DNA of 44,444 nt from Bacteroidales bacterium (lineage in GTDB: Bacteria; Bacteroidota; Bacteroidia; Bacteroidales; P3), in NCBI GenBank assembly GCA_017483575.1, contig JAFUWF010000015.1:1-44444 (forward strand), given 5' to 3'. Below are positions 1 through 44,444 of this stretch, piece by piece. The first letter of the stretch is position 1. Each line of letters starts with the position of its first letter. Position numbers and translations under genes: made by a program. The notes beneath the pieces were generated by a model. The model ran no database searches, was not told where the DNA came from, and saw only the letters and a program-made list of their open reading frames with translations.

Positions 1-147
1 TGAACGGCCGCGTGAACGGAGAGTGGAAAGTGGAGAGCGGAAACCTCACCATCGACCTCACGGGCTACGCCCAGGGCGCCTACTTCGTCCGCATCACCGG
101 CGAACAAGTCAACGCCATCCGCAAGCTCATCGTGAAGTAACACTACC
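1..147. repeat. Window-terminal inverted repeat, left copy
   Basis: The first 147 bases are identical to the reverse complement of 44298-44444. They cover the T9SS sorting-domain tail plus 7 bases after its stop. Beyond this the two ends diverge briefly at the terminators, then match again in the GACACACTCCT element. The match reaches the very last base at both ends, which suggests the window is a contig broken at a repeat. Confidence 0.9.
3..140 (+). CDS. T9SS cargo protein, C-terminal sorting domain only (partial, 5' end outside window)
   Basis: The frame is open from the first bases to a TAA at 138-140 and encodes 45 residues. The pattern is that of a type A T9SS C-terminal sorting domain (TIGR04183-like): a beta-rich stretch with a TIDLTGYAQGAYFVRI segment and a final RKLIVK. 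In this family the domain directs export across the outer membrane by the Por machinery and is then removed. The cargo identity lies outside the window. The same 45 residues are encoded, with identical DNA, on the minus strand at the other end. A strong terminator follows at 158-192. Confidence 0.8.
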   Translation, partial: NGRVNGEWKVESGNLTIDLTGYAQGAYFVRITGEQVNAIRKLIVK

Positions 148-157
148 ATCTATTAAT

Positions 158-192
158 AAAAAATCCCCGCACATTGCGTGCGGGGATTTTTG
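158..192 (+). terminator. Intrinsic terminator of the left T9SS gene
   Basis: A 12-bp perfect stem (AAATCCCCGCAC at 161-172, partner at 178-189) with a short loop is followed by a T run. It lies 20 bases after the TAA of the sorting-domain gene. Confidence 0.85.
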
Positions 193-239
193 TTTCTTAA
201 CTGCTCCCCCGTCTCCCCCACACACTCCTCCGCCTACCC

Positions 240-379
240 GACACACTCCTCCGTCCGCCCTCCGGGCGGCCACCTCCCCTAACTTAGGGGAGGAGCCAAG
301 TTTGTGACGTCGCTATCCTAACTGCTCCCCTAAGTTAGGGGAGCTGGCAGCCCTTCCAGGGCTGACTGAGGAGTGTGTC
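240..379. mobile_element. MITE-like palindromic element, left copy
   Basis: This 140-bp non-coding element is bounded by GACACACTCCT (240-250) and its reverse complement AGGAGTGTGTC (369-379). Inside are four hairpins in order: CCGCCC/GGGCGG, CCTCCCCTAA/TTAGGGGAGG, CTCCCCTAA/TTAGGGGAG and AGCCCT/AGGGCT. A rearranged, inverted copy is at 44074-44238. It carries no reading frame. The structure fits a non-autonomous, REP/MITE-type element; mobility is inferred only from the repeated copies. Confidence 0.7.
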
Positions 380-540
380 AGGGAAGGCTGAGGAGTGTGT
401 CAGGGAAGGCTGAGGAGTGTGTCAGGGAAGGCTGAGGAGTGTGTCAGGGCTGACTGAGGAGTGTGTCAGGGAAGGCTGAGGAGTGTGTCAGGGAAGGCTG
501 AGGAGTGTGTAGGGTAGGCTGAAAACTGTGTCAGGGAAGA
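361..540. repeat. Tandem array of a 22-bp unit carrying AGGAGTGTGTC
   Basis: About eight units of GGCTGAGGAGTGTGTCAGGGAA run head to tail, beginning inside the right end of the 240-379 element. One unit reads GCTGACTGAGGAGTGTGTC instead, and the last two are degraded. Each unit contains the terminal sequence of the element, so the array looks like repeated duplication of that end. The region from the T9SS stop to 553 holds only terminator, element and this array. Confidence 0.85.
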
Positions 541-553
541 CCGTGTAGAACCC

Positions 554-1009
554 TCACGGATAAATCTCCACCGTATACCCGTCGAAGCGTGTGCTGTACT
601 CATACAGCGGGCACCCGGAGGCGGCGCCCTCCAGGGGCTGGCCGTACTCCGTTTCGTACAGCGAACCACAGGCGCTGCAGCTCAGCACGGCGCCGCCCCA
701 GTCGGGGTCCGGCACCAGACGCACCTCGTGGTCGTTGGGACAGGCGCACTCGAAGGCCACGAAGTCCGTGTAGCTCACACGGCGCACGAAAATACCCTTG
801 TAGCCACGATTGATGGTCACGCTGCCGCCTATGTTCGCCAACGCGTTGAAATCGGGCTGGTAGATATCGATGCTGGCCCCGTCGCCGAAAGGCGTGTTGC
901 ACACACTGTCGGGGGTACAACTGGCAAAGAGGAGGGCAGGGAGTGCAAGGAGTGCAAGAAGTGCAAGGGAGTGCCTTTCACTCCTGCTGTTTATTTTTTT
1001 TCTATACAT
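554..1009 (-). CDS. Lipoprotein with a Rieske-like cysteine/histidine domain
   Basis: This 151-residue protein has a lipoprotein signal ending in FAS-C31, so it should be anchored in the envelope facing the periplasm or surface. The C-terminal half resembles the Rieske 2Fe-2S fold seen in Bacteroidota lipoproteins: C90-P-N-D-H94, then C111-x2-C114-GS, then a Gly/Pro-containing turn and a Y-x-V ending. A classical Rieske site is C-x-H and C-x2-H. Here the second histidine is a cysteine, so the site may bind zinc or a modified cluster, or be structural. The hydrophobic part of the signal is encoded by a 10-bp tandem repeat (931-976). It is the last gene of the minus-strand run and lies 27 bases after the M28 peptidase gene. 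Confidence 0.7.
   Translation of the reverse strand: MYRKKINSRSERHSLALLALLALPALLFASCTPDSVCNTPFGDGASIDIYQPDFNALANIGGSVTINRGYKGIFVRRVSYTDFVAFECACPNDHEVRLVPDPDWGGAVLSCSACGSLYETEYGQPLEGAASGCPLYEYSTRFDGYTVEIYP
931..976. repeat. Short tandem repeat inside a signal-peptide coding sequence
   Basis: GTGCAAGGAA-like units are repeated about four times and encode the Leu/Ala-rich core of the lipoprotein signal on the minus strand. The frame is preserved through the array. Confidence 0.75.
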
Positions 1010-1029
1010 TTACCCCTCCAGAAAGCATT

Positions 1030-1075
1030 TGTCCTTTCAATCCTTCTCACTCCCTTTCATTCCCTGTTTACCGGG
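1030..1075. repeat. GAGTGAAAGG-type degenerate repeat at the end of the M28 gene
   Basis: On the minus strand the last codons of the M28 peptidase are GGAATGAAAGGGAGTGAGAAGG, split over variants of one word, and give an MKGSEKD ending. The same word family ends pth (15846 onward) and surrounds the starts of lptC and coaX. Confidence 0.7.
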
Positions 1076-2116
1076 ATAGTCTCCGTATATCACCTTCATC
1101 GTCACCTCGGCGACGATGCGCAGGCTTTCGGCACTGACGGCCTGCAGGTCGTCGGTGGTGGTGTGCCAATGTTCGAAGAAAGAGGTGGTGCCGCTATTCT
1201 GGACAATGTCCACCATCGGAATACCGCTGAGGCGGTTCACATAGTAGTGGTCGTCCAGTATGGGGTCGGTGTTGAGGTCCACGAAGATGTCGCCGTAGCC
1301 GAGGACCTTGGCGGCATCCCACAGCTTGCCCACGAGCCCCGGAGCATAGTTGCGGCTGATCTGCTCGCGCGTGAAGCGCGGATGCTGCGTGCCCACCATG
1401 TCGAAAAGGATGCCGTAGACGGCGGTGTAGAAGGGCACATGGCGCTGGCGTACCCAATGCTGCGAGCCCTTGCACCAGGTGTCCTCGTCATAGACGTCGC
1501 TCCATTCCGGAGCCCCCTGGTCTTCCACATCGAAGAAGAGGAAGTCCACGCCCACGCCCTCGGGGACCTTCTGGCTCATGACGCGGGCCATCTCCATCAG
1601 CAGGGCCACACCCGAGGCGCCGTCGTTGGCGCCCGGCACGGGGCTGTGGTGGAGGTCGTCGTCGGGGTCGTGGTCGGCCCACGAGCGGCTGTCCCAGTGG
1701 GCGGCGAGGAGAATGCGTTTCTCAAGCCCGGGGCGCAGCGAGGCCACGATGTTCTTGCCGGGCACGGTGCTCTGGTCCCAGAGGGTGGCCTGGAAGTCCT
1801 GCACCGTCACGGTGTCGCACCAACGGGCCATCCGGCTCGCGAGCCACTGTGCACACTGCTGCCAACCCTTGCTGCCGGGGATACGGTTGCCGAAGGCCAA
1901 CTGGGCCTCAACGTAGGCATAGGCGCTGTCCGCCGAGAAGGCTGGCACCTCCACCTGCGTGTAGTCCACGCCGTGGACGTCGGCCGGGGTCTCCGGGGCC
2001 TTCTGCTTGCAGCCTGTCGTCAGCAGAAGCAAGAGCAAAACGAAAAACGGAAAGTGGAAAGACAAACGTAGCCTCTTTCCGCTTTCCACTTTCATCTTTC
2101 CACTTTCCACTTTCAT
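1037..2116 (-). CDS. M28 family zinc peptidase / glutaminyl cyclase-like lipoprotein
   Basis: The 359-residue product has a lipoprotein signal ending TTG-C36 and a single M28 fold. Visible metal ligands are H140-x-D142 (AHWDSRSW), D165 in PGANDGASG, the acidic pair in FFDVEDQG (about 196-201), an Asp in LFDMVG and a late His in FEHWHTTTDD. Relatives are aminopeptidases or glutaminyl-peptide cyclotransferases; the W and D pattern near the site is compatible with cyclase activity, but I cannot decide. The first residues (MKVESGKMKVESGK) come from a tandem repeat with two in-frame ATGs at 2116 and 2095, either of which gives a workable signal peptide. It follows efp by 10 bases. Confidence 0.88.
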   Translation of the reverse strand: MKVESGKMKVESGKRLRLSFHFPFFVLLLLLLTTGCKQKAPETPADVHGVDYTQVEVPAFSADSAYAYVEAQLAFGNRIPGSKGWQQCAQWLASRMARWCDTVTVQDFQATLWDQSTVPGKNIVASLRPGLEKRILLAAHWDSRSWADHDPDDDLHHSPVPGANDGASGVALLMEMARVMSQKVPEGVGVDFLFFDVEDQGAPEWSDVYDEDTWCKGSQHWVRQRHVPFYTAVYGILFDMVGTQHPRFTREQISRNYAPGLVGKLWDAAKVLGYGDIFVDLNTDPILDDHYYVNRLSGIPMVDIVQNSGTTSFFEHWHTTTDDLQAVSAESLRIVAEVTMKVIYGDYPGKQGMKGSEKD

Positions 2117-2128
2117 CTTTCCGCTTTT
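2047..2128. repeat. GAAAGTGGAAAG-type degenerate repeat at the efp/M28 junction
   Basis: Units of GGAAAGTGGAAAGATGAAAG (minus strand) cover the 3' end of efp, the intergenic gap, and the start codon and first codons of the M28 peptidase, and recur at 2047-2060. The same word occurs in the T9SS tails at both window ends and inside the OadA-like gene near 42250. Confidence 0.75.
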
Positions 2129-2690
2129 ATTTCAGTCGTTCTGCGTACTCGCAGGTGCGGGTGTCGACCTTGATGCGCTCGCCTTCCTTGATGAAGAGGG
2201 GCACACGGACCTGCACGCCGGGCTCCACGGTGGCGTCCTTCATGGCGTTGGTGGCGGTGTTGCCGGCGAAACCGGGCTCGGTGTAGGTCACCACGGTCTC
2301 GATGAACGGCGGCAGCTCGCAGGTCAGCGGGGTCTCGGTGTCGGCCTCCACGGTGATCTCAACATACTGGCCGTCCTTCAGGAACTGCGGGGCGTTGATG
2401 ATGGTCTCGGGGATGTAGATCTGCTCGTAGGTCTCGGTGTGCATGAAGACATGCATGTCGCCCTCCTTGTAGAGGTAGGTGTAGGGGCGACGTTCGACGC
2501 GCACGATGTCGATCTTGGCGCCGCTGGGGAAGGTGTTCTCCAGCATGCGGCCCGTCTTCACATTGCGCATCTTCGTGCGCACGAAGGCAGCGCCCTTGCC
2601 GGGCTTGACGTGGAGGAACTCAACGATAGTGTAGATGTCGTTGTTGAAATTGATGCAAAGTCCGTTTTTGATGTCGGTCGTTGTTGCCAT
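2127..2690 (-). CDS. efp: Elongation factor P
   Basis: EF-P enters the E site and relieves ribosome stalling at proline stretches. The 187 residues match the family length of about 185-190 and contain its three beta-barrel domains. The loop that reaches the peptidyl transferase centre is [10 protein letters not shown], with K32 at the position modified in E. coli (K34). The C-terminal domain shows the usual [17 protein letters not shown] signature. The ATG at 2690 gives the standard [10 protein letters not shown] start. It lies downstream of a small membrane protein gene with a hairpin (2750-2788) between them, and immediately upstream of the M28 peptidase gene. Confidence 0.97.
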
Positions 2691-2749
2691 AAGTACTTGT
2701 TGTTTGTTATTATTTTACATTGAATTTTCGTTTTTTCTCCCGCTTCGCG

Positions 2750-2788
2750 AAATCCAGGAAATCCATTTAAATCCGATTTCCAGGATTT
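2750..2788. repeat. Inverted repeat upstream of efp
   Basis: AAATCCAGGAAATC (2750-2763) pairs with GATTTCCAGGATTT (2775-2788) at 12 of 14 positions. It lies between the stop of the small membrane protein gene and the efp start, and could be a terminator or attenuator. I see no clear -7 box for efp itself. Confidence 0.5.
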
Positions 2789-2806
2789 CCACCGCATACG
2801 GGGAGA

Positions 2807-3076
2807 TTATCCCTTGTTCTTTTTCTTCTCCTCGGCGTAGAGAAGCGTCAGGCGGCGCAGGTCATCCTTCATCTGGTCCAGCTCCTCCTCACAGGCCTTG
2901 AAGCGGTGGCGCTCCATCATCCAGCGCATGGCGATGGCCAAGGCCACCAGGATCATCGTCAGCGACAGGCCCATCATCGTTCCGTTGCTGCGTAGCAAAA
3001 AGTACACCACCGTGGCACCGAGTATCAGCACGTAGGAGGCTATCTCATATATTTTTATTGCGGTCTTGTGACTCAT
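2807..3076 (-). CDS. Small membrane protein with C-terminal coiled coil
   Basis: I do not recognise a named family. The 89 residues have two hydrophobic segments (about 11-29 and 34-51) separated by an RSNGTMMG turn. A charged helix follows (about 52-89, RHRFKACEEELDQMKDDLRRL) with heptad-like leucines, ending in a run of lysines. A tail exposed to the cytoplasm is likely from the positive charge. The gene is preceded by a TATATTTG -7 box and followed by efp 116 bases downstream. Confidence 0.6.
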   Translation of the reverse strand: MSHKTAIKIYEIASYVLILGATVVYFLLRSNGTMMGLSLTMILVALAIAMRWMMERHRFKACEEELDQMKDDLRRLTLLYAEEKKKNKG

Positions 3077-3098
3077 TTTTCGTATCGGTTTGAAAATG

Positions 3099-3106
3099 CA
3101 AATATA
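3099..3106 (-). promoter_or_regulatory. Promoter -7 box of the small membrane protein gene
   Basis: TATATTTG on the minus strand fits the Bacteroidota TAnnTTTG consensus, 23 bases before the ATG at 3076. No TTTG is seen at the -33 spacing. Confidence 0.55.
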
Positions 3107-3176
3107 CGAATATTTTTTAAATTAAAAATATTTTTATGCCAAAAAACCTGTCCCTAATAAAAATACTTGTCCCTAA

Positions 3177-3346
3177 CCCCTGTCAGACAGCCCCTTACTT
3201 CGACCCTTGTCATATAGTATGCATATAGTATACATATACTTCTCATATAGTATTCATATACTGTATATAAATACTATATGAGAAGTATATGTATACTATA
3301 TGTATACTATATAAGAACAGTCGAATAAGACACCCATTTGACCCCT
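3177..3346 (+). repeat. 11-bp-unit hairpin element, copy 1
   Basis: The core (3213-3311) is nine 11-bp units: four left units of type TATAGTATNCA, one central unit, and four right units that are their reverse complements. Two single mismatches separate the arms. The left flank starts CCCCTGTCAGACAG and contains TTCGACC. The right flank is AAGAACAGTCGAATAAGACA, then four variable bases and TTTGACCCCT. Three further copies are in the window. This element accounts for most of the 392-base gap between 3076 and 3469. Confidence 0.9.
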
Positions 3347-3468
3347 CTTTTTCGCGGTTGGATTCTTTGCATTTCTTTACACATGTATAATAGTGTTTTT
3401 TTCACCCCGAATCTTACATAGGGGGTGCTATTTTTTTTGTTTTTATGTGTTTTTTGGGCGTTTTTACA

Positions 3469-3756
3469 CTAGTCCTTGCGGCGGGGGTTCTTGGGGAACC
3501 AGCCGCGCTGGACGCGTTGGCGCTGCTGGAAGAGCTCGACGATGGACCAGAAGCAGGAGAAGCCGAGGACGCCGAGGAGGATGCTGAGGACGGTGCCGTC
3601 CACGAGGAGGGAGCCTATGCAGGCCGCCAGGCCCGCCAGGGCGAAGAGCGGCCAGCAACGGGTGCCGAGGTAGTACTCGGCCTTGATGACGATGGGATGG
3701 AAGGCCCCGATGATGAGGAAGGTGGCGAGGCCGATGATGAGTCCGTTGAGGTTCAT
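3469..3756 (-). CDS. DUF4491 family membrane protein
   Basis: The 95-residue protein matches DUF4491 throughout: an MNLNGLIIG start, FHPIVIKAEYYLGTRCWP, a second and third hydrophobic segment (about 35-50 and 56-70), WSIVELFQQRQRV and the final GWFPKNPRR. It is an inner-membrane protein of unknown function, common in Bacteroidales and Firmicutes. It sits 25 bases after the LtaS-like gene, so it is probably co-transcribed with it. The hairpin element copy 1 lies beyond its stop. Confidence 0.9.
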   Translation of the reverse strand: MNLNGLIIGLATFLIIGAFHPIVIKAEYYLGTRCWPLFALAGLAACIGSLLVDGTVLSILLGVLGFSCFWSIVELFQQRQRVQRGWFPKNPRRKD

Positions 3757-3781
3757 GAGTTGATGGGGGGATGGGTTATTG

Positions 3782-5827
3782 TTATTGTTGTTGCTGTTCG
3801 AGGTCGGAGGGGCGGATGACGAGGTGGTCTGTGGTCATGCGGAGCATGTAGGTCTGGACGATGGCCTTGAGGCGGCGGAGCATGCGGTCGCGGCGTTCGG
3901 CCTGGGCGGGGTCGGCGAGGAGGTTGCTGTGCTGGAGGGGGTCGAGAACGTAGTTGTAGAGCGCCGTGGGCTGCTGTCCGTCGAAGAGGAGGGTGTAGTC
4001 GCCCTCGATGTACTGGTAGACATCGTTGCTGTAGTTGACGGCCCAGGGGGTCTCGTCGGGGTTGAACATGTCCTTGCCGAAGGCGGCGTAGGGCTCGTTG
4101 TAGCCGAGGATGCGGAGGACGGTGGGCATGATGTCTATCTGCTGCATGACGCCGGGGAGGAGGCCCGTGGGGAGCTGACCGGAGGGGTCGTAGATGGCTA
4201 TGGGGATGGAGAAGAGGCCTGTGGAGGTCTGGCTCTCGGGGTATTGGAGCTGGTTGGTGTGGTCGGCGGTGAGGACGAAGAGGGTGTTCTGGAACCAGGG
4301 CTGCCGGCTGGCGGTCTGGAAGAAGCGGCGGAGGGCGTTGTCGGAGTACTGGATGGTGCGGTGGATGGGCAGGGGGCCGCCGGTGTAGACCTGCTCGTAG
4401 CGTTCGGGGATGCGGAAGGGATGGTGCGAGGAGGCGGAGAAGAAGCCCACCATGAAGGGCTCGGCGAGCTGTTCGGTGATGGCGTTGGCGGTGAACTGGA
4501 GGAACTCCTCGTCCCAGATGGCCCAGTGGCCGTCGAAGTCGTTGCGGCCGCCGGTGCGGGGGGCGTCGCAGTATTCGGAGAGGCCCAGGTAGTGCTGGAA
4601 GCCTGCGCTGCGAGCGAAGGCCTGGAAGCCCATGGAGGAGTTGGGGGCGCCGTGGAAGAAAGCCGAGGAGTAGCCGCGGCGGCCGAGGCAGTCGGCCAGG
4701 CCGCTGAGCTCGTTGAGCGACGAGGGGGTGAGGATGAAGGGCTCCACGAAGAAGGGCACGGAGGTGAGCGACGAGGGCATGGCGTCGATGCTCTTGCGGC
4801 CGTTGGCGAAGGTGTGCTGGAAGGTGAGGGAGTGGGCCAGAAGGGAGTCGAGGAAAGGAGTGTAGGAGGTATGAGGGGGGAGGTAGGAGGTAGGAGGTTG
4901 GAGGTCGGAGGTTGGAGGTGTGAGGTCGGAGTTATTATAGAAGCCGATGTATTCGCGGGAGAAGCTTTCGAGGATGAGGACGACGACGTTGCGCTGGCCG
5001 GAGAGGAGGGGCACGGTGTCGGCGGCGGAGGGTATGTGGACAGGGGAGTAGATGGCGGCGAGCTGCTCCTCGGGCATGTAGTGGGGGTCCTTGAAGGGGC
5101 GTTTGCCGATGGTGCGGATGAGGGAGAAGGGGGTGTTGAGGACGATGGAGGCCTGCTGGGGGGAGTGGACGTACTGGTTGGCGTTGGAGATGGTGATGGG
5201 GCGGGTGTCGCGTGTGAAGCCGCCGCGCATGGCGAAGACGGAGAAGGGGATGGCCACGAGGAGGGCCAGGGAGTTGACGAGGCAGTAGGCTTTGAGGTTT
5301 GAGGTTTGAGGTTTGAGGTCTGAGGCTTTAGGCTTGACATAGAGGAACCAGAGGGCGGCGATGAGGGCCAGGCCGAGGAGGACGAGGTACCAGTGGTTGA
5401 GCAGTTCGGTGAAGAAGATGCCGGCGAGGTTGCCCTCGTTGCTGAACTCGGAGAAGAAGGTGGCGGTGGTGCGGCGACCGGTGAACTGGGAGTAGACGGA
5501 GTCGACGAGGTTGAGGCAGAGGCCCAGGGAGTTCACCACCACGAAGACCCAGTGGCAGAGGATGTGCCACCAGGGGCGCTCCTTGAGGTGGAGGGGCAGG
5601 AGCATGAGGACAATCCAGAGGCAGTTGGTGTAGATGATGGCGGAGGTGTCGAACCGCAGGCTGCCGGCCAGGAGCTCGCCCATGGAGAGCTGGTCCCAGT
5701 CGACGGAGAAGAGGTTCCAGTTCTCGAGCACGAAGGCTACGCGGGTGACCATATAGAGGACATAGACGAGCACCAGGTTGAGGAGCACGGCCACGACATT
5801 GCTGTAAGGGGAGGATTTTATTTTCAT
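3782..5827 (-). CDS. LTA synthase family phosphoglycerol transferase (sulfatase fold)
   Basis: These 681 residues match the architecture of LtaS/OpgB-type enzymes. Five membrane spans (about 10-32, 65-80, 88-110, 145-163, 183-200) are followed by a periplasmic alkaline-phosphatase-like domain. Visible site residues are E287 in VLILESFS, the nucleophile S346 in GRKSIDAMPS, the W-x-I-W-D-E-E-F segment, SSHHPF, and the late metal ligands in LTADHTNQL. The family moves phosphoglycerol or phosphoethanolamine groups onto envelope glycans or lipids; the acceptor here is unknown. Two low-complexity inserts (K-A-S-D-L-K-P-Q-T-S around 168-178 and T-S-D-L-x-P-P-T-S around 300-320) are encoded by tandem DNA repeats and lie in loops. 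It follows the MBOAT gene by 59 bases. Confidence 0.9.
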   Translation of the reverse strand: MKIKSSPYSNVVAVLLNLVLVYVLYMVTRVAFVLENWNLFSVDWDQLSMGELLAGSLRFDTSAIIYTNCLWIVLMLLPLHLKERPWWHILCHWVFVVVNSLGLCLNLVDSVYSQFTGRRTTATFFSEFSNEGNLAGIFFTELLNHWYLVLLGLALIAALWFLYVKPKASDLKPQTSNLKAYCLVNSLALLVAIPFSVFAMRGGFTRDTRPITISNANQYVHSPQQASIVLNTPFSLIRTIGKRPFKDPHYMPEEQLAAIYSPVHIPSAADTVPLLSGQRNVVVLILESFSREYIGFYNNSDLTPPTSDLQPPTSYLPPHTSYTPFLDSLLAHSLTFQHTFANGRKSIDAMPSSLTSVPFFVEPFILTPSSLNELSGLADCLGRRGYSSAFFHGAPNSSMGFQAFARSAGFQHYLGLSEYCDAPRTGGRNDFDGHWAIWDEEFLQFTANAITEQLAEPFMVGFFSASSHHPFRIPERYEQVYTGGPLPIHRTIQYSDNALRRFFQTASRQPWFQNTLFVLTADHTNQLQYPESQTSTGLFSIPIAIYDPSGQLPTGLLPGVMQQIDIMPTVLRILGYNEPYAAFGKDMFNPDETPWAVNYSNDVYQYIEGDYTLLFDGQQPTALYNYVLDPLQHSNLLADPAQAERRDRMLRRLKAIVQTYMLRMTTDHLVIRPSDLEQQQQ
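4861..4934. repeat. GGAGGT(C/T)-type degenerate repeat inside the LtaS-like gene
   Basis: GGAGGTAGGAGGTTGGAGGTCGG-like units, split over variants, encode a T-S-D-L-x-P-P-T-S-Y-L-P-P insert next to the active-site strand. The frame is intact. Confidence 0.75.
5290..5334. repeat. TTTGAGG tandem repeat inside the LtaS-like gene
   Basis: Five to six 7-base units (TTTGAGG and variants) encode S-D-L-K-P-Q-T-S-N-L-K in the loop between the fourth and fifth membrane spans. Confidence 0.75.
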
Positions 5828-5833
5828 AATGCT

Positions 5834-5889
5834 ATAACTTTACGACTTTACGACTTTAAGACTTTACGACTTCACGACTTCACAACTTA
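5834..5889. repeat. ACTTTACG-type tandem repeat between MBOAT and LtaS-like genes
   Basis: Units of ACTTTACG and ACTTCACG fill the 59-base gap between the MBOAT stop (5887) and the next start (5827). They appear non-coding. Confidence 0.75.
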
Positions 5890-7806
5890 AAACTGGAAAT
5901 AGATGAATGGTTGGAGGTCGGCGGTGACAAACTGGTAGAGCACCACGGCCAGGAGGACGACGAAGGGGCCCATGAGCCAGAGGGGCATGGAGGCGAACCA
6001 AAGGCGATAGCGGCGCTTGAAGCGTGTGGGGAGCCAGTGGATGAGCATGCCGATGGCGAAGAGGATGAAGACGGGGGCGTAGTTGGCGAGGATGTCCGGT
6101 ATCTGTGCGAGGTTCCAGCGGGAGCCTATGCGCTCCACCATCTGGGAGGCGGTGTTCCAGGCGGCCTCGTTGGCTTCGGCGGGGTTGAGGTTGGAGCCGG
6201 AGCGGAAGAAGAGGCGCGTGAAGGAGATGAAGACAAAGGTGATGAGGACAGACCAGACGGTGGAGAGTCGGCCGTTGACAGTTGACAGTTTTTTGAAGCG
6301 GCTAAGGAGGAAGAGGAGGAGATAGCCGCCGAGGAGGACCTGGAGACAGAAGGCGAGGAGGTTGAGCAGGGGGGAGGTGAGAGGTGAGAGGTCGGAGGTG
6401 AGAAGGGTGAGTGTGAGGGCCAGGGAGGCGAGGGTGAGGAGGCGGGTGGTCCAGGAGCGGTCTTTCCACCACTTGTAGACCAGGATGCCGAGGCCGTTGA
6501 GGCCGCCCCAGGTGATGAAGTTGAACGACGAACCGTGCCACATGCCGCCGAGGAGCATGGTGTCCATGTTGTTGACGTTGGTGCCGAGGGTGCGACGATG
6601 CGAGGGGCGGAAGGCCAGCAGGAGCAGTACGACGGCGATGACAGCGCAGACTACGAGGGTGAACCAGAGGTTCTGCAGGCGGAAGGCGGCGACGAGGAGG
6701 ATGGCGGCGAGGACGAAATAGGAGGCGAAGCCTGCGGTGCGGTTGCCGCCGAGGGGTATGTAGAGGTAGTCGCGCAGCCAGCGCGAGAGCGACATGTGCC
6801 AGCGGCGCCAGAAGTCGGTGGGGTTCTGGGCCTTATAGGGCGAATTGAAGTTGACCGGCAGATAGAAGCCCATGAGCATGGCCACGCCGATGGCGATGTC
6901 GGTATAGCCGGAGAAGTCGGCGTAGACCTGGAGGGAATAGACCATGAGAGCGGAGAAGTTCTCGAAGGGGGTGTAGAGGAGGGGATTGTCGAAGACGCGG
7001 TCGACAAAGTTGACGGCCAGGTAGTCGCTCAGCACCAGTTTCTTGATGAGGCCGTTGCAGATCCAGAAGACGGCGATGCCGAACTGGCGCCGCGAGAGGA
7101 AGAAAGGCTTGTAGAGCTGCGGCACGAACTGGTCGGCACGCAGGATGGGGCCGGCGACGAGCTGGGGGAAGAAGGCGGTGTAGAAGCCGAAGTCGAGGAT
7201 GTTGGAGACATGGGGGATCTTGCGCTTGTAGACATCGACGATATAGCTGATGTTCTGGAAGGTGAAGAAGGAGATGCCGACAGGCAGGAGGATGACGGAG
7301 GCATCGAAGCGACTGGTGTGGAAGAGGTTGTTGGCCCAGAGGGCCAGGTGGTTGACAACCTGCAGGGGCTCGGAGCCTAGGTAGTGGCTGATGGTGGCGT
7401 TGTAGATGTCGGTGAAGAAGTAGGCATACTTGAAGTAGCAGAGGATGGCTAGGTTGACGACCACGCCGACGGTCATCAGGGTCTTGCGGCGGGCGTTGGA
7501 GGCGGTGTGGTCCATGCGGATGCCGAGCAGCCATCCCAGGAGGGTGGAGAAGACCAGCAGGAGGACGAAGAGGCCGGAGGTCTTGTAGTAGAACACCAGG
7601 CTGAAGGCGAAGAGGTAGCCGTTGCGGAGCACGCGACGCGTGGGGTTGAGGCTGCCGTCGGCCTGGCGACGCTGGCGCGAGACGATGAGGCCGAAGAAGA
7701 GGTAGATGATGAGGAAGAGCACCCAGAAGTGGATCTGCGTGAAGAGCAGCGGGTGGTCGTCGCTGAAAGCGAAGAGCGAGGCGAGGTATGTGAGGATATC
7801 GGACAA
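5887..7806 (-). CDS. MBOAT family O-acyltransferase (AlgI/DltB-like)
   Basis: This 639-residue polytopic inner-membrane protein has the MBOAT signatures: PVGISFFTFQNISYIVD (about 175-191), a conserved PQLVAGPI, DFSGYTDIAIG, NPTDFWRRWHMSL (about 328-340, H337) and GGMWHGSSFNF with the invariant H424. Members pass an acyl, usually acetyl, group across the membrane to a periplasmic SGNH partner. Two SGNH hydrolase genes lie directly upstream, 5 bases away, which supports this role. The only plausible start near the family N-terminus is a TTG at 7806. Two loops near the C-terminus contain residues from tandem DNA repeats (6273-6290, 6373-6415). Confidence 0.92.
   Translation of the reverse strand: MSDILTYLASLFAFSDDHPLLFTQIHFWVLFLIIYLFFGLIVSRQRRQADGSLNPTRRVLRNGYLFAFSLVFYYKTSGLFVLLLVFSTLLGWLLGIRMDHTASNARRKTLMTVGVVVNLAILCYFKYAYFFTDIYNATISHYLGSEPLQVVNHLALWANNLFHTSRFDASVILLPVGISFFTFQNISYIVDVYKRKIPHVSNILDFGFYTAFFPQLVAGPILRADQFVPQLYKPFFLSRRQFGIAVFWICNGLIKKLVLSDYLAVNFVDRVFDNPLLYTPFENFSALMVYSLQVYADFSGYTDIAIGVAMLMGFYLPVNFNSPYKAQNPTDFWRRWHMSLSRWLRDYLYIPLGGNRTAGFASYFVLAAILLVAAFRLQNLWFTLVVCAVIAVVLLLLAFRPSHRRTLGTNVNNMDTMLLGGMWHGSSFNFITWGGLNGLGILVYKWWKDRSWTTRLLTLASLALTLTLLTSDLSPLTSPLLNLLAFCLQVLLGGYLLLFLLSRFKKLSTVNGRLSTVWSVLITFVFISFTRLFFRSGSNLNPAEANEAAWNTASQMVERIGSRWNLAQIPDILANYAPVFILFAIGMLIHWLPTRFKRRYRLWFASMPLWLMGPFVVLLAVVLYQFVTADLQPFIYFQF
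6273..6415. repeat. Two short tandem repeats inside the MBOAT gene
   Basis: GTTGACA twice (about 6275-6288) and GAGGTGA/GGTCGGA units (6373-6415) encode the S-T-V-N-G-R-L-S-T-V and L-T-S-D-L-S-P-L-T-S loops. Both are in frame. The second word family also appears in the LtaS-like gene. Confidence 0.65.
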
Positions 7807-7811
7807 GGGAC

Positions 7812-9134
7812 TTACTGACGGCTAAGGGGGTTGAGGAGATCTAACGGATTGGTGAAGGAGTCGGGGGTGGCGGTGGAGGATGTTTTAGCGGTGGAATGCT
7901 TCTTGGAGTAGGAGGTGTAGGCGTCGAGGAGGGCGTTGTAGAAGAGGTTGCCGACGAGCTCGTAGCCCGCCTGGGTGAAGTGGACGCGGTCCTTCTGCGC
8001 CAGCTTGGCCTTGAACCATTTGTCCATGGACTTGAGGCCGCCCATGACCTCGAACTGGTCCCATACGGCGCCGTCGGTGTCGTCGGCCAGGCGATAGAAC
8101 ACCTCGCGGGCCAGGAGTCCGTTGCGGTTCACCTCGTAGCGGTTGCGGCGCTGGCGGCGGAAGCTGTCGTTGTTGGTGATGAAGACAAAGGCGCAGTCGG
8201 GGTTGATGACGCGGATGGAATCGATGAGTGCCAGATAGTTGGCGCGGAAGGCGGCGGTGTCGAAGTCCTTGGCCGAAGCGTCGTTGATGCCGATGCCGAA
8301 GACCACCATGTCGGGCCGCAGGAGGCGCAGGTCGCGCGCGAAGTTCTGGCATCGCAGGTAGTCGGGCACGGCGGCACCGTTGACACCGATGGAGTGGAAG
8401 GAGAATCCCGAGCGGCGGTTGTCGAGGCATAGGCCCGTGAGGGTGAAGCGTTCGCCGGGACGGCAGGGAAGGAGGACGGTGAAGGAGTCGGTGGGCTGGC
8501 TGAGGTTGAAGACGAAGCGCTCGGTGCGGGCGTCGGCATAGGAGGGATAGATGTTGCGTCCACCGATGCGCAGCTGCGGCACCACCTCCTCGTCGGAACG
8601 GCCGAAGACAATGACACGCGAGGTGGAGTAGTTGACGGAGGGTTCGTTCATCTCGATGGAGACCTCGGTGACGGTGTCGGCAGCGGTGATGGCTATGCCA
8701 CAGAGGCCCAGGGGATAGGTGTGCTCCTTATAGATGTTTCGCGTGAGGGTGACCTTCTGTGGGCAGTGCACGCGGTAGTCGCGCGGGTTGTTGCACTTGG
8801 CGGCGGCGGAATAGGGGAAGAGCATGCCGCGGCCGGCCACAAGGTTGGGGTAGGCATGCATGAGGTCGGTGCGGATGGTGTTGCTCATGGTGCCTGCCTG
8901 CACGTGGGAACCGCCGATGTGGACAATGTTGATGTTGCCCTGACGGGTGGTGACGACACGGCGCCACTTCTCGAAGAAGGCCTTCATGGCGGGCGAGACA
9001 TCGTTGTAGCGGAGGTCGTTGGCATCGTAGAAGATGAACTTGTGCTGGCGGGGAATCTCCACAGGCCGTGGCTGGGCGGTGCACCAGACGGCCAGGAGCA
9101 GGAGGGTCGACAGCAGGGCTAGGTGTTTTTTCAT
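7812..9134 (-). CDS. SGNH/GDSL hydrolase, second of a pair
   Basis: The 440-residue product has an N-terminal signal (about 1-20, cleavage near CTA-QP) and should be periplasmic. Block I is HIGGSHVQAG with S76 as the likely nucleophile (GGSH rather than GDSH). The oxyanion Asn is in VVFGIGINDAS, and the Asp/His pair is in DRVHFTQAGYELVG. It overlaps the upstream SGNH gene by 4 bases (ATGA at 9134-9131) and is followed by the MBOAT gene. It probably accepts acyl groups from the MBOAT protein and places them on a glycan, or removes them. The last 30 residues are rich in Ser/Thr. Confidence 0.88.
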   Translation of the reverse strand: MKKHLALLSTLLLLAVWCTAQPRPVEIPRQHKFIFYDANDLRYNDVSPAMKAFFEKWRRVVTTRQGNINIVHIGGSHVQAGTMSNTIRTDLMHAYPNLVAGRGMLFPYSAAAKCNNPRDYRVHCPQKVTLTRNIYKEHTYPLGLCGIAITAADTVTEVSIEMNEPSVNYSTSRVIVFGRSDEEVVPQLRIGGRNIYPSYADARTERFVFNLSQPTDSFTVLLPCRPGERFTLTGLCLDNRRSGFSFHSIGVNGAAVPDYLRCQNFARDLRLLRPDMVVFGIGINDASAKDFDTAAFRANYLALIDSIRVINPDCAFVFITNNDSFRRQRRNRYEVNRNGLLAREVFYRLADDTDGAVWDQFEVMGGLKSMDKWFKAKLAQKDRVHFTQAGYELVGNLFYNALLDAYTSYSKKHSTAKTSSTATPDSFTNPLDLLNPLSRQ

Positions 9135-10555
9135 AGGGGCAACTGTTCTTTGTTATTCTGACTCAGACGGCGGCGCAGGCAGTAGAGCTGGTAGTTGTCG
9201 GCGAAGGCCTGTGCCAGGCGCGAGCCCATGATCTCGGCCCCGCGGGTGCTGAAGTGCACGTAGTCGCTGCCGGCGAGGCCTGTGCGGTTCCATTCCACCA
9301 TGGAGTTCCATCCGCCCATGGCATGGTAGATGCTCCAGTAGGCGGCGCCGTGGCGGTTGACGGTGGCTATGAGGCTGTCGACGACGGTGGGCAGCCAGGG
9401 ATAGGTCTGCAGGGTGCCTTTCTCGCGGGTGCTCATGTCCGAAGGGCCGACGAAGAGTATCTTGGCTTGCGGGCAGCAGGAGCGCACGTAGTCGATCTGG
9501 CGACCGATGGAATGGCAGTAGGTCTCGATGGCCTTGGCGCTGCGCAGGTAGGGCACGGAGTTGCCGCCGAACTGCATGATGACGATGCCCACGTCGAGGG
9601 CACTGTAGGCCTGGGAGAGGAGGTCGCGGTTGACGAGGGTGAACTGCTGGCCCGAACATCCGCGCATGGGTATATTGTCCACCGCCACGCCGGGGCCGTC
9701 GTCGACGGTGACGCAGTAGAGGTCGGCGTTGCCGCTGGTGCGCAGGCGGAAGTAGGTCTGCGGCGACGGGCTCCTGTAGGAAAAGGACCCCACGCCGGCG
9801 GCCTCGTAGGTGTCGGTGAAGGCGGTGTCGGTGCCCTTGTCGTCAATCGACAGCGTCACCTTCTCGCCACGGTTGTTGAACACCAGCTTCACGCGCGAGA
9901 ACTGCTTCACTCTGTCGTCCACCGACGAGTGGGAAGAGGCCCTGACGGTCAGCGTGGCCGGGCCAGCCATGCGGAAACACTGCATCATGGGGCCGTAGTT
10001 GCCACGCGAACGCGTGACGGTGCTGTCGCCGAAGGAGGAGAGGTGGACGAGGTCGCCGCTGGTGCTCTGGCGTACGGCAAAGGTAGGGATGATGGTCCGG
10101 TAGGGGATCATGCCGGGGCCGCCACCGCCGAAGGTCTCCTGCATGTAGGCACGCAGCTGGGCAGACATGCGGTCCATCTCGATCTGCGAGTCGCCGTAGT
10201 GCAGTATGCGCACCACACGGTCGTTGTCCGCCGCGCCCTCGGCCGCCGCCCAGAAGGCATCGAAGAAGGTGCTGTCCGGCAACCAGAAACGGGTGTCGCT
10301 GCTGTCGGTGTGGGCCTGGATGTAGACAATGGAGTCGGTGATTTCCGCCGCTTCGGCCAGCAGAAGGGAGTCTTCGCGCGCCGCTACGGGGTCTGTCTCC
10401 GGGACAGGCTTGTTGGCCTCGGCCAGGGAGTGGATGGAGGGCAGATAGAAAGAATGCCCTCCGACGGTCACCCCGTCGGAAGGAAAGCAGGCGCAGATAA
10501 TCGCCAGGGCGGCAATGATGCACGCGAAGAAGAGCGTTATCTTGCCGGCTTTCAT
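9131..10555 (-). CDS. SGNH/GDSL hydrolase, first of a pair
   Basis: This 474-residue protein has a hydrophobic N-terminus (about 6-23) that could be a membrane anchor or a signal with a possible lipobox at C21 or C23. The SGNH domain starts near residue 115 with [13 protein letters not shown] (S123 nucleophile), has an Asn in [11 protein letters not shown], and ends with [14 protein letters not shown] carrying the Asp/His pair. An inserted beta-rich stretch of about 200 residues separates blocks I and III. It overlaps lpxD by an ATGA (10555-10552) and the next SGNH gene by another ATGA, so all three are probably translationally coupled. Confidence 0.88.
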
Positions 10556-11565
10556 TTCTTCTCCAGAGCAGATATGCGGTTGGCCAGTTTCTCGATGTTG
10601 CGCACCAGCACTTCCACCTTGCGGCGCTTGCTGGCTTCCATGGCGGGGCTGCCGAAGATGGTCTGGTTGCTGGCCACGGAGTTGGTCACGCCGCTCTGGG
10701 CGCCGATGGTCACGTGGTCGCCCACGGTGATGTGGCCCACCAAGCCGGCCTGGCCGGCGATGATGCAGTCGCTGCCCACCTTGCAGCTGCCGGCAATGCC
10801 CACCTGCGAAGCCATGGCGGTATTCTGGCCGATGACCACGTTGTGGGCCACCTGGCAGAGGTTGTCCACCTTCACACCCTGGTGCAGGATGGTGGAGCCC
10901 ATGGTGGCACGGTCGACGCAGGTGTTGGCACCCACCTCGACGTTATCCTCCAGAATGACGTTGCCGATTTGGTCAATCTTGTCCCATCCGCCGTCGCCCG
11001 TGGGGGCGAAACCGAAACCGTCGGCACCGATGACGCAACCGGCATGCAGGATGCAGTTGCGGCCCACCTCCACGCCCTCGTAGATCTTCACTCCGGCATA
11101 GATGATAGTGCCGTCGCCGATCTTCACGTTGTCGCCGATGGTGGCGTTGGGGTATATCTTCACATTGTCGCCCACGGTGCAGTGGCGGCCCACGACGGCA
11201 TAGGGGCCCATGTAGCAATCCTTGCCGATCTTGGAGCCACGGCCCACGCTGCTCCTCCACGAACGTCCCTTGGGAGGCTTGCTGCGCTGGTTGAAGGCGT
11301 GGAGCAACTTGGCCACGGCCATGTAGGGGTTGTCGACGCGGATGAGGGTCGATTTCACCGGATGCTCGGGCACGAAGTCCTTCCTCACGATGACTATCGA
11401 GGCTTCTTTCTCGTAGATATAGTGCGTGTATTTGGGATTGCCCAGGAAGGTGATGCCGCCTTCCTCGCCTTCCTCGATCTTGCAAGGCTTCCACACACGG
11501 GTGTTTTCGTCGCCTTCGATGGTGCCCTTCACTATGCGGGCCAGTTCTTTTGCTGTATATTGCAT
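10552..11565 (-). CDS. lpxD: UDP-3-O-acylglucosamine N-acyltransferase
   Basis: LpxD adds the second hydroxy-acyl chain to UDP-3-O-acyl-glucosamine in lipid A synthesis, using acyl-ACP in the cytoplasm. The 337 residues match the usual 340. An N-terminal uridine-binding domain (about 1-95) is followed by many left-handed beta-helix hexapeptides (about 108-290), and a C-terminal helix ends the protein. The catalytic histidine is H241 in [10 protein letters not shown]. It lies 3 bases after lptC and overlaps the first SGNH gene. Confidence 0.97.
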
Positions 11566-11568
11566 GTT

Positions 11569-12168
11569 TTATTCTTCAAATTCTATGATTCCTCGCTGCC
11601 GTATAACGCGCAGGTTGGTCATGTTGGCGTCGCTGGTGAAGCCGTCGCCATAGGTGACGCGGTTGCCGTTTACGGCCCGGACGCTGTGGTTGGAGTAGAT
11701 GAGGTCCTCGTCCGAACGCCACACGATGTCCTCCAGGTACACCGTGTCGCCGTTTTTGTAGTCGATCACCACCACGCTGTCCTTTGCCGTCAGTATGTTG
11801 CGGTCGTCGTACGAGGTGGCCTTGTCGGCACGGATGAAGGTCTGCAGCTTGCGGTCCACGTCATAAAAACGCAACTCTACCCCCTGGGGGTAGATGGTGC
11901 GGGTGTCGGGGGTGCGGTACTGCACTATGCGCGGTGCGTAGAGCTCCAGCTGCAGGCGGCCTTCCTCGCTGCGCCAGATGTGGCCGTCGCGGATCTCCTG
12001 GTCCGGCGGCGCCTGGCGGTCGAAACGGCTGATGTCCTTCATGTCGTTGCTGCAGGCCGCAAGGAGTAGGGGAACGAGAAGGAGTGAGAGGGAGTGAAAA
12101 GGAGTGAAAGGACGATAGCACCGTCGTGGCACTCGTCCTTTTACTTCTTGTGTTTCGTTTATCCTCAT
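11569..12168 (-). CDS. lptC: LPS export protein LptC (lipoprotein-like form)
   Basis: LptC bridges the LptBFG transporter and the periplasmic LptA in LPS export. The product is about 199 residues from the ATG at 12168; a GTG at 12198 would add ten repeat-encoded residues (KRSERT). It has a signal with a lipobox LLLAAC instead of the single membrane anchor of enterobacterial LptC. The beta-jellyroll of the Bacteroidota family follows, with IWRSEEGRLQLELYAPRI and a late RVTYGDGF segment. Part of the signal peptide (FTPFHSLSLLL) is encoded by GAGTGAAAGG-type repeats. It precedes lpxD by 3 bases, which groups LPS transport with lipid A synthesis. Confidence 0.85.
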   Translation of the reverse strand: MRINETQEVKGRVPRRCYRPFTPFHSLSLLLVPLLLAACSNDMKDISRFDRQAPPDQEIRDGHIWRSEEGRLQLELYAPRIVQYRTPDTRTIYPQGVELRFYDVDRKLQTFIRADKATSYDDRNILTAKDSVVVIDYKNGDTVYLEDIVWRSDEDLIYSNHSVRAVNGNRVTYGDGFTSDANMTNLRVIRQRGIIEFEE

Positions 12169-12212
12169 CGTTACTATTGTCCTTTCACTCCTTTTCACTC
12201 CCTTTTACACCT
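12061..12212. repeat. GAGTGAAAAGG-type repeats around the lptC start
   Basis: Two clusters (12061-12115 and 12180-12210) of GGAGTGAAA(A)GG words lie in the lptC signal-peptide region and just upstream of its start. The spacing between TPR gene and lptC is thus mostly this repeat. Confidence 0.75.
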
Positions 12213-12222
12213 TGATTATAGA

Positions 12223-13572
12223 CTATCTCGTTCTCACCGTGGTGGATTCGCCAATCCAACCGGGCACCGTGAAGCGGTTGCCGTTCTCCAGACCGGCCAT
12301 GAAGGCGTCGGTCTGCTTCGGGAAGCGGGAGCTGTAGGAGCTGATGAGGCGGTTGCAGGCCTCGACGTTCTCCTCCGAGGAGTCCACGCTCTTCGACTTC
12401 TGCAGCTTGTCCACGGCGGCCCAGTAGACGCTGTGGCCGTTGATGTTGTCCTCGGTGGCGCTGGCGGCGCTCATGGCGTAGAGGTTGGCAATCATGCGGT
12501 AGGGTTCACCCTTGGTGCGGTCCACCTCGGCGGCGTTGTTGTAGGCCGTACGGGCGGCGCTGTAGCTCTTGGCTCCCGTGTAGGCGTGACCCAGGTAGAG
12601 GTAGGCTTTGTATTTGTCCTTCTGCGTGGTGACGCCCTTCACGGCATCGTTCAGGTACTCGATGGCCTTGCTGTACTCTTTCTTCTGCAGGCACATCTGG
12701 CCCATATTGAGGGCGGTGGCGGGAGTGGGTTCCAGGCGGTAGAGGTTCTCGGTGGCCGAGAAGAAGAGGGGCTGGCTCGTGCAGCCTTTCTTCGACATGA
12801 TGTTGGTAATCTTCTTCAGCAGGTCCACGTTCTCGGGGTCGGCCTCGAACTTCTTGCTGTAGATCTCCACCAGCTGGTCGCAGGTGGCGTAGGGCGAGAA
12901 GGCGGCCTCGACACCGGCGATGTAGCTGCGTATGGTGGCGGACTTCACGCTGTCGTCGACGTTCTTCTGCAGCTCGTCCTCCAGCTTCTCGCTGGCAATG
13001 TCGTAGTTGTCAACCACCAGCGTGGGATCGGCCTTGCCGGCACGCACGTAGTTGATGGTGGCTTCCATGTATTTCACCAGGTAGGCGGCCTCAAGTTCGC
13101 CGTCCATTCTCACGGCCTGGTCGTAGAGGGCGTAGTAGCGCTCCAGGCCCTCTTCCTTCAGCAGCTCCTCCAGCTCCATGGCCTTCTTGGCGGTCCACTT
13201 GGGGGCCTCGCCGTAGTTGGCGATGCGGATATCGTACATGCGCATCAGCTCTTCGATGAGGGTGTCGCGCTCGGCCGTGGTCTTGGCTTTGGCAATCATC
13301 ACCTTCATGATGTTGCTGCCGTTGGTGTAGAGGTTCTTGCTCTGCTTGGGGCAGTTGGCCACAATATTGTGCCAGTTGGGGTAGGCCTCTTCAAGCCAGC
13401 GGCTGTCCTTGGTGGCCTTGAACTGCTTGATTGCATCCTGATAGAGCGACACAGGCTCCAGCATCTGCTGCTGCACCTCGTCGGAGCAGCCCCAGTTGGG
13501 CAGCTGGGCCATCGCAGTGGTGCCCATGGTTGCCAGGAAGATTCCCATCGTCAGTGTTTTGATCGTTTTCAT
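12223..13572 (-). CDS. Periplasmic tetratricopeptide repeat protein
   Basis: The 449-residue product has a clear signal peptide (about 1-22, TAMA-QLP). Helical repeats of TPR type follow, best seen at about 300-370 (NMGQMCLQKKEYSKAIEYL, then YLYLGHAYTGAKSYSAARTAYNNA). The rest is also helical and Cys-poor. It has no catalytic motif. The gene sits between an outer-membrane barrel and lptC, an arrangement consistent with a periplasmic scaffolding role in envelope assembly; that role is inferred from position only. Confidence 0.8.
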   Translation of the reverse strand: MKTIKTLTMGIFLATMGTTAMAQLPNWGCSDEVQQQMLEPVSLYQDAIKQFKATKDSRWLEEAYPNWHNIVANCPKQSKNLYTNGSNIMKVMIAKAKTTAERDTLIEELMRMYDIRIANYGEAPKWTAKKAMELEELLKEEGLERYYALYDQAVRMDGELEAAYLVKYMEATINYVRAGKADPTLVVDNYDIASEKLEDELQKNVDDSVKSATIRSYIAGVEAAFSPYATCDQLVEIYSKKFEADPENVDLLKKITNIMSKKGCTSQPLFFSATENLYRLEPTPATALNMGQMCLQKKEYSKAIEYLNDAVKGVTTQKDKYKAYLYLGHAYTGAKSYSAARTAYNNAAEVDRTKGEPYRMIANLYAMSAASATEDNINGHSVYWAAVDKLQKSKSVDSSEENVEACNRLISSYSSRFPKQTDAFMAGLENGNRFTVPGWIGESTTVRTR

Positions 13573-13661
13573 CTTTATCGTTGTTTTATTTTTGATTATT
13601 TCTTTCTTTTCCTTTTAGTGCCATTCGGGGCGGTTTTATTGCACATACCCCTTGCGGCGGA

Positions 13662-15020
13662 CTAGTTGTACTTGCGTTTGACGAACCAGCGCTCGCTGGT
13701 ACTCACGCCGATACCGAAGGTGAAGCAGTTGCGCTGCAGCAGGTCTTTGTTGCCCACGCTGCGGTAGCCCGCACTGAGCGTCAGCAGCGAACGGCCCTTG
13801 CGCATAGGCAACGTGGCGCCGAGGCCGAGGCCCCAGGCGTCGACAACCTCCGAGCGGCCGTTGATGCTCAGCCGCATGACGCCCTGCTCGATGTTGAATC
13901 CAGCGCTCCAGCTGATGCGGCCCCAATAGGAGGAGGCATCCATCGAACCCGTCTTCTCGAAGGCCAACGCATAGCGGCTGTAGGGGCCGTAGTCCAGCGT
14001 GCTCTCGCCGAAAACCGGCGGCGTGATGCCTTCGGTGTATTTCATGCCGGCCCATCCGCTGAAGGTGACGTCGGCCGCCACCATCCACTGGTTGTTGCGC
14101 GCCAGGCTCAGGCCCACGCCGATGGTGTGGTCCTGCTCCAGGATGCTCTCCACCGTGGCGGACTGCCCGGCGGCGGGGAAGACGGTGTCCACCAGGCTCT
14201 GGTCGCTGCCGTGGTAGGTGTACACCAGCACCTTGTCGTCGATGTTCATCTTGCGGTAGGGCTTGTAGGTGACGCCCACGCCGAGGGTGTAGCGTTCGCC
14301 CAGGGGCTCCCAGTACTGCACGCCGAGGTCGAACAGCAGGTTGGCCAGCTTGGTCTCCTTCAGGCGGCGCTTGTCCATGAAGTGGGTGCTGTCGATGCCC
14401 TGGAAGTCGTAGGAGAGGGCCCGCTGGATGCGTCCCGTCAGCAGGTTGACGTTGAAGCCCGCCTGCAGGCGGCGGCCCTCCAGGCCGTTGCCCAGGATGT
14501 TGAAGGCACTGCCAACGAACACCATGCTCACTCCGCCCGTGCCGTCGTAGATGTTCTTCACCACGCTGTTGCCCTGGTAGGTGCTCTCCAGCACCGACTC
14601 GTAGTCCACCGAGCTGTAGGGCAGCAGGCCTGCCGCGGCCTTCCACCATTTGGTGATGGGCAGGCCGAACATCAGGTGGCTGATGTTGCCATCGGCATCG
14701 TTGGCACTCTCGGCGTTGTTCTGCAGGCGCGTGGCCTGGATGGTGGCTCCCATGTCGAACACAAAGCTCTCCATGCCTATCGAACCGTAGGAGGCGGGGT
14801 TGAAGGGGTTCACGTAGTTGCTACCCGAAAGGGTGTAGGCCACGCCGCCCATGCGGTTCACCGTGGGCACGGTGTAAGGCAGGTCGCTATACCCGATGCC
14901 GAACTGCGAATAGGGCATGTTGAAGCCGTTCTGGGCCTGTATGGAAATGAAGAGTGAAGAATAAAGAATGAAGAATAGGCACGCCATGGCCTTCGGCGCC
15001 AGCCGTCTCCTGTTCTTCAT
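13662..15020 (-). CDS. Outer-membrane beta-barrel protein (FadL/PorV-like fold)
   Basis: The start ATG at 15020 gives a compact signal peptide (MKNRRRLAPKAM, then a hydrophobic core ending at IQAQ). An upstream in-frame ATG at 15062 adds 14 residues encoded only by AAGAATGAAG-type repeats. The mature protein begins QNGFNMPYSQFGIGYSDLPY and has an NRMGGVAYTL / NPASYG segment. It continues with alternating amphipathic strands and ends in a strand near ERWFVKRKYN. The pattern resembles Bacteroidota transport-type barrels related to FadL and PorV. The substrate is unknown. It lies just downstream of coaX, with repeats in the gap. Confidence 0.78.
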   Translation of the reverse strand: MKNRRRLAPKAMACLFFILYSSLFISIQAQNGFNMPYSQFGIGYSDLPYTVPTVNRMGGVAYTLSGSNYVNPFNPASYGSIGMESFVFDMGATIQATRLQNNAESANDADGNISHLMFGLPITKWWKAAAGLLPYSSVDYESVLESTYQGNSVVKNIYDGTGGVSMVFVGSAFNILGNGLEGRRLQAGFNVNLLTGRIQRALSYDFQGIDSTHFMDKRRLKETKLANLLFDLGVQYWEPLGERYTLGVGVTYKPYRKMNIDDKVLVYTYHGSDQSLVDTVFPAAGQSATVESILEQDHTIGVGLSLARNNQWMVAADVTFSGWAGMKYTEGITPPVFGESTLDYGPYSRYALAFEKTGSMDASSYWGRISWSAGFNIEQGVMRLSINGRSEVVDAWGLGLGATLPMRKGRSLLTLSAGYRSVGNKDLLQRNCFTFGIGVSTSERWFVKRKYN

Positions 15021-15072
15021 CCTTGATTCTTCATTCCTGATGTTTGATTCTTCATTCTTCATTCTTGCTTGA
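14941..15072. repeat. GAAGAATGAAGAATAA-type repeats at the coaX/barrel junction
   Basis: Variants of TTCATTCTTCATTCTT lie at 15040-15072 and 15018-15038, and again at 14941-14975 within the signal-peptide codons of the barrel protein. They supply an alternative start codon and extra N-terminal residues. Confidence 0.75.
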
Positions 15073-15075
15073 TTC

Positions 15076-15813
15076 TTATTTTTGGTTCATCATTATCTCG
15101 TTCAGTCCTATCAATGTCAGCTGCGGCACATGCTCCCACCCCTTGGCTCCCAGGGCCATGAGGCGCTCGGCGTCGCCGCCGGTGAGCAACACCCGCAGGG
15201 CCGGGGCTTTCTCCTTGTAGAGGGCCACATAGCCTGCCAGGGCCAGGAGCGTGGCTCCCAGCGTGCCGGCAAGGATGCTCTCCTCCGTCGTACGTCCCAG
15301 CACGGGGGCCTTCTCCACCCCCTCGATGTCTATTAACGGCAATTTCGCCGTAAAAGTATGCAAGGCCTGCAAATTCATTTTCAGGCCCGGCATGATGGCG
15401 CCCCCGTGGTAGGTGCCCTGGGCATCCACGAAGTCCACGGTGATGCAGGTGCCGGTGTCTATCACCAGGCAGGCCTCGCCGGGGTGCAGTCCCGCGGCGC
15501 CGCAGGCGTCGGCCACGCGGTCGGCCCCCAACGTCTGGGGGGTCTTGTAGTCCAGCCGGATGGGCAGTGGCGTGGAGGAATCGAAAAGCGAATACGGAAC
15601 ACCGAGCCTCTCCAGCACGGGCTGTGCCTTGGCAAGGTCGCCGCTGGCGCACACCAGCACGTCGGTGAAGGGGGCATGCATCGCGGCTTGCCGCTGACTG
15701 AGGAGTGTGTCGGTGAAGAGCGCGTCCAGCGAGCGTCCGCTCGCCACCAGCTCCTTCCCTTCGAAGGCGGCCCACTTCACAGCTGTGTTTCCTATGTCTA
15801 TCGCCAGTCTCAT
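15076..15813 (-). CDS. coaX: Type III pantothenate kinase
   Basis: CoaX phosphorylates pantothenate, the first step of coenzyme A synthesis. It belongs to the ASKHA fold and is not feedback-inhibited by CoA. The ATG at 15813 gives the family start MRLAIDIGNTAVKW with the nucleotide-binding DIGNT loop. Further signatures are TPQTLGADRVADACGA, the VIDTGTCITVDFVD strand and GGAIMPGLKMN. The length is 245 residues, as usual. A 19-base sequence identical to the end of the 240-379 element lies inside the gene (15693-15711) and encodes D-T-L-L-S-Q in a variable loop. Repeats lie on both sides of the gene. Confidence 0.94.
   Translation of the reverse strand: MRLAIDIGNTAVKWAAFEGKELVASGRSLDALFTDTLLSQRQAAMHAPFTDVLVCASGDLAKAQPVLERLGVPYSLFDSSTPLPIRLDYKTPQTLGADRVADACGAAGLHPGEACLVIDTGTCITVDFVDAQGTYHGGAIMPGLKMNLQALHTFTAKLPLIDIEGVEKAPVLGRTTEESILAGTLGATLLALAGYVALYKEKAPALRVLLTGGDAERLMALGAKGWEHVPQLTLIGLNEIMMNQK
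15693..15711. repeat. 19-bp match to the MITE-like element end, inside coaX
   Basis: GCTGACTGAGGAGTGTGTC is identical to 361-379. It is in frame and adds no stop. Confidence 0.7.
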
Positions 15814-15827
15814 CTTCAATTCTGCAT

Positions 15828-15878
15828 TTGTCCTTTCACTCCCTCTCACTCCTTTTCACTCCCTTTCACTCCTTCCCC
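15828..15878. repeat. GAGTGAAAGGG-type repeats at the pth/coaX junction
   Basis: About five variants of the word cover the last codons of pth (GEGVKGSEKE), its stop, and the 32-base gap before coaX. Confidence 0.75.
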
Positions 15879-16454
15879 ATGCGCGTTTCCTTTCTTGTTG
15901 TAGAGGTTCATGGTGCGGTCTATGCCCTGCGTGACAAAGCAGCGCACGGCGTCGCAGGCCTGCTCCACGGCGGCCTCCACGCGCACGAGGTCGGCCTCAG
16001 GGAAACGGCCCAGCACGAAGTCCACCTGGTGGCCGCGACCGAAGTCGCTGCCCACGCCCACGCGCAGGCGGTTGTAGTTCTGCGTGCCCAGCAGGGCCTC
16101 GATGTCGGCCAGCCCGTTGTGGCCCCCGGCGGCACCCTGCTTCTTGATGCGGATGACGCCCGGATCCAACGCCAGGTCGTCCACCACCACCATCAGGTTC
16201 GCCAGCTCCACCTTCTCGGCCTGCAGCCAGTATTTCACGGCCTTGCCGCTGAGGTTCATGTAGGTGGTGGGCTTGATGAGCACCAACGAACGCCCTTTGT
16301 GGCGCACCTCGGTGCGGTAGGCGTGGCGCTCCAGGCTCCATCGGGCCTCGCCGGCCTTGGCCAGGGCGTCCACCACCATGAAGCCCGCATTGTGGCGCGT
16401 ACCCTCGTATTCGGCACCCACATTGCCCAGTCCCACTATAAGATATTTGCTCAC
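15846..16454 (-). CDS. pth: Peptidyl-tRNA hydrolase
   Basis: Pth frees tRNA from peptidyl-tRNA that drops off the ribosome. The signature order is YLIVGLGNVGAEYEGTRHNAGF with the catalytic His, LIKPTTYMNLSG, VVVDDLALDPG and GGHNGLADI. I chose the GTG at 16454, which gives 202 residues with the family start VSKYLIVGLGN. An ATG at 16523 would add 23 residues (MNLWGKIISYC...) and fits the promoter at 16542 with a 12-base leader, so it cannot be excluded. The last ten residues are encoded by a GAGTGAAAGG repeat and extend beyond the usual end. It is the first gene of the long minus-strand run. Confidence 0.93.
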   Translation of the reverse strand: MSKYLIVGLGNVGAEYEGTRHNAGFMVVDALAKAGEARWSLERHAYRTEVRHKGRSLVLIKPTTYMNLSGKAVKYWLQAEKVELANLMVVVDDLALDPGVIRIKKQGAAGGHNGLADIEALLGTQNYNRLRVGVGSDFGRGHQVDFVLGRFPEADLVRVEAAVEQACDAVRCFVTQGIDRTMNLYNKKGNAHGEGVKGSEKE

Positions 16455-16541
16455 AGCGTCTTCTGTTGTTTCTTTGCAATCTTTTCGTTTACAATATGAT
16501 ATAATTTTACCCCAAAGGTTCATCACATCAAAATTAAAGTG

Positions 16542-16549
16542 CAAAGATA
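16542..16549 (-). promoter_or_regulatory. Promoter -7 box of the pth-coaX run
   Basis: TATCTTTG on the minus strand matches TAnnTTTG in an AT-rich stretch. It lies 19 bases upstream of the ATG at 16523. Confidence 0.6.
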
Positions 16550-16620
16550 CGAAAAAATTATATATTATATAAAAAATTTGTCTCCACACCCCACCAAATA
16601 GGGGTCCAGAACTGCCCAAG

Positions 16621-16746
16621 TCATATACTTCTCATATACTTCCCATATAGTATTCATATACTGTATATAAATACTATATGAGAAGTATATGTATACTATA
16701 TGTATACTATATAAGAACAGTCGAATAAGACACCTCTTTGACCCTT
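16621..16746 (+). repeat. 11-bp-unit hairpin element, copy 2
   Basis: The core (16624-16711) has eight 11-bp units, three left and four right around a central unit. The left arm has lost one unit and one unit is altered (TATACTTCCCA). The conserved right flank AAGAACAGTCGAATAAGACA is present, but the left flank is replaced. It lies between the divergent pth and kbl promoters. Confidence 0.9.
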
Positions 16747-16798
16747 CTTTTTTTGCCTCGGATGTGGGAGGGGTTGGATGCCGTTGGAGAGATTTTTT

Positions 16799-16829
16799 TT
16801 TGTGGCGTAAAGTTTTTTTTGTATTTTTG
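16799..16829 (+). promoter_or_regulatory. Consensus promoter of kbl
   Basis: TTTG (16799-16802), exactly 19 bases, then TATTTTTG (16822-16829) is a full match to the Bacteroidota sigma-ABfr consensus. The leader to the ATG at 16885 is about 50 bases. Confidence 0.75.
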
Positions 16830-16884
16830 TAGGTTGTTATAGTAGGACAAAATACAAAAAATTTAACGATAAAATATTGTAATT

Positions 16885-18066
16885 ATGTACACTAAGTTTC
16901 AACAGCATTTGCAGAAAGAGCTGGCCGATATCGAGGCCGCCGGTCTTTACAAACACGAACGTATCATCGAGAGCCCCCAGGGTGCCGAGATCATGGTGAA
17001 GGGCAAGAAGTGCCTCAACTTCTGCGCCAACAACTACCTTGGCCTGGCCGACAACCCCGAGCTCATCGAGGCCGCCAAGAAGGGCATGGATGCCCGCGGC
17101 TACGGCATGGCCAGCGTCCGCTTCATCTGCGGTTGCCAGGACCTGCACAAGCAGCTTGAGAAGAAGATTGCCGAGTTCTTCGGCACCGAGGATACCATCC
17201 TCTACGCCGCTTGCTTCGACGCCAACGGCGGTGTCTTCGAGCCCCTGCTGACCGAAGAGGACGCCATCATCAGCGATGCCCTCAACCACGCCTCCATCAT
17301 CGACGGCGTCCGTCTCTGCAAGGCCCAGCGCTACCGCTACGCCAATGCCGACATGGCCGACCTCGAGGAGCAGCTCAAGGCCGCCCAGAAGAACCGCTTC
17401 CGCATCATCGTTACCGACGGTGTCTTCTCCATGGACGGCAACGTCTGCCCGCTGGACAAGATCTACGAGCTGGCCAACAAGTACGATGCTATGGTGATGG
17501 TGGACGAGAGCCACTCCGCCGGTGTGGTCGGCAAGACCGGTCGCGGAGTTACCGAGCGCTACAACCTCCGCGGCAAAATCGAGATCCTTACCGGTACCCT
17601 CGGCAAGGCCTTCGGCGGCGCCATGGGCGGTTTCACCACCGGCAAGAAGGAAATCATCGACATGCTGCGTCAGCGTAGCCGTCCCTACCTCTTCTCCAAC
17701 TCCATGGCTCCCGGCCTCGTTGCTGCCGGTATCCGCATGTTCGAGATGATGAGCGAGACCAACGCTCTGCAGGACAAGCTGCACGAGAACACCGACTACT
17801 TCCTGCGCCGCATGAAGGAGGAGGGCTTCGACTGCAAGCCTTCGGAGAGCGCCATCTGCGCCGTCATGATCTACGACGCCGCCAAGAGCCAGCAGTATGC
17901 CGCCAAGATGCAGGAAGAAGGCATCTTCGTCACCGGCTTCTACTACCCCGTTGTCCCGAAGGGCCAGGCCCGTATCCGCGTGCAGATCAGCGCCGCCCAC
18001 GAGCACGAGCACCTCGACAAGTGCATCGAGGCCTTCAAGAAAGTCCGCAAGGAAATCGAGGGCTGA
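16885..18066 (+). CDS. kbl: Glycine C-acetyltransferase (2-amino-3-ketobutyrate CoA ligase)
   Basis: Kbl splits 2-amino-3-ketobutyrate with CoA into glycine and acetyl-CoA, completing threonine breakdown in the cytoplasm. It is a fold-type I PLP enzyme of the alpha-oxoamine synthase family. The 393 residues match the usual 395-398. The N-terminus (FQQHLQKELADIEAAGLYK) is typical of Kbl rather than of BioF or HemA. The PLP lysine is K241 in TGTLGKAFGGAMGG, with the D207/H210 pair in VDESHS. No tdh gene is nearby. The stop codon lies inside a 49-base inverted repeat shared with the convergent fabD. Confidence 0.95.
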   Translation: MYTKFQQHLQKELADIEAAGLYKHERIIESPQGAEIMVKGKKCLNFCANNYLGLADNPELIEAAKKGMDARGYGMASVRFICGCQDLHKQLEKKIAEFFGTEDTILYAACFDANGGVFEPLLTEEDAIISDALNHASIIDGVRLCKAQRYRYANADMADLEEQLKAAQKNRFRIIVTDGVFSMDGNVCPLDKIYELANKYDAMVMVDESHSAGVVGKTGRGVTERYNLRGKIEILTGTLGKAFGGAMGGFTTGKKEIIDMLRQRSRPYLFSNSMAPGLVAAGIRMFEMMSETNALQDKLHENTDYFLRRMKEEGFDCKPSESAICAVMIYDAAKSQQYAAKMQEEGIFVTGFYYPVVPKGQARIRVQISAAHEHEHLDKCIEAFKKVRKEIEG

Positions 18067-18220
18067 ACGGCTGATTCTTTTTCGTCGGCGAATTTCGCGA
18101 ATTAAGCGAATTGCCGCAAAACAAAATTGCCCGGATCTGTAATGGATTCGGGCAATTTTTTACGTAATAATAATTCGCTCAATTCGCGAAATCCGCCGAC
18201 GAAAAAGAATCAGCCGTTCA
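18064..18220. repeat. Long inverted repeat containing both stop codons of kbl and fabD
   Basis: The 49 bases from 18064 pair with 18172-18220 with two differences. Each arm begins TGAACGGCTGATTCTTTTTC, in which TGA is the stop codon of kbl on one strand and of fabD on the other. A terminator hairpin is nested at the centre. Confidence 0.9.
18124..18160. terminator. Bidirectional terminator between kbl and fabD
   Basis: AAATTGCCCGGATC pairs with GATTCGGGCAATTT at 13 of 14 positions, with A and T runs outside, so it can serve both convergent genes. Confidence 0.8.
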
Positions 18221-19096
18221 CTCGGCGGAGTGGGCGTTGGCGTTGGCGTCGACGCGTTTGACCATGCCTTGCAGGGCGGTGCCGGGGCCTACCTCGATGA
18301 ACTCGGTGGCACCGTCGGCGAGCATGTGCTGCACGGTGGCGGTCCAGCGGACGGGCGAGGTGAGCTGCATGAGGAGGTTCTTCTTGATGTCGGCGGGGTC
18401 GCTGTGGGGCAGGGCGTCGACGTTCTGGTAGCAGGGGCAGACGGGGGCGTGGAAGGCGGTCTTCTCGATGGCTTCGGCCAGTTCTACGCGTGCGGGCTCC
18501 ATGAGGGGGCTGTGGAAGGCGCCGCCGACGGCCAGGGGCAGGGCTTTGCCTTTGGCTTCCTTGACGAGCTCGCAGACGCGGGCCACGCCCTCGTTGGTGC
18601 CGCTGACGACGAGCTGGCCGGGGCAGTTGTAGTTGGCGGGCACGACGACCTCGCCCTGGACGGAGGCGCAGAGGTCCTCGACGGTCTTGTCGTCGAGCTT
18701 GAGCACGGCGGCCATGGTGGAGGGGGTCTTCTCGCAGCAGCGCTGCATGGCGTTGGCACGGGCGATGACGAGGCGCAGGCCGTCCTCGAAGCTCATGGCG
18801 CCGGCGGCAACGAGGGCGGAGAACTCGCCGAGGGAGTGGCCGCCGACCATGTCGGGCTTGAAGTTCTCGCCCATGTATTTGGCCAGGATGACGCTGTGGA
18901 GGAAGATGGCGGGCTGGGTGACGCGGGTCTGCTTGAGGTCCTCCGGGGTGCCGGCGAACATGAGGTCGGTGATGCGGAAGCCGATGATGTCGTTGGCTTT
19001 CTCAAACATGGCGCGGCATTCGTCGCTGCCGTCGTAGAGGTTCTTGCCCATGCCCACAAACTGGGCTCCCTGGCCGGGGAATACGTATGCTTTCAT
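18218..19096 (-). CDS. fabD: Malonyl-CoA:ACP S-malonyltransferase
   Basis: FabD loads malonate onto acyl carrier protein for fatty acid elongation. The 292 residues are within the normal 290-310 range. Motifs in order are VFPGQGAQFVGMG, QPAIFLHSVI, the nucleophilic S88 in GGHSLGEFSAL, VARAN-like ARANAMQ, GGAFHSPLM with the catalytic His, and VEVGPGTALQGMVKR near the end. The ATG at 19096 gives the standard MKAYVFPGQG start. It stands alone among fatty acid genes here. Confidence 0.96.
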   Translation of the reverse strand: MKAYVFPGQGAQFVGMGKNLYDGSDECRAMFEKANDIIGFRITDLMFAGTPEDLKQTRVTQPAIFLHSVILAKYMGENFKPDMVGGHSLGEFSALVAAGAMSFEDGLRLVIARANAMQRCCEKTPSTMAAVLKLDDKTVEDLCASVQGEVVVPANYNCPGQLVVSGTNEGVARVCELVKEAKGKALPLAVGGAFHSPLMEPARVELAEAIEKTAFHAPVCPCYQNVDALPHSDPADIKKNLLMQLTSPVRWTATVQHMLADGATEFIEVGPGTALQGMVKRVDANANAHSAE

Positions 19097-19119
19097 TGTG
19101 TTTGTTCTTGTAGTATGTG

Positions 19120-19557
19120 TTATTGATTGGGTTGATTGTCTTCTTTGATGCGGGTGTACATGCCGGTGAGGTCGCCTTCCTCGACGACGTAGTTGTCCAG
19201 CGTGTGTGTGTACTGCACGTTGGCAATCATGACGGAGTCGTTGAGGCTGGTGACGGTGAACTTCATCACGTCGACATCGCGCGAGCCGTTGGCCACGGTG
19301 TAGTTGGAGCAGATGATGTCCTTACCCTCGATTTTCCAAGCCGAGAAGAGGTGGTTGTTGTAGCTGGCGGTGTGGTCGTCGGAGAAGATGACTTTCTGTC
19401 CAGCGGCGCTGAGCACATCGGAGGGCAGGCTGAGGGGTATGCGCCAGGTGCCTATGATTTTCTTTTCGGAGAAGGAGGGGCCTTCTTCTTTGCTGCAGGC
19501 GGCCAGCAGGGTGGTGGCCATGAGGAGCAGCAGGGCGGTGGTCTTGAGGTGTTTCAT
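19120..19557 (-). CDS. Lipocalin-like lipoprotein
   Basis: The 145-residue product has a lipoprotein signal ending LLAAC and a serine/acid linker. A small beta-barrel follows with a lipocalin-type start (KKIIGTWRI), a central VIFSDDHTASYNNHLFSAWKIEGKD stretch, and a closing YTRI. Many Bacteroidota lipoproteins of this form exist without known ligand. It lies 23 bases upstream of fabD in the same direction. Confidence 0.65.
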   Translation of the reverse strand: MKHLKTTALLLLMATTLLAACSKEEGPSFSEKKIIGTWRIPLSLPSDVLSAAGQKVIFSDDHTASYNNHLFSAWKIEGKDIICSNYTVANGSRDVDVMKFTVTSLNDSVMIANVQYTHTLDNYVVEEGDLTGMYTRIKEDNQPNQ

Positions 19558-19617
19558 TGCTATATTGGCATTAATTATTAACAGATAACGGCGTTTTTCG
19601 ATTATTATTGTATTGGG

Positions 19618-20982
19618 CTATGCTTTTTGTTCGCGACTGCGGAGGGTATCGACGAGTTGGCGCAGGTCCGAGGGGCGCGGCAGTCGGAAGGTGGCCAGGG
19701 GCAGATGGCAGAGGCGGACGGAGAGGACGACCTGGGCAAGGGCCATGAAGCTCTGGGCCGTGAGGGAGGCCCAGGCGGAGCCTACGGCGCCGAGGTGGGG
19801 AATGAGCAGGAGGTTGACGACGATGTTGAGCAGCAGGCTGCTGGCGGCGAAGAGGTTGAGCTGGCGTAGGCGTCCGTCGGCGGTGAGGAGGGTGCCGAAG
19901 ATGTAGGTGAGGCCAATGGGGATGAGGCCGAAGATGACGATGCGGAACACCGGCACGTAGGGTTCGCCTTTCTCGTGGTAGAGCAACGCCATCAGCGGGT
20001 CGGCCCAGAGGGCGCAGACGACGGCGGCTCCCACGGCGAAGAGCATCATGGGCCAGAAGACGAGACGGAGGGTGTCTTGGAGTGGCTGAGTGGCTGAGTG
20101 GCTGAGTGGGTGGGGGGTGGTTTGCACTCGTTTCTGGTCGGCGAAGATCTTGGAAAAGATGGGCAGCAGGGGGACGCTGACGAGGTAGCAGATCATGGTG
20201 AGGGCGTCGAGGAGGCGGAAGGCGCCGGCATAGATGCCCGCTTCGGCATCGCTGGCCAGCGAGCGCAGCAGGATGGGGTCGATGCGGTTGTAGCTGGCCA
20301 TGAGCAGCACCAGCAAGGCGAAGGGGGCGCTCTGCTTGAGGATGACGAGGAAGAAGCGGCGGTCCCACCGCAGGCGGCGGAACCTGGCCTTGCGGGCGAT
20401 GATGATGAAGGCCAGCGTGGCCGTCAGCCCGTAGGCTATCACCTGCGCGTAGACGAACCAGTAGATGTTGAAATCTTCCCGTGTAGGTCCCCACAGCAGG
20501 CCTCCGCAGATGAGAATCATCAGCACGCGGTCGAGGACGGAGAAGAGGCTGTCCCAGCGGAAGAGCAGCAGCCCCTCGAAGTTGCTGCGCAGATAGAGGA
20601 TGAGCGAGTTGAGGAACTGGCAGAGGGTGAGCCATGCCAGCAGGTGGAACTCCTGGCTGCCGTAGCCCAGCAGGGCTCCGACGGTGAAGGCCACCACCAG
20701 GTAGAGCCCCAGCAGACAGACCTTGATGCCGAGGATGCCGCTGAGGTGTTTGCCGATGAGCTGCGGGTGCTGGGCTATATTGCGGGTGTTGAAGTTGGTG
20801 ACGCCCAGGTCCAGCAGGATGTTGAGGATATACGCCAGATTGAAGATGGAGAAGTAGAAGCCGTAGACCTCGTTGCCGACGGCGTTCTGCACGCCTACCT
20901 CGACGCCGAGTATCCAGAAGGGTTTCACCAGAAGGTTGGCCAGCAGCACCCAAAAGAGTCCGGAGAGTAGCTTCTTCTGCAT
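19618..20982 (-). CDS. Oligosaccharide flippase family protein (Wzx-like)
   Basis: The 454 residues hold about 12-14 membrane spans in the MATE/MOP pattern: FWVLLANLLVKPFWILGVEV at the start, GNEVYGFYFSIFNLAYIL, DLGVTNFNTRNIA, and a C-terminal half with IFGLIPIGLTYIFGTLL. Such proteins flip lipid-linked glycans or related lipids across the inner membrane. No glycosyltransferases are adjacent, so the substrate is open. A GAGTGGCT tandem repeat (20079-20116) encodes P-L-S-H-S-A-T-Q-P-L in a loop between the two halves. Confidence 0.85.
   Translation of the reverse strand: MQKKLLSGLFWVLLANLLVKPFWILGVEVGVQNAVGNEVYGFYFSIFNLAYILNILLDLGVTNFNTRNIAQHPQLIGKHLSGILGIKVCLLGLYLVVAFTVGALLGYGSQEFHLLAWLTLCQFLNSLILYLRSNFEGLLLFRWDSLFSVLDRVLMILICGGLLWGPTREDFNIYWFVYAQVIAYGLTATLAFIIIARKARFRRLRWDRRFFLVILKQSAPFALLVLLMASYNRIDPILLRSLASDAEAGIYAGAFRLLDALTMICYLVSVPLLPIFSKIFADQKRVQTTPHPLSHSATQPLQDTLRLVFWPMMLFAVGAAVVCALWADPLMALLYHEKGEPYVPVFRIVIFGLIPIGLTYIFGTLLTADGRLRQLNLFAASSLLLNIVVNLLLIPHLGAVGSAWASLTAQSFMALAQVVLSVRLCHLPLATFRLPRPSDLRQLVDTLRSREQKA
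20079..20116. repeat. GAGTGGCT tandem repeat inside the flippase gene
   Basis: Four 8-base units are repeated in frame (GAGTGGCT) and encode part of a cytoplasmic loop. Confidence 0.75.
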
Positions 20983-20998
20983 GGCCTGCGGGGTGTTT

Positions 20999-22822
20999 TT
21001 ATTGGTTGCCCTTGGTTTTGGAGGACTGGATGGGCGTTATGGCCGGAGTCAGCATTTGGGGGCCGTCCAGAATCTTCTTGTGTTCGGAAGTCTTGAGTTT
21101 GGGCGGCTCGACGGTCCATCGCTCCTCCATCTCCCATTTCTCGCGCAGGCTGAGGGTCTTCTCGAAGAGCACGGACTGCTCGGGCTGGCGCTGGCGGCGG
21201 TAGTCGCCGGGGGTCCAGCGGCCGTTGCTGTCGGCGTCGACGACGGCGCGCAGGCGGTAGTCGCCCGAGGGCAGGTGGAGGAACCGCAGGTTGCCGGAGC
21301 GCGCAAGCGCCTGCGAGGCCACGACGGTGTCCTTGCTGTCCAGCACCTCGACGACCAAGGGGGCTCCCATGCGGTTGTCTATGTCGATGCTCAGGGTGCC
21401 GTAGTCCTTGGGGGTCATGGTGAAGACGAGGCTGTCGCTGCGGTTGCCGTAGAGGTCGGTGAAGAGCCCCTCGGCGATGCGCACGCGGTACTGCTCGCCG
21501 CTCTTGATGCCGCTGGCCATGATGCGGGCCATGATGCCGCTGCTGTCGAGGACGAGGGGGCTGTGGCTGACCGAGCTGTCCTTGAGGTACATGACCTCTG
21601 CCATCGCGCTGTCGGCCACGCTGACGATGGGGTTGGTGAAGGCCAGGCGGAGGTCGTCATAGTAGGCTTTGTTGCCGTCGCAGAGGGTTTTTGTCAGGGG
21701 CGTCTTGTTCTCCTTGGCGCCGAGGGTGCGGCGGCCGCCTTTGCGGGGGGCGGCATAGCGCAGCTTGAGGGTGTCCTGCAGGTCGACGTCGGAGATGACG
21801 AGGCGTGCCGAATCGCGCTTGGCATCGAGGCACCAGGCCGTGAGGGTGTCGCGGCGGGCGTTGAGGCGCCACACCAGCTCCTCACCCTCGAGGTGGGGGT
21901 TCTGCATGGGCAGTTGGCTGACGATGACGATGCGGCCGGCCTCGGAGAATTCACTCTTCAGGATGCGCTGCTGACGGCTCTCGGGGGCGGAGAGGCGGAG
22001 GGTGAGCGGAGAGTGGGCTGAAGCGGTGTCCTTGGTGGGGGCGGAGTGGCTGGCATAGAGCGTGGTGTCCCAGGCGACGGGGTCGGTAGGGTCGACACGC
22101 AGGTTGCGGTTCTTGTCCTCGAGGGCCACCAGGCGGTAGCGCCCTTCGGGGATGTAGTGGAAAGCGAAGCGGCCCTCCTTGTCGCAGCGGGTGACGTAGT
22201 TAGGCTGCTGGGTGATGGCCAGGGTGTCGTTCTCCGTTCTCCGTTCTCCATTCTCCGCTCGGTAGGCCATCACGGTGACGCTCTCCTTCCAGGGCTTGCC
22301 GCTGCGGGCATCGAGCACTTGGCCGCTGAGCATCAGGGTGTCCATAGCGTCGCCGGTGGAGAAGACATACTCGTAGCTGGGCAGGAGGTTGCCCTCGGTG
22401 AAGTCGGCGATGGCCTCCTTGAACTGGAAGAGGTAGGTGGTGTTGGCCTGCAGGGTGTCCTTGATTTTCACCAGCACGCCCTTGCCCTTGGTGGTGAACT
22501 CCGGCTTCTCCTTCATGGGCGGCGACACGAGGACGTTCTCCGTGGCGTTCTTCAGCACCACGTATTCATCGAACTGGATGTAGAACTCCTTGCCGTTGAA
22601 GCCACGGCTCTCGTTGGCGGGCCGTGTGCCCAGCGCCTCAGGCGGCTGCTCGTCCTTGGGGCCTCCGGTGGGATAGCCCTGGCGGGCGCAGGCGATTGTC
22701 AACGACAACACAGACAACATGGACAACATGCAAAGCACAACATGTGCTTTGCCTTGTCGACGCATGTGCGTCAGCATGTTGTTTTTGTTGTCATTGTTGT
22801 CTTTAAAAAGAAACCCCATCAT
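20999..22822 (-). CDS. Large Ig-like domain lipoprotein
   Basis: From the ATG at 22822, which overlaps the upstream stop as ATGATGA, the product has 607 residues. The signal ends in an IAC-A lipobox followed by RQGYPTGGPKDEQPPEA, the typical start of a Bacteroidota Ig-like (SbsA/Big_5) lipoprotein. An Ig-like domain occupies about 30-130. Further beta domains follow, with a prealbumin-like stretch containing CDKEGRFAFHYIPEGRYRLVALEDKNRNLR and a similar GDYRLRAVVDADSNGRW near the end. It is probably surface or periplasmic; function unknown. The signal-peptide codons form a long imperfect DNA hairpin (22698-22803), and A-E-N-G-E-R-R-T-E-N is encoded by a repeat. Confidence 0.8.
   Translation of the reverse strand: MMGFLFKDNNDNKNNMLTHMRRQGKAHVVLCMLSMLSVLSLTIACARQGYPTGGPKDEQPPEALGTRPANESRGFNGKEFYIQFDEYVVLKNATENVLVSPPMKEKPEFTTKGKGVLVKIKDTLQANTTYLFQFKEAIADFTEGNLLPSYEYVFSTGDAMDTLMLSGQVLDARSGKPWKESVTVMAYRAENGERRTENDTLAITQQPNYVTRCDKEGRFAFHYIPEGRYRLVALEDKNRNLRVDPTDPVAWDTTLYASHSAPTKDTASAHSPLTLRLSAPESRQQRILKSEFSEAGRIVIVSQLPMQNPHLEGEELVWRLNARRDTLTAWCLDAKRDSARLVISDVDLQDTLKLRYAAPRKGGRRTLGAKENKTPLTKTLCDGNKAYYDDLRLAFTNPIVSVADSAMAEVMYLKDSSVSHSPLVLDSSGIMARIMASGIKSGEQYRVRIAEGLFTDLYGNRSDSLVFTMTPKDYGTLSIDIDNRMGAPLVVEVLDSKDTVVASQALARSGNLRFLHLPSGDYRLRAVVDADSNGRWTPGDYRRQRQPEQSVLFEKTLSLREKWEMEERWTVEPPKLKTSEHKKILDGPQMLTPAITPIQSSKTKGNQ
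22229..22259. repeat. TCTCCGT tandem repeat inside the Ig-like lipoprotein gene
   Basis: Four 7-base variants (TCTCCGT/TCTCCAT) encode E-N-G-E-R-R-T-E-N in frame. Confidence 0.75.
22698..22803. repeat. Nested palindromes in the signal-peptide region
   Basis: Perfect 10-bp arms (GCAAAGCACA, loop ACA) lie at 22730-22752. GACGCA/TGCGTC lie at 22759-22772. CAACATGC (22724-22731) pairs with GCATGTTG (22774-22781), and the ACAAC-rich and GTTGT-rich outer parts are also complementary. The whole is protein-coding on the minus strand. Confidence 0.75.
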
Positions 22823-23352
22823 CCAAAGAGTTCGTTGATTTCCTTGTGCAGCTCCTCGAGGGCCTTGTCGGTGGGCAGGTGCTTGGCCGCGGAGGCGAAG
22901 ACAGAGGCGGCGAGGCGCGTGGGGTCGTCGGTGTCGGCGAGGGTGACGGCACTGGAGTTCACGAGGTTCACCATCTCGTCCTTGGCCTCGCGGATGCGGG
23001 CCCAGGTGGCGGGGGTGAGGTAGACCTGCTGCGAGAGGTTGTGCTCCCACTCGTCGCGTATGTTCTTGGTCATCACGCCCTGCAGCAGTTTGAGGTCCAT
23101 GCCGGGCTGGTAGCAGCGCAGCACCAGGCTGTCGGGGCTGATGCGCTCCAGGAAGAGGGCCATGCGCTCGTAGGCCTGCAGGCGGATGGGGGTCACCGCC
23201 TTCAGCGTCTCGCGGCGCTCGTCGATTTTCATCTGCAGCAGACGTTCTTTCTGCTCGTTGTCGAAATAACGTTTCACCAGCAGGTAGAACACTCCGCCGG
23301 CCAATGCCATCGTGGCCAGCATGGCCACAACAAGGATGAATGAGATTTGCAT
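22819..23352 (-). CDS. DUF7935-like single-span membrane protein
   Basis: The 177 residues have one N-terminal membrane span (about 4-26), then a helical cytoplasmic region (KRYFDNEQKERLLQMKIDERRETLK). A conserved PIRLQAYERMALFLERI stretch and an IRDEWEHNLSQQVYLTPATW segment follow. This order matches a Bacteroidota family of unknown function that I associate with DUF7935; the family number is from memory. It lies 1 base after the sirtuin gene and overlaps the next start. Confidence 0.7.
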   Translation of the reverse strand: MQISFILVVAMLATMALAGGVFYLLVKRYFDNEQKERLLQMKIDERRETLKAVTPIRLQAYERMALFLERISPDSLVLRCYQPGMDLKLLQGVMTKNIRDEWEHNLSQQVYLTPATWARIREAKDEMVNLVNSSAVTLADTDDPTRLAASVFASAAKHLPTDKALEELHKEINELFG

Positions 23353-23353
23353 A

Positions 23354-24034
23354 TTATTGATTCATCAGTTGGTTTACTAATTCGGTTACGCCCTTGGTGG
23401 CCACCTCTTTGATGAAGGTCACCTTGCGGCTGACGGGCACCTCCTTGGGGTCCACGACATAGCAGGGCACGTCGCGGCGCACGTAGTGGATGAGTCCTGC
23501 GGCGGGATAGACGGCCATCGAGGTGCCGATGACGATGAAGATGTCGGCCTCCTCGCACAGGTGCGAGGCCGGCTCGATATTGGGCACCGCCTCGCCGAAC
23601 CACACGATGTGGGGCCGCAACTGGGTGCCGTCGGGGGCTTTGTCGCCGAGTACGATGTCCTTGTCGCCCACCTCCACGATGAGGTCGGGGTTGCGGTCGC
23701 TGCGTCCTTTGGTCAGTTCGCCGTGCAGGTGCAGCACACTCGAAGAGCCCGCGCGCTCGTGCAGGTCGTCGATGTTCTGGGTGACGATGCGAACGTCGTA
23801 CTTCTCCTCCAGCCTCACCAGCTGGCGGTGTGCCTCGTTGGGCTGCGCCTTGAAGAGTTGGCGACGGCGCTGGTTGTAGAAGTCGAGCACCAGCTCGGGA
23901 TTACGCTCGTAGGCTTCGTGCGTGGCCACATCCTCCACGCGGTAATGCTCCCACAACCCGTCGGAGTCGCGGAAAGTCGAGATGCCACTTTCGGCGCTGA
24001 TGCCCGCGCCAGTCAATACCACTATCTTTTTCAT
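23354..24034 (-). CDS. cobB: SIR2 family NAD-dependent protein deacylase
   Basis: Sirtuins remove acyl groups from lysine using NAD. The 226 residues contain GAGISAESGISTFRD, TQNIDDLHERAG, the catalytic H104 in LHLHGEL, and IVIGTSMAVYPAAGL. Y53 and R56 in DFYNQRRRQL match the Tyr/Arg pair of class III sirtuins such as E. coli CobB and SIRT5, which favours succinyl or malonyl lysine. The four zinc-binding cysteines expected after the catalytic His are absent; only two unrelated cysteines occur later. Relatives in Bacteroidota share this lack as far as I recall. It starts at the edge of the accessory island. Confidence 0.92.
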   Translation of the reverse strand: MKKIVVLTGAGISAESGISTFRDSDGLWEHYRVEDVATHEAYERNPELVLDFYNQRRRQLFKAQPNEAHRQLVRLEEKYDVRIVTQNIDDLHERAGSSSVLHLHGELTKGRSDRNPDLIVEVGDKDIVLGDKAPDGTQLRPHIVWFGEAVPNIEPASHLCEEADIFIVIGTSMAVYPAAGLIHYVRRDVPCYVVDPKEVPVSRKVTFIKEVATKGVTELVNQLMNQ

Positions 24035-24108
24035 AATAATACCATAACGGACGAAAGTCCTTTTTATTGTACACTACTCTGGAGTAATTCTGGAGTTGTG
24101 TTCCGGAA

Positions 24109-24534
24109 TTATACGGCAATCAATTCCTCTCCAAGCGTGTGCAAGGCATGTTTTATCTCCATACGTCGATGTTCGCTTGGGGTCTTGATTCCATAGATGT
24201 ATTTGGACAGCAGGCTTTTGTTGATGCCCATCTGCCGCGCCACCTCCGACACATTCAGCTGTGGGAAGCGGCGGAATATTCTGGCTATCTCATTATCCTT
24301 GTTGGGCTCCTGCTGTTCGAGGAAGCTTGATACGTGGATGTCCTCGTCAATCTCGGGCCAGCGGACTGCATCGCCTTGTGGGTCGATGTCGTATGCCAAA
24401 CGCTGTTCCTCGGTGGCATCCATCAACAAGGGGAAAGCCTCCAGTGGACGGCTGTACACCGCATTCGAGGCATCGCGCATAAAGATGCGTCCTTCGTCGA
24501 ACCAGATGTCAGTGATTTTGATGTTATTCTCCAT
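24109..24534 (-). CDS. DUF2442 domain fused to an HTH domain
   Basis: From the ATG at 24534 there are 141 residues. The first half is a DUF2442 domain (KITDIWFDEGRIFMRD, FPLLMDATEEQRLAYDI, RWPEIDEDIHVSSFL). The second half (about 90-135) is an XRE-like helix-turn-helix with VSEVARQMGINKSLLSKYIYGIKTPS. Its start overlaps the end of the DUF4160 gene by 11 bases. DUF4160 and DUF2442 are often paired and are suspected of being a toxin-antitoxin or regulatory module. The HTH suggests that this protein binds the operon's own promoter. Confidence 0.85.
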   Translation of the reverse strand: MENNIKITDIWFDEGRIFMRDASNAVYSRPLEAFPLLMDATEEQRLAYDIDPQGDAVRWPEIDEDIHVSSFLEQQEPNKDNEIARIFRRFPQLNVSEVARQMGINKSLLSKYIYGIKTPSEHRRMEIKHALHTLGEELIAV

Positions 24535-24760
24535 GATACTCCTCCCATGCTTTGATGAATTCATTCTGATACATGCGGGCAATCTCCATCGCACGCTTGA
24601 TGTCGTGTGGCTTGATGCCGTTGTTCTCCACTAGCACAACTTCGGGTTTTATGGCAATCTTCGCCTTCCCGTCGGAATTCTGGATATGCACATGCATAGG
24701 CAGATGCTCCTCCGAATAGAAGAAGAAACGCAGCCCGAAAACATTCATTAGTGTTGGCAT
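24524..24760 (-). CDS. DUF4160 domain protein
   Basis: The ATG at 24760 gives 78 residues with the standard MPTLMNVFGLRFFFYSEEHLP start. MHVHIQNSDGKAKIAI and a C-terminal helix follow. An upstream ATG at 24784 would add eight residues and overlap the promoter, so it is unlikely. The HVHI pattern is conserved in the family, whose function is not known. It is translated with the following DUF2442-HTH gene. Confidence 0.85.
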   Translation of the reverse strand: MPTLMNVFGLRFFFYSEEHLPMHVHIQNSDGKAKIAIKPEVVLVENNGIKPHDIKRAMEIARMYQNEFIKAWEEYHGE

Positions 24761-24781
24761 AATATCGTCATTTTGATTTTG

Positions 24782-24789
24782 CAAAGATA
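24782..24789 (-). promoter_or_regulatory. Promoter -7 box of the DUF4160 operon
   Basis: TATCTTTG on the minus strand, with TTTG 20 bases upstream of it, close to the consensus spacing of 19. It diverges from the DUF3791 promoter at 24842. Confidence 0.6.
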
Positions 24790-24825
24790 GGAATAAAATT
24801 TTATCCCCGCAAATTTTTTCTGCGG

Positions 24826-24871
24826 CATGATGAAAATATTTTTTGTCGGATGGATTATTATTTGTAATTTT
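24826..24871 (+). repeat. 46-bp direct repeat, left copy
   Basis: This sequence is identical to 25942-25987 and begins CATGATGAAAATATT. It brackets the DUF3791-DUF3990-DUF3791 cassette and contains the cassette's promoter. Confidence 0.92.
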
Positions 24872-24872
24872 G
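24842..24872 (+). promoter_or_regulatory. Consensus promoter of the DUF3791-DUF3990 cassette
   Basis: TTTG (24842-24845), 19 bases, TAATTTTG (24865-24872): a full consensus match, 27 bases upstream of the ATG at 24900. All but the final G lies within the 46-bp repeat. Confidence 0.75.
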
Positions 24873-24899
24873 CAACCGTAATGGCAAGGAATATGTAGT

Positions 24900-25139
24900 A
24901 TGGATAATCTGATAGAAATACCGAAGAATCAAATCATAATGGCTTTCGTGGCCACATGTATCGAGGCCACTGCCCGCAAATTGGGTGTCGGATACCGTGT
25001 GGTCTTTGACCGCATGGAGAAGGTCAATATGATAGACGGATACATCTACCCCTGCTACGAGACCTTGCACACGGAAAGCCGCGAGAACATCGCTGACGAC
25101 ATGATAACCTGCCTAAACAACTGGGAGGCGCGCGCATGA
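24900..25139 (+). CDS. DUF3791 domain protein, first copy
   Basis: The 79-residue product is a small helical protein matching DUF3791: IIMAFVATCIEATARKLGV, VVFDRMEKVNMIDGYIYPCYETLHTES and a closing helix. Its stop overlaps the start of the DUF3990 gene (ATGA at 25136-25139), as in many antitoxin-toxin pairs. A role as antitoxin is inferred from order, size and coupling; it is not shown by the sequence. Confidence 0.82.
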   Translation: MDNLIEIPKNQIIMAFVATCIEATARKLGVGYRVVFDRMEKVNMIDGYIYPCYETLHTESRENIADDMITCLNNWEARA

Positions 25140-25630
25140 GCAGCATTATTGTTTATCATGGCGCCACACAGATAGTGGAACACCCGATATGTCGGTTCGG
25201 CAGGCCAAACCTTGACTTCGGACAGGGATTCTATGTAACCGACATTCGGGAACAGGCCGTGGAATGGGCTGTCAGAGTGAGCCGCAACCGTCAGGCGATG
25301 CCAATCCTCAACAGATACAAACTTGACCGTAACGGCTTTGTCAAAGATGGCCGAGCACTTGTTTTCGACAGCTATGATGAGAAGTGGCTGCGTTTTATCG
25401 TGGCCAGCCGCACTGAGCAGAATCCTGCCAAGGACTACGACTATATCGAAGGCGGTGTGGCCAACGACCGCGTGGTGGATACGGTGAACTTGTACATGCA
25501 GGGACTCATGACATTGGATGTGGCTCTTACACGCCTGTCGGAACACCGCCCCAACAATCAGATGTGCCTGCTCAACCAGCAGTTTACGGACAAATACCTC
25601 ATATTCGATGGAACAGAAAGCATCCAGTAG
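25136..25630 (+). CDS. DUF3990 domain protein (ADP-ribosyltransferase-like)
   Basis: The 164 residues match DUF3990, which Pfam places near the ADP-ribosyltransferase fold as I recall. The N-terminal part IIVYHGATQIVEHP with H8, and LDFGQGFYVTDIREQAVEWA with Y33, resembles the His and Tyr of H-Y-E type enzymes. An acidic residue that would complete the site is not certain. The middle contains GGVANDRVVDTVNLY and the end NQQFTDKYLIF. It lies between two DUF3791 genes and overlaps both. A toxin that modifies a host molecule using NAD is a reasonable guess. Confidence 0.82.
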   Translation: MSSIIVYHGATQIVEHPICRFGRPNLDFGQGFYVTDIREQAVEWAVRVSRNRQAMPILNRYKLDRNGFVKDGRALVFDSYDEKWLRFIVASRTEQNPAKDYDYIEGGVANDRVVDTVNLYMQGLMTLDVALTRLSEHRPNNQMCLLNQQFTDKYLIFDGTESIQ

Positions 25631-25859
25631 CGACCCCGTCAAGACGCCTGTCATGCAGGAGATTCTGATGAGCAACCGCATCGGAGCCATCGCCATGTTG
25701 CTCTCGCGTCGGCTTGACATCGAGCCGCTGAAAGCATTGAAGATGTTCTACGAAAGTGCCACTTGTGCCAATCTTCACGACAAATCCACAGGCCTTTATC
25801 TCTACAGCGACCCCTACGTCGCCGACGAGTTCATGCGTGAGAAAGAGTACAATCAGTAA
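25608..25859 (+). CDS. DUF3791 domain protein, second copy
   Basis: The ATG at 25608 lies within the end of the DUF3990 gene (23-base overlap). The 83 residues show the same core as the first DUF3791 protein: IGAIAMLLSRRLDIEPLKALKMFYESATCANLHDKSTGLYLYSDPYVADEF. The two copies share only moderate similarity, so this is not a recent duplication. A strong terminator follows. Confidence 0.78.
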   Translation: MEQKASSSDPVKTPVMQEILMSNRIGAIAMLLSRRLDIEPLKALKMFYESATCANLHDKSTGLYLYSDPYVADEFMREKEYNQ

Positions 25860-25876
25860 AAAAGGAATAACATCGA

Positions 25877-25914
25877 AAACAGGGGTGTCTCCGATGAAAG
25901 CACCCCTGTTTTTG
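25877..25914 (+). terminator. Terminator of the DUF3791-DUF3990 cassette
   Basis: A perfect stem AAACAGGGGTG / CACCCCTGTTT with a 12-base loop is followed by TTTTT, 17 bases after the last stop. Confidence 0.85.
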
Positions 25915-25941
25915 TATTGTAGAATCATGCCGTTTTCGCGA

Positions 25942-25987
25942 CATGATGAAAATATTTTTTGTCGGATGGATTATTATTTGTAATTTT
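25942..25987 (+). repeat. 46-bp direct repeat, right copy
   Basis: Identical to 24826-24871 over 46 bases, but the next base is A, so the -7 box reads TAATTTTA and is probably weaker. No gene follows in this direction. The stretch from here to 26219 has no reading frame that I can support; it contains one small hairpin (TTCACGC/GCGTGAA, 26120-26137). Confidence 0.92.
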
Positions 25988-26219
25988 ACTACTGAATTTG
26001 AAATGAAGAATATGACATAAAACTGAAAATATAGAATTGATATTTTGAGCTAACCGCCCATTATTCTCGTTGACAGAATCTGGAAAATTCGAACGAATAT
26101 GAGAATAAGCTCGCGGGAGTTCACGCTTGGGCGTGAATTATTTGCACCTTCTTAATATTCGGGTATTCCAGAACCTTGTCAACTAATAAGGAGCAAATGG
26201 AATAGCCATTAAACTTTTG

Positions 26220-26736
26220 CTATTTTCCCACGGCTGTGTCTATTATTTCGAGCATGGATTGCAGGCGTTCCGTCAGGTAGTCGGCAATGAGCGTAACCAT
26301 CGCTTCGGGTGAGCCGGTTGTGGCGTAACTGTCAAATGCCTCGTAGTAGCGGCGACGGTCGGCGAACTTGACGTTTACCGGAGGGTATCCGGCCTTTATC
26401 AACTGTAGGTTCATCAGCAGACGGCCGGTACGACCGTTGCCGTCAATGAAAGGATGAATGCTCTCGAACCGCAGGTGGAACAGTGCCACCTGTTCAACGA
26501 CATGGAGCCTTTTGTAGACTGTATCCATGTCGGCAAGCAGGGCGCCACCATCGGCTCTATCTGGAAAGGCTGCACAGGCGTGGTCGCCGCACCGACAATA
26601 CGGACAGGCACACGCCTCCATTGGCCGCAGTCTTCTTTTCGGTCGGCCAGCACCAAAGAATGTATGGAACGTATCTCATAATCCGTCAGCGGCTTCTGCT
26701 CTTTGGCCAACAGCTCCACATACTCGAAAGCCTCTT
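26220..26736 (-). pseudogene. Fic family protein, truncated and frameshifted
   Basis: Two overlapping minus-strand frames together give a Fic domain. The upstream frame reads KEAFEYVELLAKEQKPLTDYEIRSIHSLVL then GQWRRVPVRIVG and QPFQIEPM. The downstream frame continues ALLADMDTVYKRLHVVEQVALFHLRFESIHPFIDGNGRTGRL and ends at 26220. The switch lies near 26550-26560, in GATGGTGGCGCC. The catalytic HPFxDGNGRxGR motif is intact. The normal N-terminus is missing: an in-frame stop lies just upstream, near 26740. Fic proteins transfer AMP to target proteins. This copy should be inactive unless a sequencing error explains the shift. Confidence 0.85.
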
Positions 26737-26873
26737 TGTATCATATTGTTCCCATTTTGCCCTTAATAACGGCTTTTGATTAATTATATTGTTCCGATTT
26801 TACAAAAATAGGAATAAAACAGGCGGTCCGTCACTAGGTGTGGCAACCGTGTATAAAGATGTATCTAGGGAAT

Positions 26874-28082
26874 TCATCCCACCCTCGCCCGGCGGACCGT
26901 CAGTGTGACGGAGAGCGAGCTGATGGCCATCACGAGGAGGAAGGTGAGGAGGAAGTCCACGGCGCGCATGCTCACGGGGAAGGCGCTGACGACGAAGTTG
27001 CCGTCGCCCATGCGGATGATGCCGAACTGCTGCTGCAGCCAGCAGACCACGAAGCCCAGCACAAGGCCCAGCACCACGGCGGTGGCGCAGATGAGCAGCC
27101 CCTCGGCCAGGAAGGCGCGGCGTATGGTGCGCCGCTCCATGCCCATGGAGCGCAGGATGAAGATATCGCCACGCTTGTTGATAATGAGCAGCGACAGCGA
27201 CGCCACCAGGCTCAGCGTCGAGATGAGCACGATGAGCGACAGCACCAGGTAGATGCCGAAGCGCTCCGTACGGTAAATCTTGTAGTAGAGCGGCTGCTGG
27301 TCGCGGCGGTCCTTGACGACGAGTGTGGCGGGGACCACGGCGGCCACCCCTTTTTTCACCTTGTCCACATCGGCGCCGGGCCGCAGCTTCAGCGCCAGCG
27401 CGGTGCACTCGTCGGGGGCATAGTTCATCAGGCGTTGCACGAAGGCGATGTCGGTGACCACATACTGCCGGTCGATGTCCTGCTGGATGAAGAAATTGCC
27501 TACGGGATAGGCGTATCCGATGTTGAAGGCCTGGTCCATGGTGAGTCCCAACGAGGTGGTGCCGCGCTTGGGGATGTGCACCGCCGCAGGCATGGCCGAC
27601 GGCAGCCGCATGGCCAGGTCGTGGAAGATCTGGCCGCCCACCACCATCATCGTCGCCCCCTCAGCCGTCAGGCGGTATTCGCCCTGGGCCAGCAGGGTGT
27701 CGATACCCGTCAGGGCGGCATAGTTGGTGTCCACGCCCCGCAGCTTGACGATGGCCTGGTTCTGCCCGTAGGTCATCCAGGCCGTCTCCGTCACTATGCG
27801 CGACACGCGCTCCACACCCTCCGTCCGCACCACAGAGCCGAGGTCCATCTCCCCCGTGCGGAAGGTGCGCCCCTCGGCAGGCTCAATGACCAACTCGGGG
27901 TCGAAGGTGTTGAAAAGGCTCTTCGTGACATCGCCGATACCGTTGTAGACCGACAGCACCACTATCAGCGCCATGGTGCTCACCATGAGCCCCACGAGCG
28001 ATATCCACGATATGACATTGACCACCGACCGCTGCTTGCGGGAGAAGAGGTAGCGGACAGCGATGAGCCCTTCAATTTTCAA
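26874..28082 (-). CDS. LolC/LolE-like ABC transporter permease (FtsX family)
   Basis: The 402 residues have the LolC/E arrangement. One N-terminal span (about 23-46, after RYLFSRKQRSVVNVISWIS) is followed by a large periplasmic MacB-type domain (about 50-265) and three C-terminal spans (about 272-295, 320-345, 367-388) of the FtsX domain. A SIxxRGxE-like GDIFILRSMGMERRTIRRAF loop contacts the ATPase. With LolD this family lifts lipoproteins off the inner membrane. No ATPase gene is nearby. No ATG fits the family N-terminus: the start is a TTG at 28082 inside a TTGAAAG tandem repeat. It lies 17 bases after rbfA. Confidence 0.87.
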   Translation of the reverse strand: MKIEGLIAVRYLFSRKQRSVVNVISWISLVGLMVSTMALIVVLSVYNGIGDVTKSLFNTFDPELVIEPAEGRTFRTGEMDLGSVVRTEGVERVSRIVTETAWMTYGQNQAIVKLRGVDTNYAALTGIDTLLAQGEYRLTAEGATMMVVGGQIFHDLAMRLPSAMPAAVHIPKRGTTSLGLTMDQAFNIGYAYPVGNFFIQQDIDRQYVVTDIAFVQRLMNYAPDECTALALKLRPGADVDKVKKGVAAVVPATLVVKDRRDQQPLYYKIYRTERFGIYLVLSLIVLISTLSLVASLSLLIINKRGDIFILRSMGMERRTIRRAFLAEGLLICATAVVLGLVLGFVVCWLQQQFGIIRMGDGNFVVSAFPVSMRAVDFLLTFLLVMAISSLSVTLTVRRARVG

Positions 28083-28110
28083 CTTTCAACTTTCAATTTT
28101 CAATTCTTCA
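28071..28110. repeat. TTGAAAG/TTGAAAA tandem repeat over the rbfA/permease junction
   Basis: Five to six 7-base units on the minus strand run from the last rbfA codons into the permease start. Several TTG codons in the repeat are possible starts. Confidence 0.8.
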
Positions 28111-28444
28111 AAAGCCGCTCAATGTTTTCGATGTAGTCGAGCGAGTCGTCGAGGTAGAACTCCAACTGGGGGATGATGCGCAGCTGCTTGCCTTCGCGCA
28201 TGCCCAGGCGGCGGCGCAGGTCGGAGGTGTTCTCGCGTATCAGGGCCAGCAGGCCCTCCTTGGTGCCCTCGCCGATGATCATCAGCGACACATAGATGCG
28301 GGCGATGGAGAGGTCCGGCGTGATGCGCACCTGCGTCACGGTGATGAGCGACGGCCCGAAGACCGTCTTCATCTCCCGCAGGAAGATGTCGCCCATGTCC
28401 TGCTGTATCAGCCGGCAGATTTTGTTTTGACGTGTACTCTGCAT
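28100..28444 (-). CDS. rbfA: Ribosome-binding factor A
   Basis: RbfA helps mature the 5' end of 16S rRNA in the 30S subunit. The 114 residues match the family length. Signatures are QSTRQNKICRLIQQDMGDIF, the KH-type core VTQVRITPDLSIARIYVSL, LRRRLGMREGKQLRIIPQLEFYLDDSLDY and ERLL at the end. It sits between a small barrel gene and the LolC/E-like permease, as is common in Bacteroidales. Confidence 0.95.
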   Translation of the reverse strand: MQSTRQNKICRLIQQDMGDIFLREMKTVFGPSLITVTQVRITPDLSIARIYVSLMIIGEGTKEGLLALIRENTSDLRRRLGMREGKQLRIIPQLEFYLDDSLDYIENIERLLKN

Positions 28445-28447
28445 TTC

Positions 28448-28480
28448 AATTTAACACTTAACACTAAACACTAAACCCTA
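28448..28480. repeat. TTAACACT-type repeat between rbfA and the barrel gene
   Basis: AACACTTAACACTAAACACTAAAC variants (split) fill the 33-base gap and touch the last codon of the barrel gene. Confidence 0.7.
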
Positions 28481-29098
28481 CCACCTCCAGCCTAAACGAA
28501 TGGGAAGAAACACCGTCTGCTGCATGTAGGCAATGCCGATGGTGGCATAGAAACTGTGCCAGTTGCGGCTCATGTTGCGCATGCCGTGCAGGTGGTACCA
28601 GTAGTACCAGTTCAGGCCGCCGTAGAACTCGGCCATGGGAGTGAACAGCATGTCGTCGGCAAAGAGCATGCTGCCGCCCAGGCGGGCACCCAGCAACGGG
28701 GCGAACTTGATGGAGGTGGGCTGGTAGTCCAGGCCCATGATGGCCTTCCAGATGGGGCGGAAATCGAAGTCCACAAACACGTTGGCGCCCATCAGCGACT
28801 CCGCCGTCTCCTGGTTGGGGCTGAGGTAGTAGCAGAACCCCGCGCCGCCGCCGAGGAACCAGTCCTGGCTGATGTTGACGCCGGCCATGAAGTTCAGGTT
28901 GGCCAGCGAGTGGAACTTGTCCAGGTTGTAGCGGCCGGTGGTTTCGTCGGCCGTGCCCACGTTGCCCATGAAGAAGCCGTAGCCGCCTTCCACCTTGAGC
29001 ATGAATTCATTCTTTTTCCCCAGTTGCGAATACTGTGCCGCCGAGGTGAGCGAAACGCCCACCAATACGGCCAAAACGAGTGCTTTTATCTTCATCAT
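28478..29098 (-). CDS. Small outer-membrane beta-barrel protein
   Basis: The 206-residue product has a signal peptide (about 1-21, TSA-AQY). Alternating strands follow, including LKVEGGYGFFMGNVG, NFMAGVNISQDWFLGGGAGFCYYL, APLLGARLGGSML and a C-terminal strand ending in LGWRW, a typical barrel end. I do not recognise a specific family. Its ATG overlaps the stop of the M1 peptidase gene (ATGATGA at 29098), so the two are coupled. Confidence 0.72.
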   Translation of the reverse strand: MMKIKALVLAVLVGVSLTSAAQYSQLGKKNEFMLKVEGGYGFFMGNVGTADETTGRYNLDKFHSLANLNFMAGVNISQDWFLGGGAGFCYYLSPNQETAESLMGANVFVDFDFRPIWKAIMGLDYQPTSIKFAPLLGARLGGSMLFADDMLFTPMAEFYGGLNWYYWYHLHGMRNMSRNWHSFYATIGIAYMQQTVFLPIRLGWRW

Positions 29099-31398
29099 AA
29101 CTGTATCAATTTCGACTGCAAAGATATGAAATTATTTTCAATTCTTACAAAATAAGTTCCTTTTGCCAGTGCTGGACTGAGTTTCTGGCCGCTGCGGCAC
29201 CCCGATTTGTGCCACACCTGGCGCCCTCCGAGGTCAAAAATCGACACCTCGAATGCCTCCTCGCTCTCCACCTCCACCGCCAGCACCTGGCCGGGCTGCA
29301 GGGGGTTGGGGAAGAGCTGCACCTCCATGAATCCCGGACGGACGATACCCAGGTGTTCGCGGTCCACGATGGCCAGGGTGTGCTCACCCTTGCGCAATTC
29401 GTCGGCCACCAGGTAGCCGCTGTTGGCGTCGCCGTTGCGGGTGAAGGAGACGGCGTACCAGTCGTGCTCACTGTCCTGGCGGTACATCAACGCCAGCGAG
29501 TCCGCACTCGCCGTCAGGACGAGGAAGCCCCGGTCCAGATTGGCATACTCGTGTTGGAAGCCCGTGCGTATGTACCGGAACATGCCCCAGTCGGCCGTGT
29601 CCTCCTGCCAGTCGCCGCGCACAATCCAGTAGCGGTCCGCCGTACGCACCACGCCGCCGGGCATCTCGCCTGAGGGGCGTGCATAGTGGTGCTCCACGTG
29701 CAGGTTGCCCTCGTGCTCCGTCTTGGCACGCATGAAGACCAACGGCAGGGTGCAGCTGACGCCATAGCCCTCCAGCGACTGGTGGATCACGGTGGCGGCA
29801 TCGGAGAACTCGTCGTCGGCATCGAGCACGCAGTAGGCCGGCACGAAGGGCAGGCTGAAGACCGCGTAGGTCTCCTCGCCGTCGAAGGTGGCCACGCGCT
29901 TGCACGACGTGGAGTCGAAGCCCGGCCGGGCATAGAAGGTCAGCGGCACACGGTTCCGGCGCATGAGGTTCGCGGTGCCTACGCCCTGCTGGCGTATGTG
30001 CACCCGCACCTCCTGCCCCTGGCTCCCCTCGCCGGGGTTGACCATCTCCACGTGGTAGTCCACAAAACCCGGACCGAAAACGTGGAAGTCGAAGAAGGCC
30101 GTCAGGTCGACACCGGTATAGAGGCTCAGAGAGTCGCGCAGCCCCTCGGCATCGATATTGCCGAAGGCACAACGGGCCATCAGGCGGTTCATGGCGCTGT
30201 AGAAAACCTCCTCGCCGAGGTATCCGCGCAGCGAGTGCCACACCATCCAGCCCTTGTCGTAGGTGGTGGAGCCGTAGGTGTACTGGTGCGGCATGTCGTG
30301 CAGGGGGCGGTAGTCGCGGTCGGTGATGTGGGTGGTGCGCAGCACCGACTCCAGCCACCGGCGGTAGTAGTCGTCGCTGGCCTCGCGTCCCAGGGCGGCC
30401 TCCATGGCCACCTCGCTGCAGAACGAGGCACCTCCCTCGTTGATCCACATGTCGCCGGCGGTGGCACAGGTGACGAGGTTGCCGAACCAGGCATGCCCCA
30501 ACTCGTGGGCTATGGTGGTCTGGGCCCGCTCGGCGGTGGAGTTGACGAAGCGCTGGTCCAGGGCTATATTGTTCACATGCTCCATGGACCCTTGCGGCGT
30601 GGCGATGTATCCTATGCGTCCCCAGCGATACGGACCGAAGCAGCGCTCGTACATCGGCACCACGGAATCCAGCTTGGCGAAGGCCATCCGCACGCTGTTC
30701 TCCGTGCGCGAGCGGTAGCCGATGCTCAAGGGGTAGTCGCCGTAGAGCGAGGGCACGGTGTCGTGGATGCGCTCCCAGGCGGCCTGGCTGACGGACACCA
30801 GGTAGGTCGGCGTGGGCTGGCTGATGCGCCACACCGAGTGCTCACGCCCCAGGCTGTCGGTCTCGGCGCTCTGGCACACGCCTCCGCACTCCGCCGTCCA
30901 GCCGGCTTTGGTGATGACGCGCAGCGTATAGGTGGCCTTGTCGGTGAAATTGTCGCGGCACGGGAACAGGGCGCGCCCCATCACATGGGGGTCGGCGTCG
31001 AAACCCACGCCGAGGTTGTAGCTGAGGCTGTTCTCGAAGTGCATGCCTCCCCAGCCGCCGCTCTCGATGTATCCCGGGCTGTGGTACCACACCTCCACGT
31101 GGAAGTCCTGCCCCGTGGCAATGCCCGCCGTGGGCAACGCCGCCAGGCTGTTGCTGCCCTGCAACGCACCCTGCACCCTCACGGAGTCGACGATGCAGGC
31201 CATGTCCAGCCCCACCGTCGCACACGGACGCAGCAACCGCAGCGTCACGTCGGCATATCCCCTCAGCCAGCTGCCGCTGCTGAGGTCCACCGCCACGTCG
31301 TAGTCCACCGCATCGACGGAATCCACCGCCTGCCCATGCGCCGAACCAACGCCTAACAGCGTAAGTATCAGTATCGAGAGAGTCTTCAATGCTTTCAT
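29095..31398 (-). CDS. M1 family metallopeptidase secreted by T9SS
   Basis: The ATG at 31398 gives 767 residues with a signal peptide (about 1-23, SAHG-QAV). The M1 core shows a GSMEH exopeptidase motif (270-274, replacing GAMEN), the zinc motif H298-E-L-G-H302 and E321 in WINEGGASF. A T9SS type A sorting domain closes the protein: VQLFPNPLQPGQ, a strand with FEVSIFDLGGRQVW, KGTYFVRI and a short basic tail. The product is probably a surface or secreted aminopeptidase acting on dietary or host peptides. It starts the operon that continues to the barrel, rbfA and the permease. Confidence 0.93.
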   Translation of the reverse strand: MKALKTLSILILTLLGVGSAHGQAVDSVDAVDYDVAVDLSSGSWLRGYADVTLRLLRPCATVGLDMACIVDSVRVQGALQGSNSLAALPTAGIATGQDFHVEVWYHSPGYIESGGWGGMHFENSLSYNLGVGFDADPHVMGRALFPCRDNFTDKATYTLRVITKAGWTAECGGVCQSAETDSLGREHSVWRISQPTPTYLVSVSQAAWERIHDTVPSLYGDYPLSIGYRSRTENSVRMAFAKLDSVVPMYERCFGPYRWGRIGYIATPQGSMEHVNNIALDQRFVNSTAERAQTTIAHELGHAWFGNLVTCATAGDMWINEGGASFCSEVAMEAALGREASDDYYRRWLESVLRTTHITDRDYRPLHDMPHQYTYGSTTYDKGWMVWHSLRGYLGEEVFYSAMNRLMARCAFGNIDAEGLRDSLSLYTGVDLTAFFDFHVFGPGFVDYHVEMVNPGEGSQGQEVRVHIRQQGVGTANLMRRNRVPLTFYARPGFDSTSCKRVATFDGEETYAVFSLPFVPAYCVLDADDEFSDAATVIHQSLEGYGVSCTLPLVFMRAKTEHEGNLHVEHHYARPSGEMPGGVVRTADRYWIVRGDWQEDTADWGMFRYIRTGFQHEYANLDRGFLVLTASADSLALMYRQDSEHDWYAVSFTRNGDANSGYLVADELRKGEHTLAIVDREHLGIVRPGFMEVQLFPNPLQPGQVLAVEVESEEAFEVSIFDLGGRQVWHKSGCRSGQKLSPALAKGTYFVRIENNFISLQSKLIQL

Positions 31399-31419
31399 AT
31401 TATTGTTCCAAATAAAATG

Positions 31420-31427
31420 CAAATATA
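31420..31427 (-). promoter_or_regulatory. Promoter -7 box of the M1 peptidase operon
   Basis: TATATTTG on the minus strand, 22 bases upstream of the ATG; no TTTG at the standard -33 spacing. Confidence 0.55.
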
Positions 31428-31525
31428 CACATTTTTTTCGATTTGCACAGCAAATATCGCCCAAAAAACCGCAAGAACGAGCGGCCCAACGCCCCTTCCA
31501 TCGGCCCCAACGCCCTCGCCCCAAA

Positions 31526-31695
31526 CCCCTGTCAGACAGCCACTAAATTCGACCCTTGTCATATAGTATGCATATAGTATACATATACTTCTCATATAGT
31601 ATTCATATACGGTATATGAATACTATATGAGAAGTATATGTATACTATATGCATACTATATAAGAACAGTCGAATAAGACAGCAGTTTGACCCCT
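31526..31695 (+). repeat. 11-bp-unit hairpin element, copy 3 (perfect)
   Basis: The core (31562-31660) has nine units, and all four arm pairs match exactly around a centre of TATACGGTATA, giving 49-bp arms. Flanks on both sides match copy 1. It lies between the divergent M1 peptidase and small lipoprotein genes. The rest of the 400-base gap holds C- and G-rich low-complexity stretches. Confidence 0.92.
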
Positions 31696-31803
31696 TGTTG
31701 GGAGGGGTGCGGAGGGGGTGGTTCTTTTGTGGGGAGGGGGTGGAATTTTTTTGAGGGTGGGTGCACAATAATTGGCGGGGAACGGCGTTAATGGGGTTGT
31801 ATT

Positions 31804-31932
31804 ATGAAAAAGAAAAGGATCATAGGACTGATGGCGCTGCTGTTCCTGGTGTGTGTGGCCTGCGGGGCCTGCGGCAGCAGTGTGAATATGCACAAGCACT
31901 CGCGCAGCCATTGCGACTGCCCGACGTTCTAG
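31804..31932 (+). CDS. Small lipoprotein ending in a His/Cys-rich motif
   Basis: A 42-residue frame begins with MKKKRIIGLMALLFLVCVAC and continues with GACGSSVNMHKHSRS and the tail HCDCPTF. The start is a standard lipoprotein signal with Cys20 or Cys23 as the lipidated residue, so the mature part is only about 20 residues. Small Bacteroidota lipoproteins with a similar C-D-C-P end exist, as far as I recall, with no known function. The His and Cys could bind a metal. The stop is followed by an AT/GCGAA-rich repeat, then the SprT-like gene. Confidence 0.7.
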   Translation: MKKKRIIGLMALLFLVCVACGACGSSVNMHKHSRSHCDCPTF

Positions 31933-31993
31933 CGGCGAAGTTTTTTTTGTCGGCGAAGTGGGCGATTTTTGCGAATAGGGCGATTTTTAACGA

Positions 31994-32635
31994 ATGACGA
32001 CGGAGGAACGATACAGACGGATATTGGCCAACCACCTGCCGGCCGGGGCGGTGGAGTGGGTGTATGGCTATCTGAACCAGCACAAAGTCCATTTCCACAT
32101 CACGCTGGAGCGGCGCACGAAGCTCGGCGACTACCGTTGGCCGCAGTCCGTTGGCGGCCGCGAGCATCCCTACCATGAGATTTCCATCAACGGCGACCTG
32201 GGGCCGTACCGTTTCCTGTGGGTGTTCCTGCACGAGGCCGCGCACCTGGAGACGCACCTGCGCCACGGGCACGGAGTGCCGCCCCACGGCCACGAGTGGC
32301 AGGCCGAGTACTGCCGGATGCTGCGCGAACACCTGGCGTTGTTCCCCGCCGAGGTGCAGCCCCTCGTGGCGCGCTTTGCCCGGAGGGTGCCCATGGAACG
32401 TGCCGCCGGCCGCCAGGCCGAGGCCGCCCTGCGGCGCTACGAGCCGGACTACAATCCCGAGGAGGCGTCGCTGACCCTCGACCAGCTGCAACCCGGTGCC
32501 CGTTTCCGCCTGAAGTCCAGACCCGCCCTGCTCTTCGAGGCGCAGGAGCGCCGCCGCACCCGCTGGCTCTGCCGCGAAGTGGCCTCGGGCAGGCAGTATA
32601 TGGTCAGCGGGGCCGCCGAGGTGGTGGATGCCTGA
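31994..32635 (+). CDS. SprT-like zinc metalloprotease domain protein
   Basis: The 213-residue product has no signal peptide. The zinc site is H80-E-A-A-H84 in FLHEAAHLETHL with a third ligand in PPHGHEW (H98 or H100), the spacing found in SprT/Spartan-type proteins. The C-terminal region (about 160-213) resembles the small beta domain of the family, with RRRTRWLCREV. Eukaryotic relatives cut DNA-protein crosslinks; the bacterial role is unclear. The neighbours give no further hint. Confidence 0.85.
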   Translation: MTTEERYRRILANHLPAGAVEWVYGYLNQHKVHFHITLERRTKLGDYRWPQSVGGREHPYHEISINGDLGPYRFLWVFLHEAAHLETHLRHGHGVPPHGHEWQAEYCRMLREHLALFPAEVQPLVARFARRVPMERAAGRQAEAALRRYEPDYNPEEASLTLDQLQPGARFRLKSRPALLFEAQERRRTRWLCREVASGRQYMVSGAAEVVDA

Positions 32636-32697
32636 AAAGGCAAAAGTTTTTTTCCTATTCTGAAAGAAATATTTCTTTTTAATTGAAAAATTATTCT

Positions 32698-32705
32698 TAT
32701 TTTTG
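32698..32705 (+). promoter_or_regulatory. Promoter -7 box of the T9SS type B gene
   Basis: TATTTTTG, 24 bases before the ATG at 32730, within an AT-rich spacer after the SprT-like gene. Confidence 0.55.
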
Positions 32706-32729
32706 CAGGCAGATACTCTGTCGAATGCT

Positions 32730-34274
32730 ATGCGTATCAAATTGAAATACAGTCTGGTGGCGTTTGTTCTGCTGATCCTGTCGCCCTCGGTGAGGGGACA
32801 GGTGAGGTGCGACCCGTTGCCGTTGCCGTGGTTCGAGGACTTCGAGGAGGGGTATGAGTGGAGCAACGGATGGAGCATCAACTCGTTGGACACCACGTAT
32901 TTCGAGTACAACAACTGTTGGATCCACGGCTTGAAGCACTACAGCGGCTGGCGCAGCATGACGACGCTGGAGACCCTGGGCAGCGAGCCGCCCTATGTGT
33001 CCAACAATGTGCTGGAGATCCAGCGTGCCTTCTGGCACCTCGACGGTGCTGAACCCGGCGAGGAGTACGCCGCGGCGCCGCCTTTCGCCGTGCCGGCCAC
33101 CAAGGTGACCTTCAAGGCCTACTGCCCGTATGCCTACATCAATCCCAGTTTCTACGGCGGCCATCACCGCGACACCGCCTTTGCCGAGGGTGTGAGGGTG
33201 GCGGTGGGCTACACCACCAACTTTGCCGACGCGCTGGGCACCTTCGTGGCGTTGGACACGGTGCTTGTCAAGAGCAGCGACGGGATGGCCAAGGACAACT
33301 GCTGTACGGACTTCCGGGGGGCTGTCCTTCCGGCATGGAGCCGGTTGGTTTTCCGTGTGGTGGAGCCCATGGAGGACTGGCGAGGGGTGGTGTGTGTCTA
33401 CTTGGACAGCATCAGCGTCACGTCGGAGCTCATGCCCGTGGACACCACCGTGTACCGCGACTCCATCTGCCAAGGCGAGACCTACCGGGGCTATGGCTTC
33501 GAGGTCTCCACGCAGGGCCTCTACGGACGGCAGGTCCTGCAGCGCGACAGCGTGGCGGACTGCATACGGTACCGCCGTCTGTTGCAGCTGGAGGTGATGC
33601 CGAGGTTCACTATCGAGTACTACAAGGTGCTGGCCAAGGGGGGAGTGTATTACTTCGGCGACAGCATCATCACGACACCGGGCGTCTATACGGCCCACTA
33701 CTCCACCGCGCAAGGCTGCGATTCGACGGTGATTGTCCATGTGGTGGACTGTGTGCCAAAGATATGCATCGAGAGCGGCCACGGCTATGTGGACCGGGAG
33801 AACCCCGTGCTCTCGCTCACCAACTGCACCCCGGATATCTCCTATACGCGGTGGAGCTTCAGCGACGACTTCGTCAGTATCGGCTCTCGGGTGACGCATG
33901 TGCTGGACCATCCGTTGCCGGACAGCGTGAGTGTCAACCTCGTGACCATCGACTATCAGGGCTGTTACGGCGACACCACCCTGGTGTTCCCCGTCAGGGT
34001 GCGATCGGTGTGGTTCCCCAATGCCTTCACGCCCGACGGCGAGGGCAACCGCCGTTTCGGCTGCGTCACCTCGCTGGAGGTGGCGGAATACAGCCTCTCG
34101 GTCTACAACCGCCAGGGCCTGCTGGTGTGGAGCACCACGAAGGTGGACGAGCCGTGGGACGGCCGCCGCAACGGCACACCCTTGCCGCAGAGCACCTATG
34201 TCTATGTATGGCACCTGAAGGACGTGTACGGCGACTATCAGGAGGGTATGGGCACGGTGCTGTTGCTAAGGTGA
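32730..34274 (+). CDS. T9SS type B sorting domain protein (CHU_C)
   Basis: The 514 residues start MRIKLKYSLVAFVLLIL and have a signal ending SVRG-Q. The N-terminal third (about 20-200) is a jelly-roll-like domain with PWFEDFEEGYEWSNGWSI, as in surface adhesion or carbohydrate-binding modules. The central part has repeated D-S-I-C-x-G-E-T-Y and G-C-D-S-T-V motifs typical of Bacteroidota surface repeats. The final 85 residues are the gliding-motility type C-terminal domain: WFPNAFTPDGEGNRRFG, LSVYNRQGLLVWST, WDGRRNGTPLPQSTYVY. T9SS should place it at the surface, probably linked to PorE/SprF-type partners. Confidence 0.9.
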   Translation: MRIKLKYSLVAFVLLILSPSVRGQVRCDPLPLPWFEDFEEGYEWSNGWSINSLDTTYFEYNNCWIHGLKHYSGWRSMTTLETLGSEPPYVSNNVLEIQRAFWHLDGAEPGEEYAAAPPFAVPATKVTFKAYCPYAYINPSFYGGHHRDTAFAEGVRVAVGYTTNFADALGTFVALDTVLVKSSDGMAKDNCCTDFRGAVLPAWSRLVFRVVEPMEDWRGVVCVYLDSISVTSELMPVDTTVYRDSICQGETYRGYGFEVSTQGLYGRQVLQRDSVADCIRYRRLLQLEVMPRFTIEYYKVLAKGGVYYFGDSIITTPGVYTAHYSTAQGCDSTVIVHVVDCVPKICIESGHGYVDRENPVLSLTNCTPDISYTRWSFSDDFVSIGSRVTHVLDHPLPDSVSVNLVTIDYQGCYGDTTLVFPVRVRSVWFPNAFTPDGEGNRRFGCVTSLEVAEYSLSVYNRQGLLVWSTTKVDEPWDGRRNGTPLPQSTYVYVWHLKDVYGDYQEGMGTVLLLR

Positions 34275-34321
34275 TTGCATGTTTTTTGTGTTAAAAATAT
34301 TCACAATTCATTTTTTTTTCC

Positions 34322-34329
34322 TATCTTTG
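34322..34329 (+). promoter_or_regulatory. Promoter -7 box of ackA
   Basis: TATCTTTG follows a T-rich stretch, 62 bases before the ATG at 34392. A TTTG at the right -33 spacing is not seen. Confidence 0.55.
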
Positions 34330-34391
34330 AAGGTCGCAAAGAGAGTGCGAATAGTATAGAAATTAGTATAAATCAAACAAATAGATAAAAA

Positions 34392-35588
34392 ATGAAGGTA
34401 TTAGTTTTGAACTGTGGAAGTTCTTCGATCAAGTATCAGCTGATCGACATGGCAAACAATGCACAGGTGATGGCCAAGGGCCTGCTGGAGCGTATCGGCT
34501 TGGAGATGGGTGAGTTCACCCACAAGTGGAACGGCCAGAAGCACTACGAGCAGGTGCCCATCCCCGACCATACCGCCGGTATCAAGATTGTCCTGAACGC
34601 CCTCATCGACCCGCAGATGGGTGTCATCAAGAGTTTCAACGAGATCGGTGCCGTCGGCAACCGCGTGGCCCACGGCGGCGAGATTTTCAAGGAGAGCTGC
34701 CTGGTGACCGACAAGGTCATCGAGCAGATCAAGAGCCTCGAGCACCTGGCCCCGCTGCACACCCCTGGCAACCTGGCCGGTATCTACGCCATGCGCGAGG
34801 TGCTGCCCAATGTGCCGCAGGCTGTGGTGTTCGACACCGCTTTCCACAGCACCCTGCCGCCGAAGAGTTTCCTCTACGGTCTGCCCTACGAGATGTATGA
34901 GAAATACGGTATCCGCCGCTATGGCTTCCACGGCACCAGCCACAAGTTCGTGGCCGAGAAGGCCGCCAAGATGATCGGCAAGGACTGGAACGACCTGAAG
35001 ATTATCTCCTGCCACCTCGGCAGCGGTGCCTCCATCGCCGCCATCGACCATGGCAAGAGCTTCGACACCACCATGGGCATGACTGCCCTCGAGGGCCTCA
35101 TCATGGGTTCGCGCTGCGGCGATGTCGACCCCGGCGTCATCCTCTACCTCATGGACCAGGGCTACGACAGCAAGGCCCTCACCAAGCTGCTCTACAAGCA
35201 GAGCGGCCTCATCGGTATCAGCGGCGACAAGCAGGACATGCGCGACATCCGCGCCGGTCGCGATGCCGGCGACGAGCGCGCCACCTACGCCTTCGACATG
35301 TTCGCCCAGCGCGTGAAGCGCTACATCGGCGGCTACATGGCCGAGATGGGCGGCTGCGACCTGCTGCTCTTCACCGGCGGCATCGGCGAGAACGCCTGGT
35401 TCATGCGTCGTCCTATCCTCGAAGGTCTCGAGTGCCTCGGCATCAAGGTGGACCTCGAGCTCAACGACAAGACCATGGGCGAGGATGTCATCCTCTCGAC
35501 CCCCGACTCGAAGGTCGCCACCGTCGTCGTCACCACCGACGAGGAGTACGTCATCGCCAGCGACACTTACAAGCTGGTCACCAAGTAA
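34392..35588 (+). CDS. ackA: Acetate kinase
   Basis: AckA converts acetyl phosphate and ADP to acetate and ATP, a main energy step in fermenters. The 398 residues match the family. Motifs are VLNCGSSSIKYQL at the start, VGNRVAHGGE, FDTAFHSTLP, YGFHGTSHKFV, SCHLGSGASIAAI and LLFTGGIGENAW. A phosphate acetyltransferase gene (pta), commonly adjacent, is not present on either side. Codon use is strongly C/G-ending and uniform, as in highly expressed genes such as kbl. Confidence 0.97.
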   Translation: MKVLVLNCGSSSIKYQLIDMANNAQVMAKGLLERIGLEMGEFTHKWNGQKHYEQVPIPDHTAGIKIVLNALIDPQMGVIKSFNEIGAVGNRVAHGGEIFKESCLVTDKVIEQIKSLEHLAPLHTPGNLAGIYAMREVLPNVPQAVVFDTAFHSTLPPKSFLYGLPYEMYEKYGIRRYGFHGTSHKFVAEKAAKMIGKDWNDLKIISCHLGSGASIAAIDHGKSFDTTMGMTALEGLIMGSRCGDVDPGVILYLMDQGYDSKALTKLLYKQSGLIGISGDKQDMRDIRAGRDAGDERATYAFDMFAQRVKRYIGGYMAEMGGCDLLLFTGGIGENAWFMRRPILEGLECLGIKVDLELNDKTMGEDVILSTPDSKVATVVVTTDEEYVIASDTYKLVTK

Positions 35589-35610
35589 CCGTTTGTTGCT
35601 CCAAAAAAAG

Positions 35611-35641
35611 AAGCGGACGCCGGTAGATGCGGCGTCCGCTT
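35611..35641. terminator. Bidirectional terminator between ackA and creD
   Basis: AAGCGGACGCC pairs perfectly with GGCGTCCGCTT around a 9-base loop. An A run precedes it and a T-rich stretch follows, so both convergent genes may use it. Confidence 0.85.
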
Positions 35642-35651
35642 GTTTGTTTTG

Positions 35652-36923
35652 TCACTGCTTGCCGTTGTACCAGTCGATACGCCGCGAGGCGGCCATGGCC
35701 ACGGCCAGCAGGGCGAAGAGGCCCACGCTGCCCACTAGGAGGGCGTAGCTCTCGATCTGCAGCAGGATGTAGATGAAGGCGTAGAGCGCCGCCAGCAGGC
35801 CGCCGATGACGAGGCCCACCTTGCGGTCGCGCATGATGGCACCGAGGTAGACGCCCAGCAGGCCGGCCGTCATGGCCGAGGCGATGAGGTAGGAGAGGAG
35901 GAACGACAGGTGCTCGGAGAAGGAGAGCAGCAGGGTGTAGAACAGCATGACGGCGATGCCGATGAGGAGGTACTGCACGGGATGGATGGGCCGGTCGCGA
36001 CGCACCTCGACGAAGAAGACCACGGCGAAGGTGAGCAGCACCACGAGGAAGGCATACTTCGAGGCGCGGTCGTTCTGCTGGTACTGCATCACGGGGCGTC
36101 GCAGCTGCACGCTGAAGGCGTCGTCGTCGGTCGACGTCCAGAGGTCCTTCGGCACCACCTGCGAGAAGCTGCGGTTGATGGCCAGCACGCGCCATTGCGC
36201 GTCGAAGCCGTCGGCCGTGACGGTGCGCTCCACGGGCAGGAAGGTGCCGTCGAAGGAGGGCGTGGGACAGTTGGAGTGCATCCGCACGGATGTGGTGTTG
36301 CCCATGGGAACGAACTCCAATGCGTTGGAGCCCCGCAGGGGCAGCCGCACCTCGAAGGGCAGCGCCTCGCCGCGCAGTAGGGCACTGAGGTCGGCCTGCC
36401 ACAGCAGACGGGAACCTTCGAAGGTCACCTCCTGTGCTGTCAGCGTGCGGCCGCCGATGACGACGGTGGGGTTGTCGGTGAGGCCCTTGAGGCTGTGGAG
36501 CTGCACGGCCATCTGCCAGCAGTTGCGATCCAGCAGGCTGCGCTGGTCGGCCGTGAGTGTCGGCGGCAGCAGGAACTCGCCCCGCAGCACGATGTCGGCG
36601 TCGTAGACCGTGAAGTCGTAGATGCCGCGGTTGAGGCTGCGGGTGCTGACCTCGGCGTCGATGTCGAGGCGGTCGGGCAGCAGCGAGAACGACTGCTCCT
36701 CCTTCTGGGTGTAGACCTTGATGGCGGGACCTTTCACCTGCTGTGCGAGTCCCCATTTCTCGCACACCTCGCTCTCGGCGTCGTCGACCGTGGTGCTGCG
36801 CTCGCTGATGAGCGACCGTGTGAACGCCCACGGGATGAGCAGGAGGATGCAGAGTCCTGCGATGATGGCCAGTTTGATACCGTTGCGCCCACGGCGCGTC
36901 ATGTTGAATTCATTTGTTTCCAT
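35652..36923 (-). CDS. creD: CreD-like inner-membrane protein
   Basis: The 423 residues have the CreD layout: an N-terminal span (about 17-35), a large periplasmic beta-rich domain (about 45-285) with VYDADIVLRGEF and RSFSQVVPKDLW, and five or six C-terminal spans with FFVEVRRDRPIHPVQYLLIGIAVMLFYTLLLSFSEHL. CreD is induced in envelope stress responses, and in Bacteroidota it usually travels with a winged-helix regulator and a small membrane protein, as here. Function is still poorly defined. Confidence 0.92.
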   Translation of the reverse strand: METNEFNMTRRGRNGIKLAIIAGLCILLLIPWAFTRSLISERSTTVDDAESEVCEKWGLAQQVKGPAIKVYTQKEEQSFSLLPDRLDIDAEVSTRSLNRGIYDFTVYDADIVLRGEFLLPPTLTADQRSLLDRNCWQMAVQLHSLKGLTDNPTVVIGGRTLTAQEVTFEGSRLLWQADLSALLRGEALPFEVRLPLRGSNALEFVPMGNTTSVRMHSNCPTPSFDGTFLPVERTVTADGFDAQWRVLAINRSFSQVVPKDLWTSTDDDAFSVQLRRPVMQYQQNDRASKYAFLVVLLTFAVVFFVEVRRDRPIHPVQYLLIGIAVMLFYTLLLSFSEHLSFLLSYLIASAMTAGLLGVYLGAIMRDRKVGLVIGGLLAALYAFIYILLQIESYALLVGSVGLFALLAVAMAASRRIDWYNGKQ

Positions 36924-36954
36924 AATCTTTATATTTTAATAGTACTTTGTGTTT

Positions 36955-36962
36955 CAAAGTTA
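36955..36962 (-). promoter_or_regulatory. Promoter -7 box of creD
   Basis: TAACTTTG on the minus strand, 32 bases upstream of the ATG, in an AT-rich gap after the regulator gene. Confidence 0.55.
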
Positions 36963-36983
36963 GTATACAAAAAAATAATACCT

Positions 36984-37283
36984 TCACTTCTGCTCCTTGA
37001 CGAACTGCTCGAGGGCGGCGAGGTGCTCCTGAAAGGCCTCGCGCCCTTGCAGCGTAGCGCGGAAGGTGGTGTTGGGCTTGCGGCCCACGAAGCGCTTCTC
37101 GCAGGCGATGTAGCCCAGCTCCTCGAGGGCGCGCGTGTGACTAGCCAGGTTGCCGTCGGTGAGCTCCAGCCACTGCTTGAGGGTGGTGAAGTCGACGGTG
37201 TCGTTGACCATGAGCACCGACATGATGCCCAGTCGGGCGCGGTTCTCGAAGGCCTTGTTGAATCCTATGAGCGACACCTTCAT
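36984..37283 (-). CDS. Winged-helix transcriptional regulator
   Basis: The 99-residue protein has a MarR/ArsR-like winged helix: RARLGIMSVLMVNDTVDFTTLKQWLELTDGNLASHTRALEELGYI, split by a recognition helix, then a wing with GRKPNTTFRATLQGREAF. A closing helix follows. Bacteroidota relatives sit next to creD and a membrane protein. The ATG overlaps the upstream membrane gene by 4 bases (ATGA at 37283-37280). It probably controls the creD group. Confidence 0.9.
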   Translation of the reverse strand: MKVSLIGFNKAFENRARLGIMSVLMVNDTVDFTTLKQWLELTDGNLASHTRALEELGYIACEKRFVGRKPNTTFRATLQGREAFQEHLAALEQFVKEQK

Positions 37284-37915
37284 CCGCGGCGGTTTTTGAC
37301 GATGAGCAGTAGGCCGAAGACCACGTGCAGCACCCCGAAGCCCAGGGCCCAGAAGAGCAGGGCGTGGGTGACGACGAAGCAGTCGGCCAGGCCGAGCACC
37401 AGCTCCAGATAGCCCAGCACGCCGAGGAGGCGGTGGGAGAAGTGGTGGCAGTTGATGAGTGCCAGGCCGTAGAAGATGAGCATGATGGAGGAGGTGAGGC
37501 CGTAGTGCCCCTGCATCAGCAGGGCCAGACAGAGGAGTCCGCCGGCCAGCAGGGGCACGGCGAAGTTGAGCATCGTGCGACGCATATTGGGGTCGAGGGC
37601 GACGGAAATATTTTTCTTTTTCGCCGTCCATAAGGAGGAGAAAAAAACAATCGACCCACACACAACGACCAGAATCACAGCCCCGATGACAGCAATTCGC
37701 GTCTTGTGGCTCCAAAGATAGTCGGTATTGCCGTAGAGTGTTGAGAACCAATAGTCTGACCCTTCATAGAAGAGTCCGTTGGCCACCGCCGCGGCCGCCA
37801 GGGCGACGAGTCCCACAAGGGCCACACCCCAGCCGTTAATAGTCTGGAAACGAGAGCTTCGCTCCATCATGGTGCGGATACTTTCCAGGTCTTGTATTGC
37901 GTCTTTGTTATCCAT
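37280..37915 (-). CDS. Membrane protein upstream of the winged-helix regulator
   Basis: From the ATG at 37915 the product has 211 residues. A short cytoplasmic helix (MDNKDAIQDLESIRTMMERSSRFQ, split) is followed by four to six membrane spans. The start is conserved among Bacteroidota proteins found next to this regulator type. It may hold the regulator at the membrane or sense envelope state; that is an inference from gene order. Confidence 0.75.
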   Translation of the reverse strand: MDNKDAIQDLESIRTMMERSSRFQTINGWGVALVGLVALAAAAVANGLFYEGSDYWFSTLYGNTDYLWSHKTRIAVIGAVILVVVCGSIVFFSSLWTAKKKNISVALDPNMRRTMLNFAVPLLAGGLLCLALLMQGHYGLTSSIMLIFYGLALINCHHFSHRLLGVLGYLELVLGLADCFVVTHALLFWALGFGVLHVVFGLLLIVKNRRG

Positions 37916-37938
37916 ACTTTTAGTAGCACTTTGCGGTG

Positions 37939-37969
37939 CAAAGTTACGAACTTTTTTCATACTGGCAAA
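37939..37969 (-). promoter_or_regulatory. Consensus promoter of the membrane protein/regulator pair
   Basis: On the minus strand, TTTG (37969-37966), 19 bases, TAACTTTG (37946-37939): a full consensus match, 24 bases before the ATG. Confidence 0.75.
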
Positions 37970-38073
37970 ATATTTTTTCAAAAATATTCTTTTCCCTGAT
38001 CGCAACTAATCTTCCCTTGGAAGGCAATAATCCCATAGGTGCTGCGTTATTATATCCGAAATCTCATTATTAT

Positions 38074-39639
38074 ATGAAAAGGTATATCGTCCTCCTGATG
38101 CTCCTGCTGCCGCTGGCGGCCATGGGGCAGAACAAGAAGAGCACGCCGCTGTTCGAGCGCGCCGTGGAGAAGGGCATCGTCGGCCAGTACGAGGAGGCCG
38201 AGAAGCTGCTCCTCAAGGCCCTCGACATCGACCCCACCTATGCCGAAGCCTGGCTCGTGCTGGGCAACCAGCGGATGGCCATGGAACGCTATGCCGACGC
38301 CATCGACAGCTACGAGCACTGCCAGAACCTCGACGACCCGCACTGGCAAAAGGAGGTCAGGGAACAACTCCGCCTCGCCCGCTGGCGCCTGCATGCCGTC
38401 CAGAACCCCGTGCCCTTCCGTCCCATCAACCTCGGCAACAACGTCAACACCCCCGACGACGAGTACCTGCCGGCCCTCACGGCGGACTACCGCATGCTGG
38501 TCTTCACGCGCCGCTCGCCGCGCAACGCACAGACCCTCCGCGGGCTGGACATGGAGGAGGACTTCTATTACTCCGACTACGACACCATGGAGCTGAACTG
38601 GGGCCCGGCCCACCGCATGCCCGAACCCCTCAACAGCCACGGCAACGAAGGGGCCCAGACCATCTCGCACGACGGCCGCGTGGTCATCTTCACCGCCTGT
38701 GGCCGCGACCCCCATGGCGGATGCGACATCTACATGAGTGTGCGCCAGGGTGGCCGCTGGGGCAAGCCGCGCAGCCTCGGCGCGCCCGTCAACTCGCCCT
38801 TCTGGGAGTCGTTCCCCTCGCTCTCCATCGACGGCTACACGCTCTATTTCGCCTCCAACCGCCCCGGCGGCTACGGCGGCACCGACATCTGGTACTGCAC
38901 CCTCGAGGAGGGCCGCTGGAGCGAGCCCCGCAACCTCGGTCCCGCGGTGAACACCCGTGGCAACGAGACAGCCCCCTACATCCACTTCGACGACAAGACG
39001 CTCTACTTCGCCTCCGACGGCCACACCGGCATGGGCGGCATGGACCTCTACATGGCCAAGCGCACGAGCGACAGCACCTTCGGGCAAGTGGAGAACCTGG
39101 GCTACCCCATCAACACCGCCGGCGAAGAGAACAACCTCATCGTGGCCCCCGACGGCCGCACGGCCATCTTCTCCTCCGACCGCTTCGGCGGCTACGGGCG
39201 GCAGGACCTCTACTCCTTCGTCATGCCCGCCCCCGCACGTCCGGAGCGCATCACCTTCATCGACCCCGTCGTCCAGGCCGAGAACCTCCTCTCCCTCGGC
39301 GACACCGTCACGCTCCACAACATCCACTTCCTCACCGCCAGCGCCGAGCTCTACGAGGCCTCCAAGGCCGGACTGGACCGCCTGGCCGAGGCCCTGAAGC
39401 GCCATCCGCGCCTGCGCCTCGAGGTGGGCGGCCACACCGATGCCGTGGGCAAGGACGAGGACAACATGCTCCTCAGCGAACGCCGCGCCAAGGCCGTCTA
39501 CGACTACCTCGTGGAACGCGGCGTCGCGGCCGACCGCCTCACCTACCGCGGCTACGGCGAGACACGTCCCGTGGCCACCAACGACACCCCCGAAGGCCGC
39601 GCACAGAACCGCCGCACCACCCTCACACCGCTTAAATAA
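38074..39639 (+). CDS. PorE-like protein: TPR, PD40 beta-propeller and OmpA domain
   Basis: The ATG at 38074 gives 521 residues with a signal peptide (about 1-19, AMG-QNK). Two TPR motifs (about 25-95: YEEAEKLLLKALDIDPTYAEAW, split) are followed by a WD40-like PD40 propeller (about 115-385) with repeated S-x-D-G-x-T-L-Y-F-A-S strands. An OmpA peptidoglycan-binding domain closes the protein (about 400-515: LEVGGHTDAVGKDEDNMLLSERRAKAV). This is the order of PorE, which anchors the T9SS ring to peptidoglycan. The carboxypeptidase-regulatory domain between propeller and OmpA domain in P. gingivalis PorE is not visible. Confidence 0.88.
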   Translation: MKRYIVLLMLLLPLAAMGQNKKSTPLFERAVEKGIVGQYEEAEKLLLKALDIDPTYAEAWLVLGNQRMAMERYADAIDSYEHCQNLDDPHWQKEVREQLRLARWRLHAVQNPVPFRPINLGNNVNTPDDEYLPALTADYRMLVFTRRSPRNAQTLRGLDMEEDFYYSDYDTMELNWGPAHRMPEPLNSHGNEGAQTISHDGRVVIFTACGRDPHGGCDIYMSVRQGGRWGKPRSLGAPVNSPFWESFPSLSIDGYTLYFASNRPGGYGGTDIWYCTLEEGRWSEPRNLGPAVNTRGNETAPYIHFDDKTLYFASDGHTGMGGMDLYMAKRTSDSTFGQVENLGYPINTAGEENNLIVAPDGRTAIFSSDRFGGYGRQDLYSFVMPAPARPERITFIDPVVQAENLLSLGDTVTLHNIHFLTASAELYEASKAGLDRLAEALKRHPRLRLEVGGHTDAVGKDEDNMLLSERRAKAVYDYLVERGVAADRLTYRGYGETRPVATNDTPEGRAQNRRTTLTPLK

Positions 39640-39650
39640 AATATTTTTCG

Positions 39651-39658
39651 TATATTTG
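39651..39658 (+). promoter_or_regulatory. Promoter -7 box of trpS
   Basis: TATATTTG, 24 bases before the ATG at 39683, starting 11 bases after the stop of the preceding gene. Confidence 0.55.
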
Positions 39659-39682
39659 CAACCATAAAACAACAACGACAAT

Positions 39683-40681
39683 ATGAGTAAAGATATAGTT
39701 TGCAGTGGCATACGCCCCACCGGCAACCTCCACTTGGGCAATTATTTCGGCGCCCTGAAGAATTTCGTCCGCATGCAGGACGAGTACGACTGCTTCTTCT
39801 TCATCGCCGACTACCATTCGCTGACCACCCACCCCACCCCCGGCAGCATCTACAACGACGCCCGCGCCATCCTCGTACAGTACCTCGCCTCCGGCCTCGA
39901 CCCCGAGAAGGCCACCATCTATTTCCAGAGCGACCTCCCGGAGACCATCGAGCTCTACCTCTTTTTCAACATGAACGCCTACCTCGGCGAGCTCGAACGC
40001 GTCACCTCCTTCAAGGACAAGGTGCGCCAGAACCCCAACAACGTCAACGCCGGCCTGCTGACCTACCCCACCCTCATGGCCGCCGACATCCTCATCCACA
40101 AGGCCACCAAGGTGCCCGTGGGCAAGGACCAGGAGCAGCATCTGGAGATGACGCGCACCTTCGCCCAGCGCTTCAACAACATGTACCACTCCGAGGTCTT
40201 CCCCCTGCCGCAGGCCATGGGCTCCAACGGCCAGCTGGTGAAGATCCCCGCCCTCAACGGCAGCGGCAAGATGGGCAAGAGCGAAGGCGAGGCCAGCACC
40301 ATCTTCCTCACCGACGAGCCCTCCGTCATCCGCAAGAAAATCATGAAGGCCAAGTCCGACTCCGGCCCCACCGAGATGAACCAGCAGAAGCCCGAGGAGA
40401 TCGAGAACCTCTTCGCGCTCCTCCGCGCCGTCTCCACGCCCGACACCGTCGAGTACTTCGACGACCTCTACAACCGCTGCCAGATACGCTACGGCGACCT
40501 CAAGAAGCAACTGGCCGAGGACATGGTAGCCTTCGTCGAGCCCCTGCGCCAGCGCATCCTCGAAATCGGCTCCGACGACGAAGCCCTCCGCCGCATCATC
40601 GACCGCGGCAAGGAGAAGGCCCACGACAGCGCCGCCCGCACCCTCAGCGAGGTGCGCCACGTCATCGGCTACCGCAACTAG
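39683..40681 (+). CDS. trpS: Tryptophan-tRNA ligase
   Basis: TrpS joins tryptophan to its tRNA. The 332 residues match the short bacterial form. The HIGH motif is HLGN in RPTGNLHLGNYFG; the KMSKS motif is KMGKS in NGSGKMGKSEGEA. Other family features are LVQYLASGLDPEKATIYFQSD, TYPTLMAADIL and VPVGKDQEQHLEMTR. It is followed by a strong terminator. Confidence 0.97.
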   Translation: MSKDIVCSGIRPTGNLHLGNYFGALKNFVRMQDEYDCFFFIADYHSLTTHPTPGSIYNDARAILVQYLASGLDPEKATIYFQSDLPETIELYLFFNMNAYLGELERVTSFKDKVRQNPNNVNAGLLTYPTLMAADILIHKATKVPVGKDQEQHLEMTRTFAQRFNNMYHSEVFPLPQAMGSNGQLVKIPALNGSGKMGKSEGEASTIFLTDEPSVIRKKIMKAKSDSGPTEMNQQKPEEIENLFALLRAVSTPDTVEYFDDLYNRCQIRYGDLKKQLAEDMVAFVEPLRQRILEIGSDDEALRRIIDRGKEKAHDSAARTLSEVRHVIGYRN

Positions 40682-40701
40682 CCCTGAGGGGAATAAAACA
40701 A

Positions 40702-40731
40702 AAAAGCCGTCCAGCTGGACGGCTTTTTTTG
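40702..40731 (+). terminator. Terminator of trpS
   Basis: AAGCCGTCCAG pairs perfectly with CTGGACGGCTT, followed by a run of T, 20 bases after the stop. A runs upstream would allow use by the convergent small lipoprotein gene as well. Confidence 0.85.
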
Positions 40732-40745
40732 TGATTGGTCTTTAC

Positions 40746-40970
40746 TTACTGAGCAACGACTTCTTCAACAGCCTCAGTGGCGGCCTCGGTGAGGGCATCC
40801 TCGAGGTTCTCGGTGGCCTCGGTGGCCTCCTCGGTCATCTCGGTGGCAGCGGCCTCAACCTGCTCCATATCGGCAGCGAGGGTGTCAGCGGTCTCAGCGT
40901 TGTTGTTGCCGCAAGCGGCGAAACCAAACATACCGGCGATTGCAAATGCAAAAAATACTTTCTTCATCAT
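40746..40970 (-). CDS. Small acidic lipoprotein
   Basis: The 74 residues start MMKKVFFAFAIAGMFGFAAC, a lipoprotein signal with Cys at about 20. The mature part is very acidic and helical, built from A-T-E-x-x-T-E-E repeats (TEMTEEATEATENLEDALTEAATEAVEE, split), and ends AQ. It has no aromatic residue after the Cys. It may be an envelope spacer or an ion-binding lipoprotein; I do not recognise a family. It has its own promoter. Confidence 0.7.
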   Translation of the reverse strand: MMKKVFFAFAIAGMFGFAACGNNNAETADTLAADMEQVEAAATEMTEEATEATENLEDALTEAATEAVEEVVAQ

Positions 40971-41039
40971 TTTAATTTTTAAATGGTTTATTATTATGTT
41001 TCTTAGTTTTTTATCCTTTATTTTTTCAAATTCGAGGTG

Positions 41040-41047
41040 CAAAAGTA
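41040..41047 (-). promoter_or_regulatory. Promoter -7 box of the small acidic lipoprotein gene
   Basis: TACTTTTG on the minus strand, with TTTA (one base off TTTG) at the 19-base spacing. The leader is about 65 bases. Confidence 0.55.
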
Positions 41048-41204
41048 CTACTTATTTCCGAAATGTTAAAAAATAAAGTGCTAATAATTCCTAAAATCAA
41101 ACTAACAACCTATATATCATTATCTTATACGACGATTCAAAAAGGGCTTTTATCGGCTTTCCGGACCGTAAAACACTTTTTTTCTCCTCTGTGGAGGCAA
41201 AAAT

Positions 41205-41237
41205 CAATGCCCCGTCGTTGCATACGGCGGGGCATTG
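41205..41237 (-). terminator. Terminator of rnfA
   Basis: CAATGCCCCGTC and its near-perfect partner GGCGGGGCATTG form a stem 23 bases after the rnfA stop, with a T-rich stretch beyond it on the minus strand. Confidence 0.75.
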
Positions 41238-41260
41238 TTTTCTGTTTTTCAACCGCGTCC

Positions 41261-41851
41261 TTACGGCAGGGGAACCAGGTTGTTGAAGCCCATGAAGGCC
41301 ATGGCCAGGATACCGGCGGTGACCAACGCGATGGGCACACCCTTCATACCCTTGGGCGTACCGGTGAGCTCCAGCTGCTCGCGGATGCCGGCGAAGATGA
41401 CCAGTGCCAGGGTGAAGCCCACGGCAATGGAGGCGGAGTAGATGACGCTCTCCAGGAAGTTCATGTTCTTCTGGATAACCAGGATGGCCACACCGAGCAC
41501 GGCGCAGTTGGTGGTAATCAGGGGCAGGAAGACTCCCAGGGCCTGATACAGCGCCGGAGCAATCTTCTTCAGCACGATTTCAACCATCTGCACCAGGGCC
41601 GCAATCACAAGGATATAGGCGATGGTCTGCAGGTACTCCAGGTTCAGCGGCACCAGTACATACTGCATGATGAGGTAGGTCACCATCGTGGCCAGCAACA
41701 TCACAAACAGCACGGCGCCGCCCATACCGAGCGAACTCTTCACATCCTTCGACACACCCAGGAACGGGCAGATACCGAGGAACTGAGCCAACACAACGTT
41801 GTTCACGAAGATGGCTCCGATAATCAGCGCGAATATTGAGATTCCTGTCAT
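41261..41851 (-). CDS. rnfA: Rnf complex subunit A
   Basis: RnfA is one of the two inner-membrane subunits that bind the shared iron-sulfur cluster in the Rnf ferredoxin:NAD+ oxidoreductase, which pumps Na+ or H+. The 196 residues have six membrane spans. The signatures FVNNVVLAQFLGICPFLGVSK (Cys near 28) and LPLITTNCAVLGVAI (second Cys) are present, and the end FMGFNNLVPLP is typical of RnfA rather than NqrE. No rnfB, C, D, G or E gene is in the window. It has its own promoter and terminator. Confidence 0.93.
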   Translation of the reverse strand: MTGISIFALIIGAIFVNNVVLAQFLGICPFLGVSKDVKSSLGMGGAVLFVMLLATMVTYLIMQYVLVPLNLEYLQTIAYILVIAALVQMVEIVLKKIAPALYQALGVFLPLITTNCAVLGVAILVIQKNMNFLESVIYSASIAVGFTLALVIFAGIREQLELTGTPKGMKGVPIALVTAGILAMAFMGFNNLVPLP

Positions 41852-41884
41852 AGTTCAGTTGTTTTTTATCCTAAAATCAAAATG

Positions 41885-41892
41885 CAAAAATA
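41885..41892 (-). promoter_or_regulatory. Promoter -7 box of rnfA
   Basis: TATTTTTG on the minus strand, with TTTG 20 bases further upstream. It shows that rnfA can be transcribed without the OadA-like gene. Confidence 0.6.
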
Positions 41893-41919
41893 CACACTTT
41901 TTCCGAACCCACCAAATTA

Positions 41920-41953
41920 TTTTTCATTTTTCATTTTTCATTTTTCACTTTCA
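41920..41953. repeat. TTTTTCA tandem repeat after the OadA-like gene
   Basis: Four 7-base units of TTTTTCA lie in the gap between the OadA-like stop (41956) and the rnfA promoter. Confidence 0.75.
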
Positions 41954-41955
41954 GC

Positions 41956-43725
41956 CTATTCCAACCATCCCAGGACGTCGCCTTTCTTCACCATCTGGCC
42001 TTGTTTGGCGCAGGTGTCCACCACTTTGCCGCCCTTCAGGGCCGTCAGAGGCATCAGCGCATACGGGGCTTCAATGTGGGCCAGCGCGGCACCCTCTTTC
42101 ACCTCCGTGCCGGGGGCCGGAGGGGTGCTCTGGTCGTCGAAGTTGACCTCCCACAGCAAACGGCCTGTGGCCGTGGCCACCATGGGCGTGGCACCTGGGT
42201 GCTTCTGCGAGATGTAGTTCAGCGCGCCGGTGGCATCTGCGCTTTCCGCTTTACTCTTTCCGCTTTCCGCTCTCAGCTGCGCCACCTCCTTGTTGAAACG
42301 CTCCTTGGCAAGTCCGCTCTTGTAGTCGCGGTACTGACGGTCGTGCATGGCAAGCTCGAAGAGCTCCTCGTCGTCCTCGCCGCGGTCCCATCCGTTCTGC
42401 TCCATCTCCTTGATGTACTCCGGCAGGGCGTCGGGATAGGCGTCCTGCGGCACGCCGGTGTAGAACTCCATGCCCTGGGCCTTGGCCAACTCCACGATCT
42501 CTGGGGCCAACGGACCGGGCAACTTGCCGGCACGGCCGAGGATCATGCTCCACGAGTCCTTGTCGATCTGGCTGAAACGGGCCTTGCCCTGGGCCATCGA
42601 GAGCAGGTTCATGACGGCGATGTTCTTAGTGTACTGGCTGAAGGGCGTCACCAACGGAGGGTAGCCCAGCATGGGCCAGATGTGCTCCACCTCCTGGAAC
42701 AGCTGCACCGTGAGCTCCTCGAAGCTCACCTCCGGCTTGCCGTTCTTCTTCAGGGCCATGTTGATGGCACCGTGCACGCCGCGCAGGTCGCTCATCATCG
42801 AACCCATCATGCCGCCCGGCAGGCCGCAGCCCACCAGCAACGAGGTGCTCACACGGTTGCCAGGATTGATGTACAGACCCAGGAAGTCGTCGATGAACTC
42901 CTGCGTCAGCTTGCGGGCCTCCATGTAGGCATCCATGTTGATGTCCTTCACCAGGAATCCGGCGTCCTTGAGCATGGCCTGCACCGAGATGACATCGGGG
43001 TGCACCATGCCCCACGACAGGGGCTCCATGGCGCAGTCTATGACGTCGGCACCCGCCTGGGCCACCATCAACGTCGAGGCCATCGAAAGGCCGGGACCCG
43101 TGTGGCCGTGGTACTGCACCACGATGTGCGGGTACTTGGTCTTGATCTCCTTCACCAGACGGCCCAGCGTGGCGGGACGGCCCACACCGGCCATGTCCTT
43201 CAGGCATATCTCGTCGGCACCGAACTCCACCAGCTTGTCCACAATGCCCATGTAGTACTCCACCGTGTGCACCGGCGAGTGCGTGATGCTCAGGGCCGCC
43301 TGGCTGACCATGCCGGCCTCCTTGGCATACTTCACACTGAACTCCAGATTGCGCGGGTCGTTCAGTCCACAGAACGAACGCATGATGTCGACGCCCTGCG
43401 CCTTCTTCACCTTCGGCATCAGCTGGCGCACGTCTTTCGGCACACCGTACATGCGCAAACCGTTCAGGGCGCGCTCCAACATGTGGGTCTGGATACCGGC
43501 CTTGTTGAAGGCCTTGGTCCAGGCACGGACGGCTTTGTTCGGATTCTCGCCGTACATCAGGTTCACCTGCTCGAAGGCACCGCCGTTGGTCTCTATGCGG
43601 TCGAAGCAACCCATATCCACAATCACCGGAGCAATCTTCTCCAATTGGTCCACTCGCGGTTGGTATTTTCCGCTGCTTTGCCACATGTCGCGGTATACCA
43701 GACTAAATTTTATCTCTTTTGACAT
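41956..43725 (-). CDS. oadA: Carboxyltransferase of the OadA/PycB type with a degenerate biotinyl domain
   Basis: The ATG at 43725 gives 589 residues. The carboxyltransferase TIM barrel (about 1-300) shows FSLVYRDMWQSSG with the metal-binding Asp, the catalytic Lys in CLKDMAG and the YHGHTGPG metal histidines. The PycB/OadA conserved domain follows (about 310-480). A biotinyl-like domain closes the protein (about 515-589). Where the biotinylated lysine (E-A-M-K-M) is expected the sequence is HIEAPYALMPL, with no lysine. It might work with a separate biotin carrier, or be a lyase acting otherwise. An S-G-K-S-K-A-E-S linker is encoded by a repeat. Confidence 0.88.
   Translation of the reverse strand: MSKEIKFSLVYRDMWQSSGKYQPRVDQLEKIAPVIVDMGCFDRIETNGGAFEQVNLMYGENPNKAVRAWTKAFNKAGIQTHMLERALNGLRMYGVPKDVRQLMPKVKKAQGVDIMRSFCGLNDPRNLEFSVKYAKEAGMVSQAALSITHSPVHTVEYYMGIVDKLVEFGADEICLKDMAGVGRPATLGRLVKEIKTKYPHIVVQYHGHTGPGLSMASTLMVAQAGADVIDCAMEPLSWGMVHPDVISVQAMLKDAGFLVKDINMDAYMEARKLTQEFIDDFLGLYINPGNRVSTSLLVGCGLPGGMMGSMMSDLRGVHGAINMALKKNGKPEVSFEELTVQLFQEVEHIWPMLGYPPLVTPFSQYTKNIAVMNLLSMAQGKARFSQIDKDSWSMILGRAGKLPGPLAPEIVELAKAQGMEFYTGVPQDAYPDALPEYIKEMEQNGWDRGEDDEELFELAMHDRQYRDYKSGLAKERFNKEVAQLRAESGKSKAESADATGALNYISQKHPGATPMVATATGRLLWEVNFDDQSTPPAPGTEVKEGAALAHIEAPYALMPLTALKGGKVVDTCAKQGQMVKKGDVLGWLE
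42241..42275. repeat. GAAAGCGGAAAG-type repeat inside the OadA-like gene
   Basis: On the minus strand GCGGAAAGCGGAAAGAGTAA-like units encode R-A-E-S-G-K-S-K-A-E-S, the linker between the PycB domain and the biotinyl-like domain. Confidence 0.75.
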
Positions 43726-43784
43726 AGTGTTAATCCTTTGATACAAAAAACATTACCCCAATATATAAATAATTGGGGATAATG

Positions 43785-43792
43785 CAAATATA
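43785..43792 (-). promoter_or_regulatory. Promoter -7 box of the OadA-like gene
   Basis: TATATTTG on the minus strand, 60 bases before the ATG. A small hairpin (CCCCAAT/ATTGGGG, 43757-43779) lies in the leader. Confidence 0.6.
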
Positions 43793-43880
43793 CAACTTTT
43801 TTTCTTTTCCGCCATCTTTTTCGAAAAAAAACTTCCTCCCCCACCCCTCCTCTTCCACCCCCAACCAACCCCCAACCAAC

Positions 43881-44008
43881 AGGGGTCAAAGAGGTGTCTT
43901 ATTCGACTGTTCTTATATAGTATACATATAGTATACATATACTTCTCATATAGTATTTATATACAGTATATGAATACTATATGAGAAGTATATGTATACT
44001 ATATGACA
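43881..44008 (-). repeat. 11-bp-unit hairpin element, copy 4 (inverted)
   Basis: This copy is in the opposite orientation. The core (43916-44003) has eight units, lacking the outermost left unit, as in copy 2. The conserved flank AAGAACAGTCGAATAAGACA (here reversed) and TTTGACCCCT are present; the left flank is only partly similar to copies 1 and 3. It lies between the OadA-like gene and the right MITE-like element. Confidence 0.9.
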
Positions 44009-44073
44009 TGGGTGGTATTTAGGGGGTGGTTGACAGGGTCTTATGTCTTCCCTACACGGTCCTCGGTCTTCCC

Positions 44074-44238
44074 TACACACTCCTCAGTCAGCCCTGGAAG
44101 GGCTGCCAGCTCCCCTAACTTAGGGGAGCAGTTAGGATAGCTAAGTAGGGGAGTAGTTTAGTTTGTGGCGTTGCTATCTTGGCTCCTCCCCTAAGTTAGG
44201 GGAGGTGGCCGCCCGGAGGGCGGACGGAGGAGTGTGTC
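44074..44238. mobile_element. MITE-like palindromic element, right copy
   Basis: An inverted copy of 240-379 with the same four hairpins, bounded by AGGAGTGTGTC (44228-44238) and TACACACTCCT (44074-44084). Its central spacer is about 25 bases longer, containing an extra ACTCCCCTACTTAG. Only two units of the adjacent 22-bp array remain (44041-44080). Confidence 0.7.
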
Positions 44239-44249
44239 GGGTAGACATG

Positions 44250-44287
44250 AAAAAAATCCCGCACGGGGTTGCCGTGCGGGGATTTTG
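44250..44287 (-). terminator. Intrinsic terminator of the right T9SS gene
   Basis: On the minus strand AAATCCCCGCACGG pairs with CCGTGCGGGATTT around a short loop and is followed by T residues. The stem resembles the left-hand terminator, but the loop differs. Confidence 0.85.
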
Positions 44288-44297
44288 TTACAGAGTG

Positions 44298-44444
44298 GGT
44301 AGTGTTACTTCACGATGAGCTTGCGGATGGCGTTGACTTGTTCGCCGGTGATGCGGACGAAGTAGGCGCCCTGGGCGTAGCCCGTGAGGTCGATGGTGAG
44401 GTTTCCGCTCTCCACTTTCCACTCTCCGTTCACGCGGCCGTTCA
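44298..44444. repeat. Window-terminal inverted repeat, right copy
   Basis: Reverse complement identical to 1-147. See the left copy. Confidence 0.9.
44305..44442 (-). CDS. T9SS cargo protein, C-terminal sorting domain only (partial)
   Basis: The minus-strand frame enters from the window edge and stops at 44305-44307. Its 45 residues are identical to the left-end sorting domain, including the G-E-W-K-V-E-S-G stretch encoded by a GAAAGTGGAGAG repeat. It is either a second cargo gene with a shared tail or the same repeat seen from the other side of an assembly break. Confidence 0.8.
   Translation of the reverse strand, partial: NGRVNGEWKVESGNLTIDLTGYAQGAYFVRITGEQVNAIRKLIVK

Follow-up and report, generated by a model that had tools for sequence, protein, structure and literature searches.

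Dispersed intergenic palindromes of 11-nt units occupy shared sites yet carry species-specific sequence in two sister Bacteroidales species

The stretch of DNA analysed here (the window, 44,444 nucleotides of contig JAFUWF010000015.1 from a Bacteroidales bacterium) contains several long hairpins of common design, which raises the question of what these elements are and how their sequences come to be alike. A sequence-only reading had placed four intergenic copies in the window, and all four are present where it put them (Table 1). An unbiased repeat scan returned the same elements as the top direct family of the window (4 copies x 181 nt), with inverted pairs formed with the 43.9 kb copy, and TRF found period 11 in both arms of each of the four copies. 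The scan also delimited an inverted repeat at E1 with arms at 3199-3261 and 3263-3325 that are 90% complementary, and the outer ends of this element carry the imperfectly inverted TTCGAC...GTCGAA. The common flank that had been described, AAGAACAGTCGAATAAGACA followed by TTTGACCC, was found in four of four copies, while the longer left flank (TGTCAGACAG ... TTCGACC) occurs only in the 3.2 kb and 31.5 kb copies, as had been noted. The inverted 11-nt design of the array also stands, but the left arm is not uniformly made of TATAGTATNCA as proposed. Specifically, two left units of the 16.6 kb copy are TATACTTCTCA and TATACTTCCCA, and TATACTTCTCA-type units occur at least once in each arm of every window copy. 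The predicted fold of a 181-nt copy reaches -77.8 kcal/mol relative to -24.65 (sd 3.26) for 200 shuffles (z = -16.3). The observation made in the window is confirmed as correct, and the array is not due to chance.

Table 1. Positions of the four elements and their flanks in the window.
Feature	Position	Strand	Description
Element E1	3199..3326	+	palindrome, about ten 11-nt units, core 3211-3312
E1 left flank, CTGTCAGACAG type	3178..3198	+	type also at E3
E1 right flank, AAGACACCCATTTGACCCC	3327..3350	+	
Element E2	16622..16726	+	about nine units, left end diverged
Element E3	31548..31675	+	about ten units, core 31560-31661
E3 left flank, CTGTCAGACAG type	31527..31547	+	
Element E4	43902..44018	-	about nine units; inverted relative to E1, E2 and E3

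The family extends beyond the window, with about 70 copies in the 1.96-Mb assembly of the window's genome (G000; 71 places, of which some are at the end of a contig) and about 30 or more in a sister species (G007), both genomes being draft MAGs. Confinement to the window, which had been named as a refuting outcome, therefore does not apply. A 20-nt flank gave 56 matches at up to three mismatches in the assembly versus none for a reversed control. The elements are non-coding, AT-rich and about 100-130 nt in size, and their array length is nearly constant, with ten units in 54 of 69 readings. All testable copies are intergenic (37/37 with called genes on both sides; 41 copies were taken, and the remaining four lie at contig ends), and a broader table lists both neighbors in 64 of 69 rows, where L044 and L051 are counted twice and L013 and L029 overlap weak gene calls. 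There is some excess of copies between divergent gene pairs (16/37 versus 28% of intergenic bases, p = 0.045) and no enrichment between convergent pairs (4/37 versus 11%), and several copies start directly after a stop codon.

In the family alignment conservation fades gradually outside of the core, and the flanks keep the 11-nt period within 60 nt, where lag 11 exceeds every other lag from 4 to 16 on either side. The centre is inverted in copies L016, L021 and L089. Alignment A3 holds 47 of the 51 distinct ten-unit readings (both readings of L044, the second L051 reading and L098 were left out). Alleles of the two arms co-vary, with 25 double-changed cells relative to 14.0 (sd 2.1) in shuffles, although these double changes are confined to 3 of 60 arm pairs, for which the shuffle mean is higher at 4.1. 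We also considered that the array grows from the inside out, with old arms pushed outward and decaying. This is not supported, since complementarity between left and right outer flanks is no higher within a copy than between copies (permutation p = 0.74-0.97 in six G000 tests, 0.47 and 0.71 for G007), though two arrays of GC type do have AT-type units in their loop.

What goes beyond the sequence-only reading is that the sister species shares positions of these elements with G000 and fills them with its own version of the core. A place in G000 could be assigned to 21 of the 30 G007 element loci; 17 of these 21 were scored as shared and four as lacking an element there. On the contiguous stretches of G000 (1.19 Mb), 13 of 16 placed G007 loci coincide with a G000 element, a different one in each of the 13 cases (L181, which is the other end of the L174/L012 locus, was set aside from this count), as compared with an expectation that we ourselves estimate at about 3% anywhere, or 11% when only longer intergenic gaps are counted (p = 1e-10). 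Yet mean core identity is 0.735 between the species (maximum 0.778) versus 0.896 and 0.928 within them (400 random pairs each), and all 85 cores (63 and 22 loci) have their nearest neighbor in their own genome. Paralogs are, in other words, more alike than orthologs at shared loci. Core orientation is also flipped at six of 11 scored shared loci; it is conserved at L012/L181, and the nearly symmetric L169 was excluded from this scoring. E2 is a case in point, as its orthologous position in G007 (L178) is occupied too, by a flipped element of the G007 type. Since positions are shared while every core is closest to a core of its own genome, and since orientation flips, the comparison points to concerted evolution in place and not only to a fresh transposon burst.

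The most uniform G007 cores make the same point at the level of single letters. Over 116 nt, 13 of the 22 cores that could be read match letter for letter, seven of these 13 inside contigs and six at contig ends; eight stand at loci occupied in G000 (four inside contigs), one at a site that lacks an element in G000, and four are unplaced. The flanks of the eight at shared loci are 8-23% different. This identity argues for copying rather than convergence.

Presence and absence of copies differ in both directions, so gain and loss also occur by some route. At three G007 loci G000 has no element, and the G000 copies L005 and L019 appear absent from G007. At E3 the G007 alignment ends 103 nt away, and the G007 site (L188) is without an element. 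The L014 copy is absent in G010, G012 and G022, where an ordinary terminator-like hairpin, as read by eye, is found. With regard to the distance between flank and core, one-sided offsets are unequal at some shared loci (51 versus 61 nt, 54 versus 32 nt), while at L035/L139 the conserved right flank lies 25 nt from the core in both species, in keeping with one insertion point, with the left distance hidden by a 36-N gap. Some neighborhoods speak for exchange between copies: G007 L176 has one neighbor from G000 copy L011 and the other from copy L036, and G007 L158 connects two places of contig C14. Nine alignment breaks were read by eye and are set against a base rate of 8% that is our own rough figure. 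In G007 many copies coincide with the end of a contig, which means that a pair of ends could be a single element; assembly errors may also account for some of the joins.

How could copies at different loci come to share one sequence? We suggest, as a possibility that we hold at somewhat less than an even chance, that they exchange sequence in place by palindrome-provoked homologous recombination, through gene conversion and an occasional crossover. The likely trigger would be the palindrome itself, which may form a hairpin during replication; the hairpin could be cut or a fork could stall at it, and the damaged copy would then be repaired with another copy as donor. As the two arms are inverted repeats, a donor could be copied in either orientation. 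The element would mainly be self-maintaining repeat DNA that the cell puts up with in its intergenic spaces, and rearrangements at copies would be a by-product. A point against this mechanism is that, at about 100-130 bp, the palindromes are shorter than the 246-480 bp ones of the Escherichia coli work (PMC4245961).

The strongest competitor to this recombination mechanism is a MITE-like element mobilized by a transposase with a strong site preference, which would have entered the same intergenic hotspots in each species separately, each time as that species' own variant. A MITE was among the earlier suggestions, and the short, non-coding, strictly intergenic copies agree with it, as do the imperfect outer inverted ends, the flips at about half of the shared loci, the unequal flank-core offsets, and the copies, such as L014, that are present in one genome and missing in another. 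However, neither a partner element nor a clear target duplication was found. A search of 1.19 of the 1.96 Mb (61% of the assembly) yielded no autonomous element with the same ends: 42 of 43 right-end matches are at arrays (control 0), the single one away from an array being a collapsed copy, while the weaker left-end matrix gave 6 of 85 matches off arrays (control 4). The rest of the assembly was searched with short end motifs only. TTCGAC/GTCGAA and the outer blocks pair with each other, but conservation outside of them declines gradually, and at the empty sites that were found the flanks are too diverged to define a target-site duplication. A Y1/RAYT transposase as partner is unsupported for the three Y1_Tnp genes found, which have no flanking copies: within about 1.5 kb on each side the five element motifs gave only low-complexity TATA matches at one locus, and the copy nearest to the gene at C5:136924, L021, is about 2.2 kb away. 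A virus-borne element was also rejected, as the exact end motifs of both species are absent from viral_contigs. Overall we regard transposition of this kind as rather unlikely.

Two readings would instead give the array a function. If each unit were the site of a sequence-specific protein (a nucleoid protein, repressor or chromosome organizer), presented once per helical turn and co-evolving with that protein, one could understand why TATA recurs at a spacing of exactly 11 nt in 14 of 61 genomes, with the remaining seven bases depending on the species, why period 11 is commoner than 10 or 12 (14 versus 5 versus 1 of 61 genomes), and why array length is nearly fixed with some preference for divergent genes. 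Against the protein stands the turn of B-DNA, about 10.5 bp, so that sites 11 nt apart would slip gradually out of phase. Binding-site selection would also not yield 13 identical cores, and no candidate protein was identified, which leaves this reading improbable. The related proposal of a replication or partition site is unsupported because orientation follows neither GC skew (16:9 versus 9:6, Fisher p = 1) nor local gene strand (19:6 versus 8:7, p = 0.17). Less probable still is a long transcript hairpin that ends or stabilizes RNAs, for which the extreme stability of the fold and the starts at stop codons speak, together with the fact that 11 bp make one turn of A-form double-stranded RNA. 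A structured RNA had been raised before, but its selection on one strand is not shown by the arm mismatches, where G.T and A.C are equal overall (49 versus 50); G.T is commoner away from the centre, but this arises from few shared variants. A comparison of the window with Rfam at gathering thresholds gave 0 matches, arguing against a known structured RNA, and the lack of enrichment between convergent pairs next to a mild divergent excess is unlike what is described for REPs (PMC3733652).

If palindrome-provoked recombination is the correct explanation, about seventy unlinked chromosomal sites evolve as one, with sequence copied into sites that are already occupied, and bacterial intergenic repeats could stay uniform without a transposase. 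The family would then be a natural, testable case of palindrome-driven gene conversion, and it would explain the assembly breaks, and perhaps the gene-order breaks, at copies in these uncultured Bacteroidales. A more general and doubtful extension is that such repeats form a class of their own, selfish and enzyme-free, with a unit for each helical turn; palindromy would cause a break or stall, repair would copy another member in either orientation, and new variants would sweep through occupied sites. Several sequence families of this design stand side by side, of TATA type and of CTCCCTACCAA/TTGGTAGGGAG type, and one of them also occurs in G041, from another family of the order. The exact 11-nt period is common to arrays of unrelated sequence.

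By the tests made, the family is not an Rfam family, a REP or BrickBuilt; we class it as a variant of the dispersed bacterial palindromic repeats. The layout had been thought undescribed, and our literature searches likewise found no description of a hairpin family of 11-nt units. Gene conversion of REPs was reportedly raised by Higgins et al. in 1988. REP/BIME sequences with their RAYTs similarly comprise many dispersed intergenic palindromes per genome, but REPs are 20-40 bp, most of them tagged with GTAG or CGTC, and are located chiefly where genes are unidirectional or convergent (PMC3733652), whereas the present elements are 100-130 bp and AT-rich with some divergent-gene excess, and neither tag is in the 47-copy consensus. 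Prokaryotic MITEs are likewise short, non-coding, intergenic and present in many copies with inverted ends (PMC10969869; a text search of this review turned up neither 'concerted' nor 'gene conversion'), and differ from the present family, which is without a related autonomous element in 61% of the assembly and without clear target duplications. BrickBuilt of Porphyromonas gingivalis, also from the Bacteroidales, is dispersed and strictly intergenic with short tandem units, and it has predicted long stem-loops, strain-shared loci, assembly gaps at copies and no Rfam match (PMC4596501). It consists of direct 23-nt repeats in varying number (1 to 22.8) with a leader and a tail of up to about 300 nt (PMC4596501), as opposed to 11-nt units on two inverted arms of nearly fixed length, and kinship by sequence was rejected since the units of the two elements show no more local similarity than shuffles do (34/500 as high). 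BrickBuilt copies, moreover, track the strain tree (PMC4596501), while those described here are homogenized across loci. Palindromes are described as hotspots of breaks and rearrangement, and the sequence of events in Escherichia coli likewise leads from palindrome to replication hairpin to repair by recombination (PMC4245961); the palindromes studied there are single and 246-480 bp long, and those found here form a natural dispersed family of about 100-130 bp.

All four hairpins of 11-nt units that the sequence-only reading had proposed are present between genes in the window, and one of them is inverted (E1 to E4 in the table). The left arm of each is made of units of type TATAGTATNCA or TATACTTCTCA, followed by a centre such as TATACTGTATA and a right arm composed of reverse complements of the units. 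TTCGAC and GTCGAA ends are present in E1 and E3 and the left end has diverged in E2 and E4; family-wide, the outer flanks are C-rich to the left of the element and G-rich to the right. Ten units were counted in 54 of 69 parsed readings and nine in another 11, indicating that element length is nearly fixed. The fold of one 181-nt copy has an energy of -77.8 kcal/mol (z = -16.3 relative to 200 shuffles), and an Rfam search of the window gave no family matches. The window also holds a separate long inverted repeat at 18064-18220 (49-nt arms, 96% complementary, 59 nt apart). Its two ends (1-167 and 44278-44444) are inverted repeats with 95% complementarity, and the contig thus terminates in repeated sequence that presumably resembles coding for a T9SS C-terminal domain.

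The family extends beyond the window. In the window's own assembly (G000; 1.96 Mb, 30 contigs, ~78% complete) the flank motif, with up to three mismatches allowed, matches 56 times versus none for the reversed control, and a 21-nt end motif matches 71 times. Merging palindromes read on both strands left 69 loci with the end motif which, together with L101 at the start of contig C25 and C5:236201, make 71 places, a few of them at the ends of contigs, where a pair of ends may belong to a single element. The 1.19 Mb of contiguous G000 contigs contain 41 arrays, and all 37 that have called genes on both sides are intergenic by our own gene calls. These 37 lie between tandem (17), divergent (16) and convergent (4) genes, relative to 61%, 28% and 11% of intergenic bases in the same contexts, an excess between divergent genes (p = 0.045). 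Array orientation shows no relation to GC skew in these contigs. Contig C26 (213 kb) has 1 element versus ~7 expected (Poisson p = 0.005). One palindrome is probably interrupted in its centre by an IS whose ends lie on C19 and C13, and which appears IS5-like from a reading of its protein.

Positions of the elements and associated features (C, contigs of G000; L, fetched loci)
Feature	Location	Strand	Remark
E1 palindrome	window 3199-3326	+	between genes
E2 palindrome	window 16622-16726	+	between genes
E3 palindrome (L005)	window 31548-31675	+	between genes
E4 palindrome	window 43902-44018	inverted	between genes
Probable interrupting IS	L100:1538-1906 (C19 end) and L027:1-135 (C13 start)		4-nt duplication ATAA
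Y1 transposase gene L103	C22:51954
Y1 transposase gene L104	C11:38828
Y1 transposase gene L105	C5:136924
Break near G000 element	window 31764
Break near G000 element	C26:110956
Break near G000 element	C25:84528
Break near G000 element	C5:65095		changed following gene confirmed here only
GC-richer family, G000	C11:9106-9183; C5:168195-168302; C14:14850-14934		and others
GC-richer family, G007	L189, L192, L193, L199-L201

When a covariance model built from 47 copies was run on G000 and 60 relatives with stricter filters and no more than 49 candidates scored in each genome, a check that the sequence-only reading had proposed, the element was also found in relatives, with at least 49 matches in G000, at least 48 in the sister species G007, at least 6 in G026 and at least 1 in G014. 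None of the matches scored fell in the other 57 genomes, where weak members were possibly missed. The G007 matches reduce to about 30 places, each read on one strand or on both; 30 loci were fetched, and a few further elements surfaced in its contigs. A single degenerate copy occurs in MAG RUG12038, and the exact end motifs are in no viral contig searched. At the place of G000 copy L014, genomes G010, G012 and G022 keep both neighbouring genes and lack the element; by eye, each has instead a hairpin resembling a terminator downstream of the stop codon. In G007 the L019 place has a plain terminator with no element, and the E3 place has nothing.

We placed the flanking sequences of all 30 fetched G007 loci on the contiguous 61% of G000 plus other element loci, scoring a locus as shared where a G000 array lay within 450 nt. 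This gave 17 shared loci, a count that the additional element loci from other contigs bias upward, as well as 4 without an element in G000 and 9 not placeable; one of the four, L181, forms the second end of the L174/L012 locus and is probably shared. In the contiguous part alone, with L181 set aside, 13 of 16 loci are shared, where ~3% would be expected at any position, or 11% if just the longer gaps between genes are counted (p = 1e-10). E2 is among the shared loci (G007 counterpart L178). The cores, or unit arrays, are species-specific: mean identity is 0.896 within G000, 0.928 within G007 and 0.735 between them (400 random pairs each), and the nearest neighbour is in the same genome for 85 of 85 cores. 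G007 cores are near-uniform, with 13 of 22 readable ones identical over 116 nt (7 of the 13 inside contigs). These 13 identical cores, 8 of which sit where G000 has an element of its own type (4 of the 8 inside contigs), suggest that sequence was copied from locus to locus since the two species diverged. At 6 of the 11 shared loci that were scored, the core runs in the opposite orientation, with near-symmetric L002/L169 set aside. Flank-to-core distance is equal (25 nt) on the right side of L035/L139, the left side being masked by a 36-N gap, and one-sided offsets elsewhere are close (46 vs 43, 36 vs 33 nt) or unequal (51 vs 61, 54 vs 32 nt). Short minisatellites of 7 to 8 nt (such as GAGTGAT and GAGTTAAG) directly adjoin many G007 elements (L155, L158, L164, L166, L170, L171, L172).

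Our best reading, a tentative one to which we give somewhat less than an even chance, is in-place homogenisation through palindrome-provoked recombination among the copies. The hairpin would cause breakage or stalling, and repair would then draw on another copy. In E. coli, palindromes are hotspots of breaks and rearrangement (PMC4245961), and gene conversion was raised for REPs in 1988, going by a title cited in PMC3733652. Subject to MAG quality, the data show the shared loci, the species-specific uniform cores, the flips and an exchange of neighbours: G007 locus L176 has one neighbour from G000 copy L011 and one from copy L036, and L158 connects C14:7470 with C14:25399. Across 20 G007 stretches, 4 of 9 internal alignment breaks are no more than 200 nt from an element of G000 (p = 0.004 against a rough 8% base rate). 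The association is no more than suggestive, since contigs misjoined at repeats could also give rise to it.

The main rival, site-selective transposition, seems less likely to us, as a single right end was seen away from arrays in 1.19 Mb, and that one belongs to a collapsed copy. Over that length 42 of 43 right-end matrix matches are at arrays (reversed matrix, 0), and the weaker left-end matrix has 6 of 85 matches away from arrays versus 4 in the control. Copy L021 is ~2.2 kb from one of three Y1 transposase genes, and ~1.5 kb on each side of all three contains no copy. Each of these genes has different GC-rich repeats nearby, resembling its own REP families.

The arms are complementary in 92.5% of cells (60 pairs, 47 copies). 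Cells changed on both sides number 25 versus 14.0 (sd 2.1) in shuffles, though the number of double-changed pairs (3) is not above shuffles (4.1), and G.T mismatches are as common as A.C mismatches (49 vs 50 in 53 readings). Correction at the DNA level can therefore account for the matching arms just as RNA selection can. Copies L016, L021 and L089 have a centre that is inverted with respect to the remaining element.

A pattern of four TATA repeats at spacing 11 matches 14 of the 61 genomes, of which 12 are among the 37 of the genus and two, G041 and G056, belong to other families, versus 5 genomes at spacing 10, where displayed matches are mostly low-complexity, and 1 at spacing 12. Counting the ATAT phase, which served as the reversed control, brings in 4, 2 and 3 further genomes and raises the totals to 18, 7 and 4 at spacings 11, 10 and 12. 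Other species of the genus have tandem TATA arrays with an 11-nt period (L141 in G014, L211 in G025, L212 in G017, L216 in G001) that are by eye mostly direct, not inverted, L141, L211 and L216 being direct-only. The inverted 11-mer hairpin present in G041 is unrelated in sequence. G000 and G007 also share a second, GC-richer inverted 11-nt family (arms CTCCCTACCAA / TTGGTAGGGAG, centre often CCATGGTGGG), two members of which hold an AT-type unit in the loop. Unit length, rather than sequence, is the common factor among these arrays; 11 bp makes one turn in A-form RNA and approximately one in DNA. The window also carries a 22-nt tandem array, twice 11 nt (366-539, eight copies of CTGAGGAGTGTGTCAGGGAAGG), with dispersed relatives near 15693 and at 44045-44095.

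The view that no Bacteroidota repeat of this layout had been described agrees with our literature search, which found no description of the element or of inverted 11-nt Bacteroidales arrays in a coverage mostly outside subscription journals. BrickBuilt is the closest known element and differs in unit, layout and evolution. We rate the element as belonging among the dispersed bacterial palindromic repeats, as an undescribed form.
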